Below, piece by piece: positions 1-64,000 of a stretch of 64,000 bases of DNA. The stretch spans positions 62,001 through 126,000 of the forward strand of contig SVOY01000004.1 of assembly GCA_015066105.1 (NCBI GenBank). Reading direction: 5' to 3'. Both the position numbers and the translations under genes were made by a program. How positions within the stretch are numbered: the first letter of the stretch is position 1; each line of letters opens with the position of its first letter. Source of the DNA: Oscillospiraceae bacterium (GTDB lineage: Bacteria; Bacillota; Clostridia; Oscillospirales; Acutalibacteraceae). Below the pieces are notes generated by a model, which worked only from the letters and a program-made list of their open reading frames with translations, did no database searches and was not told the DNA's origin.

Positions 1-1197
1 TTTCATCGCCTTAAATTTTTCAACATCAAGGCTCTTAACCGCATCCCATTCGGTGAAAATAAAGCAGATGTCTGCATTCTGCAGAGCTTCCTCTATTGTG
101 TCACAATATGTGATTTCATCCTGACAAATCCTTTTAAAGTTTTCTACGCCAACGGGGTCAAATGCCTTAACATTTGCACCCTCATCAACAAGTGCGGGAA
201 TATTTACAAGAGACGGTGCCTCTCTCAGGTCATCTGTGTTAGGCTTGAAGGTAAGGCCGAGAACTGCAATGTTCAAGCCGTCAAAGCTTTCGTAATACTT
301 TCTAGCCTTTTTAAGAAGCTTAAGCTTCTGCATATCATTTACTTCAATAGCCGCCTTTACGGTTTTAAGCTCTCTCTCGTTAATGTTTGACACCCAATGA
401 AGAGCCTTTGTATCCTTGGGGAAGCAGGAGCCACCGTAACCGATACCTGCATTAAGGAAACGGTTTCCGATTCTCACATCAAGGCCCATACCTCTGGAAA
501 CATCGTCTATATCTGCGCCGAGAACCTCACAAAGATTTGCAATTTCGTTTATATAAGAAATCTTGAGTGCAAGGAAGTCGTTAGAGGCGTACTTAATCAT
601 TTCAGCACTTCTTCTGTTTGTGTATACAACCGTCTGACCAAGTTTTTCATAAACCTTTTCCATAACAAGGCGTGCTCGCTCTGTTTCCGTGCCGATTACT
701 ATTCTTGAGGCATTGAGAGTATCCTTTACTGCCGTGCCCTGTGAAAGGAATTCGGGATTTGAAACAATATCAATGTTGATATTCTCAGGAGCGAGCTTGT
801 TCATCATCTGCTCAATTCTGTCATTTGTTCCGATGGGTACGGTTGATTTTATAACAACAACGCAGTCATTTTCCACGCTTTCGGCAATCTGCTCACAAAC
901 AGCTTTGACATAAGCAAGATTTGCCGAGCCGTCACGCTTTTCAGGCGTACCTACACCTACAAAGATTACCTCTGCATCCTTATATGCGCTTTTGTAATCG
1001 GTGGTATAGGTAAGACGATCTGCATTTTTCTGCATAAGCTCTTCAAGGCCCTCTTCATAAATCGGAGAGATGCCCTTGCGCATAATTTCTATTTTCTTTT
1101 CATCAACATCAACACAAGCTACGTCGTGACCTATGTGTGCAAGCACTACACCGGTAACAAGGCCAACATATCCTGTACCTGCAACTGCAATTTTCAT
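1..1197 (-). CDS. ugd: UDP-glucose 6-dehydrogenase, 3' end cut by window edge
   Basis: This enzyme oxidises UDP-glucose to UDP-glucuronate with two NAD+, supplying precursor for uronic-acid surface glycans. The reading frame is open from 1197 to the window edge (399 codons). It begins MKIAVAGTGYVGLV, the N-terminal Rossmann nucleotide-binding motif of the UDP-glucose/GDP-mannose dehydrogenase family. The catalytic-cysteine motif GYGGSCFPKDT lies around residues 253-263. A third-domain motif (VLGLTFKPNTDDLREAPS) follows near residue 310. Only the last few dozen residues should be missing. A GGAAAGG Shine-Dalgarno precedes the start. An in-frame ATG two codons upstream (1203) is an equally possible start. 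It follows the glycosyltransferase gene by about 28 bp and is probably the last visible gene of that operon. UDP-N-acetylmannosamine dehydrogenases are relatives, but the motif spacing fits UDP-glucose dehydrogenase (Ugd/TuaD) better. Confidence 0.93.
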   Translation of the reverse strand, partial: MKIAVAGTGYVGLVTGVVLAHIGHDVACVDVDEKKIEIMRKGISPIYEEGLEELMQKNADRLTYTTDYKSAYKDAEVIFVGVGTPEKRDGSANLAYVKAVCEQIAESVENDCVVVIKSTVPIGTNDRIEQMMNKLAPENINIDIVSNPEFLSQGTAVKDTLNASRIVIGTETERARLVMEKVYEKLGQTVVYTNRRSAEMIKYASNDFLALKISYINEIANLCEVLGADIDDVSRGMGLDVRIGNRFLNAGIGYGGSCFPKDTKALHWVSNINERELKTVKAAIEVNDMQKLKLLKKARKYYESFDGLNIAVLGLTFKPNTDDLREAPSLVNIPALVDEGANVKAFDPVGVENFKRICQDEITYCDTIEEALQNADICFIFTEWDAVKSLDVEKFKAMK

Positions 1198-1225
1198 TGT
1201 CATTCATCCTTTCCTTTAAGAAGCT

Positions 1226-2542
1226 TTACTTTGATTTTTTTATGCTCTTTAATATATTCTCCAGTTTGACAAACAAACGGACATACCATTTTTTTCTCAA
1301 GGCCATAAAGCTCGCATTAACAGTACGGTATTTTTTTTCAAAATCCGTTTTTTCTGCCCGCTCTTTTTTCAGCTCTGTTTTTGCTTGCTTCAGCTTTTCC
1401 TTGTTTTCATTAAGCTGTGCCTGCAAAGAGGCAACACGTTGCTTTAATTCAGCGTTATCGGCTTCAGCCTTTTCTAACTGCTTTGTCTTTTTATCAAGCT
1501 GCTGCTTGCGTTTTATCGAGGTGGATTTGATTTTATCCTTTGATTTTCTCGCTTCTCCGAATTTGTAAATCATATGCTCCGTGGGTGTTCTTGAATACAC
1601 GCTTTGAATATCATTATACACCCACTGTGCATCGTAAACATCTTTTTCACAGAGAAGTCCCAACTTTTCAAAGCCTTCGTTTATAAGAAATTCCCTTACG
1701 GCCATATAATCCTGCTCAACTGCAGGAAGATGTAATATTCTCAGCATTCCGCGTGCCGCTCGGTTAATAAAGGATTTTTTGTTTTCCTCGGTGTAGCTTT
1801 CCTGCTTTTCAAGCTCTGTCTTCAGATAAAAATAGGCCTCAAAGGCTCCCGGAGGAATACTCACCTTGCCCGATGTGATGCTGCCTTCGCTATCACATCT
1901 GTAATGCACCAGCCTGTTCTTTACATAGGTGATTTTTTCTGCAAGAAAAATCGCCATAAGGACAAAATAGGTGTCATTAGCCTGCCTTACAGGCTGAAAT
2001 TCAAGCCCGTTTTCCCTTATAAAGGCCGTGCGGAACATTTTGTTCCACGGAACATTTGCCCCCATATTGAATATTTTATCGGGAATATCTTTTCTGTTAA
2101 AAGGAGTTGTTTCCGGAAGAATTGCGTAATTTACAAATTCATCACTGCAAAGGCTTTTATCAAACTCAGAATAATATTTAAAAGCATTGCAAAGGCAGAT
2201 GTCCGCTTCATCCTCGGTCATTTTATTATACATTATTTCAAGGGTTTTTTCAGCAAAAAAATCGTCTGAGTCCCAAAAAATAATGTAATCACCCTTTGCC
2301 CGTGACAAGCCGTTGTTTCGTGCCGCACCGGCAAAAAGATTAGCTTGCCTGATAAGGCTGATTCTGTTATCCTTAAGTATATATTCATTTATTATTTCTG
2401 TGCTGTTATCGGTTGAACCGTCATCAACACAAATTATTTCAATTTCCCTGAGTGTCTGCTTGCAAACACTGTCAAGAGTGGTCGCAAGATATTCCCCTGC
2501 ATTATAAACGGGAATTATAACCGATACCTTTGTTTCAGACAT
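1226..2542 (-). CDS. Family 2 glycosyltransferase with C-terminal coiled coil
   Basis: This is a predicted inverting GT-A glycosyltransferase acting on a nucleotide sugar at the cytoplasmic membrane face; donor and acceptor cannot be told from sequence. It is 438 residues long. The N-terminal GT2 domain begins VSVIIPVYNAGEYL, followed by IICVDDGSTDNS and the metal-binding DSDD near residue 92 (preceded by IIFW). Residues about 330-410 are a charged heptad-rich coiled coil, and the protein ends with the basic/aromatic segment WYVRLFVKLENILK. The GT domain resembles the N-terminal half of the 741-residue fusion two genes upstream, including a shared W-x-K-[ML]-FR block followed by GL-[EQ]-FQP. 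A GGAGGTGA ribosome site sits 4 nt before the ATG. It is 24 bp downstream of the preceding glycosyltransferase, so co-transcription is likely. Confidence 0.9.
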   Translation of the reverse strand: MSETKVSVIIPVYNAGEYLATTLDSVCKQTLREIEIICVDDGSTDNSTEIINEYILKDNRISLIRQANLFAGAARNNGLSRAKGDYIIFWDSDDFFAEKTLEIMYNKMTEDEADICLCNAFKYYSEFDKSLCSDEFVNYAILPETTPFNRKDIPDKIFNMGANVPWNKMFRTAFIRENGLEFQPVRQANDTYFVLMAIFLAEKITYVKNRLVHYRCDSEGSITSGKVSIPPGAFEAYFYLKTELEKQESYTEENKKSFINRAARGMLRILHLPAVEQDYMAVREFLINEGFEKLGLLCEKDVYDAQWVYNDIQSVYSRTPTEHMIYKFGEARKSKDKIKSTSIKRKQQLDKKTKQLEKAEADNAELKQRVASLQAQLNENKEKLKQAKTELKKERAEKTDFEKKYRTVNASFMALRKKWYVRLFVKLENILKSIKKSK

Positions 2543-2566
2543 TCTTTCACCTCCATAAACAAGCGG

Positions 2567-4045
2567 TTATCTTTTCTTTTTGAAAAGCCTGCCGAAAAAT
2601 GCTAATAAACACCTTTTAATGGTATAACGGTATCCGTTTTCAAAGCAGCTTATAATAAAGCGTCGGCCTTTTGTGCTTTTCAGCTTTTCATATATATTTT
2701 CTATCTCTTCAAGATTTTCTGAAAGCCTTCTTCCGGTTTCTGTCAGCTCATTATATTCTTCTGAAAGGCGATCATAATCAAGCGCAAGAGACTTGTTTTT
2801 GCCGCTCAGCTGCTGATATTCTGCTGTTATTCTTTCAAGCTCAGCAAGAAGCTCCTTGTTCTTTTCGGAAAGCTCACTGTAATCGTTTTTCAGGCTTTCG
2901 TATTTACCGTCAACAGCCGACTTGTAGCCTTTAAGCTTTTCGTGATGAAGCTTCAGCTGTTCATAATTTTCTGTAACCGCCTTATTTTTCACTTTAAGGC
3001 TTTCAAAATAATTCTTTACGGTTTCATAGTTTTCCTTTGTCAGTTCAAGCTTAGCTTTAAGCTTTTCCTTATCCTGACTGTGCTTCAAAACCGTCTTCTT
3101 CCATTCTTCGGCACTTTTATAGGATTTTCCGGGTTTTACAACAAGTCGGTCAAAAAATCTCCTGTACGAGCCGAGAGTAGCTTCAAAGTCTGTCTCATCC
3201 TCAGGCAAAGCCGCATATATGTTTTGTGCATTCACAAGATTCTGACCAATACGCGCCAACGCGGCGTCCTTTTCTTCTTCCGAAAGCTCAGACTCAACCT
3301 CGGTAAAAACGCGGAACATATCAATATATGAAACAAAATATCCGTATGCGTTTTTAAAGGACAGTTTACTTGTCATTATTGAATTTTCACGAATTCTCCT
3401 ATGGAAAAAGGGCTGGTTTATATGCGAAACCCTTTTGGCCTTTAATATCGCTTCAAAAGTAAAAGCGTTGTCTTCGTGTATAACGCCGGGATGAAAGAGT
3501 ATTGCATTTCTTTTCAGGTGCTCACTGCTGAAAAACTGACTCCAAGGTGTGGCAAAATACTCGCCCTCATTACTCATCAGCCTGAACAAAGCGGCTCCGG
3601 TATAAACACCGGAGTATTCTTTTTTACGGCTGTAATTAAACCGCTCTGCCTCGTTCTTCATGCTGACATCATCAAAAAACACATCAGCATCAAGATAAAG
3701 AACATCAAGCTTCTCTTTCTCTGCCTTTTCGAAAAGTGAGCTTAAGGCATTTTCTGCAAGAACATCATCGCTATCCATAAAATAAATGTAGCGACCCTTA
3801 GCTAAGCCAATGCCCACGTTTCTTGCACAGGATACCCCTTCGTTTTTTTGAGTATGCACGAAAATCCTTGCATCCCTTTGAGCAAAAACTTCAAGGATAT
3901 TCAAGGAGTTATCCGTTGAGCCGTCATTGATGCATATAATTTCAATTTCTTTTAAGCTTTGGTTACATATACTCTCAAGAGCAGCGGTGAGATAATTGTC
4001 GGTATTATAAACCGGCATTATCACCGAAACCTTAATATCTGACAT
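2567..4045 (-). CDS. Family 2 glycosyltransferase with long coiled coil
   Basis: This is a predicted GT2 glycosyltransferase of 492 residues. The catalytic domain starts VSVIMPVYNTDNYL, continues IICINDGSTDNS, and has FMDSDD near residue 92 for metal/nucleotide-sugar binding. A GVIHEDNAFTF block near residue 200 holds the likely catalytic acidic pair (ED). Residues about 310-450 form a long Lys/Glu/Leu heptad coiled coil. The last 40 residues are basic and aromatic (RRFIISCFENGYRYTIKR) and closely match the end of the 741-residue protein, suggesting membrane or partner docking. The GT domain is a close paralogue of the C-terminal GT domain of that fusion. The start is supported by GGGAGGTGA 4 nt upstream. 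It is the middle gene of a three-glycosyltransferase run with 18-24 bp gaps. Substrates are unknown. Confidence 0.9.
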   Translation of the reverse strand: MSDIKVSVIMPVYNTDNYLTAALESICNQSLKEIEIICINDGSTDNSLNILEVFAQRDARIFVHTQKNEGVSCARNVGIGLAKGRYIYFMDSDDVLAENALSSLFEKAEKEKLDVLYLDADVFFDDVSMKNEAERFNYSRKKEYSGVYTGAALFRLMSNEGEYFATPWSQFFSSEHLKRNAILFHPGVIHEDNAFTFEAILKAKRVSHINQPFFHRRIRENSIMTSKLSFKNAYGYFVSYIDMFRVFTEVESELSEEEKDAALARIGQNLVNAQNIYAALPEDETDFEATLGSYRRFFDRLVVKPGKSYKSAEEWKKTVLKHSQDKEKLKAKLELTKENYETVKNYFESLKVKNKAVTENYEQLKLHHEKLKGYKSAVDGKYESLKNDYSELSEKNKELLAELERITAEYQQLSGKNKSLALDYDRLSEEYNELTETGRRLSENLEEIENIYEKLKSTKGRRFIISCFENGYRYTIKRCLLAFFGRLFKKKR

Positions 4046-4063
4046 TATCTCACCTCCCGTTTA

Positions 4064-6289
4064 TTAGTTTTTCTTGCCAAAAAGCTTTTTATAAAAGCCT
4101 TTTGAATACCGTTTAAGGGTGTAGCCGTATCCGTTTTCCCAACAGCACAAAATAAAACGGCGCAACCTTGTGCTTCTTATTTTTTCATTGGTTTTTTCGA
4201 GCTTTTTCTGCTTCTTCTTTAATTTATTATGATTCTTTTTCAGTTTTTCATAATCCGCAGTAACCTTTTTGTTTTTTGCGGTAAGCTTCTTTTTCTCTTT
4301 TTTGAATTTTGCGTCCTTTTCTTTAAGCTCTGCATTCTGTCTCATAGCATTGCCCGGTCTTACAACCAAACGGTCAAAGCAACGCATATCTATGCCGAGA
4401 CCCAGCTCTCTGCCCAGCTCTTCTTTAGGAATCTTAGAAAAATTGGTCTGTGCGTTGGTAAGATTCTGCGTCATACGCGACAAAGCGGCTGATTTGTTTT
4501 CTTCTAAAAGAGTTTTCTCCAGCTTAGCATAAATTCCCATCATATCCTGATATGACACAAAATATCCGTAGGCGTTTTTAAAAGATACTGTTGTAGTCAT
4601 AATAGAGTTTTCTCTGACACGACGAAGGAAAAGCGGTTGTCTGATATGTGAAACTCTTTTTGCGTTTAAAATAGCCGCAAAGGTAAAGGCATTATCCTCA
4701 TGAATTACACCTGAGCGGAAAAAAATACCGTTGTCCTTTATGTGTGAGCTTCTGCACATCTGCAGACAGGGTGACGGAGAATATTCACCGTTATCATATA
4801 ATATTCTGAATAAATCCTGACCGTTATAAACCTCACTGTATTCTCTGGAGCGCTTATAATTAAAGCGTTTGATTTCATCCTCCATATCACTTTCGTCAGA
4901 AAATACATCGGCATCAAAATATACAATATCAAGCTTGTCCGCATCGGCTTTTGTGACCAATACCTCCAACGCATTTTCAACAAGAGTATCATCGCTATCC
5001 ATAAAATAGATATACTCACCCTTTGCAAGCTGAACTCCTGCATTTCTTGTGCACGATACACCTGCGTTTTCATGCATCCAGACAGAAATCCTTTCATCCT
5101 TCTCTGCCCATTCCTTAAGAATATCCAGAGAATTATCGGTTGAGCCGTCATTTATACAAATAATTTCTATATCAGAAAGAGTCTGACCGCAGATTGAAGC
5201 GACAGTTGCGTGAAGATAATCACCGGTGTTATAAACCGGAATAACAACGGAAACCTTAATGTCTTCCTTGCCTCTGTAGGGAACAACGTTTTTTGTGTCC
5301 GCTTTTTGTTTCACGTTTTTCATAATATTATATTGCGAAACCGCATTGCGGATTGTTGAGGCATAGCCTGCCGTGGTTTTATCCACATAAAAATCTTCTT
5401 CGTGGCCGAGAAGGCTGCTGATGATGTTTTCATCACTGCCCAAAGCCTCTATAACGCTGAACCTCGCTGCATCGGTTGAGGCTGACCGAAGGTTATAAAG
5501 AGAAGAGGACAAGGCAATGGCCTGGAACGATTTTTCAAAAACATCATATAAGCCGCGGCTTTGAAGATGCCCGTGAAGAGCATTGATAGCTGTAAGGAAG
5601 CACAGAGGATTTTTATGCTTTTTGCCCTGAGTGCTTGACGGCATATTTACGCGGTAAAAAGCCAATGCTTCCTGAACTGTCGAAATTCTTTCTGCAAGAG
5701 AAAGGGCAGAAAGAATAAAGAAAAAGTCGTTGCTGTTCGGAAGCGGCTGAAACTGCAGACCCGTTGCCTGAACAAAAGAACGTCGGAACAGCTTTGTCCA
5801 CGGAGCGGGTGAAATGAATTTAAAAATGTTGTCAGAAATATCTACAGCTGAAAAAACTGCTTCGTCGGGAAGCAAATCCTTTCTCGGAAGCTCCTCCTTA
5901 GGAAAAAACTCCTGCTTTTTCTCGTCAAAACGTCTGAAACCGAAAACAACAACATCTGCAGAATTTTCATCTGCAGTGCTGCACGCCGTTTCAAGCATAG
6001 TTTCAGCAAAAAAATCATCGCTGTCAAGAAAGATGACATATTCACCCTCTGCAACAGCAAGGCCGTTATTCCTTGCAACGCCTGCATACTGATTTTTTTG
6101 CTCAAGGAGCTTTATACGACTATCCGTTTTTACGTACTCCTTAAGTATGTCTACGGTTTCATCGGTAGAACCGTCATCAACACAGATAATTTCAAAATCA
6201 GACAAGGTCTGCGCAAGCAAGCTGTCAATACACTGTCTGATGTATTTCTGCACATTATAGCACGGAATTATAACTGATACCTTCGGCAT
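4064..6289 (-). CDS. Bifunctional tandem GT2 glycosyltransferase (two catalytic domains)
   Basis: 741 residues with two complete GT2 catalytic domains in one chain. Domain 1 (about residues 1-300) opens MPKVSVIIPCYNV and has VDDGSTDE and FLDSDD. Domain 2 (about 345-640) opens VSVVIPVYNTGDYL and has INDGSTDNS, FMDSDD and GVIHEDNAFTF. A short Lys-rich coiled coil and a basic aromatic tail (RRFILCCWENGYGYTLKR) end the protein. Domain 1 resembles the 438-residue and domain 2 the 492-residue enzyme downstream, so the three genes appear to derive from duplication plus fusion or fission. Two active sites in one chain suggest addition of alternating sugars, as in hyaluronan/chondroitin-type polymerases, but that is inference. 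The start is set at MPKVSV because GGAGAG lies 4 nt before it. A longer frame reaching 6400 would begin upstream of the promoter at 6336-6364. Confidence 0.9.
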   Translation of the reverse strand: MPKVSVIIPCYNVQKYIRQCIDSLLAQTLSDFEIICVDDGSTDETVDILKEYVKTDSRIKLLEQKNQYAGVARNNGLAVAEGEYVIFLDSDDFFAETMLETACSTADENSADVVVFGFRRFDEKKQEFFPKEELPRKDLLPDEAVFSAVDISDNIFKFISPAPWTKLFRRSFVQATGLQFQPLPNSNDFFFILSALSLAERISTVQEALAFYRVNMPSSTQGKKHKNPLCFLTAINALHGHLQSRGLYDVFEKSFQAIALSSSLYNLRSASTDAARFSVIEALGSDENIISSLLGHEEDFYVDKTTAGYASTIRNAVSQYNIMKNVKQKADTKNVVPYRGKEDIKVSVVIPVYNTGDYLHATVASICGQTLSDIEIICINDGSTDNSLDILKEWAEKDERISVWMHENAGVSCTRNAGVQLAKGEYIYFMDSDDTLVENALEVLVTKADADKLDIVYFDADVFSDESDMEDEIKRFNYKRSREYSEVYNGQDLFRILYDNGEYSPSPCLQMCRSSHIKDNGIFFRSGVIHEDNAFTFAAILNAKRVSHIRQPLFLRRVRENSIMTTTVSFKNAYGYFVSYQDMMGIYAKLEKTLLEENKSAALSRMTQNLTNAQTNFSKIPKEELGRELGLGIDMRCFDRLVVRPGNAMRQNAELKEKDAKFKKEKKKLTAKNKKVTADYEKLKKNHNKLKKKQKKLEKTNEKIRSTRLRRFILCCWENGYGYTLKRYSKGFYKKLFGKKN

Positions 6290-6335
6290 AATTCTCTCCA
6301 TTCTTTCAAATAAACTGATAAAAATTTCTTTTTTT

Positions 6336-6364
6336 ATTATATCACCACAAAAATCATTAGTCAA
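6336..6364 (-). promoter_or_regulatory. Sigma-A type promoter of the glycosyltransferase operon
   Basis: Read on the minus strand, TTGACT (6364-6359), a 17-nt spacer and TATAAT (6341-6336) form a near-consensus vegetative promoter. A TG one base before the -10 gives an extended -10. Transcription would start near 6329, giving a leader of about 40 nt to the ATG at 6289. It lies between the terminator of the giant gene and the first glycosyltransferase gene, so this operon is independently transcribed. Confidence 0.85.
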
Positions 6365-6399
6365 GCAAAGAAGGAAATAAGCAAGCATTTGCCTTTGCA

Positions 6400-6439
6400 C
6401 AGATACAAAAAACTCCTCACCTCTTGCGAGGTGAGGAGT
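6400..6439 (-). terminator. Rho-independent terminator of the giant gene
   Basis: A perfect 12-bp stem (6428-6439 with 6412-6423) encloses the 4-nt loop 6424-6427. On the minus strand it is followed by a run of six T. It lies 38 nt beyond the stop codon of the 10378-residue gene and just upstream of the glycosyltransferase operon promoter. Confidence 0.92.
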
Positions 6440-6476
6440 AATTTTGTTGTGTTCCGGTTAATGCTTACCGTGAAAC

Positions 6477-9400
6477 TTATTTGAAGATGCTGAAAATCTT
6501 TGCGAAGAAGTCCTTAATCTTCTTGATAAGTCTCTGGAACCAGTTGAGTGATTCTTCTGCGTCTTCAACTGCATCCTGGTGGTCTTCGTCTGAACCGATT
6601 GTGTCGTCCCAGACACCTGTGAGATCCTGCATTACCTTAGCGATGCTTGCGTATGCGCATCCGCCGCTGCCTGCTGCACCGAAGAGCTCCTTGAAGATGT
6701 TAACAACTTCTGTGATGTTGCCGTTAAGACCTTCGTTGAATACAACTGCTACACCGAGGGCAGCGAAGAGACCGCCTACGATAATGTCGGGAGCGTTGTA
6801 AATCTGAGCCTTAAGGAAGAGCTGGTTGATTGCATATCTTACAGTTTCCTTAGCACCGGACTGAAGGTTAAGAGTTTCTGCAAGCCAATCTACAAGAGCG
6901 TTCTGGTTGTCTGAATCCTCAAAGAGCTCGAAGAGCCATGTGAATACGAGAGTGAGAACGTCGCCCTTATCTGCTACGATGAAGGTCTGTGATGTCTTGT
7001 TTGCTCTGCCTTCGTAACCAACGGGATAGTTAGCAACGTAGTTGTCAACATCCTTCTGGTTCTTGAGTCTCTTTTCGTTTACAAAGGAGTTAGCAGCCTG
7101 TGAACGTGAGGTTGCAACCTCTACGATTTCAGATGCGCCTTCCTCTGCAAGCTTCATCCAATCAATGTCGGGAAGGTGGAGACCAAGCTTTGCACCAAGG
7201 AGATCGAGAGGAATCTCGATACCGCCGAGAAGAGTATTGAGGTTAAGCATTTCCATAAGGTCAAGGCCGAGAACGCCGAGGATTGAGTAAACAGGTGCAA
7301 TAAGATTTCTTACTACAAGACCTACGCCTTCGTTTGCAATGAAGTATGCAAGGTTGGGAAGGATTGTAAGAAGTCCGTCAACAGGCTTGTTGAGAAGGTT
7401 GTCTGCGAAGTAGCCGACTCTCTCAAGGATGTAGCCCATGAGCTGTGACTTATTGCTGTTGTAAAGGTTTCTGTACTCAGCAACCTTCTTAACTTCGGCT
7501 GCCTTGAGACCAAATGCTTCAAGGAGAGGAATGATTGCGTAATCGTAACCGTTACCGCCCTTGATATTTGCAACACATGAAGGCATTCCGTTGTCGCCCT
7601 TGACAATGTTGCCGTTTTCATCTCTTGAGGGAAGAACACCGAGGGTCTTGCCTTCGCCGATGAGAAGGAGTTCAAGAACACTGTTGAGAGGATTGAGGAT
7701 TGATGCGAATGCATTTGCAAAGCTTGTAACTGTGCCGTTTACGTTCCAGTTAATGCCTGTTGCATCAACATCTGCCCATGTTTCTGCGTTTGCAAGTCTC
7801 TTTGCGAACTCTGTATTCTTGTTCTGATACTTAGCGTATTCAGCTGCGTAGCCCTGAACTGAAAGGTCAAGGTTGAGAGGCTGAACGTTGCCTGCTGCAT
7901 CGTATACAACAAGGATTGCATTGTCGCCGGTTGTGAGACCTGAGATTGTGTTGAGGATACCTGCTACGCTGTCGCCGCCGAGGAGGCCTGTGATTGAGCC
8001 TACAAGGTTGGAGACGAGCTCGTTGTTGAGAAGTCCGCCTACAAGACCCTTGAGTGAACCGTACTCGGTCTGTGAAAGAATGTCATTGATGAGCTTATCA
8101 ATGTTAGCAGCAATGAGGTCTGCGTTGTATTCTGTCATGTACAGATAGGTGTTGTAGTTAACGTTCTTGTTTTCTACCTTTCTGTTCTGTACGGGGATGT
8201 AGGAAACTTCGCCGCCGCCAAGGAGCTGGCCGATGAGTCCGATGATTGAGGTCGGGTCTTCGATGATGCCGTCAACAATACCCTGGAAGTCGCCGAGGTT
8301 GATGTTGAGAGCCTCTGAAAGAGCCTTCCAATTTTCTTCTGTAAGAACAGTCTTGACAAGTGTGATGAATGTATCACCGCGGTCACCCTTAAGGTTCTTA
8401 TAAGCGTCGCCGTTGTAGATATCCCACTTGTCGCTCATTGCTGAGCCGTCGAAGTCTACCTTACCGTCGTTGTTTGTATCAGCACCGGCTGCCTTAGCAA
8501 GCTCAAGCCAGTTAAGGTCAACCTTGAGGTTGAGAGCAACGTCGTTGATTGCGATGCCTGCAAGAACATCCTCAAGAAGAGCTGAGATGTCGTTGCCGTC
8601 GAGCTTGAAGGTGATACCTGCATCGATACCGGGATGCTCCTTACCGAGATATGTGGTAAGAGGCTCGCCATTGATGAGTGCGCCTACGTCGATGGGGATT
8701 GCAATCGGGAAGATTTCGTCAACTGCCTTAGCAAGGTGGTTGATGGGAGCAATAAGGTTTTCAACGATTGTTGCAACGCTGCCGGTACCGAGTGCATAGC
8801 AGAGGTTTGCAAGCATATCGAGTACGTTTGCGATGGGAGCGTTAAGAATATCGTCTACTCTGTCGAAGAGTGCTGTCAGGATGGGTCTGAGAGTGCTGCC
8901 GTAGTTACCGTCAGCTGCAACTGCTGCGTCGTATTCTTCCTGAGTCATAGCGTCAACGCCAAGGAGCTCAAGGAGAGGAACGATTGCGTAGTTGTATCCG
9001 CTACCGCCGCTGATAGCAATATCATCGAATACTGAAAGGGTCTTGCCCTTGAAGCTGTTGTTGGGATCTGCTTCGTCAAAGTCTTCTTCAAGCATACCGC
9101 CCTGGAGAAGGAGACTGAGTACGCAGTCGAGAGGAGCAAGGAAGTCACAAAGGAGGTTAATGAAGTCATCTACGGTTTCAATACCCCACTTGTACTCTGT
9201 TGCAACTCTTTCGCCTGTTTCGGCGTCAACCTCACTGTGGTTGTTCCATACTTCTGCCCATGTCTTTGCATTGCCGATGTAGGCTGCAAGCTCTGAACCG
9301 AAGTTGCCTGCCTTGAAGGCTGTGGGTGCAATGCTGAATGCATCGTTACCTTCAGCATCTGTTGTGTTCTTGAGGCTTGAAAGGTCAGTTACAAGACCCT

Positions 9401-12400
9401 CAACCATGCTGATTGTATCAGCGGGAAGACCTGCAAGAAGCTTAGCAATAGCGCTTACAAGGAGATTTGCGATGTCGTCCTTAACGAACAGCGGGTAAAC
9501 GAGGTCTGCGAGGTTGCTTACGCCCTCCTGCTTAACAAGGAGATCGAAGATTACGGGAATGAGACCGTCAAGGTTGGAGATAACCTGGTTGAACTGCTGG
9601 TGAGCTGACTCGCCGCCGTTCTTATATTCGATGTCTGTCTTGTCAATTACAGGCTGGTTGTAGCCCTTGTACTCTACAAGGTATCTGTTGAGAAGCATAA
9701 GGATGAGGTCAACTACAGCGTCTGCAGAGCCGGCAAGTGAAGTAATGATATCGTATACCATATTTGCACTTTCTGTGCCGTCTTCATTCTTTGTAGTGGG
9801 CTCAAGATTAAGAGCTTCACAGAGGATTGTAAGGAAGTCTGTTGTAAGAACTGTTGAAAGAACATACATGATAGCGCTGCCGGTATCTGTTGTCCATTCA
9901 GCTACATCTTCGCCCTCGTCGAGGGTGATTTCCTTACCGTCCTTATCCTTAACTGATGCCTTGGCAAGGTCAAGGAAGAAGGTATCGGGAAGTGCGTTAA
10001 CAACGTGAAGAACATTGCCTTCATCATCCTTAATCTCGATGTTGGGAAGGAGACCGTTGATAAGGTCAACGAGGATTGCGCCGTTATCGCCTGCGATGTT
10101 GATAATGTTGGTAAGGTTGAGCTTCTTACCGTTGGGAAGTGTTACGTTGATAAGACCTTCGAGAAGTGCGTCAAGCTGGCTTCTTGAAATTACGCCGCCG
10201 AGAGCATCAACGATTGCAAGTACGGGAGCTGCAAGGTTCTGGATTACAACTGCAACGTCGTTGTTTGCAATGAAGTAGCCGAGGTTAGCAACAACTGTAA
10301 GGATTGTTGTAAGAGGAGCCTTTTCAAGTGATTCAACGAGGTCAACAAGGATGTAGTCGATAGTTGCTTCAAGAGCCTCACCTGCTGTGTTAGCGGGAGT
10401 TGCGTCAACAACTGCCTTGTTTGTTCCCTTTGCAAGCTCTTCAAGACCGAGACCCTGAAGAAGGAGAGGAACGATAGCTGTCTCGTAAGCGTTGCCGCCC
10501 TTAAGGGTTACGCTTGCGTCTTCAACTGTAATTGTAAGGTCTTCGCCCGTGAGAAGGAATGCAAGCACGCTTTCAAGAGGCTTGAGAAGGTCGAGAAGTG
10601 CACCGAGGAAGGCATCCTTGCCGTCTATGCCGCTGAATACTGCAGCGTATACGGTTTCTGTCTTGGGTGAACCGTCTTCGTTCTTAGCCTGAGTCTTGCC
10701 GTCTTCTTCGTATACGGGTACTTCAGATGCGTTTGCTGCTGCAACGTCTGCCCATGTTGTATCGGCTTCAACTGTTGCAAGAGCTGCTGTCTTCTGAGCT
10801 TCTGTGAGCTCAGTGTTCTCGTTAATCTTCTTGGTGAGAGCTGCAACACCCTTTGCAACATATGCCTGAAGCTGAGCATTACCTGTAGCTTCTGCAAATG
10901 CTACGGGAGCAAGGTCAACACCGAGGAGATCGCTGAGAGTCTTGGTAAGGTCTGCGCCGAGACCCTTAAGGAGACCGAGAAGTGCACCCGTGATGGTTGC
11001 CATCATATCATCTGTGAAGAGGAGGTCACCGAGGAGATAATCAACGATGTTTTCAAGGCTTGCGCCGCCTTCCATTGCCTTTGTTGCTTCATACATCTTG
11101 GCAATGAAGTCCTTTTCAGGATCCTTGCCGTCAGCAAGAAGACCGATGATTACGGGAACTGCCTTTACAAGAACTCTGTCAAGGCTTTCAACAGCTGTTG
11201 CTGCCTTACCGGCCTTTTCAAAGTCGAGTGTACCGAGGAACTTGAATACATATTCAAGTGTTGATACGTCATATGCACCTGTGAGGATAAGTACAAGTGC
11301 GGATACTACGCCCTTAATGGAGTCGTCGCTACTGAGGATGTCAAGGATGAGTTCCTTGATTGTTGCATCGAAGTCAGCGGGAAGGAGACCGTTAACAAGG
11401 CTGTAGATGCTCTTGCAGTTTTCTTCTGAAAGAACTGTGTCAAGGAGCGTTACGATGGTGTTAGCTGCATCGCCTGTGATGTTTACAAGGTTGGGAGTTT
11501 CGGGATTCTCAACAGTGCCGATATTGTATACCTGCTTTGTACCTGTTGTGAGAATCTTGCCGTCTTCATCCTTCTTAGCCATCTTAGCTGCAAGTGCGGT
11601 CCAGTCAAGGTCAAGGCTGAGCTTGATCTTTGTGCCGTTGATATCAAGGACACCGATAAGGTCATTGATAAGCTTAGCAAGGTCGTCGCCTGCAACGTTT
11701 ACAGTGATACCTGCGTCAACGCCGTCATGTTCCTTACCGAGGTAGAGGCCGATAATCTCGTCTGCTGCAACGTCAATTCTGATTGCAAGCGGGAAGAGGT
11801 CATCAACTTCATCGATAAGGGTATTCAGAGGAGCGAGGAGGTTATCAGCAATAGCGTTGATACCGTCGCTGCCGATGAAGTAGAAGAGATTTGCGAGCCT
11901 TGAAAGGAGCTCATTAAGAGGTGTTGCGAGAATTTCGTTAACCTCACCGATGAGTGCTTCAAGGATGTACTTGAGAGCCGACTTGTCATCTTCAACACGT
12001 TCTACATACTCTTCATGAGTAAGGAGACCTGTTGCGCCGAAGGCCTCAAGGAGAGGAACGATAGCGTAGTTGTAGCCGTAGCCGCCCATGATTCTGATGT
12101 CTGCGCGCTCACCGTTCGGATCTTCAAGAGCGATGATGGGCTCGCCGATAAGGAGAATCTGGAATACGATATCGAGAGGCTGGAGAACATCACATACGAA
12201 GTTGATGAGTGAAGCATCAAGGCCTGTGATCTTCCAGTCGAACTGGCTGTGCATACCGAAGGAGTGAACCTTTTCGCCGGTTGCATTGCCGTTTTCATCC
12301 TTCACGTCAACCATTACCTTGCGTACTGCAACATCTGCAGTTTCTGCGTTATCATCAACGTCAGCCTTTTCAAGGTCAGCGCTCTTTGAGTAGTAGGTTG

Positions 12401-15400
12401 CCGTGCCGGTCTTTTCACCCTTGTCGTTAACTACATCGTATTCGTATACGTAGAAGCTGTACTTTTCTTCAACTTCTGTCCAGGTGGTTGCACCGTCAAG
12501 GAAGTTGTGAAGCTCTGAACCAAAGTCAGCATCTGCCCAGAGAGTGGGAGCAAGGGTTTCAAGCTGGATGTTTGTGAGCTCCTTAACGTAACCGAGGATT
12601 GCATCAAGGTCAAGGTCCTTGTTGTCTTCAAGTCCTGCGAGTACGGGAACAAGAGCGTTCATAATAAGGTTTGCAAGGTCAGCATCTGCGATGAGACCAT
12701 TAACGAGACCGCCGAGAGTCTTATCGTCAGCTACCATTGCGATAACTGTGTTGATAATCGGGTCAAGTGCTGCGATTGCAGCAGATGTGTTCTCGTTGTT
12801 GAGAAGGTCTTCACCTGTTGTTGCGTTCTGACCGAAGGATGCATAAGGTGTAGCTGTATCTGCGGGAATTTCATCCTGCTCAATCTTTGAGTGAACAACC
12901 TTGTAATCTGTAAGAAGCATTACAAGCACGTCGATAAGCTCATTTTCCTTATCAGCCATTGAAAGCACGGTTTCACCGATACCCTGGCTTACGTCAAGAC
13001 CTACCTTCTTGAGGATTGTCTCGAAGAAGTCGTAGTCAAGAACTGTTGAAAGGATGTACATAAGAGCGTCGCCGGTGTTGATTGTCCAGTTGTCTACATC
13101 TGCACCGATTGTTGTTACTTCAGTGTTTTCGTATGTGCTGTCTTCAACAACATACTGTGAGAACTGCTTGAAGAAGTCGTCGGGAAGAAGGTTGATCATC
13201 TGAAGAACCTTCCAGTATGCCTTAACAGCTACCTTGTTACCGTCAGCGTCAGTAATTACGTTGCCGTCTTCATCTGTAGCGTAAACTACGTTGCCGTCTG
13301 CGTCAAGAAGATCTTCATCTGACAGCCAGTAATTGCCGTCGGGATCTTCTTCAACCTGTTCGGGTGTGTACTGCTGGATTACGCTTACCATCTCACCGTC
13401 TACCTCAACCATTACCTTATGGTAGGCTCTGATGCCGCCGATAAGTTCGTTGATGAGAGCTACAAGGCCTTCGCCTTCAGCACCTGCGATGTTGATGATG
13501 TTAGTGATGTTGAGAGCCTTACCGCCGGGAAGGGTAATATTTGCAAGGCCTTCGATGATACCGTCGAGCTGTTCTCTTGAAACAAGTGACTCTGCAAGCT
13601 CAAGGATACCCATTACAGGAGCAACAAGATTCTGGATGAGCTCGTCAAGGTTACCGTTTGCAAGGAAGTAGCTGAGGTTACCAACGATTGTGAGAATTGA
13701 TGTGAGAGGTGCTTCACAGATTACATCTACAACACCCTTGGTGTGTACTACTGTACCGTCGTCAAGAGTTGTGTCGCTACCGAGAAGTGCATCTACGATG
13801 TAGCCGAGAGCTGTTGATGTGTCTGCTGCAGTTGCGGGAAGGTTTACACCGAGCTGCTTTGCACCGAGAGCGTTGAGGAGAGGAACGATTGCGTTAGCGT
13901 AACCGTCTGCACCCCAGAGCTCTACGCCGTTGATTGTGAAGCTGAGCTTCTTACCTGCGAACAGGAAGTCGAGAATCGGGTTGAGAGGACTGATGAGAGC
14001 AAGGAGAGTGCTTACAAATGCATCCTTACCTTCAACGTTCCAGCTTGTGGTGTACTTCCACTCGTCGCCGTTCTTTGTAGCGTTAGCTTCACGGACGTCT
14101 GCCCATGTTACTGCCTTCTTGGCAGCTTCAATATCTTCTGCCTTTGCATCGTCAGCAAGCTTGTCAACAACTGCGTCTACAGCCTTACCTACGTATGCGA
14201 TAAGCTGAGCGTTGCCTGTTGCTGCTGCAAACTCATAAGGCATAAGCTGGATGGGAAGGATTGTTGCGATAATGCCTGCAAGGTCTGCAGTGATAACGTC
14301 TGCGAGAACGTTGTTGAGAAGACCCATTACGGTGTCAAAGTTCTCTGCAGTGAAGGCGAATTCACCGAGGAGCCATGCAACTACATCTGCGAGTGTTGCA
14401 TTTTCCTTATCGGCAACACCTGTTACCATCTTTTCAAGGAAGTTGTAATCAGCAGGATCCTTATCAGCAGCGGGTGTACCGAACATTTCGAGTACGCCTA
14501 CAGCCTCACGTGCGATCATCTTGTCGAACTTGCTGATTGCATCCTTGATTTCAGCGTTCTTATAACCGAAGTTAAGCTCGCCGAGGAACTTGTAAACGAA
14601 GTCTAAGGGATAACCTGTCATTGCGCCTTCGCCGGTAAGGAGAAGAACTACAACGCCGATTGCCTTTTCAATTGCGTCAGGATCGCTGAGGATGTCGTCA
14701 AGGATATCCTTAAGCTCACCTTCTTCAAGAAGACCGAGTACAAGATTTCTTACTGCTTCAGTGTTATCCTGAGTGAGAATTACCTGAAGGAGGGTTACGA
14801 AGGTATCAACTACGTCGCCTTCGATGTTGCGGTACTTGCCATCTGCATATTCGGTTGTACCTTCAACGTTTTCGTAAGCATCGTAATCCATTGCGGATAC
14901 CGTCGTTGCTATCTTGGCACCTGTTACGCTCTGCTTTGTAGCGTCTTCAGTCTTAGCCATCTTAGCTGCGATTTCGAGCCAGTTGAGGTCAAGGCTGAGG
15001 CCGAGCTTTGTGCCGTTGATTTCAATACCTGCGAGCAGGTCATTGAGGAGAGTTGCGAGTGCGGTTGCTTCTACGTTTACATGGATACCTGCGTCAACGC
15101 CGTCATGTGCCTTACCGAGGTAGAGGCCGATGATTTCTTCGTCTGAGCCAACCTTGCTTACATCAATGTTGATTGCAAGCGGGAAGATGGGATCTACTTC
15201 TGCAATAAGAGTATTTACAGGAGCAAGAAGGTTATCAACGAGGTCGTTAGCGGAGTTGTTACCGATGAAGTAGAAGAGGTTTGCAAGTCTTGACATAAGC
15301 TGTGATACGGGAGTTGCAAGAATTTCTTCAACTTCTGCGAAGAGTACGTCAAGAACATACTTGAGATGTGAGCCGTCAGCTTCAGCCTGTGCTTCATATT

Positions 15401-18400
15401 CAGCCTGAGTCTTGAGACCGGTTGCACCGATAGCCTCAAGCAGAGGAATGATTGCGAAGTTGTAGCCGTCACCGCCGCGGACAGTAATCTGTGCGGGATA
15501 GGGCTCTACATCTTCCTTAGTGTCAGGAGCAACGATAATGTCTGCGCCTGCAAGGAGAAGCTTGAATACTACGTCGAGAGGCTTGAGAAGGTCAACTGCG
15601 AAGTCCTTAAGGTCATCGAATTCCTTAATGTTCCAGTTGTATTCGCTTACCATCTTTGACTTCTGAACAGGACCGACGAGTGTTACAGCAACATCAGCTG
15701 TTGTCTTGTCACCGTCTACATCGTATTCGTTGTAGTCGTTCTTATCAAGGATGATTGTCTTTTCTTCCTTCTCGCCGTCTACTGTTACTTCGTAGGTATA
15801 CTTGTATTCGTAAACAGGAGCGAGAGTATAGGTCTTCTTAGCTGTGCCTTCGCCTATCTCTACTGTGTAGTTATCCTTGTCAGCCTCAGGTCTGTATTCT
15901 GTTGTTGCAGATGTTGCACCGTCAGCTGTGTATGAGTATTCATACTGAGTGTAATGTGCTTCAACTTCTGCCCATGAGATCTTGCCGTCTTCATCAAGGT
16001 CAGTTGCCTGGTTGATGAAGTCTGCGATAATTGTGCCGGTCCATGCAGAAGGATCAAGCTTAACATCGAGGTTGCTGAATTCCTTGACGTAGCCGAGGAT
16101 TTCGTCTATATCAAGATCTGCAAGGAGAGGAACAAGGAGATTCATGAGAAGGTTGCCGAGGTCTGCGTCAGCAACAAGGTTTTCGAGGAGACCTGCAAGT
16201 GAGTCTGCATCCTTAACGAAGAGACCGATGAGTGCGGGTACAAGACCGTCGATTGCCTGGATCGCCTGTGCAAGGTTTGTATCGGTAAGAGGAGCCTTCG
16301 GGTCAACATTTTCCTTAGTGATATCTTTCTGAGCGTACTTGTTGTATACAAGTGTGTACTCATTGAGAAGCATTGAGATAATGTTGATTACAAGGTCTTC
16401 GTCACCGCTGAGACCGTAGATGAGGTCACCGAGAACTGTGCCTTCTTCAGCCTTTGCAACGCTGCCGAGGAATGCAAGGAAGTCGTCGGAGCAAACTGTT
16501 GAAAGGAGATACATAAGTACGTCTGCCTTATCAACTGACCACTCGGTCACTGCAAGAGTTCTGATGTTTGCGTCATCCTTCTTCTGAGCAGATGTCATGC
16601 TGTCGTAGTTGATAGCATAGGTGCTCATGATTTCAAAGAACTTAGCGGGAATAGGCTCTGCAATTGTGATTGCGCCGTCTTCGCCTACAAGCTCAACCTT
16701 GGGAAGGAGACCGTTAATCATTGAAACGAGCTTGCTGCCGTCAGCACCTGCGATACCTGTGATATCGTTAAGGTCCATATCAATGAGGCTCTTGAGGAGC
16801 TTGTTGATATCATCCATTGTGATGCCTTCGCTTGTTGTTGTACCGTCTGCGTTCTGAGTCTTCTTCTCGAAGATTGAAAGGAGACCTGTTACGGGAGCGA
16901 TAAGGTTGTTGATAACAAGTGCAACACCGTCGTTTGCAATGAAGTAGGATGCTGAGCCGAGTACTTCAAGGATTGTTGAGATGGGAGCCTTTTCGATGTC
17001 TTCAACAAGACCGAAGATACCGTCTACAACTGCCTTAAGCATTTCGTTTGCATCTTCATAATCGTCTGCATCTTCAGATTCAAGCTCAATGTTGAGAGCC
17101 TTTGCAAGAGGAACAAGAGCTGTTTCGAAGCCGTTGCTGCCCTTGAGGCCGAAGGTGTCAATGAGAATGTTGATGTTTTCGCCCTTGAAGAGGAATGCAA
17201 GGAGAGGCTCAACAACTGCAGTGATTTCATAGAGGATACCGAGGAAGTCGTCCTTATCGGCGATGTTCCAGGTTTCTTCAAGAATAACCTTAGTTACGTG
17301 CTTGTCGTCCTTCTTAACTGCTTCAAGTGTGAATGTCTTACCTGCGTAGTCGCCGGTTGTGGGAGTATGCTCTTCACCGTCGAGATCAGCATCAGCAAAG
17401 TGAGTTGTTACATACTTAGCTTCAACTGCGGGCTCGTAGTCATCATCGCCCTCTTCACCTACTGCTTCCTTAGCTTCTGCTACACAGTATCTGTATTCGT
17501 ACCAGCTTTCAGCTGCTGCGATTTCAGCCCATGTAAGGTCAGCAAGAGTCTTGCCCTCTGCAACGTGGGCTTCAATGAAGTCAGCGATTGCGCCGCCGTT
17601 TTCATCGGAAATTGCTGCTACGCCTGCGGGTGAAAGGTCAATGCCGAGAACTTCCTTAACAATGTCAACTACTGTCTCGAAGGTCTTAGCGTCAATACCG
17701 CCGAGGAGACCAACGATTGCGGCAAGGAGATAGTTCATCATCTTGTCGTTGAATACAAGGTCATTGAGGAGATAATCCACAACAGCCTGGATGTCAGCAT
17801 CTGCTGCCTTATCGCCGAGACCTGCATAGAGGTCAGCGATGAATTCAACGGGCTTTTCAAGGTCGTTACCGAGGAGCTTGAGAAGCTTGGGAATGAGGTT
17901 GTTAACCATCTTATCGAACTTGCCGATAGCACTGTTAACTGCGCTCTGTCCGCCGTTGAGGAGACCGCCCTTGATGTTTGAGTAATCGTACTCAGCTTCG
18001 CCGAGGAAGTAGAATACCATTGCTTCAATCATACCTGCTACGTCGTAGTTATTAGCAAGGAGCTTGATAACTGCGCCGATAACAACGTCGGGTGAGTCAA
18101 TAACCTTATTGAGAAGGTCTGCGATTGCCTTATCCATTGTGTCAAGGTCAACCTTGAGCATCTGGAGAAGAGCATCGATATTTTCAGATGTGATGAGCAT
18201 TGAAAGGAGAGTGATGATTGTAGCTGCTGTATCGCCCTGGATATTCTTTCCGGGAGTGCCGAGGCAGATATCCCATGTAGGATCTACCTTGGAGTTGGTG
18301 TATTCAATGTCACCCATTTCGTCAAGCTTTGCAGACTTAGCAGCGATGTCGCTGAAGTCGATTGTGATATCAAAGCCTGCTACGTACTTAGCAAGTACCT

Positions 18401-21400
18401 TGGCAAGAAGCTCTTCAAGAGTATCGCAGTCAAGGTCAAGTGTAAGACCAACCTCTGCACCCTTGAGTGCAACGTCTTCGCCGAGGAGAACTTCTGCTAC
18501 GCTGCCGCCGTCAACAAGAGCCATAAGGTCAACTTTGATTGCTACGGGAAGTACGCCTTCAATAGCCTCAACTACCTCGCTGAGAGGAGCTATGAGGTTG
18601 GAAACGAAGGTTGTTACGCCGTCCTTGGATACGGTGTATGCAAGGTTAGCGAAGAGACCGAGAACGAAGTCAAGAGGTCTGTCAAGGTTGTCGTTTACAG
18701 TGTGGAGAACTGTCTCCAGAATGTAACCGAGTGCACCCTTAGTTTCGATTGTGGCTTCGTAGTCTGTCTGGCTGAGAATCTTATCAGCGGGAACATTAAG
18801 AGTTTCAAGGAGAGGAATGATAGCATAGTTGTAGCCGCTACCGCCCATGATATTGATTTCCTTGAATGCGCCGAGTGAATCGCCGTATACTGTGCCGTTG
18901 AAATTCTGTACGCCGCCTGCAAGGAGAAGTGAAAGTACGCCGTCAAGAGGCTTGAGAAGGTCTGTTACAACTGCAACAAGCTTGTCAGCCTTAGCGTTAA
19001 GAGTTGTTTCATCTGCAAGACCCCATACGAAGTCGGATTCAACCTTGGTGTTGTGAACTCTGTCAACCTCACCCTTAGCTTTGAGTGAACCGTCTTCAAT
19101 CTTATAAGTTACTTCGCCGACCTTAACTTCCTTAAGCTTATCGTCTGTTGACTTATAAACTTCAGTCTTAGCTGCTACATAGTCATCAGTACCCTCTTCA
19201 CCAACAGCGGGAATTGTGTACTCATAACCGTAGTAAGGTGTTTCAACCTTTTCAAGCTTGAAGGTCTTGCCTGCATAGTCGCCGCTTGTGGGAGTATGGT
19301 CAGCACCGTCAAGGTTTGCATCTGCGAACCATACGGTTACATACTTAGCGTCAACTGCTGCTACGTAATCGTCATCGCCTTCAACGCCTTCTGCTGCCTT
19401 AGCTTCTTCTACCATGTATCTGTATTCATACTTGGTGTAGAACTTAGCAACGTCTGCCCATGTAAGGTCAGCAACGGGAATTCTTTCCTCGCCTGTTACG
19501 TTACCGTCTTCATCCTTAACCTCTCTCTTAACGTCAACTGCGTTAATGAAGCCGGCAAGTGCGTTACCTTCTGCTGCATAAGCTGCAGGAGTGATGTCAA
19601 TGTTCAGACCAACGATGTCCTTAACATAGCCAAGGATATCGGTGATTGTGCCCCAGGTCTTGTCGTCGAGACCGCCGAGGAGACCAACGAGCATTGCGAT
19701 GAGGCCGTTTACAACCTTATCAGTGTAGAGGTTATCAGCTACGAGCTTGTCGAGTGAGCCAACACCGAGAAGGTCAAGAACCTCGGGAAGAAGCTTCTGA
19801 AGGTTATCGAGAGCAAGCTGTACTTCAGCCTTTTCTACGCCGTACTTAGCATAGTCTGTAGCTGCGGGTACAAGTGCTTCATCGGGCTCTTCGATTGCCT
19901 GATATGTGATTACATACTTGTTGAGAAGCTTGATAAGAATTTCTGTTACGTTCTTGGTAGCATCGGGGCCCATTACGTTGTTGATAATTGTTTCGAGGAT
20001 GCCTTCCATTGAGGAGGTATCAACAAGATTACCAACGAGACCGTCTGCAAGAGCAAACTGAAGGAGACCTGTAAGTGTGTACTTAGTATCGCCGACGATT
20101 GTTGTAATCTTGCTTTCTGCTACGGGCTTGGTTGTGGGCATACCGAGATCGTCTACCCAGATGTCGCCTTCCTTCTTGGCTACGATTTCGCCCTTAGCAT
20201 TTACGTATGCGTCAAGCTCTGTATCGTAGAGAACTGAGGAAGCGGTTGTTCTTACTGTGTCGATTACCTTGTAGTCGCCAAGGTAGCCGGCAAGCTTAAG
20301 GATGATTTCCTTATTGATGAGACCGGGCATCTTGATAGCATCGTTGATGATTGAGCAGAGACCCTTGATGGTAACCATACCGTCAACCATTACTGCTTCA
20401 ATTTCATCTTCGCCGTTCTTTGTAAGGCCGGCCTTGTCAAGGTAGATTTCAGTCTTGGACTCGTCGCCCTTAACGATGTAAGCATACTTGCCTTCATCGT
20501 TCTGCTTCTGAACCTTACCGGGCTCAACTGTGTCGTCAAGCTTGAGCAGCTTGAGGTCAAGAGGAAGACCGATTGTGTCTGAAAGCTTGATGCCGTTTGC
20601 ACCGATAAGAGGCTCTGCAACTGCAATGAGGCCGTTTACGAGCTGGAGAACTGAGTGAACTGCATAGTATACACCGTCACTGCCGAGGAAGTAAAGGAGT
20701 GAGGGCAGATACTTAGCGAGATATGTTACGGGAGAATCAACGAGGTTGTTTACGAAGCCGAATACAACGTTAACGATGTAGCTGAGCATATCGTAAGCAG
20801 TGTTGATTGAGTTGAATTCTGCAACGGTCATAATGCCGTCTGTGTTGTCAGCGGAGTATGCGCCAAAGGCCTCAAGACCGCCGAGTGCATCAAGTACGGG
20901 AACAAGAAGCTCTTCGTAGCCGTTTACGCCCATAAGCTCAACGTAACCGTTACCGATTTCCTTACCGTCTCTTGAATCGTCAGTGATTAACTGATGTGTG
21001 CCGTCATCATAGTATTCAGTCATATTTACGGGCTCGTAAGCTGCCTTATCGTGACCGATGAGGGTAAGAGTCTTGCCCTGGAATACAAGCTGAAGCACGG
21101 GGAAGAGAGGCTCTACGATAACTGCAAGTGCCTTAACGAATGCATCCTTCTTGTCGGCTGCATCGTTTACACCCCAGATTACATCTGCAACGCTTTCGCC
21201 GTTTACAACCTTGTTGTATTCAGCCTTGACAGCGTCAAGCTTGGTGAGGTTAACTGTTACCTTAACCTCCGTAGCATCTTCGCCTTCACCCTCAGTCTTT
21301 GTAAGCTCGTAGGTCTTAGCGTCAGCGTCAGCAAGGTATACAGTAGCCTTAACGGGCTTGCCATCCTTGATTTCGCCTGTCTCATACTCGTAAGCATAGA

Positions 21401-24400
21401 GAGGTGTTGTGTCATTCTTAACAACATCAGCCCATGTTGTTGCAGTGCCGATGATGCCTTCGAATGCTTCTACTGCGGCTGCAAGCTCAGCATTGCTTCC
21501 GTAAGCCTTCTCAACTGTTGCAAGGTAGCTCTGAGGATCAAGCTTGATGCCGGTGAGACCGAAGTATTCAATGATTGTGCCAACGATATCGGTTGTGCCG
21601 ATAAGGTTGATGATGAGAGCTGCAAGAGTATTTACAAGCTCATCTGAGAATACAAGGTCGTTAAGAAGATATTCAACTACTTCGTAAAGGTCTGCAACAT
21701 CTTCATCAGGTGTGATTGTTGCATAGTTATCGAAGATATCGTTGAGGATTGTGGGCTCTGCGCCCTCCTTGGGAGCAAGAAGGTCGGAGAGGATGGGAGC
21801 AAGTGCGGGAAGTGCTTCCTCGATGATTGTATCGAGCTGTCCGGGAACCTTTTCAGCCTTTTCCTTATCCTCATCGGATTCAAGAACATCAAGGTGGCTG
21901 TGGTCGGGAACAATGTACTCGCCGTAAAGCTCATTGTAAGTGATTGTGTAGTTTTCAAAGAGCGCAGTGATAATATCTGCAATTACAAGACCGTTGAACT
22001 TGCCTTCAACAAGGTTGTTGAGGATGCCTGCAAGAATATCGTCTTCCTTTGAAAGGTCGATATTTGCAAGGTCTGCGATTGCCGTGAGGATATCCTCTGT
22101 AAGAACGTTGTCAAGGAGGAATACTGCTGAGTCAGCAATGTCAACCTTGAACCAGTCAACAACGTAGTGAATCTCAACGATTTCGCCCATTGTCTCTGAG
22201 TTGTAGAGGTCATCCTTAATCTTATACCAATTGCCTTCATCATCTGTGTAGAAGTAGTAGAAGTCGGCATTTGCGGTCTGCTTGTTGATTGTGATTGAAT
22301 GTGCTGCATAGTCTGCGAAGAAGGTATCGTCAAGAAGCTTGAAGGCTGCGATTTCTTCTTCTGTTGCATCTTCACCGAGAAGGAGAGGACCAACAAGGTC
22401 GTTGATAATCTTAACAAGATTTTCGCCGTATTCACCGCAAATCTTGAGAAGGTCGGTGAGTGCATATGCATTGTATTCCTCAAAGTCGGGAACGATTTCA
22501 CCGTCAACGGTTTCTGTTGTTACAACATACTTGCCTTCGATGGGTGTGCCGTCACCGGCTGAGATATAGTAGGTTTCATCTCTGAATTCGATTGTTTCGC
22601 CCTTATCTGTTGCCTGAACCTTAACCTTGGTTTCTACGCCGTCAACCGTCTGAGTCTCAGTGAGATAGATGGGAGCCTTGTAGTTGGTCTTAACGGTGTA
22701 GTCAACGTTTGCAGGCATATAATCTGCAAAGATATCGCTGATTGCTGCACCGATGAGGTCATCAAGAAGATCGCCAACGATGGGATCTGCAAGGTTAAGA
22801 AGTGCAAATACGGGTGAGAGAAGGTTGTTGAGAACAACCTCAGGACCGTTACAGCTGATGAAGTATGAAAGTGAGGGAAGAAGTGTGAAGATATACTCGA
22901 GAGGTCCTTCACAGAGAGCATCTACGATTGCGAAGATACCGTCGGTGATGGCTGTAAGAGTAAGTGCTGTGCCTCTGCCGTTTTCATAAGCCTCAGCGGA
23001 TACGATTGTGCCGCCTACCTGGTCAACTGCAAGTGCCTGGAAGAGAGGCATAATTACGTTAGCGTAACCGTTGTTGCCGTAGAACTCGAGTACGCCGCTG
23101 TTTGCAGTATCCTCGTCGGGAAGGATGTAGAGTGAGTCACCGCGGAGAAGGAAGTTGAGTACGCCTTCAAGAGGTACAACGATACCTGCAAGAATGTCTA
23201 CGAACTTGTCTGCCTTATCCTCGTATGAGGTCTTTTCATCAATGCCCCAGTTGAATGCTGCATCGCCTGAAAGAGCGTTAACTCTTGTTGCACGGACTTT
23301 TTCTGTCTTCTTTTCAGTCTTGATTGTGCCGTCATCGTTAAGAACGTTCTTTCCGTCCTCGTCAACAACGTTTACAATCTTTTCAACTGTCTTGATTTCG
23401 GGAACGCCGTTAGCTTCGTCAGCCCAGAGTGCGTTGCCGTCAGCATCTGTAGCCTGCTCATAACCGAACCATGTCTTGCCTTCCTGACCTTCAACAGCAG
23501 TGTCGTGAAGGTCAGCGTCCTTACTGTACATGTAGTTGGTCTCGTATGAGTAGAAGTCTCTTGTTTCGATTTCTTCGCCGTCCATCTTGGGCTCAAGCTG
23601 ATATTCATTGTCGCCATCCTTAAGGATAAGGTCTTCGGCAGCGCTGATCTTTTCTTCAACAAGGTATTCCTTGGTTTCGCCTTTAACCTCATATGTGTAT
23701 ACATACTTGGTTGTGGTTGTTACATTGTTGTATGAGTATACGTATACTGTGTAGTATTCAGCGATATCCTGCCATGTTACACCGTCAACGCCAACCTGAA
23801 CTTCAAGTCCGTCATCGTCAAGAACAACGTCGCCGTTTTTGTCAACTACGTATTCTGCTGCAGCTGCATTTATAGCGGGTTCGAGATATGCGGTGATTGC
23901 ATCAGATGTTGTAGCTTCCATGAAGCCGTAAGGTGTAAGGTCAATGCCGACAATCTGGTTAACGAGAGGCAGAACTGTTGAAAGTGTGCCTGCAAGGTCC
24001 TCGCCGCCGAGGAGACCGATAAGAAGACCCATAAGCTCGTTCATTGTCTGGTCATTGAATGCGTATGCTACAAGAAGCTCTTCAACAAAGTCCTTAAGAC
24101 TCTGTACGGTCTTGTTGCCAATCTTGTCAAGGAGCATCTTGATGAAGTCAACGTCTTCAAGCATTTCGAGAAGCTCGGGAATTACGGTAAGGATTGAACC
24201 GTCAAGCTTCTTGATAGCTCTTCTGAGCTTACGCTGAGTAAGGTTTGTGCCTTCAATGTAGGTGCTGTAAGCATAGTCTATCTTTTCGAATGAGAGATAG
24301 TCCATTACCATAGCCTCTACGTCATACTCGTTGAAGTATGTGAGAAGAACTACGAAGAGCTGATATTTGTTTTCGCCGGTAAGTGCCTTGAGAATTGTAT

Positions 24401-27400
24401 CGAGGATGTCACCTTCAACAATTTCAACGCCGAAGGAGGTAAGGAGACTTGTGAGCATATCGCCGCCGAGAAGAGTCTCGGAGATAATCTGTACAAGCGT
24501 ATCTGCACGGTTAGCCTTAACGCCCCATACCTTGCCGTTTTCTGCGCCGAATACGCGGATTGTGGCAACCTTTTCAATCTTGCAGGTCTTTTCAAGAATC
24601 CACTTGAAGATGCCTACGATGGGCTGTTCATCAGCAACACCGTTGTTATCCTTATCAAGACCGAGGTTGATGGGAGTCTTATTCTTTTCGGGAACAGCCT
24701 TAAGAGTAAATGTCTTATCCTTGCCGTTACCGTTTGTAGGAATGTGAGTTGCGCCGTCAAGGTCAGCCTTATTGAAGTAAACTGTTACAAGTTCATCTTC
24801 AGTTGCACCTTCAACCATTTCCTTGGGAATGGTGTATTCGTATGCATAAATCCATGCATTTGCATTATCAAGGAGACCCTGGAGAAGTGTTTCAAGACCG
24901 TTTGCGGTGAGAAGTCTTGTGATAAGGCCGTTGTCACCGTAGAAGCCGTCAACTTCTTCAAGACCGTTGGGGGTCATGAGGTTGTCATTGATAAGGTCGG
25001 TGATAAGTGCAACGATATCAAGAGCTACCATAGGCTCGTCTCTGCCTTCGATTACAACTTCCTTAGCTGTAATGTCGTTAACCATGTCAACGAGAGTGAG
25101 CAGAGGTGCAACAAGCTGTTCAACAGCCTGTGCAAGACCGTCTGAGTAGATGAAGAATACGAGCTCGGGAACGAGGTCAACGATTGTCTGGATGGGAGTA
25201 TTTACTACCATTGAGATAAGACCGTCGATGTATTCAACAACCTTTGCTGTGAAGGCTGTGTTATCGAGAGCTGCGAATTCATCCTTGTCAAGGAACTTAT
25301 CAGCACCGATGTACTCGTCAACGCCGAGAACCTCAAAGAGAGGAATGATGAAGCGGTCGTAGCCGTCACCGCCGGTGATGTGAACACCGTCAAGTGCTAC
25401 GAGGTCTGCCTCTGTAAGAAGGAAGCGGAGTACGGGTGCGAAGGGAGCAAGAATCTGTGATACGAGTTCGAGCACGTCTGCGTAGCTGTGAACACCGAAG
25501 GAGTCAGTGTTTGTGAGCTTGAGCTCGTACTGGTATGTGTAAACAATCTTGCCGTCAACTGTCTTGACAACATAGGTGTCAGCCTTAGCCTCTTCACCGT
25601 CAGCAGCTGTACCGCCGTCGGTATACCATACGTTGCCCCAGTCGTCAGTTACTGAAGTACCGTTTGCGTATACGGGAATCTTTGCACCGTCTTCGTCAAG
25701 TGCATATTCGGGAACGGGCTTGCCGTTTTCGTCTGTTGCATAGAGCTGCTTATCAGCATCCATTGCGGGTGCTACATAATCTTCGCCCTTTTCTTCGGGT
25801 TCAACATACTTCTTGATTGTCTTGAAGTATTCATATGCCTCTGCCCATGTGTCAAGCTCTTCACCGTCAGCAGTTACAAAGTAAGCATCAAATGCGTCGT
25901 TAACTGCCTTGAAGTCCTTAAGCTCAACATCTACACCTTCAATGATTGTGGGAAGAAGGCCGACAATCATTGAAACGGTTGCGTTGCCGCCGAGAGCACC
26001 TACAAGGAGCTCTACAAGCTGAGTAGCAAAGCCGTACTTCATTTCCTTGGTGCCGTCGTCGTTTGTAACTTCCTTATCCATCATAAGGTCGGCAAGGAGG
26101 TTGTGCACCATTTCTTCAAGGTTTGCACCCTGGAGCTTGATGTCGCCGAGAGCATCCTCGGGAAGCATGCCGAGAACAGCGGGAACGATTGCGCCGATAA
26201 GTGAGTCAAAGTCTTCGGGAAGCTTTTCCATCTGAGCCTTATCAAGGCCGTTGCCGTTTTCGCCGTAAACGAGTGCATTGCTTGACTGGATTTCGTTGAA
26301 TGCATCGTCTGCATTTGATACACGTGCATCCTGATATTCAACACTGTACCATGAAAGAAGGTCAACAAGAAGTCTTTCAAGAGCTTCGGGATCTTCAAAT
26401 ACGCCGTAAAGGAGAACTGTGAGCAGGTAGTTGCTGTCGTCTTCCTTAAGGGTTGTCATAGCATCCTTGCTGAAGTCATACTTGAGAAGGTCACCGATGA
26501 GGTCACGGATACCGTCTGTGAATACGATATCGTTAAGAACCTTGATGAGCACTGACTCACGGTCAACGGTGTAAACTGTAGCCTCTGAGGGTGAGTATGA
26601 GCCGCCGCGTCTGTCAGCATTGATTGTTACGGTTATCTTATTTGAGGGATATCTTGACCATGTATCGTCCTCAGCCTTTACGCCGGGAAGCCATGCGATT
26701 GAAGCAAGGTCAAGGAAGATGAATTCGGGATCAAGAATTGTGTTGAGAGCTGTGCCGTTGATTGATACACCGTTAAGAAGATCAACGAGGATGTTCTTGA
26801 AGGTGTAGTTTGCACTGTCGCCGCCTGAAAGGTCAAGTGCGGGTGAGGGCTCGGTGAGCTCTGCAATAGCTGCTGCAGCTGCTGACTGGCCGCTGCCGTC
26901 AGCCTCTTCAACTACCTCAAGAAGGTATGCTGCCGCTGCGCCGCCTGTTGTTGCCTGGTCTTCAGGTGCGGTGCTGTCTGAGGGTTCGCCTGCCTCGTCA
27001 TTCATATCCTTGATGAGACCTCTGAGAAGGTCCTTAACCATAGCGAGAAGATCAATCTTGTAAATCTTCTTGAGCATATCTGTGATTGTTGTCACAGGTA
27101 CAAGAAGGTTATTGAGGATAGCATCTACGCCGTCACTTTCTACGAAATGAGCAAGGTAGGGGATAATTGTAAGGATTGTGTTAACGGGTCTTGCGCAGAG
27201 TGAATCGATAAGGGCAAAGAGTGCGTCAGTGATTGTTGTGAGCATAATCTTGCCGTTGTCGTCATCTGTGCCAAGCTTGCCGTCTGCACCGTAAACGGTT
27301 GCCTTGTATGTTGCATAGTCAACGAGTGTTGCGGAGGTTGCGCCGCCGCCAAGGTAGTAGTTACCCTCGTTGTCATTAGCAGTTGTAAGATCGTCTGTCC

Positions 27401-30400
27401 AGTTGCCGTCAGCATCCTTGTTTGCACGGAGTGCGGGAATACCGAGAGCCTTGATGAGAGGAAGCACAAAGCCTTCGTAGCCGGCTGCACCCTTGATTGA
27501 AATCTTATCAAAGATGGTAAGCTCGCCTTCACAGAAGAGTGCTGCGAAGATGGGAGCGAGAGGCTTAATGCAGTTCCAAAGCATATCTACGAAGTCGTCG
27601 CGTGTCTGGAGACCCCATGTTGCAGAAATCTTAACAGCAGTCTTCTGCTTGTCAGTGTCTTCCATTACGGCCTCAATAATATGCTTAACTTCTTCGTTTT
27701 CTTCTGTCTCGGGATCGTCAGGAGTTTCAATCCATTCGGTCTTGCCTGCTTCCTTGAGCTGAAGAGGCTCGTCAACAAGCTCGCCGGCCTCGTTCTTAAC
27801 TGAATAGATATAGTTGTAAAGCTTAACCTTAACGTCCTTGCCGTTTTCATCCTGCTCAGTCTTTTCTTCATAGGTCTGAGTCTGAACCATATCGGCAATT
27901 ACGTCGATTTCTTCAGTTGTTGCATCACCGTCGTGGTCAAGCTTTGTAAGGCTCTTTTCGTCTGCATAGTAGGTTGCAGTTACTTCGCCCTTATCATTCT
28001 TGACAACATACTGATACTTGGAGTTAGCCTTAACAACCTCTGCCCAGGTCTCAGCATCACCGATTGTATCAGCAAGCTCAGGAACATTTGTCTTGAAGTT
28101 CTGAGGTGTAAGGTCATAGCCTGAGCCTGCAAGAATGTCAAGAACGATGTTGACTATCTGAGCTGAGCTCTCACCGCCGAGAAGGCCGATGAGCATATCC
28201 ATAATGCTGTTGAGACCCTTATCGTCATAGAGATATGTCTCAAATACAGCGTCTACAAGAGCCTGGAGTGTGATTGTGTCGTCGTTTGTAAGACCGAAGA
28301 GTGTGTTGAATGCACCCTTGCCTTCCTCAGTAAGGGGATCCTTAATGAGTGAGAGGTTGAGAATCTTACCTACGAGTGCGTCAAGGTTATCAATAGTTGC
28401 AGATGTCTTGACACGTGAGATTTCTGTAACCTTTTCTTCGCCTTCTGCAAGGTTGTTGTTGTGAGCAAGCACTTCTTCGTGTGTGTCGTAGCCTGCATCC
28501 TCGTAGAATTCGAAATGGTTTTCAGCTGTAATTTCCTTAAGCTCAACTGCTACAATATTCTTTACATCATAGTCTGTGAAGAGAGCTACGATAAGAGCAA
28601 TGAGCTCGTTGGGATTATTGAATACGTTTGTGATGATTTCGTCAAGGAGCTCTGCATCTGTTGTGTTCTCGTCTGTGATGTCATAGCCGAGAAGTGAGCC
28701 GATAACCTCCTTGAGGGTGTTGTTCTCGAAGATGAAGTCGAGAAGGAACATAAGAACTTCAGCCTTGCTTACGTATACTGTACCTGTTGAGGATACAAAT
28801 ACATAATCAGCATAGTTGTTTCTGATGTATTCATGAGCCTCTGAGCTATGTTCACTTACGGGGTCACCGAGAGCGGCAATAGCCTTAAGGAACTGCTTGA
28901 GTGTACCTGCACGGCAGTCCTTGGCCTGCTGACGCATTTCTTTAATCTCAGCAGCTGTTGCGCCGCCGTTCTTTTCAAGCTCGTCAGCCTGAGCCATAAG
29001 CTCCTTGGCCATATGCTCGTTTTCCTTATTAAGGAAGAGAACAATACCGTACATACCGCCGTAGGGATCATCCTCGCCTACGATGCTTGAAAGGTCAAAT
29101 TCAAGGTTTGCGATAAGTGAGAGAATTGAATATGTGAGGTTAAGGTTCTTATCAACATTTGTTACAAGCTCACCTGTATCCTCATCGATGTACATAAAGC
29201 CTTCAAGAGCTACCTGGAAGTTCTCCCATGAGCCTGTTGCAAGCATATCGATGAGACCTGCACCGAGAGCATTGATATCAAGGTCGATGATTTCCTTAAG
29301 TCTGTTTGTGAGTGTTGTGACGGGAATGAGTACACCGTTGAGAATTGATGTAAGACCGTCTGAATATAAGAAGTATGCGAGAGTGGGAAGTGCGTTTGCA
29401 AGGGTTTCAACGGGATATTTGCAAAGAATTTCAACGAAGTAGATGATATAGTTTACAACTGTCTTTACAGATGTACCTACACCCTCGGGATTGATACCCT
29501 TGGAAACATCACCGTCAACATAAACCATCTGCATATACTCATCTCTTGTCATAAGGTGAGTAATCTTGTTACCGTTAACATCCTTTGTCTGGAGGTCGTC
29601 AAGCTTTTCAGTACCGAGCTGAGCAATAATACTGTCAAGACCGAAGGCACGCATCAAGGGAAGGAGATAGTCGTCATAACCGAAGCCGCCTTCAATGTTG
29701 AGGGTGTCAAAGAGTCTGAGAGCATCGCCGGCAAAGAGAGCTGAGAATACGTTTGCGAAGGGCTGAAGAACATCCCAAAGAACATTGATGAACTTAACCT
29801 TTCTGAGTGTAAATACGTCTCTTGCTTCTGATTCGTCTTCAGTAATTGTATCAATACCGAAGTTCCAATCACGTGTTTCAGAGTATACGGGGCTAAGGGT
29901 ATAGTAAATAGCCTTACCCTCGTCGTCTGTTTCGCCGCTGTTATAAACAGTTTCCTGCTCAAAGCCGTAGTATGTCTGCTCTACGCCGTCAGCGTCTGTA
30001 TAGGTATATGCAAACTTGCCTTCAGCTTTCTGAAGCTGCTGATATGCAGTTGTGCGGATTGCCTTTTCGTAAACAGTTTCAGCTGTTTCGTTGCCGTTCT
30101 CGTCAAGAACCTTCTGGTCCTTTGTTGCGGCAACAAGCTTCTTTGTTACTTCGCCTTCAACAACCTCAGTCTTACCTGATTCGGTGAGCCATACAGCCTC
30201 ATCGGTTGCTTCACCGTCTTCATCAAGAACAAAGTACTTGTACTCTGTAATCTTGTCGCCGTTTTCATCTGCCTTTACGTCGTCACGGGTAATCTGAACC
30301 TGCTTAGCCTTAAGCTTGGGCTGGCCGTTTTCAAGAACAAGGTTACCGTCCTTGTCGGTCTCATAAACTGTATAGCTGTGGTTGTTGTAAATCTGAACGA

Positions 30401-33400
30401 ATGTAAGCTCTACCTCGTCATTTTTGTTAATCTGACCGTCGCCGTTAACGTCATCCTTCTGACCGTCGTGGTCAGCATCAAGATAATACATATCTATCTT
30501 GCCGGAGTCGCTGACGAGCTTGCCGTTTTCCTTATAGAAGCCGTAGGTAAAGTATTCGTAAAGAGCTGTGGGATTGTCCTTATCGGGAGTCTTGCCGTCA
30601 GCTTTCTTATAATACATGAATGCATCAAAGGTCATATCAAAGCCTGCAGCCTTAAGAGCCTGCTGAATTGTCTTTGATGTGCTTGTGCTGCCGCCCTCAC
30701 CGAAGAGACCGATTATAGCGTTTGCAAGCCATGTGAGTGAGTCATCCTTGAATGCGAAGTCAACTGCAAGACCCTTAACAAGGCCCCAGAGACCGTCGTC
30801 ACCTGCAAGTGATTCGATAACGCCGCCTTCAAGAACGCCGTTTTCCATAAGGGTTGAAAGAATTTCGGGAACAGCCTCACGTACAACATAGTCAAGGTTT
30901 TCGATTGTTTCGTTAACCTTTGCTTCTGTGAAGAGAAGCTTACCGTTTTCATCCTTAGGCTCATTTGCCCAGTCATAGCCGTTATGCTTGATGCCGTATT
31001 TATCGTCGGACATAGCAGCAATCTGGTCTTCGAGCTCTATAAGCTCTTCATCAACACGGTTGATGATTTCGTAGAAGTAGAATTCACCGTCATCAGCCAC
31101 ATAGTCTGTGAAGATATCGATGATAATGCTTGTAAGAGCGTCAACATACATACCGCCCTCAAGCTTACCTTCTGTATCAGGCTTGCAGAGGTTGGTCTTA
31201 ACCATATTGATGATATCTTTTACGCGCTGGTCAGCTTCAAGCTCTTCCTCAGTCTTGCCTTCTGTACCCTCGCTGTTGAAGATGCCTTCAACAAGGCCGC
31301 CGATTGCACCGACGATATCCTCTGTAAGGAGAGTTCTGATAAGGGTAATAAAGAGCTTACCGGGTGAACCTACGAAGCGAGTGTAGGTTGCCATACCATG
31401 ACGGTATGTAGTAGCGTTGCGGTTAACTGTTGAGGAGTCGGCGGCAAGCTTACCGAAGTCGAAGATTGCCATACTTGAGCCTGTACCTGTGTCAACACCA
31501 GCAAGGCCGTTGATAAGGTCATTAAGAAGTGCTTCAATATCAAGGAATGAGTCAAGAAGCTCATTGATATCAAGGGTTAAAATTCTTGAAAGAACGGGGT
31601 CAACGATGTCAAGAATCTTAGTTACGGGAGCAATAAGGTTCTTAACTGCGATTGAGAAGTTACATGTATTTCTGCCGTCCTCGCCCTTGAAGAGGAAGAG
31701 GTTATAAGCAATGTTGGGAAGACGTGTGAAGAGAACAGTAAGAGGTGCGTCAAGAAGACCTGCAGTTTTGCCGTCCTCACTGCCTACAAGAAGCATCTTG
31801 ATAGCCTGAAGAAGAGGCATAAGAGGTGAGTTTTTTGTAACAGCGAATCTCTTTGTGATTGTCTCGCCGTCCTTGTTGATGGTACCTGTTGAAAGGTTAT
31901 CAACATTTACGTCATTTTCATTCTTATATCCAACGGGGTTCTGTCCTACTGCTGCAGTATAAACATAGTTGTCGAAGCTGTTCTGGCTCATGCAGGCTTC
32001 ATCAAGCATAAGAGCCTCAAGAATAGCTACAACACCCTTTGAATAACCGTTTTCACCCTGAAGCTCAAGCTCGTCAAAGAGAACGATATCCTGACCTGAA
32101 AGAAGGAAGGAAAGAACAGGGTTAAGGGGATAAAGAACGTCTGTTACGATTTCAAAGAGCTTATCAAGCTTCTGATGTGCAGTGGCATCAGCAGCAAGGT
32201 TGAGCCATGTTGTACCCTTAGGTGCACGGATGTCGCCCCAGGTCATATTCTTAAGCTCATCACGTACCTTAGCTGTCGTGTTGAGAGTCTTACCTGAGAA
32301 GCGTTCTGCCTGACTCTTGAGCCAAGCTGCAAGCTCAGCGTTTGTACCTGCAGTTGTTGTGCTTGTAAATGAATCGTAGAAGCCAACGGGTGTTACATCA
32401 AGGTTGAATTCGCCGAGAGCGTCAAGAACCTTGTTGAGAATGCTTTCGGGGTCGCCGAAGAGGCCGCCGAGAAGACCCTCGTTTACAACAAAGGGATCGT
32501 CCTGATCGATTTCTTCGGTTGCTTCGCCGGTAGTCTCATCAATGACATAGTTAACCTGGCGTACGATTTCAACGTCACCGTTTGCATCGTAAGCAAGAGG
32601 AGCAGTTTCACTACCTGCACTGGTATAGAAGGTAAGGGTCTCAGTTGTACCGTTACCGTAGGTGTATGTGATTGTCTCTGTTTCACCGTCAGTGTGAGCC
32701 TGGATTTCGTTGCCTGCGGCATCCTTAGCCTTTGTGGGAAGGCCGTTACCGAAGACAAGGTTCATAAGCATATCCATGAGGTTATCTGTAACAACCGTGT
32801 CAGCAACAACTGTTTCGAGTGTTACACTGCTGAGGTTGTCGGCGGCAATAGCCGCCTTGGCCTTTGTTATTGCATCGCCAAAGCCGAGGTCACGGAGTGC
32901 ATCAACACCCATAAGGGTATCTTCAAGAGCAACAAGAAGAGTGGGAACGAGCTTTGCAATTGTTATATCAGCGTTTGTAACGGCAAGGTCAGCCTTTGCG
33001 ATAAGCTCAGCATCGGTGTAGTTGCCGGCAGCAAGCTCAGCTTCTGTTATGTTAACATTGCCCTCTGAAAGATACTCTTTAAGGATTGTACCTACCTTGA
33101 ACTGTGAGTTACCGTTATTATCAAGATAGGGTACACCATCAGATGACCAGATTTTTTCACTGTCATTTGCGGGGTCATAGAAGCTTTCAAAATCAATTAC
33201 ATAGTCATTGAGAAGCACAATAATGATAGCCACAAGGGTATCAGCCTGACCTTCAACGAGAGGAATAATTGTATCAAGAATACTTGTTCCGTCTTCACCG
33301 GGCGCAATAAGGCCGTTAAGAAGAGGCATCAGGAAATCAAGTGTGCCGTCATCAAGAAGCCAACGAAGCAACGTAAGAACTGCTGCACCGGGCTGTGCAT

Positions 33401-36400
33401 CGATATGGTAGTTACTGATGGAAGCTGAATAAGCACCTGCGGAAGTCTTGACAACAACATCACCTGTTGACATGAAGCGGTTAACAGGAATTGTGAGCGG
33501 TACCTGCATAGTGTCGCCGCCCTTCATGAACATCCATTCAAGGAAAGCGTTGTCAAGACTTTCATTTTCAGGCGTTGACGGATCGTCTGCCTTCATCAAG
33601 GCACCGTAAAGTGCAGAGGTCAGAAGACCCGGACTCTGTATGTAGTAGGTCTTGCCGTCAACCACCCAGGTTGCCTTATCAGTTTCGCTTGTTACTGTTT
33701 CTGTGTATTCAAGACCTGTTTCGGGGTCAATTTTTGTTTCCTTTGTAACCTTCATCAGGTATGTATAATCTACCGTTGAGGTTGAACCGTCAGAATTGGT
33801 GACAGTATAGGATTTAACCGGATTGGTCACCCGTTTACCGCCAAGAAGTGCGGAAAGAAGACCAGTAATACCGCCTGACATAGCCTGCTGATTGATGCCA
33901 AGACCCTCAAGAAGAGGAAGAACGATATCTGTAAGTGAAAGGGTTGTAACGTCACCTTTAATAAAGTCTGCAATATCAATTGAATAACCGATGTAAAGAG
34001 CAATATTTGAAAGCTTGGGAAGAATCTGGTCATACTCAAGCATTGCAAAAAGGTTGGGAAGAAGTTCTGCAATGGTTCTTACGGGATGGAGGAAAAGATC
34101 CTGCTGGAGCCATGTAACGATGGGCTCAAGAACGTAAGTCCAGAGGTCAATACCCGAGTTATAAACTGAAGAAACATTAACACCCATGTTGTTTTCTTGT
34201 GCATATGTACCTGCAACTGACTTGATCTGTTCACCGGTATAGAAATTGTCGATACCTAAAAGTCTGTAAAGAGGGATAAAGAGACGGTCATAGAGGGAGT
34301 CACCTGTATCCTTAACAATAACTGATGCATTGATATCAGCAATGTCAGCCTCAGCAAAGAGGTTGGTGGCTGCGCCCTGATCAGACTTCTTTGTAAGAAG
34401 CTCAGCAAGAGGAACATGAAGACCGCAGGTTGCAACGGCAAAGGTACGGTAAAAGTCTGACCAGTCATTGATGTGCCATGCCTTCTTGTTGCTGAAATAG
34501 TGATCGGGATTTGTACAGTTCGGATCGCTACATGCATAGGGGGTCTGGTTGGGATCTCCGTCCTTCCAAAGGTTAGCGTCAAGAGCCTGACTTGCGGAAA
34601 TTACCGAACCGTCATCATAGGGAAGTGTACGGCTGTAGAAACCAAGAAGAGCTGTATCCTTTGTAGCAATAAGGTTCTTACTACGGTCAGCTGAACCGTA
34701 GGTGAAAGGAGCCCAGTAGGAACGAAGCTCTGTACCGCCCTTCGTTGCGTTACTCTGGTTCTGAACAGTCTTATCTATGGGAGCCTTCTGAAGCACCTTA
34801 AGAATAGTTGTATAGTCTGCTTCACTGTTGCCGCCCATACCAAAAGCTTCACCGGTAAAATACTTGTACCATTCATGGTTCTCACCGTCAACCTGGTCAA
34901 TCTGGTTTACAAGATAGTCCTCATAATAAAGGTGAGGCATGGTGGGAAGTGCTCGCTGCGTAATTTCTGGAAGCCACTGCCAAAGTGACTTAGAAGCTGA
35001 AACAAGTGAAAGAGGTTCACCGTTGGTATCTGCAATATTATAAACAGCAGGACCAACAGCACCGTTGAGTGCTGTGAAAAGCGTTGTCTGAAGTGAACCT
35101 GTCCAAAGAAGGTCAACGACAAGGTTGATAAGGAATTCACGGATGTTCTTACATTCTGCACCGGCCTTAAAGGTTTCAACCGCATGGTAAACGCCGTCTG
35201 AATCTGTGAATGCAGGAATTGTATAGTCATATGCCCAAGTGCCGAGGAAGCCCTCTACCTTGCCTGTTTCAGCATTATATGTACCTGTAAGGTCATTAAG
35301 GAGGGTACCGAGGTCGTTGGAAACGAGAATGCGGTCAAGGTCATAAACAGCCTCATTCATAAGCTCCTTAATAGCTGAAGGCTGAAGAGATGAACCCTGC
35401 TTAAGCTCAATTTCGTTTACATAGCTCTGAATTTTTGTAACATCAAGACCTACAATGCATTTTTCCCAGGCATAGCCCGAGCCTTTTTCATTACCGATGA
35501 TATAAGCAAGAATCTTTTTATCAGAGGAAAGAGCATCTGAATCGTTATAAGCCTGATTTCTGAGGGCATTAAGACCTGCCTGGAAATCAAGGGCCTTCTG
35601 ATACATGCCGCCGTTTGTTGATTCGCTTGTGCCGTAAACCTTTACGCCAAGGTTAAAGATATCAGTTGAGCTGATTTCGTTATTAGCCTTGTCGGCAATA
35701 TATACAGGGTCATTGTCAAGGAATTCGCAAACCGTAGTATAGAAGCCTGCGGAGGCTCTTGTTGCTTCTGCCTTGGCAATGATTGACTCAAAGTTGAAGT
35801 AAGCAACCTTACCGGCCTCTGAGAAGTACTTATCAATAACTGAAAGAGCCTCATAATAGCCGAGAGCTGCCTGAGCCTTGAGTGTGTGGATATAATCTGT
35901 GTATGTATCTAAGCCGTCAGGATAGATTTCTGCATAGATATCTGCAAGGTTTGTATCCTTTGAAAGAGCAAGAGCCTTGTTGTAGTAGCCGTAATACTCA
36001 GAGTAAATCTCGTATACAGTTGCAAAGTTACGGCCTGCAAGGATAGTCTTTTCGATGATTGTATCCATAGCGGCCTTATCTTCAAGATAAGATTTACCGT
36101 AAACATCACGAGAAACCAAAGCAACTGTTGAATCAACCTTGTTATAGATTTCCTCTGTGATGGAGTTTCCGCCGGGATTTGTAACAAGGTCAGCAAGGTC
36201 AGCAAAGGTAGTATAATCAAGCACGTATGCATTGAAAAGACGCACTACCTCTGTTGCTTCAGTAAGCCAAGCCTTAGCTGCTGCGTATTCAGCTGTATCT
36301 TCCCACACAAAGTCCTTAAGCTCTTCTTCAGTCATATCCTTTGTAAGGTCTGCAGAAAGCTTAATTGAATCAGCTCTTTCGGCAAGGTCATTAAGAGCAT

Positions 36401-37613
36401 CAATAACGTTGAAGTTACTGCTAAGATCGTAGATTGATGCATTAAAATAAAGCAGAGCATAGCCCTTACCGATTTCAACGCCGAGAGCTACAAGGTATTT
36501 TTCTACCTTTGAGGTTTCCTTACCGATAAAGTCCTCATCTTCGTTGATGATTTCGAGAACGAGAGCACTTTCAGCGTTGAGGGCATTGATCTTTGCTTCG
36601 ATTGCATCTCTGTGAGCAATAAGAGCATATACGTCCTTACCGGTAAGATCGGTAGCCATAAGTGCATTCAACTCAGCCTTATACTGTGCTGCCTTGGGTG
36701 CGGCTTCTGCACGTGCACCTGAGTTTTCAACCCATACCTCTGTCTGAGCATACTTCTTACCTGTTTCAGACGCAACAAAGTGATCCCAAACCTCAGCTTC
36801 TGTGTAGCCGAGACCTGCGAGTGCAATTGTTGTATTGAAAAGAGCCCAAACATTTGACATTTCGTTAAGCTCATCTGGAGTCAGGGTATCCTTTGTGAAC
36901 CAGCTTCTGAATGCATCTGCATCAATACACTGTTCAAGCACACCCTTGATAGCAGCAAGCTCCATACCTGCTTCAACAAAGCCCTCTTCTGTAAAGGTGA
37001 TATCGTCAGCAGTTGAAAGGGTATAACCCGTAGTAAGGTCACCCTTGGGAGCAAACTTCAACACTGCTGTTGAATATGTCTTATCCTCAATTGATGCAAC
37101 ATCCTTGAAGGCAAGCAAATCAAAACCGGTACCAATGTTGAGGATAACGGTTTCCTGTGTTGAAAAGGTGCCTGTTGCCTGTGAGCCAAACTTGAAGTAA
37201 TCAAGAATAGCATTGTAATTGGCAACGGTATGTCCGTTTGCAGTTGCATAGCCCTGAGCATCGGTCTCGATGTCATTAATAAGATCTACATAGGTCTTAT
37301 TAGTGGCAACAGTGCTTTTCGCATAATAAGCAATAGCTCTTGCGAGTGCAAGCCAACCTCCGTTCAAGGTGTCACGCTTGACCTCCCATTCGGAGCCGTT
37401 CTTGACCGGTACGCCGGATGTATCCCTTTTGGTTTCATCCGTCACTGTAGCCTTGTCAATGGCATCCATAAGGCTGTCGTAGTGCATTACGATTGCATCG
37501 TAAATGTCATCAGTGTCACTTGTTGCAGCAAAAACGCTGAAAGACACTGAGACGCTGGACATGATCATAATCACGGCCAGAAGCAAACTTAACGCTTTTT
37601 TACCAACTTTCAT
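6477..37613 (-). CDS. Giant secreted tandem-repeat protein, 10378 residues, function unknown
   Basis: A single uninterrupted frame of 31137 bp. It begins with a signal peptide (MKVGKKALSLLLAVIMIMSS, cleavage likely near SVFAA at residue 30), so the product is exported by Sec. Residues about 30-1050 are mostly helical and Ala/Leu/Glu rich. From about 1100 to 10050 there are some 15 tandem units. Each holds: a TWADV/TWAEV motif; an optional Tyr/Asp-rich beta-like insert; W-[NG]-[IV]; a hydrophobic PL-x-x-VL-x-FLL-x-G block; GG-x-GY-x-x-AIVPLLEALG; NL-x-YFI-x-x-x-G; and NLLAPV, then further Leu-rich segments. Calcium-loop-like sequences occur in some inserts. The C terminus is an aromatic/basic amphipathic tail (WFQRLIKKIKDFF...). 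No LPXTG, SLH, cohesin, peptidase, PKS or NRPS motif was seen. AAGGAGG lies 8 nt before the ATG, and promoter and terminator are recognisable. I do not recognise the family. An extended helical surface fibre or matrix protein is an inference. Confidence 0.95.
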   Translation of the reverse strand: MKVGKKALSLLLAVIMIMSSVSVSFSVFAATSDTDDIYDAIVMHYDSLMDAIDKATVTDETKRDTSGVPVKNGSEWEVKRDTLNGGWLALARAIAYYAKSTVATNKTYVDLINDIETDAQGYATANGHTVANYNAILDYFKFGSQATGTFSTQETVILNIGTGFDLLAFKDVASIEDKTYSTAVLKFAPKGDLTTGYTLSTADDITFTEEGFVEAGMELAAIKGVLEQCIDADAFRSWFTKDTLTPDELNEMSNVWALFNTTIALAGLGYTEAEVWDHFVASETGKKYAQTEVWVENSGARAEAAPKAAQYKAELNALMATDLTGKDVYALIAHRDAIEAKINALNAESALVLEIINEDEDFIGKETSKVEKYLVALGVEIGKGYALLYFNASIYDLSSNFNVIDALNDLAERADSIKLSADLTKDMTEEELKDFVWEDTAEYAAAKAWLTEATEVVRLFNAYVLDYTTFADLADLVTNPGGNSITEEIYNKVDSTVALVSRDVYGKSYLEDKAAMDTIIEKTILAGRNFATVYEIYSEYYGYYNKALALSKDTNLADIYAEIYPDGLDTYTDYIHTLKAQAALGYYEALSVIDKYFSEAGKVAYFNFESIIAKAEATRASAGFYTTVCEFLDNDPVYIADKANNEISSTDIFNLGVKVYGTSESTNGGMYQKALDFQAGLNALRNQAYNDSDALSSDKKILAYIIGNEKGSGYAWEKCIVGLDVTKIQSYVNEIELKQGSSLQPSAIKELMNEAVYDLDRILVSNDLGTLLNDLTGTYNAETGKVEGFLGTWAYDYTIPAFTDSDGVYHAVETFKAGAECKNIREFLINLVVDLLWTGSLQTTLFTALNGAVGPAVYNIADTNGEPLSLVSASKSLWQWLPEITQRALPTMPHLYYEDYLVNQIDQVDGENHEWYKYFTGEAFGMGGNSEADYTTILKVLQKAPIDKTVQNQSNATKGGTELRSYWAPFTYGSADRSKNLIATKDTALLGFYSRTLPYDDGSVISASQALDANLWKDGDPNQTPYACSDPNCTNPDHYFSNKKAWHINDWSDFYRTFAVATCGLHVPLAELLTKKSDQGAATNLFAEADIADINASVIVKDTGDSLYDRLFIPLYRLLGIDNFYTGEQIKSVAGTYAQENNMGVNVSSVYNSGIDLWTYVLEPIVTWLQQDLFLHPVRTIAELLPNLFAMLEYDQILPKLSNIALYIGYSIDIADFIKGDVTTLSLTDIVLPLLEGLGINQQAMSGGITGLLSALLGGKRVTNPVKSYTVTNSDGSTSTVDYTYLMKVTKETKIDPETGLEYTETVTSETDKATWVVDGKTYYIQSPGLLTSALYGALMKADDPSTPENESLDNAFLEWMFMKGGDTMQVPLTIPVNRFMSTGDVVVKTSAGAYSASISNYHIDAQPGAAVLTLLRWLLDDGTLDFLMPLLNGLIAPGEDGTSILDTIIPLVEGQADTLVAIIIVLLNDYVIDFESFYDPANDSEKIWSSDGVPYLDNNGNSQFKVGTILKEYLSEGNVNITEAELAAGNYTDAELIAKADLAVTNADITIAKLVPTLLVALEDTLMGVDALRDLGFGDAITKAKAAIAADNLSSVTLETVVADTVVTDNLMDMLMNLVFGNGLPTKAKDAAGNEIQAHTDGETETITYTYGNGTTETLTFYTSAGSETAPLAYDANGDVEIVRQVNYVIDETTGEATEEIDQDDPFVVNEGLLGGLFGDPESILNKVLDALGEFNLDVTPVGFYDSFTSTTTAGTNAELAAWLKSQAERFSGKTLNTTAKVRDELKNMTWGDIRAPKGTTWLNLAADATAHQKLDKLFEIVTDVLYPLNPVLSFLLSGQDIVLFDELELQGENGYSKGVVAILEALMLDEACMSQNSFDNYVYTAAVGQNPVGYKNENDVNVDNLSTGTINKDGETITKRFAVTKNSPLMPLLQAIKMLLVGSEDGKTAGLLDAPLTVLFTRLPNIAYNLFLFKGEDGRNTCNFSIAVKNLIAPVTKILDIVDPVLSRILTLDINELLDSFLDIEALLNDLINGLAGVDTGTGSSMAIFDFGKLAADSSTVNRNATTYRHGMATYTRFVGSPGKLFITLIRTLLTEDIVGAIGGLVEGIFNSEGTEGKTEEELEADQRVKDIINMVKTNLCKPDTEGKLEGGMYVDALTSIIIDIFTDYVADDGEFYFYEIINRVDEELIELEDQIAAMSDDKYGIKHNGYDWANEPKDENGKLLFTEAKVNETIENLDYVVREAVPEILSTLMENGVLEGGVIESLAGDDGLWGLVKGLAVDFAFKDDSLTWLANAIIGLFGEGGSTSTSKTIQQALKAAGFDMTFDAFMYYKKADGKTPDKDNPTALYEYFTYGFYKENGKLVSDSGKIDMYYLDADHDGQKDDVNGDGQINKNDEVELTFVQIYNNHSYTVYETDKDGNLVLENGQPKLKAKQVQITRDDVKADENGDKITEYKYFVLDEDGEATDEAVWLTESGKTEVVEGEVTKKLVAATKDQKVLDENGNETAETVYEKAIRTTAYQQLQKAEGKFAYTYTDADGVEQTYYGFEQETVYNSGETDDEGKAIYYTLSPVYSETRDWNFGIDTITEDESEARDVFTLRKVKFINVLWDVLQPFANVFSALFAGDALRLFDTLNIEGGFGYDDYLLPLMRAFGLDSIIAQLGTEKLDDLQTKDVNGNKITHLMTRDEYMQMVYVDGDVSKGINPEGVGTSVKTVVNYIIYFVEILCKYPVETLANALPTLAYFLYSDGLTSILNGVLIPVTTLTNRLKEIIDLDINALGAGLIDMLATGSWENFQVALEGFMYIDEDTGELVTNVDKNLNLTYSILSLIANLEFDLSSIVGEDDPYGGMYGIVLFLNKENEHMAKELMAQADELEKNGGATAAEIKEMRQQAKDCRAGTLKQFLKAIAALGDPVSEHSSEAHEYIRNNYADYVFVSSTGTVYVSKAEVLMFLLDFIFENNTLKEVIGSLLGYDITDENTTDAELLDEIITNVFNNPNELIALIVALFTDYDVKNIVAVELKEITAENHFEFYEDAGYDTHEEVLAHNNNLAEGEEKVTEISRVKTSATIDNLDALVGKILNLSLIKDPLTEEGKGAFNTLFGLTNDDTITLQALVDAVFETYLYDDKGLNSIMDMLIGLLGGESSAQIVNIVLDILAGSGYDLTPQNFKTNVPELADTIGDAETWAEVVKANSKYQYVVKNDKGEVTATYYADEKSLTKLDHDGDATTEEIDVIADMVQTQTYEEKTEQDENGKDVKVKLYNYIYSVKNEAGELVDEPLQLKEAGKTEWIETPDDPETEENEEVKHIIEAVMEDTDKQKTAVKISATWGLQTRDDFVDMLWNCIKPLAPIFAALFCEGELTIFDKISIKGAAGYEGFVLPLIKALGIPALRANKDADGNWTDDLTTANDNEGNYYLGGGATSATLVDYATYKATVYGADGKLGTDDDNGKIMLTTITDALFALIDSLCARPVNTILTIIPYLAHFVESDGVDAILNNLLVPVTTITDMLKKIYKIDLLAMVKDLLRGLIKDMNDEAGEPSDSTAPEDQATTGGAAAAYLLEVVEEADGSGQSAAAAAIAELTEPSPALDLSGGDSANYTFKNILVDLLNGVSINGTALNTILDPEFIFLDLASIAWLPGVKAEDDTWSRYPSNKITVTINADRRGGSYSPSEATVYTVDRESVLIKVLNDIVFTDGIRDLIGDLLKYDFSKDAMTTLKEDDSNYLLTVLLYGVFEDPEALERLLVDLLSWYSVEYQDARVSNADDAFNEIQSSNALVYGENGNGLDKAQMEKLPEDFDSLIGAIVPAVLGMLPEDALGDIKLQGANLEEMVHNLLADLMMDKEVTNDDGTKEMKYGFATQLVELLVGALGGNATVSMIVGLLPTIIEGVDVELKDFKAVNDAFDAYFVTADGEELDTWAEAYEYFKTIKKYVEPEEKGEDYVAPAMDADKQLYATDENGKPVPEYALDEDGAKIPVYANGTSVTDDWGNVWYTDGGTAADGEEAKADTYVVKTVDGKIVYTYQYELKLTNTDSFGVHSYADVLELVSQILAPFAPVLRFLLTEADLVALDGVHITGGDGYDRFIIPLFEVLGVDEYIGADKFLDKDEFAALDNTAFTAKVVEYIDGLISMVVNTPIQTIVDLVPELVFFIYSDGLAQAVEQLVAPLLTLVDMVNDITAKEVVIEGRDEPMVALDIVALITDLINDNLMTPNGLEEVDGFYGDNGLITRLLTANGLETLLQGLLDNANAWIYAYEYTIPKEMVEGATEDELVTVYFNKADLDGATHIPTNGNGKDKTFTLKAVPEKNKTPINLGLDKDNNGVADEQPIVGIFKWILEKTCKIEKVATIRVFGAENGKVWGVKANRADTLVQIISETLLGGDMLTSLLTSFGVEIVEGDILDTILKALTGENKYQLFVVLLTYFNEYDVEAMVMDYLSFEKIDYAYSTYIEGTNLTQRKLRRAIKKLDGSILTVIPELLEMLEDVDFIKMLLDKIGNKTVQSLKDFVEELLVAYAFNDQTMNELMGLLIGLLGGEDLAGTLSTVLPLVNQIVGIDLTPYGFMEATTSDAITAYLEPAINAAAAEYVVDKNGDVVLDDDGLEVQVGVDGVTWQDIAEYYTVYVYSYNNVTTTTKYVYTYEVKGETKEYLVEEKISAAEDLILKDGDNEYQLEPKMDGEEIETRDFYSYETNYMYSKDADLHDTAVEGQEGKTWFGYEQATDADGNALWADEANGVPEIKTVEKIVNVVDEDGKNVLNDDGTIKTEKKTEKVRATRVNALSGDAAFNWGIDEKTSYEDKADKFVDILAGIVVPLEGVLNFLLRGDSLYILPDEDTANSGVLEFYGNNGYANVIMPLFQALAVDQVGGTIVSAEAYENGRGTALTLTAITDGIFAIVDALCEGPLEYIFTLLPSLSYFISCNGPEVVLNNLLSPVFALLNLADPIVGDLLDDLIGAAISDIFADYMPANVDYTVKTNYKAPIYLTETQTVDGVETKVKVQATDKGETIEFRDETYYISAGDGTPIEGKYVVTTETVDGEIVPDFEEYNAYALTDLLKICGEYGENLVKIINDLVGPLLLGEDATEEEIAAFKLLDDTFFADYAAHSITINKQTANADFYYFYTDDEGNWYKIKDDLYNSETMGEIVEIHYVVDWFKVDIADSAVFLLDNVLTEDILTAIADLANIDLSKEDDILAGILNNLVEGKFNGLVIADIITALFENYTITYNELYGEYIVPDHSHLDVLESDEDKEKAEKVPGQLDTIIEEALPALAPILSDLLAPKEGAEPTILNDIFDNYATITPDEDVADLYEVVEYLLNDLVFSDELVNTLAALIINLIGTTDIVGTIIEYFGLTGIKLDPQSYLATVEKAYGSNAELAAAVEAFEGIIGTATTWADVVKNDTTPLYAYEYETGEIKDGKPVKATVYLADADAKTYELTKTEGEGEDATEVKVTVNLTKLDAVKAEYNKVVNGESVADVIWGVNDAADKKDAFVKALAVIVEPLFPVLQLVFQGKTLTLIGHDKAAYEPVNMTEYYDDGTHQLITDDSRDGKEIGNGYVELMGVNGYEELLVPVLDALGGLEAFGAYSADNTDGIMTVAEFNSINTAYDMLSYIVNVVFGFVNNLVDSPVTYLAKYLPSLLYFLGSDGVYYAVHSVLQLVNGLIAVAEPLIGANGIKLSDTIGLPLDLKLLKLDDTVEPGKVQKQNDEGKYAYIVKGDESKTEIYLDKAGLTKNGEDEIEAVMVDGMVTIKGLCSIINDAIKMPGLINKEIILKLAGYLGDYKVIDTVRTTASSVLYDTELDAYVNAKGEIVAKKEGDIWVDDLGMPTTKPVAESKITTIVGDTKYTLTGLLQFALADGLVGNLVDTSSMEGILETIINNVMGPDATKNVTEILIKLLNKYVITYQAIEEPDEALVPAATDYAKYGVEKAEVQLALDNLQKLLPEVLDLLGVGSLDKLVADNLYTDKVVNGLIAMLVGLLGGLDDKTWGTITDILGYVKDIVGLNIDITPAAYAAEGNALAGFINAVDVKREVKDEDGNVTGEERIPVADLTWADVAKFYTKYEYRYMVEEAKAAEGVEGDDDYVAAVDAKYVTVWFADANLDGADHTPTSGDYAGKTFKLEKVETPYYGYEYTIPAVGEEGTDDYVAAKTEVYKSTDDKLKEVKVGEVTYKIEDGSLKAKGEVDRVHNTKVESDFVWGLADETTLNAKADKLVAVVTDLLKPLDGVLSLLLAGGVQNFNGTVYGDSLGAFKEINIMGGSGYNYAIIPLLETLNVPADKILSQTDYEATIETKGALGYILETVLHTVNDNLDRPLDFVLGLFANLAYTVSKDGVTTFVSNLIAPLSEVVEAIEGVLPVAIKVDLMALVDGGSVAEVLLGEDVALKGAEVGLTLDLDCDTLEELLAKVLAKYVAGFDITIDFSDIAAKSAKLDEMGDIEYTNSKVDPTWDICLGTPGKNIQGDTAATIITLLSMLITSENIDALLQMLKVDLDTMDKAIADLLNKVIDSPDVVIGAVIKLLANNYDVAGMIEAMVFYFLGEAEYDYSNIKGGLLNGGQSAVNSAIGKFDKMVNNLIPKLLKLLGNDLEKPVEFIADLYAGLGDKAADADIQAVVDYLLNDLVFNDKMMNYLLAAIVGLLGGIDAKTFETVVDIVKEVLGIDLSPAGVAAISDENGGAIADFIEAHVAEGKTLADLTWAEIAAAESWYEYRYCVAEAKEAVGEEGDDDYEPAVEAKYVTTHFADADLDGEEHTPTTGDYAGKTFTLEAVKKDDKHVTKVILEETWNIADKDDFLGILYEITAVVEPLLAFLFKGENINILIDTFGLKGSNGFETALVPLAKALNIELESEDADDYEDANEMLKAVVDGIFGLVEDIEKAPISTILEVLGSASYFIANDGVALVINNLIAPVTGLLSIFEKKTQNADGTTTSEGITMDDINKLLKSLIDMDLNDITGIAGADGSKLVSMINGLLPKVELVGEDGAITIAEPIPAKFFEIMSTYAINYDSMTSAQKKDDANIRTLAVTEWSVDKADVLMYLLSTVCSDDFLAFLGSVAKAEEGTVLGDLIYGLSGDEDLVINIISMLLNEYTLVYNKYAQKDITKENVDPKAPLTDTNLAQAIQAIDGLVPALIGLFVKDADSLAGLLENLVADADLGNLLMNLLVPLLADLDIDEILGYVKEFSNLDVKLDPSAWTGTIIADFINQATDLDEDGKISWAEVEAHYTQYEYSYTADGATSATTEYRPEADKDNYTVEIGEGTAKKTYTLAPVYEYKYTYEVTVDGEKEEKTIILDKNDYNEYDVDGDKTTADVAVTLVGPVQKSKMVSEYNWNIKEFDDLKDFAVDLLKPLDVVFKLLLAGADIIVAPDTKEDVEPYPAQITVRGGDGYNFAIIPLLEAIGATGLKTQAEYEAQAEADGSHLKYVLDVLFAEVEEILATPVSQLMSRLANLFYFIGNNSANDLVDNLLAPVNTLIAEVDPIFPLAINIDVSKVGSDEEIIGLYLGKAHDGVDAGIHVNVEATALATLLNDLLAGIEINGTKLGLSLDLNWLEIAAKMAKTEDATKQSVTGAKIATTVSAMDYDAYENVEGTTEYADGKYRNIEGDVVDTFVTLLQVILTQDNTEAVRNLVLGLLEEGELKDILDDILSDPDAIEKAIGVVVLLLTGEGAMTGYPLDFVYKFLGELNFGYKNAEIKDAISKFDKMIAREAVGVLEMFGTPAADKDPADYNFLEKMVTGVADKENATLADVVAWLLGEFAFTAENFDTVMGLLNNVLADVITADLAGIIATILPIQLMPYEFAAATGNAQLIAYVGKAVDAVVDKLADDAKAEDIEAAKKAVTWADVREANATKNGDEWKYTTSWNVEGKDAFVSTLLALISPLNPILDFLFAGKKLSFTINGVELWGADGYANAIVPLLNALGAKQLGVNLPATAADTSTALGYIVDALLGSDTTLDDGTVVHTKGVVDVICEAPLTSILTIVGNLSYFLANGNLDELIQNLVAPVMGILELAESLVSREQLDGIIEGLANITLPGGKALNITNIINIAGAEGEGLVALINELIGGIRAYHKVMVEVDGEMVSVIQQYTPEQVEEDPDGNYWLSDEDLLDADGNVVYATDEDGNVITDADGNKVAVKAYWKVLQMINLLPDDFFKQFSQYVVEDSTYENTEVTTIGADVDNWTINTGDALMYILSTVLDYDFFETILKKVGLDVSQGIGETVLSMADKENELIDVLVMLLTDYKVVHSKIEQDEIPADTATPYASFGQNATTGEDLLNNENTSAAIAALDPIINTVIAMVADDKTLGGLVNGLIADADLANLIMNALVPVLAGLEDNKDLDLDAILGYVKELTNIQLETLAPTLWADADFGSELHNFLDGATTWTEVEEKYSFYVYEYDVVNDKGEKTGTATYYSKSADLEKADVDDNAETADVAVRKVMVDVKDENGNATGEKVHSFGMHSQFDWKITGLDASLINFVCDVLQPLDIVFQILLIGEPIIALEDPNGERADIRIMGGYGYNYAIVPLLEAFGATGLLTHEEYVERVEDDKSALKYILEALIGEVNEILATPLNELLSRLANLFYFIGSDGINAIADNLLAPLNTLIDEVDDLFPLAIRIDVAADEIIGLYLGKEHDGVDAGITVNVAGDDLAKLINDLIGVLDINGTKIKLSLDLDWTALAAKMAKKDEDGKILTTGTKQVYNIGTVENPETPNLVNITGDAANTIVTLLDTVLSEENCKSIYSLVNGLLPADFDATIKELILDILSSDDSIKGVVSALVLILTGAYDVSTLEYVFKFLGTLDFEKAGKAATAVESLDRVLVKAVPVIIGLLADGKDPEKDFIAKMYEATKAMEGGASLENIVDYLLGDLLFTDDMMATITGALLGLLKGLGADLTKTLSDLLGVDLAPVAFAEATGNAQLQAYVAKGVAALTKKINENTELTEAQKTAALATVEADTTWADVAAANASEVPVYEEDGKTQAKNEDGSPKTETVYAAVFSGIDGKDAFLGALLDLLKPLESVLAFLLTGEDLTITVEDASVTLKGGNAYETAIVPLLLQGLGLEELAKGTNKAVVDATPANTAGEALEATIDYILVDLVESLEKAPLTTILTVVANLGYFIANNDVAVVIQNLAAPVLAIVDALGGVISRSQLDALLEGLINVTLPNGKKLNLTNIINIAGDNGAILVDLINGLLPNIEIKDDEGNVLHVVNALPDTFFLDLAKASVKDKDGKEITLDEGEDVAEWTTDTGSAIMYVLSTVLTTDFLTILCEALNLEPTTKNEDGTESANMVYDIITSLAGSADAVVDLILMLLNRYLVEYKGYNQPVIDKTDIEYKNGGESAHQQFNQVISNLDGLIPVIFDLLVKQEGVSNLADLVYPLFVKDDIANLLVSAIAKLLAGLPADTISMVEGLVTDLSSLKNTTDAEGNDAFSIAPTAFKAGNFGSELAAYIGNAKTWAEVWNNHSEVDAETGERVATEYKWGIETVDDFINLLCDFLAPLDCVLSLLLQGGMLEEDFDEADPNNSFKGKTLSVFDDIAISGGSGYNYAIVPLLELLGVDAMTQEEYDAAVAADGNYGSTLRPILTALFDRVDDILNAPIANVLDMLANLCYALGTGSVATIVENLIAPINHLAKAVDEIFPIAIPIDVGALINGEPLTTYLGKEHPGIDAGITFKLDGNDISALLEDVLAGIAINDVALNLKVDLNWLELAKAAGADTNNDGKVDFDGSAMSDKWDIYNGDAYKNLKGDRGDTFITLVKTVLTEENWKALSEALNINLGDFQGIVDGIIEDPTSIIGLIGQLLGGGEVSYIPVQNRKVENKNVNYNTYLYMTEYNADLIAANIDKLINDILSQTEYGSLKGLVGGLLNNELVSNLVGSITGLLGGDSVAGILNTISGLTTGDNAILVVYDAAGNVQPLNLDLSVQGYAAEYAKYQNKNTEFAKRLANAETWADVDATGINWNVNGTVTSFANAFASILNPLNSVLELLLIGEGKTLGVLPSRDENGNIVKGDNGMPSCVANIKGGNGYDYAIIPLLEAFGLKAAEVKKVAEYRNLYNSNKSQLMGYILERVGYFADNLLNKPVDGLLTILPNLAYFIANEGVGLVVRNLIAPVYSILGVLGLDLMEMLNLNTLLGGIEIPLDLLGAKLGLHLPDIDWMKLAEEGASEIVEVATSRSQAANSFVNEKRLKNQKDVDNYVANYPVGYEGRANKTSQTFIVADKGDVLTLVFTWLFELFEDSDNQNALVDWLAETLNLQSGAKETVRYAINQLFLKAQIYNAPDIIVGGLFAALGVAVVFNEGLNGNITEVVNIFKELFGAAGSGGCAYASIAKVMQDLTGVWDDTIGSDEDHQDAVEDAEESLNWFQRLIKKIKDFFAKIFSIFK
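15966..16001 (-). other. Canonical EF-hand-like calcium loop in the giant protein
   Basis: Residues 7205-7216 of the giant protein read DLDEDGKISWAE. This has Asp at loop positions 1, 3 and 5, Gly at 6, Ile at 8 and Glu at 12, exactly the EF-hand calcium-loop pattern. It overlaps the TWAEV motif that opens the core of most units; other units keep the W-A-[ED] part but not the acidic ligands. Calcium binding is inferred from the pattern. Confidence 0.6.
17317..17402 (-). repeat. Insert module copy 1 (ADLDG-HTPT-GKTF)
   Basis: Encodes a 28-residue module with FADADLDG, HTPT, GDYAGKTF and LEAV. Near-copies occur at about 19244-19329 and, more diverged, at about 24692-24779. In this copy and the 19.3-kb copy it lies after the TWAEI/TWADV motif, in the Tyr-rich insert region. 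Confidence 0.8.
19244..19329 (-). repeat. Insert module copy 2
   Basis: Encodes FADANLDG, HTPT, GDYAGKTF and LEKV, nearly the same as the copy at about 17.36 kb, including the preceding acidic EGDDDYVAA-type stretch and KYVT. Occupies the same position in the neighbouring repeat unit. Confidence 0.8.
24692..24779 (-). repeat. Insert module copy 3, different position in the unit
   Basis: Encodes FNKADLDG, HIPT, KDKTF and LKAV, preceded by YAYEYTIPKE. Unlike the other two copies it does not follow a TWADV motif; it lies in the later, post-NLLAPV part of its unit. The module therefore seems to have moved as a cassette. Confidence 0.7.
30411..30486 (-). other. Dockerin-like calcium-loop segment in the giant protein
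   Basis: Residues about 2377-2401 contain two overlapping acidic loops, DADHDGQKDD and DVNGDGQINKND. The second matches the calcium-binding half of a type I dockerin repeat. Only one such half is present, without the paired second repeat of a true dockerin, so it is more likely an isolated calcium-stabilised loop in the insert region. Confidence 0.55.
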
Positions 37614-37746
37614 AAAATTTTCCTCCTTAAATGAAAGAATGTATATTGCAATAATAGGATTCCCTATACTAATACCTAACGCATTTTAACGAATTTTACC
37701 CAAAAAAGGGTGCAATTCGCCCATAGAGACACCTATAACTATCGTA

Positions 37747-37775
37747 AGTATATCATTTAAAGTCAAGTTTTTCAA
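37747..37775 (-). promoter_or_regulatory. Promoter of the giant gene
   Basis: On the minus strand, TTGAAA (37775-37770), a 17-nt spacer and TATACT (37752-37747), with an extended -10 (TGATATACT). The same ATGATATACT string and a downstream GTG-[TA]-CTCTAT element at identical spacing occur at the promoter of the 2394-residue gene. Confidence 0.75.
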
Positions 37776-37902
37776 TATATTTTTGAATTTTTTTTGAATT
37801 CTACATTTTGCATATATGTGAGTTTTTGAATTTGTTAAGTTTTACTTATGGTATGTTTTTACAAAAAGAAAGCCTCTGATTTGTAAAAAGCAACTAAAAA
37901 CG

Positions 37903-37939
37903 ATATCTTGTGTCCGATATGCTCAAGGACACAAGATAT
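37903..37939 (-). repeat. 13-bp perfect inverted repeat, second terminator or operator
   Basis: Arms 37903-37915 and 37927-37939 (ATATCTTGTGTCC and its complement) flank an 11-nt loop. On the minus strand the hairpin is followed by CGTTTTTAG. It could therefore act as a back-up terminator for the 2394-residue gene, or be a protein-binding dyad about 130 bp upstream of the giant-gene promoter. Confidence 0.6.
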
Positions 37940-37970
37940 GTGACAGATTTGCGATTACTGTTTGATTTGA

Positions 37971-38003
37971 CAAAAAAAGGCATCTGCCGGAGCAGATGCC
38001 TTT
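37971..38003 (-). terminator. Rho-independent terminator of the 2394-residue gene
   Basis: A 12-bp perfect stem (37976-37987 with 37992-38003) and a 4-nt loop are followed by a run of seven T on the minus strand that overlaps the stem base. It lies 25 nt after the stop codon. Confidence 0.93.
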
Positions 38004-38028
38004 CAAAGGGCCGTGAGGCCTTATTCAA

Positions 38029-41000
38029 TTAACCGTACATGGGGTCGGGATTACCGCAGCACTTGAACTCTCCGGTAAAGAGCTTGATAATCTTGTGGAA
38101 GAAACGGAAGATTGCGCCCCAGATGTTGTCACGGTGACAAGCACAGCTGCAATCAACATCAGCATCCACATGGTTGTAGGAGCCGCTGAGGTTACCGTTT
38201 GCATCTGCACTGAGAGCAACCTGAACCTTTTCGCCGTTGATTGTTGCATAAGCTACGTAGCTTACGCCCTTTGTGCCGTTAGCGTTAGCAACGCCGTTTG
38301 TGTTTGTTGTTGCGAAGAAGGATACACCGTCTGCAGGCTGAATTTCAACCTGAACACCGGACTTTGCAACACCGTTATAGGTGATTGTTACCTGAATGCT
38401 GATTACGTTATCAACATATACAAGCTTTTCTGTCATTGTTTCTCCGCAGTTCTTACACTGATACTTGATGTAGCCGTCAGCCTTTTCGGTAGCTTCAACT
38501 CTCTCAATAACATCAAAGTCGTGAGGAAGAGGCTTGCCGGTTACGTCATAGTAGTAGTCAACGAACTCGCCGTTTGCCTTATCGTCAAGCTTGCCGTTGG
38601 CGTTACAGTCACACCAATATCTTGTGCCTTCGCCGTTCTGGCAGGTGGCTTCGTTAAGCTCAGATTCGCTGTAGCTGTGGTTGTGCTTCTTGAACACTGC
38701 AGTTACATATACGTCGCCCTTGATGTCAGCTGTTGAGCCTGACCACTTATCAAAGGTGTAGTGATAGTTAACGTCGGGAGCCTTTACAGGTGTAGCACCT
38801 TCAAAGCTTACAGTTGAGCCTGCAGGAACATTGGTATGTGTTTCAATTACGTTGTGTGCATCATAAGCGAAGATTACGGTGTAGGTTCTCGTTTTTTCCG
38901 TGAACACTGCAACGAACTCGTAGTGCTGCTTGATTTCAATTGCCTTAACGTCAACGATTGCCTGTGTTGCATCGCCCTTAAGAGCCCAGCCCTTGAAGGT
39001 GTACTCGGTTGTTACCGTAGCTTCCTTTGTGGGATTTGTGGGAAGTGCTGTAACCTTGCTGCCCCAGGGGATATCGCGTACTGTCTTTACAGCTTCGCCG
39101 TCAACAAGGAACTTAACGATGTAAACGCGTGTGTCTTCCTGAGTTGCACCGCAGCCTTCGTTCTGGCAGGTTGCAACAAGCTTGCCGCCTTCGCCTTCAA
39201 CGGGGGTGCCCCAGTTGTGGCTGAGTGCTGTGTTGGGAATTTCCTTATCATAGGTGTAGCCGCAATCGCAGGTGAAGGTTGAAATCTTGTTTGTTGTGCA
39301 GGTTGCGGGAACCTTTGTTGTTTCCTTGAACTCGTGAAGCTCTGCTTCAAAGTCAGGTGTTGTATAGATGTTGCTTTCAACGCTCTTGAGCTGGTCAGCT
39401 CTGTTCCAAGCCTTGAAATCGTAATGATACTTACTGTCAGCAGCCTTTACGGGTGTAATTGCACATGAACGTGCTGCATCACCTGCTACAACCTCAAAGG
39501 TTTCGAGAATGTTGCTCTGTGAGTAAGCATAGGTAACGGCATACTTCTTTGTTACCTTTTCATAAACAGCCTGGAGACTGATATTTGCGCCTTCAACAAC
39601 TGCATTTTCCTGAACAACAAGCTCTTTACTTGTTGTGTCGGTCTCTTCATCATATACATCCTCATACTTAGCCCAGCCGAGGAACTTATTTGTGTACTGC
39701 CAGTCGCCTTCCTTTGCAGGACCTGCAGGAAGCTCTACCTCGTCACCGTTGTGGAGATAGCCGACCTTCTTGTACTCTGTAATTCCGTCTTCCTTATAGA
39801 AGGTAGCGGTATAGGTTACGTACTTTTCAGTATAAACTGCATAGTAGGTTGCATCACCCTCAACTGCAATGGGGAACTTAACCTCGGTGTAAGTACCGTC
39901 GGCGTTCTTTGTTGCCCAGTATGCGAACTTGTAGGTCTTGGTTGCGTTATCAAGCTTGAATGCAGCCTCAACCTCAGAAGCGGCAATGGATTCACCTACA
40001 TAAGCGGTAATTGCCTGTGTGCCCTTAAGCATTTCGGGAACGTAGCCGAGCTCGTTGGGGTTGCCCTGTGCGGGAACTGTGAAGTAACCGCCGTTGAAGT
40101 CAAAGGTTACCGTTGCCTCAACGGGAGGCTGATAATCCTCTACCTCTTCGGTCTTTTTATGGGTTTCATCATTCTTACATACGTAATTCTGATAATACCT
40201 GCCTTCTACGATACCATTTTCAGGATCAGCATTTTCTTCGGTAGCCTGCCATACTTCACCGTCAATCTTATATGCGTGACCGAGTGCGGGAATTTCTACT
40301 GCCTTACCGTCAAATTCGCCTTCCTTATCCTTTACGGGTTCACCGATATCAACACCGCAGGTTGAACAGGTAAGAATCTTTGAGCCGACAGTCTCGCAAG
40401 TAGCGGCAGTAATAACTCTGTATTCACCTGCAACATGACCGAGAGCGTCGATGTCAGCAACTTTTTCAACCGTGCCGCAGTAACGGCAGGTCTTTGTCTT
40501 TTTACCCTTTGTTGTACATGTGGGCTCATGAGTTACCTTTTCACGGTAGAACTTATGGCCGTTTTCTGTGTCAAGGGGAATTTCAGCTGTTACGGTTTCG
40601 CCGCACTTTGTACAATCCTTGTGCTTTGAACCTACTGTTATACATGTGGCAGCCTTGTCAACTACCCATGCATCTTCTGCTGTATCATTGCCGTTTTCAT
40701 CCTTAACCTTTGCATAGGTATGAACACCTGTTGCCTTAAGGTGCTTAAGGTCATCGGCTGTAAGAGTATCTGTATAATCCTCTGTTGTTTCGTTGTACTT
40801 CTTAGCCGCAGCTATTGTATCAGCGTCATCTGTGGGCTTGAGTACAAGCTTTGTGCCGCAGTTGTTGTCGCAGACATATGTTCTGTAGCCGTCATCAACG
40901 CAGGTGGGATCCTTATCGATATAGTTGCTTGTGTAGCTGTGGCCGAGTGCGGGAAGAACTGTTTCGTTGGCCTTGGCACCGCAAAGAGTACAAAGGTCAT

Positions 41001-44000
41001 ATCTTGAGCCGGCATTTTCACAGCTTGCAGCTATGGTGTAATTTCTGTAGCTGTGGTTACCCTTGATTTCAAAGGTCTTTGTTGTGTTGTTGCCGTGCTT
41101 GTCAACAACAGTTACGGTGTGAACACCCTTTTCTTCGCACTTGTAGGTGCCGTTTGCATCAAGAGTGATTTCCACGCCGTCAAGGTATACCTTGAAGCCG
41201 TCGCTGTCGTCAGTAACTCTGATTGTAGCATCTGCACAGAACTTTGTGCCGTAGCCGTCACCGCTTACCGTAACGGTTGCGGCTGTTGAGCCGTAGCTGA
41301 TTGTGCCTGAGCTGAAGTAGCATATATTGCTCTGGCCGTTAATCTCGCGGTCGGAAACACGGATATAAATGATGTATGACTTACCGTTTTCAAGGTTGAG
41401 GTTTGAAAGTATACCGGTTGCGTTTGCATAGTAGCCGGCAAGGATTGACTTAACCTCTTCATCAATAACCTTCTTTTCCTTGTTACCGGGTGTTCTGCCC
41501 ATATCGATGTAATCCTGCATGGTCTTACCCTTTTCGAGAAGAACCTCGCTGAGAACCTGAGCTGCTGTTGCTTCGTAATCGTAAACATTAGTCCAGCTTC
41601 CGATTGCTGCGGGATCAGTAACTACAGTTTCTGAAACGTAATAGTCAATCTTACCTACGCCTCTGTAAAGGAGACCGTCAGGATTTTGCTTTGAGCGTGA
41701 ACCGTAATCCTGAGTGTTTACAACAATGCTGGTTCTGGGATTTACATATCTGATATCGTTATAGTCAATACTGTCTGTAAAATCTTTAAGTGTCCACTTG
41801 TTATCTGTGCCTACATAAATCTGACCTGAGGGTGCAGCCGTATCGGGGATAACGTCAAGCACCACGTTTCTGAAGACGTAGTCACATTCTTCTGCCGAAC
41901 AGGAAACGTCTGCAAGACCTGTTTCTGTGCAGGTGGGCTCAATAATTATATCGTAAACATCCTTGATATGCTCTTCTGCAGTGTAAGTTGCCTTGACTGA
42001 AACGTCAGCAGTTATTGTTGTAACGCTTGCACCGCCGTTAACATTTACCCAGGTGTTGATTACGTAGTGGTATGTTTCGTCTGCCTTCTTTGCAGCCTTA
42101 ACGGCAAATTCTTCAGCATAATCAGCAATGCTTCCGCCGTAAGGAACTTCTGCTGTGCCGAGGAGAGATGTTCCGTCTTCCTTATAGAAGGTTACGGTAA
42201 GAACATTGTCAACCTCTTCGAATACGGGATAGAAGTAAAGGTGCTCTGCGGGCATTCTCTGACCGCGGACGAAGATTACCTGCTCACCGTTATCAAATAC
42301 ATCGTTACCGTTTTTATCGCACTGTACCCAATGCTTGAAGGCCCATGTCTTACCTGTTGCGGCAGTAGGATAACCGACGGGAGCGTTGATTACTGCCTGC
42401 TGAATCTTTGCGTTATACTTATAGCTGCTTTCACTGTGAACAGTCTTGTTATCCTTGAGCCATGTTACTTTGTAGTACTGGTGATTTCTCTCATAAACGG
42501 CTGTATAAACAGCATCACCGTAGCAAACCTCTGACACGTCGGGTGACCAATATTTGAAATCATAAAAATATTCAACGTCAGCATCCTTTGTGGGATTTTC
42601 GGGAATTGTGATTGCTTCACCGTAATGATATTTCTCTTCTGAAACTACAACGTTTTTGCCGTTTTCGTCAAGCACGTCGTTAAGGAAGGTTACTGTGTAT
42701 TCCTTATACACGGTTTCATACTGAGCGTAGAGATAAAGGTCGCCTTCAAATTCATCTGTGCCGGGAACAACCTCGTTACCGTTGCCGTCAGCCCAGCCTG
42801 TGAAGTTATATGTACCTACAACATCCTCCGCCTTTGTGGGAAGAACCTCGTTATCTTCATCGTCTTTGTTAGTATATGCAGGGATTTTATCGCCTACAAA
42901 GAGGCTGTTTTCCTTACCGTCAAGCTCATAAAGGAGAGTGCCGTCATAGTTGTAGAAGTGAATGTCTGCATAATCCTTCTTTGTATAGGTTGCGTAGTAG
43001 TTCACGTCACCGCTTGCGGTTGTGTTGATTTCGGGTGACCAGCCGGCAAATGTATAAAGTGAATCTGCCGTGTCTATTGTCTGTGCAACTTCGGGAGCTG
43101 TTACAGCTGAGTTGTGAGTGTAAATACCGCTTACATCTTCAAGAAGAACGTCTGTTTCGCCGTCTTCTGCCTTACCGTAGAAGTTGATTGTGTACTCAGC
43201 AGGTATACCGGCACCGTAGTGAGCGGTAAGGGTCATATCGCCCTCAACGATAATTTCATCAAGCTGCTTAACATCACCCGCACCGTTAATCTGCCAGCCA
43301 TCGATATAATATCTGGCGCCGTCTGCGGTGTAGTTATCCTTGATTTCGGGAGCCTTAACGCTGTCGTGCCAGTTATAGCCCTCGATAACTGTGCTTGCAG
43401 GAGTATTGTTATCCTGTGTATACTTGTATGTTACCTTATATTCACGGGGAACCATTCTGAATACGGGAACATAGGTAGCATTTCCCTTAACGATAAATTC
43501 AGCACCGTCCTTGTGGGTGTAAACAACTGTTGCACCGTTTTCATCCTTGTCAGAAGCATCAACGGCATAGAAGTCAGGACCGGTGGCTACGCCGTCTGAG
43601 CTAACAAGCTTCTTTGCCCAACCGATAAATTCATAGCTGTATCTGTCATCAATGCCCTTCAGGGGCTCATAGTTAATGCCTGAAATTTCATCTCTGTAGT
43701 TCTTGTTTGTCTGAGTAAGGCTGTCAACAACATTGCCCTTACCGTCTTCAAACTTAATTGTATACTTTTCAGCACCGGCAACACCGTAAACTGCCTGGAA
43801 GGTTACGTCACCCTTAAGCACGGTATCCTCGTCGCCGTAAATAAGGCTGTCATCATAAGCCTTGATAATTCTCCAGCCCTTGAATTCATAGCTTGTGGAG
43901 CCGTTTGTGTAGATGGGTTGGTTGCTTGAATTAAACTGAACCTTACCTGCAGTATGAGAAGCCTTTACTGCAGCATTGAGTCCTGAAAGACCGTTGTACA

Positions 44001-45213
44001 TGTTACCTGCAGTAAGATAATTGTCATAACGACCCTCAACCGTACCGATAAGCTGGTTGTCAGCTGTAACAAAGGTTGCGGTGATGGGCTTTGCCTGCCA
44101 TGCGGCATAGTAGGTCATATCACCCTGAGTAGTAACGGTTGTTTCATTATCTTTAAACAATGTTCCGCTGAAGGAAGCGTCCTTACCCGTTGCCGCATCG
44201 TTTTTATCCGAATAGTAGCCCTTGAATTCAAAGCCTTCTCTTTCGTGGTAGTCTGGTGCCTTACCGATAATACCGGCATACTTATTACCGGTATCAGTAA
44301 TAATACCGTCGGCATCAATCACGCCGCCCTCACCTATAGTACCGCCGTTAGCATTGAAGGTGATATCATAGGTGGGGAATGTAAGATTTACGGGAACAGA
44401 CTTTGACTTGCCGTTGTATGTAGCATATGCATAAACCTTACCGGAGGTTGCATCCGTGAAAAGAGTCTGAATATCATCATAGAAGGTTGCAGTTGCACTG
44501 TTTGATGAACCGCTGATTTTACCGTATTGTTCTGCAAGAGCAGATTCACCATTTTTAAGTGAATATGAGAAGCCTGTTGTGGGAATTGAAGCCTTCCAAT
44601 CAACACCGTACTGGTCTTTACCGCCTGTAACCTTAACAGTTGAAGTTACACTACCACCGTTGGGAAGCTTGCTTACAGCTACGTCAGTAGCTGTCATGGC
44701 TGTGACTTCACTAAACTTGGGAGCTGTGGCACTGATGGTAATTGTGTTTGTAGTAGTGGCCGCACTGAATGCATTACCCTTGAAGTTATAGTTGCTTGAA
44801 TCAGGTGCTGAATAAACAAGAGTAAGATTATCAGCCGTTGAGCCTATATAAAAACGGTATTGCTTATAATACTCTGAACGGCAGGCACCTAATTTCATTG
44901 TCTGTGAGAAGCTTGAGGGCCAACCGTCGAGTGTACCCTCCCAGACAACCTGGTCATTACCGTCAAGCTCTCGCTGACCATAGGAAGCAACCTGGTAGTT
45001 AGAGGTCTGCGTACCCTGACCGTTGTTATCCTTATAAGTGAATTTGATTACCGTGCTGTCTTCATTACCGGAATCGGTAACGTTTGCAACAACCTTAACG
45101 TAGTAAGGTGTTGCAACAGCACTTGCCTTTTCAGGTGCAACCCACACCCAACAGGACATAAGCATAAAAACTGCCATTATAAGTGATAAGCTTTTCTTAA
45201 ATTGATTTTTCAT
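38029..45213 (-). CDS. Large secreted InlB-type/Cys-knuckle repeat surface protein, 2394 residues
   Basis: The signal peptide is MKNQFKKSLSLIMAVFMLMS..., with cleavage likely after ASA near residue 33. Residues about 40-270 look Ig-like. Residues about 280-1090 hold nine InlB B-repeat/Flg_new-like units (Y-x-V-T-F..., ...Y-x-F-x-G-W..., ...A-x-Y). Residues 1100-1390 are Ig-like. Residues 1390-1690 hold repeats of the pattern [PA]TC-x-x-x-G-x5-C-x-x-CG...ALGH-x-Y. Five more InlB-like units follow to about 2190, then more Cys knuckles and a carboxypeptidase-regulatory/CNA-B-like domain (about 2270-2350). The end is CSCACH, the hydrophobic/basic WGAIFRFFHKIIKLF, then FKCC. The start at 45213 is chosen for AAGGAGG 9 nt upstream; a TTG at 45234 in the same frame lacks such a site. 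InlB repeats and ALGH-type Cys repeats are common in Firmicute cell-surface proteins. Adhesion or matrix function is inferred. Confidence 0.93.
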   Translation of the reverse strand: MKNQFKKSLSLIMAVFMLMSCWVWVAPEKASAVATPYYVKVVANVTDSGNEDSTVIKFTYKDNNGQGTQTSNYQVASYGQRELDGNDQVVWEGTLDGWPSSFSQTMKLGACRSEYYKQYRFYIGSTADNLTLVYSAPDSSNYNFKGNAFSAATTTNTITISATAPKFSEVTAMTATDVAVSKLPNGGSVTSTVKVTGGKDQYGVDWKASIPTTGFSYSLKNGESALAEQYGKISGSSNSATATFYDDIQTLFTDATSGKVYAYATYNGKSKSVPVNLTFPTYDITFNANGGTIGEGGVIDADGIITDTGNKYAGIIGKAPDYHEREGFEFKGYYSDKNDAATGKDASFSGTLFKDNETTVTTQGDMTYYAAWQAKPITATFVTADNQLIGTVEGRYDNYLTAGNMYNGLSGLNAAVKASHTAGKVQFNSSNQPIYTNGSTSYEFKGWRIIKAYDDSLIYGDEDTVLKGDVTFQAVYGVAGAEKYTIKFEDGKGNVVDSLTQTNKNYRDEISGINYEPLKGIDDRYSYEFIGWAKKLVSSDGVATGPDFYAVDASDKDENGATVVYTHKDGAEFIVKGNATYVPVFRMVPREYKVTYKYTQDNNTPASTVIEGYNWHDSVKAPEIKDNYTADGARYYIDGWQINGAGDVKQLDEIIVEGDMTLTAHYGAGIPAEYTINFYGKAEDGETDVLLEDVSGIYTHNSAVTAPEVAQTIDTADSLYTFAGWSPEINTTASGDVNYYATYTKKDYADIHFYNYDGTLLYELDGKENSLFVGDKIPAYTNKDDEDNEVLPTKAEDVVGTYNFTGWADGNGNEVVPGTDEFEGDLYLYAQYETVYKEYTVTFLNDVLDENGKNVVVSEEKYHYGEAITIPENPTKDADVEYFYDFKYWSPDVSEVCYGDAVYTAVYERNHQYYKVTWLKDNKTVHSESSYKYNAKIQQAVINAPVGYPTAATGKTWAFKHWVQCDKNGNDVFDNGEQVIFVRGQRMPAEHLYFYPVFEEVDNVLTVTFYKEDGTSLLGTAEVPYGGSIADYAEEFAVKAAKKADETYHYVINTWVNVNGGASVTTITADVSVKATYTAEEHIKDVYDIIIEPTCTETGLADVSCSAEECDYVFRNVVLDVIPDTAAPSGQIYVGTDNKWTLKDFTDSIDYNDIRYVNPRTSIVVNTQDYGSRSKQNPDGLLYRGVGKIDYYVSETVVTDPAAIGSWTNVYDYEATAAQVLSEVLLEKGKTMQDYIDMGRTPGNKEKKVIDEEVKSILAGYYANATGILSNLNLENGKSYIIYIRVSDREINGQSNICYFSSGTISYGSTAATVTVSGDGYGTKFCADATIRVTDDSDGFKVYLDGVEITLDANGTYKCEEKGVHTVTVVDKHGNNTTKTFEIKGNHSYRNYTIAASCENAGSRYDLCTLCGAKANETVLPALGHSYTSNYIDKDPTCVDDGYRTYVCDNNCGTKLVLKPTDDADTIAAAKKYNETTEDYTDTLTADDLKHLKATGVHTYAKVKDENGNDTAEDAWVVDKAATCITVGSKHKDCTKCGETVTAEIPLDTENGHKFYREKVTHEPTCTTKGKKTKTCRYCGTVEKVADIDALGHVAGEYRVITAATCETVGSKILTCSTCGVDIGEPVKDKEGEFDGKAVEIPALGHAYKIDGEVWQATEENADPENGIVEGRYYQNYVCKNDETHKKTEEVEDYQPPVEATVTFDFNGGYFTVPAQGNPNELGYVPEMLKGTQAITAYVGESIAASEVEAAFKLDNATKTYKFAYWATKNADGTYTEVKFPIAVEGDATYYAVYTEKYVTYTATFYKEDGITEYKKVGYLHNGDEVELPAGPAKEGDWQYTNKFLGWAKYEDVYDEETDTTSKELVVQENAVVEGANISLQAVYEKVTKKYAVTYAYSQSNILETFEVVAGDAARSCAITPVKAADSKYHYDFKAWNRADQLKSVESNIYTTPDFEAELHEFKETTKVPATCTTNKISTFTCDCGYTYDKEIPNTALSHNWGTPVEGEGGKLVATCQNEGCGATQEDTRVYIVKFLVDGEAVKTVRDIPWGSKVTALPTNPTKEATVTTEYTFKGWALKGDATQAIVDVKAIEIKQHYEFVAVFTEKTRTYTVIFAYDAHNVIETHTNVPAGSTVSFEGATPVKAPDVNYHYTFDKWSGSTADIKGDVYVTAVFKKHNHSYSESELNEATCQNGEGTRYWCDCNANGKLDDKANGEFVDYYYDVTGKPLPHDFDVIERVEATEKADGYIKYQCKNCGETMTEKLVYVDNVISIQVTITYNGVAKSGVQVEIQPADGVSFFATTNTNGVANANGTKGVSYVAYATINGEKVQVALSADANGNLSGSYNHVDADVDCSCACHRDNIWGAIFRFFHKIIKLFTGEFKCCGNPDPMYG

Positions 45214-45417
45214 TAAGATTTTCCTCCTTAACAAAAATATGTCGTTATATGAAACGGCTTAAAGACCGCCAAGGCGATCTATTAAATATTAACCGTTAAA
45301 ACGAAACTTACCGTGCTCATTTTTACCCTTGAAATCCCCTGTCTGCCGGTCCCTGACCTGACCGTTTTTCGCATTTTGGGCGCAAAAAGGTATATAGAGT
45401 CACTTTTAGTTAGTATC

Positions 45418-45447
45418 AGTATATCATTACAAAATCAATAAAGTCAA
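45418..45447 (-). promoter_or_regulatory. Promoter of the 2394-residue gene
   Basis: On the minus strand, TTGACT (45447-45442), an 18-nt spacer and TATACT (45423-45418), with TG one base before the -10. The stretch from the -10 to the GTG-[TA]-CTCTAT element has the same 14-nt spacing as at the giant gene, suggesting shared control. Confidence 0.78.
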
Positions 45448-45533
45448 TAATAAACTTTAAAAACTTTTATAATTATTAAAAAATTGTGTCTTGTGACGAA
45501 AATGTTAATTTTTGTTTGGTTATTTTGACTTTA

Positions 45534-45563
45534 ATAAAAAAGTGCCGGCATATACCGACACTT
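45534..45563 (-). terminator. Rho-independent terminator after the membrane-protein pair
   Basis: On the minus strand, AAGTGTCGG and CCGGCACTT pair with one G-T wobble around a 6-nt loop, and are followed by TTTTTTATT. It lies 28 nt past the stop of the 242-residue gene. Confidence 0.85.
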
Positions 45564-45590
45564 ATATTATGTTCTTTTGTTTATCAGGAC

Positions 45591-46319
45591 TTATTTCTTG
45601 TCTTTACTGCAGTTTTCAGTTTTATGTGAATTAATAACTGCAAAAATAAATGGGTCTTTATTATATATAAATGAAAGTATCATTACAAACCAATATAACA
45701 TCGTACCTCTTTGCAGCGGTGAAAAATGAAAACCCTCTTTCAGTAAGTAAATATATCCTGTGAATGATGCAAAAACCAGACTCATCAGGTATATACTTCT
45801 GAGTTGTGAAACTCTCTTTTTGCTCATTCTGACTTCCTTGTGCTTGCTTTTAATCCCTGACAACAGGAAAACAATAACGAAAGCTGATATTATTGTAAGG
45901 ATTTCTTTTATTGACCCGCTTGAAGGAACAAAATCTGAAACCTGACCGCCAAGACCGACCATTATGTAAATCGGTTGTAAAATAACAAAAATACTGCTGA
46001 GTGTAAGTATCAGTTCGCTTCGCTTTTGTAAAGCCTTATTTTCTTCTTTATTATCAACGATAATTTTATAGGAAGAGATAAGCAAAATCGCAGGAACAGC
46101 AACAATAACATATTCGTAATCTGCTATTGCACCTATAATTGAAGCAATTATAATCACCGTATTTTTAACAGTATGATTTTTTAAGCTGAATAATGCAACA
46201 ATACCTGCAATAAAAGACAAATTGCATATCAATGTTGTTATATCGTATCCGCTGGTTATCATAGCAGGATATAACCACAAAAAAATCAATAATATAAAAC
46301 CTATATTCTTCTTGTTCAT
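45591..46319 (-). CDS. Unrecognised polytopic membrane protein, 242 residues
   Basis: I do not recognise a family. The sequence is largely hydrophobic with about 6-7 predicted membrane segments. The first, near residues 6-24, is followed by three closely spaced segments up to about residue 90; the others lie near 105-125, 140-155, 175-195 and 210-225. Short charged loops separate them, and the tail is hydrophilic (HKTENCSKDKK). No catalytic motif is visible. The ribosome site is weak (AGGAA about 10 nt upstream). It follows the 415-residue membrane protein gene by 15 bp and the two are probably co-transcribed. Base composition is clearly more AT-rich than the surrounding genes. Its place beside a glycan exporter and surface-protein genes suggests a role in envelope polymer handling, but this is context only. 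Confidence 0.8.
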   Translation of the reverse strand: MNKKNIGFILLIFLWLYPAMITSGYDITTLICNLSFIAGIVALFSLKNHTVKNTVIIIASIIGAIADYEYVIVAVPAILLISSYKIIVDNKEENKALQKRSELILTLSSIFVILQPIYIMVGLGGQVSDFVPSSGSIKEILTIISAFVIVFLLSGIKSKHKEVRMSKKRVSQLRSIYLMSLVFASFTGYIYLLKEGFHFSPLQRGTMLYWFVMILSFIYNKDPFIFAVINSHKTENCSKDKK

Positions 46320-46334
46320 ACTTCTATATTCCTA

Positions 46335-47582
46335 TCATATAAATACAAACAGATAACTCACATAAATCAGCAGATAACCGTAAATGAAGCTATCAGATAT
46401 TTTTGCAAGTGAGCAGCAGACTTTTTCTTTTATTTCAACATCATTGTGGATAACATATCCGAAAGCAGTTGAAAAAACAATAATACCGTGGGAACACCAA
46501 CGTAATGTGTCCGTTGACATAAACAATCCGGAAATTACCGTGAAAAATATCAGTATCATAACTGCAAGATACAACAGACTCCTTATTCTTGCACCTTTTT
46601 CATTTTTTAAAGATCTGATCAGTACATAAAATGCAAAAGCTACCAATGGAACAAAAGTAAGCGCATAAAAGATTATATCTGAATGATTCCATAATGCTAT
46701 GTGCACCTGTATCTGATTGATAACCGTCTGAATCATAACTATTATCTTCGGCTGACTTAAATCAACCTGAACCAAGGGCACTAAATCTCCGTTATCAGTA
46801 AGCTTACTCAGGTCTGCAGTTTCTCTGAAAAACGGAAAATTATAATATTCAAAATCCGTGACACCTTTTGAGCTTAATATTGCATTAAATTCTTCTAAAG
46901 AAAATTTGATGTTTTCCAGTTCAAACATCAGCATGTATGCAAAAAGAGCAATCGCTGAGATTAAACTTACACCGATAATTGAAATCAGGAAAACCTTTTC
47001 TTTTTTCTCCTTTGAATATACTGCTTTTAACATAAGAATTATTACAAACATTGGAATATAACATATCATACTTCCGTAATGACACATTACGACACAAAAA
47101 AACAAGACAGGCATTACAAGGCAGGTTGCATTTTTCCTGAGCAGCAGCAGAAAGATAACGGCTCCGATTATCCAATGGAAATCGAGAATATCCAAAAAAT
47201 CCCCCGCACTGAAACAGATAAAAAACGTTAACACAAGAAACAAAGCTATTACAATACCCTGTTTCCTGTTTTCTTTATTAAATCGGTCAATAAAATCTTC
47301 TGCAAATTTCGAAACAGAAATAAGACAGAAAATCAATAATGCAATCATATAAAAGCAAACCTTGTTTACACTTATATCATTGAACAGAAAATTGAATACT
47401 GCTCCGGGCAAAAGTCGGGTACAAAAGCCAAAGGAGAAATCAACTGCATATATCGAATATGTAAGTCCCGTATCTATACCGGAATAAACATTCTGAAAGT
47501 CAATGATACTGCATGCAAGCAATATTCCGAAGAAAATCAAAGCAAAACGGTGCTCATACAGCTTTTCCTTTACCTTTGTCAT
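46335..47582 (-). CDS. Unrecognised polytopic membrane protein, 415 residues
   Basis: This is a strongly hydrophobic protein with around ten predicted membrane segments and no motif I can assign. After the first segment there is a Tyr-rich external loop (FQNVYSGIDTGLTYSIYAVDFSFGF, in two parts around residues 28-52). A larger hydrophilic loop lies near residues 215-280 between membrane helices, a layout seen in Wzy-type polymerases, O-antigen ligases and GT-C glycosyltransferases. No Asp-Asp or Arg-Asp signature of GT-C enzymes is evident. The start is supported by GAGGTGAG 4 nt upstream. It is downstream of the exporter ATPase gene, separated by 77 bp with a weak hairpin, and upstream of the 242-residue membrane protein. 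The region is AT-rich. Role in a surface glycan pathway is inferred from neighbours only. Confidence 0.82.
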   Translation of the reverse strand: MTKVKEKLYEHRFALIFFGILLACSIIDFQNVYSGIDTGLTYSIYAVDFSFGFCTRLLPGAVFNFLFNDISVNKVCFYMIALLIFCLISVSKFAEDFIDRFNKENRKQGIVIALFLVLTFFICFSAGDFLDILDFHWIIGAVIFLLLLRKNATCLVMPVLFFCVVMCHYGSMICYIPMFVIILMLKAVYSKEKKEKVFLISIIGVSLISAIALFAYMLMFELENIKFSLEEFNAILSSKGVTDFEYYNFPFFRETADLSKLTDNGDLVPLVQVDLSQPKIIVMIQTVINQIQVHIALWNHSDIIFYALTFVPLVAFAFYVLIRSLKNEKGARIRSLLYLAVMILIFFTVISGLFMSTDTLRWCSHGIIVFSTAFGYVIHNDVEIKEKVCCSLAKISDSFIYGYLLIYVSYLFVFI

Positions 47583-47611
47583 TCTCTCACCTCTTTTATT
47601 CTCATAATATC

Positions 47612-47638
47612 AATTACAAGGGCGGAAAATCCGCCCTT
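47612..47638 (-). terminator. Possible terminator after the exporter ATPase gene
   Basis: A perfect 8-bp GC-rich stem (47618-47625 with 47631-47638, AAGGGCGG and complement) encloses a 5-nt loop. On the minus strand it is followed by GTAATTGATAT, a poor T-tract, so termination may be partial. It sits 22 nt after the ATPase stop and before the 415-residue gene. Confidence 0.55.
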
Positions 47639-47659
47639 TGCTTTTGTGATACCGGCAGC

Positions 47660-48403
47660 TTACTTTTTGCTTACCATTTCCGCATACATCTCGCAAATCT
47701 CGTTTACCTCACCCTCGGCCACAAGCTGACCCTTGGTGAGAATAATTGCCTTGTTGCAGATGCGCTTGACGGACTCTGTGCTGTGTGAAACAAAAAGCAC
47801 CGTAACACCGTCTGCCATCATATCAAGCACGCGCTGCTCACTCTTTGCCTTGAAGGCCGCATCACCCACGGAAAGCACCTCGTCAAGAATAAGCACATCA
47901 GGGCTTACAGCCGTAGCTATAGCAAAGCCCAGTCGGCTTTTCATACCCGAAGAGTAGCTTTTCAGGGGAGCGTCTATGAATTCTCCGAGCTCTGAGAATT
48001 CCACAATCTCGTTGTATTTTTCGTCGATAAACTTTCTTGAAAAGCCCATCGTCGCACCGTAAAGGTAAATATTTTCCGCACCGGAATAATTGGGGTCAAA
48101 GCCTGCACCGAGCTCAAGAAGCGGTGCAATAACCCCCGTAACCTTAACGTTTCCCGTGGTGGGCTTGAGCACGCCGGCTATAGTTTTAAGCAGTGTGCTT
48201 TTACCTGCACCGTTAAAGCCGAGCACGCCCACACGGTCGCCCTTTTCAACCTTGAAGGAAACATCCTTGAGTGCCCAGAATTTTGTGTAATGGAGCTTAC
48301 GGGTAAGGAAGCGGATTACATATTCCTTTGCATTGTCCACTCTTTCACGGTTAAGGTGAAAAAGCATGCTTACATGATTTACTTCAATAGCATATTGTTT
48401 CAT
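47660..48403 (-). CDS. ABC exporter ATPase, polysaccharide/teichoic acid type (Wzt/TagH-like)
   Basis: 247 residues, a single nucleotide-binding domain. It has Walker A GFNGAGKST near residue 63, the signature YSSGMKSRL near 148 and Walker B VLILDEVLS near 170 followed by VGDAAFKAK. The switch His is in FVSHS near 205. The LLELGAGFDPNYSGAENI block is typical of the Wzt/TagH/RfbE family that energises export of undecaprenyl-linked glycans or teichoic acids. It lacks the C-terminal carbohydrate-binding extension of some Wzt proteins, so chain-length recognition by that domain is not expected. It lies 15 bp after the permease gene. The start is preceded by GGTGAG at 6 nt. The substrate is not shown by the sequence; the glycosyltransferases in this window are candidates for the donor pathway. 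Confidence 0.92.
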   Translation of the reverse strand: MKQYAIEVNHVSMLFHLNRERVDNAKEYVIRFLTRKLHYTKFWALKDVSFKVEKGDRVGVLGFNGAGKSTLLKTIAGVLKPTTGNVKVTGVIAPLLELGAGFDPNYSGAENIYLYGATMGFSRKFIDEKYNEIVEFSELGEFIDAPLKSYSSGMKSRLGFAIATAVSPDVLILDEVLSVGDAAFKAKSEQRVLDMMADGVTVLFVSHSTESVKRICNKAIILTKGQLVAEGEVNEICEMYAEMVSKK

Positions 48404-48418
48404 GTGAATCTCACCGCC

Positions 48419-49264
48419 TTAAATATGAAGGATGAACCTGTCCTGACACTTGTAGAAGAAGGCAAAGCCCACCACAAGCATCACAGCCGTAAAGCCCATT
48501 GTGTACCAGAGCTGATTTATATCAAAAAATGCAAAAAACTCTGTTGAATGAAGCACCGCCGCACGGAACATCTCAAGTATGCCGTACATGGGATTTATCT
48601 TTAAAATTGTCTCCTGCCATGAGCCGGGAGCAAAGCCGAGCCTGTCCACCGTATAAACAATGGGGGTCAGATAAAAAAGCAGAAGGGTGAAAACATCGTA
48701 AAAGTTTTCAACGTCCTTGAAAAAAACATCAAGGGTGCAGAGTATCATACCGATACCAAGAGACATAAAGAACAATATTATAATAGGTATAACGGCGAAA
48801 AATATGTTCCAGGAAATTGCAACCGGGTCTTTACCTATTATATTGAAAAAGATTATTACCACCGCAAGGACAACAAGTGAAATGATAAAGGTCACAAAGG
48901 TGGAAAGCACTGAAGAAAGGGGATAAATATACTTCGGCACATATACCTTTTTTATTATAGAGGCGTTTGTGCGTACCGCTCTCATTCCCCTTTTGGTGCT
49001 CTGGGTAAAAAATTCGTGCAGAAGTCTGCCGGAAAGAAGATAAACAGGGTAGTTTACAACCTCCTCGGAGCCTCTTCCGAAAATATTGGAAAATACTATC
49101 GAAAGCACAATCATTGTAAGAAGAGGCTGCAGAAATGTCCAGAACATTCCGAGCACCGAGTTTCTGTACTGAAGCTTTACGTTCTTTTTAACAAGCTCCC
49201 CGAGCAGATAGCGGTATTTAAGGAAATTGTCTCTGTGTCTGAAAACAGAAATTTTTGAGGACAA
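48419..49264 (-). CDS. ABC-2 type exporter permease, polysaccharide/teichoic acid type (Wzm/TagG-like)
   Basis: 281 residues, the membrane partner of the ATPase encoded next. The cytoplasmic N terminus KYRYLLGELVKKNVKLQYR is followed by SVLGMFWTFLQPLLTMI, a hallmark of Wzm/TagG permeases. Six membrane segments are visible at about residues 38-58, 70-80 (weak), 115-140, 150-172, 180-195 plus the LLLFYLTPIVY block, and 250-270. The start is a TTG codon (49264-49262), strongly supported by AAGGAGG 7 nt upstream, whereas no ATG is suitably placed. It is 18 bp after serS and 15 bp before the ATPase gene, so it appears part of the parA-parB-serS transcription unit, an unusual association. Function: flipping lipid-linked glycan across the membrane. 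Confidence 0.92.
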   Translation of the reverse strand: MSSKISVFRHRDNFLKYRYLLGELVKKNVKLQYRNSVLGMFWTFLQPLLTMIVLSIVFSNIFGRGSEEVVNYPVYLLSGRLLHEFFTQSTKRGMRAVRTNASIIKKVYVPKYIYPLSSVLSTFVTFIISLVVLAVVIIFFNIIGKDPVAISWNIFFAVIPIIILFFMSLGIGMILCTLDVFFKDVENFYDVFTLLLFYLTPIVYTVDRLGFAPGSWQETILKINPMYGILEMFRAAVLHSTEFFAFFDINQLWYTMGFTAVMLVVGFAFFYKCQDRFILHI

Positions 49265-49282
49265 GCTTCTTCCTCCTTTTCT

Positions 49283-50551
49283 TTATTTTATAATATCGGT
49301 ACCCATATAAGGAACAAGCACCTCGGGAATTGTTACTGTACCGTCAGCGTTCTGATAGTTTTCGAGAATAGCGGCTGTTGTTCTGCCTACCGCAACGCCT
49401 GAGCCGTTGAGTGTGTGTACAAGCTGTGCCTTATCCTTGGGTCCGTTCTTGAAGCGGATTGAAGCACGTCTTGCCTGGAAGTCCTCAAAGTTTGAACAGG
49501 AGCTGATTTCAACATATCTGCCGTAGGAGGGCATCCATACCTCAATATCATAGGTCTTTGCGGATGAGAAGCCGATATCGCCTGTTGTAAGAGCAACAAC
49601 TCTGTAGGGAAGACCGAGAAGCTGAAGCACTCTTTCTGCATCGTTTGTAAGCTTTTCAAGCTCTGCGTAGCTTTCCTCGGGCTTTACAAACTTAACAAGC
49701 TCAACCTTGTTGAACTGATGCTGACGGATAAGGCCTCTTGTGTCGCGGCCGGCTGAGCCTGCCTCTGCCCTGAAGCAGGCAGAGTAAGCGCAGAAGCTCA
49801 TGGGAAGCTTTGTGCCGTCAAGAATATCGTCTCTGAACATATTTGTTACGGGAACCTCAGCTGTGGGAATAAGGAAGTAATCGTTTGTAAGCCTGAAGGC
49901 ATCCTCCTCAAACTTGGGAAGCTGACCCGTACCCGTCATTGAAGCGCGGTTGACCATAAAGGGAGGAAATACCTCCTCATAGCCGTGAGCGGTGTGTGTA
50001 TCAAGGAAAAAGCTGATGATTGCCCTTTCAAGCCTTGCACCGAGACCCTTGTAGAAGTGGAAGCGTGTGCCCGTTACCTTTGCGGCTGTTTCGGGGTCAA
50101 GAATACCGAGGTCTGCACCGATTTCCCAGTGTGCCTTTGCCTCAAAGTCAAACCTGCGGGGCTCACCGTTGCGGCGGATTTCAACGTTTTCGCTGTCATC
50201 CTTGCCCACGGGAGTTGTAGCTGAAGGTACGTTGGGGAATTCGTACATCATTGTCTTCTGCTTTGCGGCAAGCTCGTTCTTTTCGGCGTCAAGGGTCTTT
50301 ACCTCTTCCTTGATTTCGTTCATTCTTGCCATAATTTCGCTGATATCGCCGCCCTCTTTTTTAATCTGAGGAATCTTTTTGCTTGCGGCATTCTGCTCTG
50401 CCTTAAGGGCGTCAGCCTTTTGTGTAAGTGCTCTTACCTGAGCATCAATTTCAAGAATTTCGTCTACAAGGGCATCCATATCCTTGTTTCTTGTTTTCAT
50501 GGCTGCCTTTACTTTTTCGGGATTTTCTCTTATAAGCTTAATATCTAACAT
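49283..50551 (-). CDS. serS: Seryl-tRNA synthetase
   Basis: A class II aminoacyl-tRNA synthetase that charges tRNA-Ser (and tRNA-Sec) with serine in the cytosol. It has 422 residues, the usual bacterial length. Residues about 30-105 form the long antiparallel coiled-coil arm that contacts the tRNA long variable arm. Motif 2 ([20 protein letters not shown]) lies near residues 256-275 and motif 3 ([16 protein letters not shown]) near 385-400. The N terminus [15 protein letters not shown] is typical. GGAGAG lies about 8 nt before the ATG. It is 21 bp downstream of parB and 18 bp upstream of the exporter permease; no T-box leader is present, so expression probably follows the par operon. Confidence 0.97.
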
Positions 50552-50572
50552 TTTAATTTACTCTCCTTTATA

Positions 50573-51442
50573 TCAGTTGCCTGCAAGTGCCTCAAGTATT
50601 GACTGAAGGTCCATCTTGCTGAAAAATTCTATTTCTATTGTGCCCTTGTTTGCAGATTTGAGGTGAATTTCCGCCTTTCTGCCAAGCTCCTCACGGATTG
50701 CGATTTCACACTCGTCATAGAAGGGGTCTCTCTTCTGCTTTTCCTTATCCTTGTCCTTTTCCTTCTGCTTTTTGTCGGAAAGGATGTTCTTTACCATCTT
50801 TTCAACGTCTCTTACGGAAAGGCCCTTTCTTATAATCTCATCAGCTACAAGGTTTATTCTTGCCTCCTCATTAAGGGGAAGAAGGGCCCTTGCGTGGCCT
50901 GCGGAAATTTTGCCGTGCTTGACATAGTCAAGGGTTTTGACGGGAAGGGCGAGAAGTCGCATTGTGTTTGCAACGGCGGGGCGGGATTTACCTACCCTTT
51001 CGGCGGCCTCCTGCTGAGTCAAATCGTAGTTATCCATAAGCACGCGGAAGCCCTCTGCCTCTTCAATGGGGTTAAGGTCCTCACGCTGTAAATTTTCTAT
51101 AAGAGCAATTTCCATGGTCTCGTTTTCCTTCATTTCCCTTATAACTACGGGAACCTCGGTAAGACCTGCCATACGCGATGCTCTCCAGCGTCTTTCACCG
51201 GCAATAAGCTGATAGCCGCCGTCTGAAATGGGTCTTACAACAAGGGGCTGAATAACACCGTGGATTTTAATGCTGTCACAAAGCTCCTGAAGGGCCTCGT
51301 CGTCAAAATGCTTTCTGGGCTGGTCCCTGTTGGGCTCAATTTCAGTAATGGGGAGCCTCAGAGGCTTGTCGCCGTCTGTTGTTGAGTTGTCAAGGAAAAG
51401 GGCATCAAGACCTTTGCCGAGACCGCTTTGCTTCTTAGCCAT
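50573..51442 (-). CDS. parB: Chromosome partitioning protein ParB/Spo0J
   Basis: A CTP-dependent DNA clamp that loads at parS sites and recruits SMC/ParA for origin segregation. It has 289 residues. The N-terminal region has IEPNRDQPRKHFDDEAL, then IQPLVVRP and the CTP-binding GERRWRASRMAGL near residue 80. The helix-turn-helix NYDLTQQEAAERVGKSRPAV lies near 131-150, and the Lys-rich linker near 215-235 precedes the C-terminal dimerisation domain. It is 13 bp downstream of parA, with AAGGAGG upstream of the ATG. A parS-like site lies about 230 bp upstream of the parA start and a consensus one lies in mnmG. In spore formers the Soj/Spo0J pair also affects sporulation entry; whether this organism sporulates cannot be seen here. 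Confidence 0.96.
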   Translation of the reverse strand: MAKKQSGLGKGLDALFLDNSTTDGDKPLRLPITEIEPNRDQPRKHFDDEALQELCDSIKIHGVIQPLVVRPISDGGYQLIAGERRWRASRMAGLTEVPVVIREMKENETMEIALIENLQREDLNPIEEAEGFRVLMDNYDLTQQEAAERVGKSRPAVANTMRLLALPVKTLDYVKHGKISAGHARALLPLNEEARINLVADEIIRKGLSVRDVEKMVKNILSDKKQKEKDKDKEKQKRDPFYDECEIAIREELGRKAEIHLKSANKGTIEIEFFSKMDLQSILEALAGN

Positions 51443-51455
51443 ATTTTTGCCTCCT

Positions 51456-52232
51456 TTATTTTACCTTTTTATTATTCTTTTTTAGAAATTCAACTGCAAA
51501 ATCATCATAGGCCGTACTGCCCTTTGATGACCTGTCATAATAGTACACGGGCTTGCCGAAGGACGGAGCCTCTGAAAGGCGCACATTACGGGGAATAACG
51601 CTGCCGTATACCTTCTGAGGAAAGAATCTCTTAACCTCGTTTACAACCTGCTGAGTAAGGTTCAATCTGCCGTCATACATTGTAAGCAACACACCCTCAA
51701 GCTCAATAAGGGGATTATACAGACGCTTGACCTGGCGGATTGTATTCATCAGCTGTGAAAGGCCCTCAAGTGCATAATACTCACACTGAATGGGAACAAT
51801 CACACTGTCACTTGCGCAAAGCACGTTTACAGTAAGAAGACCGAGTGAGGGGGGGCAGTCGATAATAATAAAATCATAGTCTGCCTTTATGGGTGCAAGG
51901 GCATTTTTAATTCTTACCTGTCTGTCTTCCATATCAACAAGCTCAAGCTCGGCACCTGCAAGGTTCATATTTGACGGAAGCACGCTCAGATTGGCATAGC
52001 CGGTGGTTTTAAGAATCTCCTGCGCCTTTGTCTCCCCTACCGTCATATCATAAGTAGATTTAACAATTTCCCTTTTATTTATACCAAGTCCGCTTGTGGC
52101 ATTGCCCTGGGGGTCCATATCCACAAGCAAAACCTTATAACCGTTATATCCTATGGCAGCTGCAAGGTTAACTGCTGATGTAGTTTTGCCTACGCCGCCC
52201 TTCTGGTTTACGATTGCTACGGTTTTTGCCAT
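51456..52232 (-). CDS. parA: Chromosome partitioning ATPase ParA/Soj
   Basis: A MinD/ParA family ATPase that cycles on the nucleoid, works with ParB in origin segregation and in Bacilli modulates DnaA. It has 258 residues. The deviant Walker A with its signature lysine is KGGVGKTTSAVN near residue 10. The switch I-like DMDPQGNATSGLG is near 38-50 and the Walker B-like FIIIDCPPSLGLLTVN near 115-130. GAGGTGA lies 5 nt before the ATG and an extended -10 promoter is found about 40 bp upstream. It is the first gene of an apparent operon parA-parB-serS-permease-ATPase with gaps of 13-21 bp. Confidence 0.96.
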   Translation of the reverse strand: MAKTVAIVNQKGGVGKTTSAVNLAAAIGYNGYKVLLVDMDPQGNATSGLGINKREIVKSTYDMTVGETKAQEILKTTGYANLSVLPSNMNLAGAELELVDMEDRQVRIKNALAPIKADYDFIIIDCPPSLGLLTVNVLCASDSVIVPIQCEYYALEGLSQLMNTIRQVKRLYNPLIELEGVLLTMYDGRLNLTQQVVNEVKRFFPQKVYGSVIPRNVRLSEAPSFGKPVYYYDRSSKGSTAYDDFAVEFLKKNNKKVK

Positions 52233-52272
52233 TTTTTCACCTCTTTATGATGATATTTTTAATGTAACAATC

Positions 52273-52301
52273 ATTATAGCATAAGATTTCGATATTTTAA
52301 A
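52273..52301 (-). promoter_or_regulatory. parA operon promoter
   Basis: On the minus strand, TTTAAA (52301-52296), a 17-nt spacer and the consensus TATAAT (52278-52273). The extended element TGC-TATAAT compensates for the weak -35. The transcription start would be near 52266, about 34 nt before the parA ATG. Confidence 0.75.
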
Positions 52302-52332
52302 GGGATTTCGGGAATTTTTTTGAAGTAAAGAA

Positions 52333-52452
52333 TAATGGGACTAAGGGCCAAGGACTGAGGGCCGAGAGTAGATTGATGAGGGATAAAAGTCGAAGACCGA
52401 GGTTGCGCCCGGCGGCGCAAAGGAATTCGGAGCTCGGGATGCGGAATTATAG
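52333..52452. repeat. Degenerate short repeats (AAGGGCC-[AG]-AG, GGAATTCGG types)
   Basis: The plus strand shows AAGGGCCAAGGAC, then GAGGGCCGAGAGTAG, then GAAGACCGAGG, and later GGAATTCGGAGCTCGGG and GCGGAATTAT. Similar AAGGGCCGAG elements on the minus strand lie downstream of the YcxB-like pair (61188-61204) and of gyrB (62319-62332). They look like dispersed intergenic repeat debris of unknown function. Confidence 0.5.
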
Positions 52453-52462
52453 CAGAAAGGTA

Positions 52463-52478
52463 TGTTTCACGTGAAACT
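52463..52478. promoter_or_regulatory. parS site (15 of 16 consensus bases)
   Basis: TGTTTCACGTGAAACT differs from the Spo0J/ParB target TGTTNCACGTGAAACA only at the last base. It lies between noc and parA, about 230 bp upstream of parA, the usual origin-proximal setting. Noc sites have a different core (ATTTCCCGGGAAAT type), so ParB is the expected binder. Confidence 0.9.
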
Positions 52479-52480
52479 GT

Positions 52481-52520
52481 AAAGCAAAGAGCCGCATCCG
52501 AAGATGCGGCCCTTTGCTTT
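52481..52520 (-). terminator. Terminator after noc, with UUCG tetraloop
   Basis: An 18-bp stem with a single mismatch (52481-52498 with 52503-52520) lies about 64 nt past the noc stop. On the minus strand the loop reads C-TTCG-G, the exceptionally stable UUCG tetraloop. Trailing T residues are sparse (TTTACAG), so efficiency is uncertain. Confidence 0.75.
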
Positions 52521-52583
52521 GTGGGGTGTGAAAGAGAAAGATATGATTATATATGGAATCACCCAAAGGGTGCTGCCACCTTT

Positions 52584-53384
52584 TTACTGCTTGTACATTT
52601 CCTTTTTAGGTATCCTTATATGATAAACAAAGCTCTCGTCCTCTTCTTCCTTTTTAACGTCAGCCTTGATTCCTGCCCTTTTCATTGTGTCTACGGCGTG
52701 ATTTATGGTTTTTATGAAAATCTTCACGTCGCTGAACATTGTCTTCGTCTTCCTTTTGCCGTTTTTTTCTTCAAGCAGCTCCTCAATATAGGCCTCTGTC
52801 TGTGTAACGTTCAGCTTACGCTCAATTATCCTTTTAAGCACGGGCATTATTTTATCCTCGGGGAGTCTGAGTAAGGCTCGCGCGTGTCTTTCGGAAAGGC
52901 CGTTTTTCATAAGAAGCTCCCTTGCCTCGGGCTGAAGTGAAAGAAGTCTCAGCTTGTTTGAAACCGTTGAGGGTGCCTTTCCAAGCTGCTTTGCCGCCTC
53001 CTCCTGGGAAAGGCCGAAGTCCTTCATCAGCCTTTCTATGGCAACGGCCTCTTCAAAATAACCTAAATTTTGCCTTTGCAGGTTTTCGATAAGCGCATAG
53101 ACCGCTGATTTGAAGTCGTTTACATCTATAACAATACACGGCACCGAAAGCATTCCGGCAAGCCTCGAGGCGCGAAGCCTCCTTTCGCCCGATACAACCT
53201 CATAGCCCTCCCCCGTTTCTCTCACGGTAATCGGCTGAAGAATACCGTTCATACGGATGCTTATTGCTAAGTTTACAAGCTCTTCCTGATTGAATGTTCT
53301 TCTCGGCTGATTAGGGTTGGGATAAATCAATTCATTCGGTATCAGCAGAACCTGTCCTGCGGACCTTGGTTTTTCTTTTATCAT
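52584..53384 (-). CDS. noc: Nucleoid occlusion protein Noc (ParB paralogue)
   Basis: A ParB-family DNA-binding protein that blocks septum assembly over the chromosome. It has 266 residues. Visible are NPNQPRRTFNQEEL, ILQPITVRE, the CTP-binding GERRLRASRLAGM near residue 71 and the helix-turn-helix DFGLSQEEAAKQLGKAPSTV. It is assigned as Noc rather than a second ParB because it sits between rsmG and parA exactly as in Bacillus. Its middle regions also differ from the ParB at 50573-51442. The start at 53384 is chosen because GGAGG lies 6 nt upstream; a longer frame to 53453 would begin inside the hairpin/promoter region. Noc membrane binding by an N-terminal amphipathic helix is known in Bacillus; here the N terminus MIKEKPRSAG is short and not clearly amphipathic. 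Confidence 0.85.
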   Translation of the reverse strand: MIKEKPRSAGQVLLIPNELIYPNPNQPRRTFNQEELVNLAISIRMNGILQPITVRETGEGYEVVSGERRLRASRLAGMLSVPCIVIDVNDFKSAVYALIENLQRQNLGYFEEAVAIERLMKDFGLSQEEAAKQLGKAPSTVSNKLRLLSLQPEARELLMKNGLSERHARALLRLPEDKIMPVLKRIIERKLNVTQTEAYIEELLEEKNGKRKTKTMFSDVKIFIKTINHAVDTMKRAGIKADVKKEEEDESFVYHIRIPKKEMYKQ

Positions 53385-53397
53385 ACGTTTCCTCCAA

Positions 53398-53445
53398 GCA
53401 AAAAACCTTTCCTTGCTGTAAAGAATATCACAGTAAGGAAAGGTT
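53398..53445 (-). terminator. Terminator-like hairpin between rsmG and noc
   Basis: Arms 53404-53419 and 53430-53445 pair over 16 bp with one wobble, around a 10-nt loop. On the minus strand TTTTTT follows immediately. It would end mnmG-rsmG transcription about 50 nt after the rsmG stop. It overlaps a putative noc promoter. Confidence 0.8.
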
Positions 53446-53450
53446 GTCCA
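53422..53450 (-). promoter_or_regulatory. Possible noc promoter embedded in the hairpin
   Basis: On the minus strand, TGGACA (53450-53445), a 17-nt spacer and TATTCT (53427-53422), with TGA just before the -10. The elements overlap the terminator hairpin, so the same DNA may both end rsmG transcription and start noc. The predicted start lies in the second arm of the hairpin. Confidence 0.45.
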
Positions 53451-53496
53451 CAAAAACCGTTTTACATTATTCTGCCTTGTCGGGCATTTTTCTTGA

Positions 53497-54219
53497 TTAT
53501 CTGATAGGATTCTTTGCCATTTTTGCCGAAGGACGGGGATATTTGGCAGGAGTTGACGAAGACTTTTCGATTAAAATAACCGTTCTTTCCCCTGCCGCTT
53601 CAAGATTAAAGGTTTTCTTTTCTCTTATTCTGCCGCCTAAAACAGAAATCGCCTTCTTACCCTCTTCAATTTCCTCGTCAGCCTTTGCGCTTTTCATTGA
53701 AATAAAGGTGCCGCCTACCTTTACAAAGGGCAGGCAGAACTCTGAAAGGTCGCGCAGGTTTGATACTGCTCTTGCCGTTGCAAAGTCGTAGCTTTCTCTG
53801 AAATCCTTGCTCTGCCCTGCTTCCTCGGCTCTTTTGTGCACCACATTTGCTTCAAGGCCGATATTTTCAAGCATATCCCTTATAACATTCAGCTTTTTGT
53901 TTGTGCTGTCCATAAGAGTAATGTCAAGGTCGGGTCGTGCAATAAGCATTGCCACACCGGGAAAGCCTGCACCCGTACCCACGTCAATCACCCTTGAGCC
54001 CACGGGGATATCAACAGCGGAAAAGATGCTCAGAGAATCAACAAAATGCTTTATAACAATTTCATCGGGCTCGGTAATTGCCGTAAGGTTGATTTTCTCA
54101 TTCCATTCAACAAGGAGCCTTGCATAGATATCAAAACGCTCAAGAGCTTTTTCGTCAAGGCCGACTCCGTAAAGGGCGGCTTTTTCCTTAAGTAAGCTTT
54201 TTGAAATAAAATCTGCCAT
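53497..54219 (-). CDS. rsmG: 16S rRNA (guanine-N7) methyltransferase RsmG (GidB)
   Basis: Methylates N7 of G527 (E. coli numbering) of 16S rRNA using S-adenosylmethionine; loss gives low-level streptomycin resistance in several bacteria. It has 240 residues, normal length. The class I methyltransferase motif VIDVGTGAGFPGVAM is near residues 75-89, LMDSTNKKLN (motif II) near 100, and ATARAVSNLRDLSEF near 138-152. The N terminus includes NEKINLTAI, typical of the family. It starts 10 bp after mnmG with GAGGTAA upstream and is co-transcribed with it. Confidence 0.95.
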   Translation of the reverse strand: MADFISKSLLKEKAALYGVGLDEKALERFDIYARLLVEWNEKINLTAITEPDEIVIKHFVDSLSIFSAVDIPVGSRVIDVGTGAGFPGVAMLIARPDLDITLMDSTNKKLNVIRDMLENIGLEANVVHKRAEEAGQSKDFRESYDFATARAVSNLRDLSEFCLPFVKVGGTFISMKSAKADEEIEEGKKAISVLGGRIREKKTFNLEAAGERTVILIEKSSSTPAKYPRPSAKMAKNPIR

Positions 54220-54229
54220 GGCTGTTACC

Positions 54230-56104
54230 TCAATTCAATCCGTTTTTTGCAAGATAAATCAGCAATACCGAAATATCAGCGGGGCTTACACCGCTTATTC
54301 TTGATGCCTGACCAAGATTTTCGGGTCTGATTCTGTTCAGCTTTTCCTGTGCCTCGCTTCTCAGGCCTATTACCTCACTGTAATCCTTAAGCATTTTAAG
54401 GCTCTTTACCTCAAGGCGACGCATCTCTTCAACCTGGGCAAGCTGACGCTTTATATAGCCCTCGTACTTTATACTGATTTCAACCTGCTCAAATATCTCA
54501 TAGGGAAGGTCGGGTCTGTCGGGGTCAAAGTCCTTCAGTGACTCATAATCAAGCTGAGGACGCTTAAGCAGCTCTGAAATTCTGCAGCCCGTAACAAGGG
54601 GCGATGTTCCACGTGAAACAAGAAGCTCGTCGATTTCCTTGCTCATAGGCACGGAAACAAGGGAGATTCTTTCCTTTTCCTCTTCAATGAGCCTGAGCTT
54701 ATTCTGCAGGCGTTGCCACTTTTCTTCTCCCACAAGGCCGATATCGTAGCCGTATTTTGTCAGTCTTATATCGGCGTTATCCTGCCTGAGTATAAGTCTG
54801 TATTCAGAGCGCGAGGTCATCATACGGTAGGGGTCGGAGCAGCCCTTTGTAACAAGGTCATCAATGAGGGTGCCTATATAGGACGAAGCTCTGTCAAGGA
54901 TAAGGTATTCCTTGCCGAGAATTTTCTGCGCAGCGTTTATGCCTGCAATGAGACCCTGTGCCGCCGCTTCCTCATAACCGCTTGAGCCGTTGAACTGTCC
55001 CGCACCGAAAAGGCCGGGAAAATCCTTGAATTCAAGGCTCGCATTGAGGGTAAGGGGGTCAACGCAGTCATATTCAATGGCATAAGCCGTTCTCATAACC
55101 TGCACGTTTTCAAGGCCGGGGATTGTACGCAGGAATTTAAGCTGAACATCCTCGGGAAGAGAGGAGGACATTCCCTGCAGATACATTTCCTCGGTGTTTT
55201 CACCGCAGGGCTCAATAAAGAGCTGATGACGCTTTTTTTCGGAAAAGCGCACAATCTTATCCTCAATGGAGGGGCAGTATCTCGGGCCTACACCGTCTAT
55301 TTTTCCGCTGTAAAGGGGAGAGCGGTGAATATTATCGAGAATGACCTGCTTTGTATCCTCGTTGGTATATGTAATATAGCAGGGCAATTTGTTTTCGGGG
55401 GTGTACCTTCCGTCAAAGGAGAAGGGGACAACTCGCTCGTCACCGTCCTGACGCTCAAGGCCCGAAAAGTCGATGCTTCTTCTGTTTACTCTTGAGGGGG
55501 TGCCGGTTTTGAAGCGCCTTGTTGAAAGGCCGAGCCTTTTAAGAGCTTCGCCGAGCTTTGTTGCCGCAAACATACCGTCGGGGCCGCCGTCATACACAAC
55601 ATCGCCTACATAGATTTTTGAAGCAAGGAAGGTGCCCGTTGCAAGTATAACGCACCTTGCCTTATACTCGGCCTCAAGCATTGTTGTTACCTGCCACTTG
55701 CCGTCCTCACAGCATATAAGATCGGTAATTTCAGCCTGGACTATTTCAAGACCCTCCTGCAATTCCATAACGTGCTTCATATATTCGCTGTAATGTCTGC
55801 GGTCAATCTGTGCACGCAGGGAGTGAACGGCAGGGCCCTTGCCTAAATTGAGTATGCGGCTCTGGAGAGTGTTGGCATCTGCCGCCTTGCCCATTTCGCC
55901 GCCGAGGGCATCAATCTCACGCACAAGGTGACCCTTTGACGTGCCGCCGATTGAAGGGTTGCAGGGCATATTGCCTACCCAGTCCATATTGATTGTGAAT
56001 ACGCCCACGCTTACACCCAAACGTGCGGCGGCGAGCCCTGCCTCAATTCCGGCATGACCCGCACCTATAACAATTACATCATATTCTTTTGCAAAATATT
56101 TCAT
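54230..56104 (-). CDS. mnmG: tRNA uridine-5-carboxymethylaminomethyl synthesis enzyme MnmG (GidA)
   Basis: An FAD/NADH enzyme that, with MnmE and a folate donor, modifies the wobble uridine of certain tRNAs. It has 624 residues, as expected. The FAD-binding motif VIGAGHAGIEAGLAAARLG is at residues about 11-29, the signature MPCNPSIGGTSKGHLVREID near 46-65 and the second signature GLFGAGQFNGSSGYEEAAAQG near 366-386. The C-terminal helical domain binds MnmE and tRNA. The usual partner mnmE is not adjacent here; a HAD phosphatase gene lies upstream instead. The ribosome site is weak (AGGTCAGTG). The gene contains a consensus parS site. The promoter region upstream is rich in dyads. Confidence 0.96.
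   Translation of the reverse strand: MKYFAKEYDVIVIGAGHAGIEAGLAAARLGVSVGVFTINMDWVGNMPCNPSIGGTSKGHLVREIDALGGEMGKAADANTLQSRILNLGKGPAVHSLRAQIDRRHYSEYMKHVMELQEGLEIVQAEITDLICCEDGKWQVTTMLEAEYKARCVILATGTFLASKIYVGDVVYDGGPDGMFAATKLGEALKRLGLSTRRFKTGTPSRVNRRSIDFSGLERQDGDERVVPFSFDGRYTPENKLPCYITYTNEDTKQVILDNIHRSPLYSGKIDGVGPRYCPSIEDKIVRFSEKKRHQLFIEPCGENTEEMYLQGMSSSLPEDVQLKFLRTIPGLENVQVMRTAYAIEYDCVDPLTLNASLEFKDFPGLFGAGQFNGSSGYEEAAAQGLIAGINAAQKILGKEYLILDRASSYIGTLIDDLVTKGCSDPYRMMTSRSEYRLILRQDNADIRLTKYGYDIGLVGEEKWQRLQNKLRLIEEEKERISLVSVPMSKEIDELLVSRGTSPLVTGCRISELLKRPQLDYESLKDFDPDRPDLPYEIFEQVEISIKYEGYIKRQLAQVEEMRRLEVKSLKMLKDYSEVIGLRSEAQEKLNRIRPENLGQASRISGVSPADISVLLIYLAKNGLN
54605..54620. promoter_or_regulatory. 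parS site inside mnmG
   Basis: TGTTCCACGTGAAACA is a perfect match to the parS consensus TGTTNCACGTGAAACA. It lies in the 3' third of mnmG, about 2.1 kb from the noc-parA site. Intragenic parS sites around parAB are normal in Firmicutes. Confidence 0.92.
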
Positions 56105-56142
56105 AACATCACTGACCTTTTTATATCAGGTTATCTGAGAAG

Positions 56143-56167
56143 GTTTTCCACATCCGTTGTGGAAAAC
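56143..56167. promoter_or_regulatory. Inverted pair of DnaA-box-like sequences
   Basis: Two TTTTCCACA nonamers face each other (56144-56152 on plus, 56158-56166 on minus) inside a perfect 10-bp inverted repeat with a 5-nt gap. TTTTCCACA fits the relaxed DnaA box TT-[AT]-TNCACA. They lie in the mnmG leader, downstream of its -10. DnaA binding is plausible near the origin; an RNA hairpin is the alternative. Confidence 0.5.
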
Positions 56168-56191
56168 TGCAGTAATTTTCAGCCTTTTCTG

Positions 56192-56245
56192 TTGAATGGA
56201 TTTTGTTTTGTCCTATAATATATCGTTTTTACAAAATCCATTCAA
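56192..56245. repeat. 15-bp perfect inverted repeat spanning the mnmG promoter
   Basis: Arms 56192-56206 and 56231-56245 (TTGAATGGATTTTGT and its complement) are separated by 24 nt. On the minus strand the first arm contains the -35 and the second covers about the first 15 transcribed bases, with the -10 in the loop. This is the geometry of a repressor operator or of a strong early RNA/DNA structure. Confidence 0.8.
56217..56245 (-). promoter_or_regulatory. mnmG-rsmG promoter
   Basis: On the minus strand, TTGAAT (56245-56240), a 17-nt spacer and TATATT (56222-56217). The predicted start is about 105 nt before the mnmG ATG. It lies within the 15-bp inverted repeat. Confidence 0.6.
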
Positions 56246-56318
56246 TATAAACCAATATGTGACACTGTGTCATATATTTATATCTGTTTTAGTTCTAATA
56301 TAGAATTAAAAAGGGGAT

Positions 56319-56969
56319 TTAAAGCAGTTTCAGCACATCAAGAGGCTTTTCTACTATAAAATCTGCCTTATACTCCAAAAATTCCTCTTTGTTGCCGTAG
56401 CCCCACAGTGCACCGCAGCTTTTCACTCCTGCGGCGCGGGCACCCTCAATATCAAAGCATCTGTCGCCCACCATAAGCACCTTTTCTCTGTCGGTTTCTT
56501 CAAGCTTTTCCATCGCTTCAAGAATTATATCCTTTTTTGTGCTGTGTCTGCTGTTGTCACTTTTAACTCCTGCAACGGCATCAAACAAATCGGTCACGCC
56601 GAGAAAATCCGCCACACTGTAAATAAGGTGCTCGGGCTTGCTTGAAGCAATACCCGTCTTCACTCCCCTGCTTTTCAGCTCAAGGATAAGCTCTCTCATA
56701 CCGTCGTAAAGCGCACATTCATAGATGCCCTTTTCCTTATATCTTTCGCGGTATTTTTTTATATACAGCTCAACCTCATCTTCGCTCACGCCGTAAAAAT
56801 GGGTATAGCTGTAATAAACCGGGGGGCCGATGAATCTTTTCAGGTCACTCATATCGGGAACCTCGCGACCCATAGCATAAAAGGAATACTGCAGACTTCT
56901 GAGTATTCCCTCACCCGTATCGGCAACCGTGCCGTCAAAATCAAAAATAACTGCCTTATATACGGACAT
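56319..56969 (-). CDS. HAD-family phosphatase, phosphoglycolate phosphatase-like (Gph/PpaX)
   Basis: 216 residues. HAD motif I is DFDGTVADTG near residues 8-17, with nucleophile Asp and acid/base Asp. The helical C1 cap is about residues 20-85, motif II is IASSKPEH near 109, and motif IV is MVGDRCFDIEGARAAG near 160. This layout is the PpaX/Gph subfamily, which hydrolyses small phosphates such as phosphoglycolate or pyrophosphate; the exact substrate is not visible. The start at 56969 is preferred over a TTG at 56990 because AGAAGGG lies 9 nt upstream and the preceding gene stops only 4 bp away. It is probably the last gene of the gyrA-LCP-thioesterase run. Confidence 0.87.
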   Translation of the reverse strand: MSVYKAVIFDFDGTVADTGEGILRSLQYSFYAMGREVPDMSDLKRFIGPPVYYSYTHFYGVSEDEVELYIKKYRERYKEKGIYECALYDGMRELILELKSRGVKTGIASSKPEHLIYSVADFLGVTDLFDAVAGVKSDNSRHSTKKDIILEAMEKLEETDREKVLMVGDRCFDIEGARAAGVKSCGALWGYGNKEEFLEYKADFIVEKPLDVLKLL

Positions 56970-56973
56970 AGTA

Positions 56974-57363
56974 TTACGCCCTTCTTTCAAGAGCCTTTTT
57001 CACAAAGGATTCCGCCTTGATTGTAAAGCGCTCATGGGTACCCTTGCCGATAAGTCCGACCTCATCGTAAGCCTCAACGTCAAAGCAGGCCTTTCTTCCG
57101 TCAAAGGAAGTGAGGGTTGCTGTTGCCCTGACCTTTGCACCAACGGGGGTGGGAGCAAGGTGTGAAATGTTGAGAGCCGTGCCCACGGTTGAAATTCCCT
57201 CGGGAACAAATTTGTCGCAAAGCTCACTTGCGGCCTGCTCCATAAGTGCAACCATATAAGGTGTTGCAAGCACACTCAGAGAGCCGCTTTTCATTGCTGC
57301 AGCGGTAACGGCTTCTGTAACCGTTATTTCAACCTCATGCTTTGTACCAACTGTCATTTCCAT
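56974..57363 (-). CDS. FlK-like hotdog-fold acyl-CoA thioesterase
   Basis: 129 residues, a single hotdog domain like the fluoroacetyl-CoA thioesterase family. Thr34 (ATPYMVALME), Glu42 (same motif) and His68 (NISHLAPTP) have the same 8- and 26-residue spacings as the catalytic Thr42-Glu50-His76 of FlK. Fluoroacetate detoxification is unlikely to be the real job. Housekeeping homologues are common in Clostridia and probably hydrolyse some short acyl-CoA. The start at 57363 is chosen for AAAGAGG 7-8 nt upstream; an earlier ATG at 57393 would overlap the LCP gene. Gaps to neighbours are 16 and 4 bp, so it is translationally close to both. Confidence 0.85.
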   Translation of the reverse strand: MEMTVGTKHEVEITVTEAVTAAAMKSGSLSVLATPYMVALMEQAASELCDKFVPEGISTVGTALNISHLAPTPVGAKVRATATLTSFDGRKACFDVEAYDEVGLIGKGTHERFTIKAESFVKKALERRA

Positions 57364-57379
57364 AATATATACCTCTTTA

Positions 57380-58501
57380 TTAAAGCAAATCAAAAGCTAT
57401 TATTCTGTCCGGATCAAGCTCAATGTTCGTTTTGCCGTAAAGTGTGTTCTGCACCTTCTGCGCCGCAAGGGGATAGTCAATTATAACAACTGACATATCG
57501 CCGACCCAGTCTGTTCTGAAAACATCCTGCTCACTTAAGAAGGTGTGCTGCTTTATTTCATAATTGAGCCAGCCGTTTGTAACGCCCTGTGTGGCATAGG
57601 ATATTATCTGCATTTTTGTAAGGTTTGTTTTTACATACTGTAAAAGCAGGTCAAGCACATCGTTGAGCTGACTTACGGATGCACCCTTTGCACTTTCAAT
57701 AAGAGCGGTGATAACCATTCTCTGTCTTCTCGTTCTGCTCACGTCTGAGTCGGAGTCACTATATCTTATGCGTGAAAATACAAGTGCCTCCCGGCCCGAA
57801 AGCGTTACAGCGGGGCCTGCCTCAATGTGCTGACTCGAGGTTGTGTTGATATACTCTGCCTCATATTCCTGCACCTCAACGGTTACACCGCCCAGCGCGT
57901 CAATCACACCCACAAAGGATGAAAAGTCAACTGCAACGTAATAGTCAATATCTATTTTGTAGTTTTTCTCAATGGTATCAATTGCTCCCTCGGGGCCGCC
58001 GTAATAATAAGATGCATTCATTTTACTGAAGGTATCGTAGCCGCCGGCGTTAGTGTAGCACCAGGAATCGCGGAAAAAGGAGATAAGGTTAATCTGCTTT
58101 GTTTCCTTGTTGAGAGAAACGAGAATCATACTGTCAGAGCGGCCGCCGTATTCAAGGGCATCTGCCGAGTCAAGGCCGAAAAGCATAATGTTTATAACGT
58201 TCTTGCTTGAATAAAGCTCTCCCCCGTTTTCCGACCACTTGTAGACAAAATCGTTAAGGTCGCCTGCGTCGCTTATGGCCTGCATAAGCTTAAGCTCCTC
58301 TTCGTCGTAAACAACGGTCTGATTTGTCTGGCCCTCTTCTGCCTCAGAGCCTATCTGAAGCATATCAAGCTTGCTGTTTACAAAGCCGAGAAGCACGGCC
58401 GCAAGGCAGATAAAAAGCGTGAGGAAAAAATAGATATTCTTTGCCCTGTGCTTTTTATCCTTCCACAGAAAATCTGAAACAGAAGTCTTTTTATTTTTCA
58501 T
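57380..58501 (-). CDS. LytR-CpsA-Psr (LCP) family cell-wall glycopolymer transferase
   Basis: An extracytoplasmic enzyme that moves lipid-linked teichoic acids or capsular glycans onto peptidoglycan. It has 373 residues. The short basic cytoplasmic N terminus is followed by one membrane anchor (YFFLTLFICLAAVLLGFV, about 24-41) and the external LCP domain. Typical motifs are MLFGLDS near 106, GRSDSMILVSLN near 120, ISFFRDSW near 138 and the Arg cluster VFSRIRYSDSD...SRTRRQR near 245-265, which binds pyrophosphate. GGAGG lies 10 nt before the ATG. It is 39 bp after gyrA and likely in the same transcript. It is a candidate final step for glycan made and exported by other gene products in this window. 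Confidence 0.93.
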   Translation of the reverse strand: MKNKKTSVSDFLWKDKKHRAKNIYFFLTLFICLAAVLLGFVNSKLDMLQIGSEAEEGQTNQTVVYDEEELKLMQAISDAGDLNDFVYKWSENGGELYSSKNVINIMLFGLDSADALEYGGRSDSMILVSLNKETKQINLISFFRDSWCYTNAGGYDTFSKMNASYYYGGPEGAIDTIEKNYKIDIDYYVAVDFSSFVGVIDALGGVTVEVQEYEAEYINTTSSQHIEAGPAVTLSGREALVFSRIRYSDSDSDVSRTRRQRMVITALIESAKGASVSQLNDVLDLLLQYVKTNLTKMQIISYATQGVTNGWLNYEIKQHTFLSEQDVFRTDWVGDMSVVIIDYPLAAQKVQNTLYGKTNIELDPDRIIAFDLL

Positions 58502-58540
58502 AAATATACTTCCTCCGAAAATTTAAGGAATGTTACCGAT

Positions 58541-61075
58541 TTATTCTTCCTTTGCACCTTCGTCGCTTGCGGTGCCTTCGCCCTGTGTCTCTTCAGAGTC
58601 CTCAGCTTCCTCTTCCTCGTCCTTTTTGCCGGCCTCTCTGACCGCAATGGCGGAAACCACTCTTTCACCCTCGGCAAGGCGCATTACTCTTACACCCTTT
58701 GATGTACGTGAAACAATATTTATCTGTGAAGCGGGAATTCTGATAAGTATGCCGTCAGATGAAATCGTAATAATATCATCCTCGGGTGAAACAAGGGCAA
58801 CGGAGGCTACCTTTCCGTATTTTTCGGTGTGGTAGTTGAGTACACCCTTACCTGCTCTTGACTGGAGTCTGTATTCGTTATGCTCACTGAGTCTGCCAAG
58901 GCCTGTTTCGGCAACGGTAAGCACCTTCTTTTCATCGGTTTCGTTTTCACCGATTACGCACATACCGATAACCTCGTCGTCCTCTTTAAGCTCAATGGCC
59001 TTTACACCTCTTGCAGTTCTGCCGATGGGACGGCAGTCATTTTCATTGAAGCGGATTGACATACCGAGCCTTGTTGCAACAATAATATCGTCATTACCGT
59101 CGGTGAGCCATACCCATGAAAGCTCGTCGCCCTCGTCAAGGTTGATGGCGATAATGCCGCTCTTTCTCAGGTTCTTATACTGCTCAAGGTCAGTTCTCTT
59201 TATAATACCCTTTCTTGTAACCATGCAAAGGTACTTGATTTCTTCGCCGCCGAAGTCGGGCACTCTTATCATTGAGCTTATCTTTTCATCGCCCTCAAGG
59301 GGAAGAAGGTTGACAACGTTCATGCCCTTGCTCTGTCTGCTGCCCTCGGGAATCTCGTAGCCCTTGAGACGGTATACCTTGCCCTTTGTTGTAAAGAACA
59401 TAATATAATCGTGGCTTGAGCAGGTGAACATTGTTTCCGCAACGTCCTCTTCTCTTCTTGTCATACCCTTGATGCCCTTGCCGCCTCTTCTCTGAAGAGA
59501 ATAGGCTTCAACGGGCTGACGCTTGATGTAGCCCATGGTGGTAAGAGTATAAACGCACTCCTCCTCGGGAATAAGGTCTTCGATATCAACCTCGCCGGTG
59601 ATGGCGGCAATTTCAGTTCTTCTTTCGTCTCTGAATCTGTCACAGAGTGCCTGAGCCTCTGTTTTAACAATTTCAAGAACTCTGTATTCGTTTGCAAGAA
59701 TATCCATAAATTCTGCAATCTTTTCCTTGAGTACCTTTAATTCTTCCTCAATCTTTTCTCTTTCAAGGCCGGTGAGCTGTCCGAGACGCATCTTTACAAT
59801 GGCATCTGCCTGAACCTCAGTAAGACCGAAGCGCTCAATAAGCTTTAATTTACCCGAGGCCTGGTCCTTTGAAGCGCGGAGAATTGCAATAACCTCATCA
59901 ATGAAGTCAAGGGCAATTTTAAGACCCTCTAAAATGTGTGCTCTTTCCTGAGCCTTTTTAAGGTCAAAGCGTGTTCTTCTTACAATAACCTGCTTTTGGA
60001 AGTTGATGTAATGGTCAAGAATCTGCTTGAGGGTAAGAATTCTGGGTACACCGTCAACAAGTGCAAGCAGAATTATACCGTAGGAAACCTGAAGCTGTGT
60101 AAATGAGAAAAGCTGATTGAGCACAACCTGGGGGTTTGCATCTCTTTTAAGGTCAACAACAAGGCGCATACCCTCACGGCTTGAATAGTCGTTGATGTCG
60201 GCGATGCCTTCAATCTTCTTGTCCTTTACAAGGTCTGCCATTGCTTCAATAAGACGGCGCTTGTTTACCTGATAGGGAAGCTCCGTAACAACAATCTGGA
60301 AGCGGCCGTTTTTGCCTTCAACAATTTCCGTTCTTGCTCTTACAACAATCTTGCCGCGGCCCGTTGCATAGGCGGCTCTGATGCCCGCTCTGCCCATAAC
60401 AATACCTGCTGTGGGGAAGTCGGGACCCTTGATAAACTGCATAAGCTCATCAAGCTCTGCATCCGGGTTATCAATGTAATAGCACATACCGTCAATAACC
60501 TCGCCGAGGTTGTGGGGCGGAATGTTTGTGGCCATACCTACTGCGATACCCGTTGAGCCGTTTACAAGAAGGTTGGGGAAGCGTGAGGGAAGAACGGTGG
60601 GCTCCTTAAGACGGTCGTCATAGTTGGGAGCAAAGTCAACCGTATCCTTGTCAATATCGGTAAGCATCTCCATGGAGATTTTACTCATTTTACTTTCTGT
60701 ATAACGGTAAGCAGCCGGGGGGTCACCGTCAACTGAGCCGAAGTTACCGTGACCGTCAACAAGAATGTATCTTGTTGAGAACTTTTGTGCAAGCCTTACC
60801 ATTGCATCGTAAACGGAGGCGTCGCCGTGGGGATGGTAGGAGCCGAGCACGGAGCCTACGGTATCGGCGCACTTACGGTAAGCCTTTTCGGGATAAAGTC
60901 CGTTTTCGTGCATGGTGTAAAGAATACGGCGGTGAACGGGCTTAAGGCCGTCTCTTACGTCGGGAAGTGCACGGGCGGTAATAACCGACATTGAGTAGTC
61001 GAGGAATGACTTGCGCATTTCTCTGTTAAGGTCAACGTCAATTATGGTCTGATTTTCATAGTTTAAATTTTCCAT
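58541..61075 (-). CDS. gyrA: DNA gyrase subunit A
   Basis: The breakage-reunion subunit of DNA gyrase, which introduces negative supercoils with GyrB. It has 844 residues. The catalytic Tyr is Y125 in AAYRYTES. The quinolone-determining region reads [12 protein letters not shown], with Ala86 at the E. coli Ser83 position and Asp90 at Asp87. The C-terminal beta-pinwheel contains the GyrA box QRRGGKG near residue 545, which separates gyrase from topoisomerase IV. The tail is strongly acidic ([13 protein letters not shown]...). The ribosome site is weak. It is separated from gyrB by two small membrane-protein genes instead of being adjacent. Confidence 0.97.
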
Positions 61076-61210
61076 ATTATCACCATCTTGTTTCTGATGT
61101 ACTTTTTGAAAGCCGGGGGCAAGATAACACCCTGCGGCATTTGAAATTATATCTTTTTATAAAAGGGAAAACCCTTACTGCTTACTACTCGGCCCTCGGC
61201 CCTTCTTTAT
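61076..61210 (-). other. Spacer upstream of gyrA with possible promoter
   Basis: This 135-bp spacer has TATAAT on the minus strand at 61151-61146, about 70 nt before the gyrA ATG, without a convincing -35. It also carries a duplicated GGGCCGAG element just after the upstream gene. gyrA may thus be transcribed both from here and from gyrB. Confidence 0.4.
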
Positions 61211-61735
61211 TTACACTGCCATATAAACATTTGAAAAATAATTGTCAATAAGGTTTTTAATCATTCCGTACTTTTCACCGTCAAGCACTCTTTTTGGAAT
61301 GATGAGCACTCTTGCGTTCATATAGGAAAAGTAAAAGCATTTTTCACTTTCGGCAACGGAAACGAAGCCGTTCATTTTAAGGTGCTTTTCTGTAGAAGCC
61401 TTGCTGCTTTCGTCTGCATCAATGTGAATTTCAATGTGGTCGGCAAAAAAATCGTATCTGTTAATTTTTTTGTTGCTTCTTGCAGAAAGGAGCGAAACAG
61501 CCAGCTTTTTTGAATAGCTAAGGGGCATTATAACCGTTACAGCCGCAATGAAAACAACGGTAACCATAAGCCCGGGAGTTTCCACCGAAATATAAAGCAC
61601 GGTAAGAATAGCCATAAAAACAAGGGTTATAAGTGAGCGCTTGAGCTGATTAAGCAAAAGCCCCTTGCCGAAATCCTTATAATAGGCATCGTAATCCTCT
61701 TTTTTCAGATTAAAGCTGAGAGAAAAATATTTCAT
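61211..61735 (-). CDS. YcxB-like small membrane protein, 174 residues
   Basis: Function unknown. The N terminus FSLSFNLKKEDYDAYYKDFG resembles YcxB-family proteins. Two membrane segments lie at about 33-50 and 55-75, followed by a soluble beta-rich domain. That domain contains FADHIEIHID near 105 and YFSYMNARVLIIPKRVL near 140, in the pattern of the YcxB C-terminal domain (response to self pH/regulator-like, biochemical role not known). It starts 2 bp after the stop of the similar 179-residue gene, so the two are translationally coupled and may form a heteromer. Confidence 0.75.
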   Translation of the reverse strand: MKYFSLSFNLKKEDYDAYYKDFGKGLLLNQLKRSLITLVFMAILTVLYISVETPGLMVTVVFIAAVTVIMPLSYSKKLAVSLLSARSNKKINRYDFFADHIEIHIDADESSKASTEKHLKMNGFVSVAESEKCFYFSYMNARVLIIPKRVLDGEKYGMIKNLIDNYFSNVYMAV

Positions 61736-61737
61736 AA

Positions 61738-62277
61738 TCAGTTCTCCCCTCTCTTTTCATAAACGTAGGGCACCTTGCTTTTTAAAAGTGAGGTGAAGGT
61801 GTCGTAATCTCCCTTTACAAGGTGCATTTTTGAAATGCCGAGGGGGAATGCGTTTTTATCGGTGATTACCGTGAGAAGAAAATTCTTTTCAAAGCAAAGC
61901 TCAATTTCACCAAAGGGAACAACCTCTTTTGAAAAAGCCGTTGTTATTTCAAGAGTGTCCTCGTTAATGAGAAGCTGAACATTTTCCTCTCTTGCCGTCA
62001 GGGCATAATCCTTAACGGTTTTAAGGGCAGTAAGATACATAAGAAATGCAAGAATAAGCATATTCATCACTATTCCGCTAAAAAGGGAAATGAGAGAAAA
62101 GCCGCTTTCAAAAATAACGGTTACTGCCGCATAAATTACCGAAAAAACAGAAATGAGGGGTATTGAGGAAAAGAGGAATTTTTTTCCGGATAAAATTCCG
62201 TACCTTCTCTGCCACAGCATAAGGCTCTGCTGAAGGACAACTCTGTTTTGTTTGATTATTATTGCATAGGGTGTCAT
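61738..62277 (-). CDS. YcxB-like small membrane protein, 179 residues
   Basis: Function unknown. It has the same architecture as the next gene: short N-terminal segment, two membrane helices (about 35-55 and 60-85), then a soluble domain with LLINEDTLEITTAFSKEVVPF and FLLTVITDKNAFPLGISKMHL. Similarity to the YcxB family is weaker here. It begins 58 bp after gyrB and lies between gyrB and gyrA, an uncommon insertion point. It may be co-transcribed with gyrB. Confidence 0.7.
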   Translation of the reverse strand: MTPYAIIIKQNRVVLQQSLMLWQRRYGILSGKKFLFSSIPLISVFSVIYAAVTVIFESGFSLISLFSGIVMNMLILAFLMYLTALKTVKDYALTAREENVQLLINEDTLEITTAFSKEVVPFGEIELCFEKNFLLTVITDKNAFPLGISKMHLVKGDYDTFTSLLKSKVPYVYEKRGEN

Positions 62278-62335
62278 TTTTTTATCAGTTCCTTAGTTAA
62301 TTAGAAATTAAGATGCCTGCTCTCGGCCCTTATTA

Positions 62336-64000
<1,665 letters not shown>

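Follow-up and report, generated by a model that had tools for sequence, protein, structure and literature searches.

A single gene on the reverse strand of the window, by which we mean the whole 64,000-nucleotide stretch of DNA analyzed here, encodes a predicted secreted protein of 10,378 residues (hereafter the giant) that carries 15 tandem alpha/beta units. The units constitute a domain family that is new to the libraries tested, without a counterpart in Pfam, NCBIfam, or PHROGs, or in the PDB at the level of either sequence or fold. In its mode of action the giant probably resembles a fibrillar surface protein of very large size, and where its features could be compared with those of named families, it falls into none of them. 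The reading that we favor, at a probability of roughly 55%, is that it is a Sec-secreted cell-surface fiber of 1.1 MDa, composed of a head, an acidic stalk, and a retaining tail. Under this proposal, the acidic units would form a stalk that holds a fast-changing head away from the cell, the C-terminal tail would keep the chain on the membrane or the wall, and the head and/or the stalk, perhaps together with the product of a neighboring gene, might, by analogy with giant surface proteins of other bacteria, bind substrate, host, or neighboring cells. A block of two units that was duplicated over and over may have given rise to the giants, possibly starting from an ancestor resembling the transporter-linked two-unit protein described below.

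The gene occupies positions 6477 to 37613 of the window on the reverse strand, where all features of the giant given below are also located. As the earlier note had claimed, it is one uninterrupted frame, with 10,378 codons from the ATG to the stop and no internal stop codon, and the mature chain has a computed mass of ~1.12 MDa and a pI of 4.15. The first 30 residues (37524 to 37613) form a signal-peptide-like start with many positions that are invariant among seven aligned giants; judged from its sequence, the giant is a secreted protein with a Sec-type signal. A ribosome-binding site, AAGGAGG, can be read directly 8 nt before the ATG (37622 to 37628), and a hairpin search placed an intrinsic-terminator-like hairpin with a T-run after the stop codon (6439 to 6412), one of 3 such sites found, two of them on the strand of the giant, against 0.1 expected. 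The signal peptide, ribosome site, and terminator described in the earlier note were therefore all recovered, but its promoter is less secure. A promoter-like TTGAAA-17-TATACT site does lie upstream (37747 to 37775), yet with 4 sites of this type in the region, where 1.8 would be expected, the call is weak and only slightly above chance. The protein had been described as rich in Leu and Pro, which holds for Leu (11.6%) but not for Pro (only 2.7%).

The 15 units, delimited with a core HMM, a unit alignment, and an AlphaFold2 model of unit 13 plus the core of unit 14, lie between 6687 and 34529 and extend from unit 1 (~aa 1029-1799, with a weakly supported start placed by eye) to unit 15 (aa 9944-10309). 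The core HMM, trained on 10 copies, detected 15 copies in the giant at E < 1e-8, five of which fall outside the training set (cores starting at aa 1099, 2605, 3330, 6779, and 8459); 11 further matches with E values of 0.004-1 were left out of this count. As cut, the units are 366-790 aa long with a mutual identity of 17-45%, in agreement with the approximately 15 divergent tandem units reported from first inspection. They share a G-x-GY...PLL...LG stretch, a Pro ~50 residues further on, and a Leu/Tyr-rich helix pair, and each of them is net negative, with charges from -17 to -93. In a tree of 73 cores, in which firm support is missing for some of the forks concerned, units 3 to 9, 14, and 15 pair with the same-position unit of a distant giant, and the late units alternate between two clades, one containing units 8, 10, 12, and 14 and the other units 6, 9, 11, and 13. 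Because of this alternation, the C-terminal part of the giant appears to have grown through duplication of a two-unit block.

Searches with the whole giant chain returned nothing above the cut-off in NCBIfam or in Pfam, where the best match, DotY (E 0.003), scored 17.8 bits and the cut-off is 27. PHROGs, queried with aa 8981-9700, the head, and one two-unit homologue, yielded only a stray match at E 0.023 and none above the cut-off, while PDB sequence profiles gave nothing below E 0.5 (best E 0.58, noise). A tblastn search with one unit (aa 7311-7845) found no match at E ≤ 0.001 in phage or plasmid collections, and no description of the giant or its unit was found in the literature of open-access PMC. 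Scans of the giant with Pfam and NCBIfam detected no known adhesive domain or known surface anchor, and no enzyme, toxin, protease, or immunity-like match above the cut-off. LPxTG is absent from the entire chain, neither SLH nor CWB2 nor any further S-layer domain appeared in the Pfam scans, and cohesin and dockerin were likewise absent from the Pfam results, in which EF-hand traces remained sub-threshold (E 0.016). We rejected a cellulosomal scaffoldin or dockerin protein on the lack of a cohesin or dockerin match in Pfam, and an S-layer protein on the lack of an SLH or equivalent wall-binding match in the Pfam scans.

The stretch chosen for structure prediction, aa 8981-9700 (8514 to 10673), was modeled by AlphaFold2 from a 76-row alignment with a pLDDT of 84.2 and a pTM of 0.71, and consists of long helices plus short beta hairpins. 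When this model was compared by Foldseek, none of its 93 PDB matches and none of its 103 matches in a viral set had E ≤ 0.001. The modeled unit is likely a new fold, as far as the PDB and the viral set covered by the comparison can tell. The profile search and structure prediction of one unit proposed in the earlier note thus produced no PDB relative by sequence or by fold, and its view that no named domain accounts for the unit was borne out by sequence families, PDB profiles, and a confident model alike. A match to a characterized domain, which would have spoken against that view, was not found above the cut-off, nor was any enzyme, sortase, SLH, or dockerin signature. Two facts from the model weigh against a fiber: the unit mixes helices and strands, and the units are placed relative to each other with only moderate confidence (pTM 0.71). 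The missing match to a known adhesive domain or anchor also counts against the fiber reading, as do a head with no detectable homologue of known function and a tail that marks only a few proteins and is of only average conservation relative to G007.

The unit occurs in three architectures within the lineage, namely giants, medium proteins, and two-unit proteins. The medium proteins are secreted, roughly 2,500-4,300 aa long, and contain 2-9 detected cores; the source genome itself also encodes one of 2,917 aa. In two medium proteins (L098 and L102), the last core groups with core 2 of the two-unit proteins and the inner cores group with core 1, as though core 1 had been copied repeatedly. The two-unit proteins comprise a signal peptide and two units in ~850-1,050 aa, and they are homologous to the units of the giant (hhalign probability 99.9%, E 4e-35). 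Near the end of their alignment there is a hydrophobic segment with basic residues behind it, and hydropathy near the C-terminus reached at least 1.9 in 20 of 22 two-unit ORFs, a test that is unspecific because most giant ends also score 1.6-2.4.

At 20 of the 21 loci with room for it, a Walker A motif is encoded just 3' of the two-unit gene, within ~170 bases of its stop codon. Pfam analysis of this neighbor, carried out for the copy in the source genome only, identified ABC_tran and FtsX, and its best NCBIfam match was MacB, below the cut-off of that family. These two-unit/ABC pairs are found at L018:6781-12281 and at L096, L097, L099-L101, L103, L107, L109, L112, L114, L116, L118, L120-L124, L127, L129, and L130. 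The pairing of the two-unit form with an ABC gene suggests that the domain earlier served in an extracytoplasmic complex for transport or mechanotransmission. A more far-reaching scenario, which is possible but tentative, is that a novel domain fold arose in one Clostridia family, where it partnered a MacB-type transporter outside the cell, and that two-unit duplication then turned it into megadalton surface fibers. These would be anchored by a cationic amphipathic C-terminal helix that is common to unrelated secreted proteins and takes the place of sortase or SLH anchoring.

The ABC pairing also bears on the alternative that survives best, although we regard it as unlikely, in which the giant is a secreted binder or buffer in the envelope for cations, peptides, lipids, or antimicrobial peptides. 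It would then act as a sponge or decoy instead of an adhesive stalk, and its units would be a multiplied form of a binding domain first used by the transporter-linked two-unit receptor. Consistent with this, two-unit homologues lie directly before ABC genes at 20 of 21 loci, MarR- or TetR-like genes as well as additional ABC exporters were noted by eye near several of these loci, the chain is very acidic and contains many hydrophobic helices, and passages of one article describe Gram-positive MacB-type pumps with adaptors that protect against peptides (PMC5985334). However, the giant is not itself beside a MacB-like transporter, an ABC-2 type exporter pair being found 5' of its partner gene instead, and the single head and conserved unit order suggest a positional architecture that goes beyond copy number.

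The partner gene (38032 to 45213, reverse strand) encodes a secreted protein that is 2,394 aa long. Pfam assigns Flg_new (Listeria-Bacteroides) repeats to it (PF09479, E 1.6e-6, 28.5 bits against a cut-off of 27), and its C-terminus is Cys-rich and aromatic. Of 11 genomes, counting the source genome, 9 have a relative of 2,151-2,467 aa located 5' of the giant, with one gene separating the two in G009. G026 has merely a local partner match, within a 3,406-aa protein, and in G033 no partner relative was found upstream of the giant. The end of the partner (38032 to 38160) reads C-x-C-x-C-H...W...FRFF-K-IIK...CC, a motif also present in orthologues, and a similar Cys-containing, aromatic end was seen on another ORF in L126 (80-1390). 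Upstream of the partner, a domain search identified an ABC-2 type export pair (47660-49264) of the teichoic-acid or polysaccharide exporter type, and serS was recognized by reading in the same upstream region; similar genes occur in several relatives. On the 3' side of the giant lie three GT2 glycosyltransferase genes with coiled-coil-like C-termini (1226-6400), in place of which G002 and G031 have a GH3-like gene, as judged by eye.

The conservation of this two-gene locus, along with the acidic composition, would fit a structural coat, S-layer-like or sheath-like, formed by the giant and its partner. We consider such a coat improbable, given that SLH, CWB2, and other S-layer matches are absent, that the length of the giant varies from 8,291 to 11,580 aa across species among the matches listed, and that two different giants occur in G003.

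At the N-terminus, the signal peptide is followed by a giant-specific head (~aa 31-1028, 34530 to 37523, with the end drawn by eye). An HMM of the head, run on the ORFs at the scanned loci, recovered five further giant N-termini with E values below 1e-80; its remaining matches below E 0.001 covered the signal-peptide end only, and weaker ones were partial. By this profile, the ~1,000-aa head was found only in giants among the ORFs scanned. The head had no match to a known family and no detectable homologue of known function, and its alignment with the two-unit profile covered no more than the beginning of unit 1 (probability 6.5%). Relative to G002 and G007, aa 250-1030 form the most diverged section of the giant, silent sites included, with dS values of 1.40 and 1.57 compared to 0.72 and 1.07 overall, and dS is also raised in aa 1030-1800. 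Expressed in window coordinates, silent-site divergence over 34524-36863 (aa 251-1030) is ~1.5-2 times that of the whole gene. Because silent-site divergence is raised there, an exchange of N-terminal segments among lineages is suggested, with dS near saturation.

At the opposite end, the last 24 residues (6480 to 6551) form a cationic amphipathic tail with a pI of 10.6, delimited by sequence and a tail profile. Searched in 8 genomes, the profile matched other proteins too, in contrast with searches by regular expression or hydrophobic moment, which were over-stringent. We fetched 20 matches, hand-picked among the better-scoring rows with giants and some short or broken frames left out: the match lay within 6 aa of the stop codon in 16 and within 16 aa in 19, a signal-like start was present on 19, and the repeat unit was absent from 14. 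These C-termini (L173-L192) show the tail as a short, cationic, aromatic, and amphipathic segment on unrelated secreted proteins. In a 373-kb sample of the source genome, consisting of the first 20 kb of 20 contigs and excluding C8, C17, and C25, the tail profile scored below 5 bits on all 289 ORFs, 48 of which have signal-like starts, and the top two scores both belonged to ORFs with signal-like starts. The tail is thus restricted to few secreted proteins per genome, and it may be an undescribed surface-retention signal. Its conservation is very high relative to G002 and merely average relative to G007, with a dN at the giant C-terminus of 0.065 and 0.214, respectively.

The two ends taken together also speak to the idea that the giant is a contact-dependent effector, or a giant protease or hydrolase for delivery to other cells. 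Polymorphic toxins have variable C-termini. A fast-evolving first 1,000 aa without a family match might be expected of such a protein, but the C-terminus of the giant is conserved, unlike those of polymorphic toxins, and no enzymatic, toxin, protease, or immunity-like match rose above the cut-off, making this idea very unlikely.

The unit is present in all 34 same-genus genomes (own included), and an open frame of 8,291-11,580 aa occurs in at least 16 of the 34 among the matches listed, many of the remaining genomes being fragmented drafts. One genome, G003, harbors two different full-length giants of 10,186 and 10,010 aa on separate contigs (L054-L057; C21 and C108). Tiles of the giant are collinear along all of its counterparts in G002 and G007, and along that of G031 from aa 251 onward, where this comparison began. 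In G009, G016, and the two G003 giants, tile order is kept apart from occasional jumps from one similar unit to another, and in G026 and G033 it is kept only in approximately the first half. Whole-gene dN/dS, calculated by the Nei-Gojobori method, was 0.23 relative to G002 and 0.21 relative to G007, and it was below 0.3 in each section of the giant in both comparisons, indicating purifying selection over the whole length. An assembly chimera with frame breaks had been named in the earlier note as a possible refutation, and the source genome is indeed a 27-contig draft that is 85% complete, but a chimera or non-coding artifact can be considered ruled out by the comparable open frames in at least 16 of the 34 same-genus genomes among the matches listed, the relatedness along the full length, and the purifying selection.

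Beyond the genus, 1 of 2 genomes representing other genera in the family carried the unit and none of 23 from the remaining families of the order did, for a total of 35 positive genomes out of 59, and a search across the family detected it in 16 of 100 genomes, corresponding to 15 of 99 genera. With these numbers, the search for homologues of the unit suggested at the outset placed it throughout the genus and in part of the family. A class-wide search of 391 genomes with a narrow 12-row core model returned the source genome only, for which 8 candidates were scored. An order-wide search of 394 genomes with a two-unit model, scoring at most 2 candidates per genome, matched 5: the source genome, three genomes of one genus in the family, and one outside the family. 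This order search missed family members, as seen from its 5 of 394 compared to 16 of 100 in the family search. The match outside the family (G574, E 3e-14) comes from a genome that is 75% complete with 5% contamination, and may reflect either contamination or a genuinely wider spread. Because few candidates were scored per genome and the class model was narrow, absence of the unit outside the family is only indicated. In a scan of public sequences, the best 80 of 117 confirmed stretches represent 60 loci, all with titles indicating a MAG or uncultured source; 52 of the titles name Clostridia, Oscillospiraceae, or Ruminococcaceae, a ruminant sample is named in 28, and one is labeled Bacteroides.

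The giant gene accounts for ~1.3% of the genome, and given this share and the relatives in all 34 same-genus genomes, the giant should matter to the lifestyle of the bacterium. Moreover, since the unit exists at three scales in one lineage, as two units, as 2-9 detected units, and as the 15 of this giant, the stepwise growth of a giant protein becomes traceable. Should the tail prove to act in retention, it would go some way toward explaining how surface proteins of Gram-positive bacteria stay on the cell when they lack any known anchor.

Among known systems, the MacA/YknX adaptors, as passages of PMC5985334 present them, resemble the two-unit protein in being encoded immediately 5' of a MacB-like ABC-FtsX gene. 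They differ in that the two-unit protein has no adaptor family match or fold match, and in that its putative membrane helix is C-terminal once the signal peptide is removed. Pfam gave nothing above the cut-off for two of the two-unit proteins, and a full model of one (pLDDT 75.5, pTM 0.63) had 0 of 73 Foldseek matches to the PDB at E ≤ 0.001, on which grounds we rejected an HlyD or biotinyl-lipoyl adaptor of the MacA/YknX kind.

With the fibrillar adhesins, as outlined in portions of PMC8286594, the giant shares a signal peptide, an N-terminal candidate head, a tandem stalk, and a C-terminal candidate retention element. In contrast to them, its 15 units lie outside the known stalk families and it has no known adhesive domain, nor does it have LPxTG, SLH, or a like anchor. 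The same portions state that nearly half of fibrillar-adhesin-like proteins are without a known anchor and that novel anchors are possible (PMC8286594).

The nearest precedent, by analogy and as far as sections of PMC12863079 describe it, is the set of Giant proteins of Apilactobacillus kunkeei. According to these sections, Giant1-5 are 3,000-8,000 aa long with a signal peptide, Giant1-4 have a special N-terminal domain with a solenoid related to binding domains, long imperfect repeats follow that are helical in Giant1-3, the positively charged C-terminus is proposed to attach to the wall, and the proteins are lineage-restricted, with giant genes neighboring each other (PMC12863079). A signal peptide, a special N-terminus, long repeats, a positive C-terminus, restriction to a lineage, and neighboring giant genes are thus common to both. 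The C-terminal 3,479 aa of the giant described here, however, have no DUF5776 or SH3-type (SH3b-like) Pfam match, its units are larger, alpha/beta, and without a sequence match, and its tail is a short, amphipathic, helix-like segment. Giant surface proteins are accordingly a known kind, and what is new here is the domain family and the candidate retention tail.
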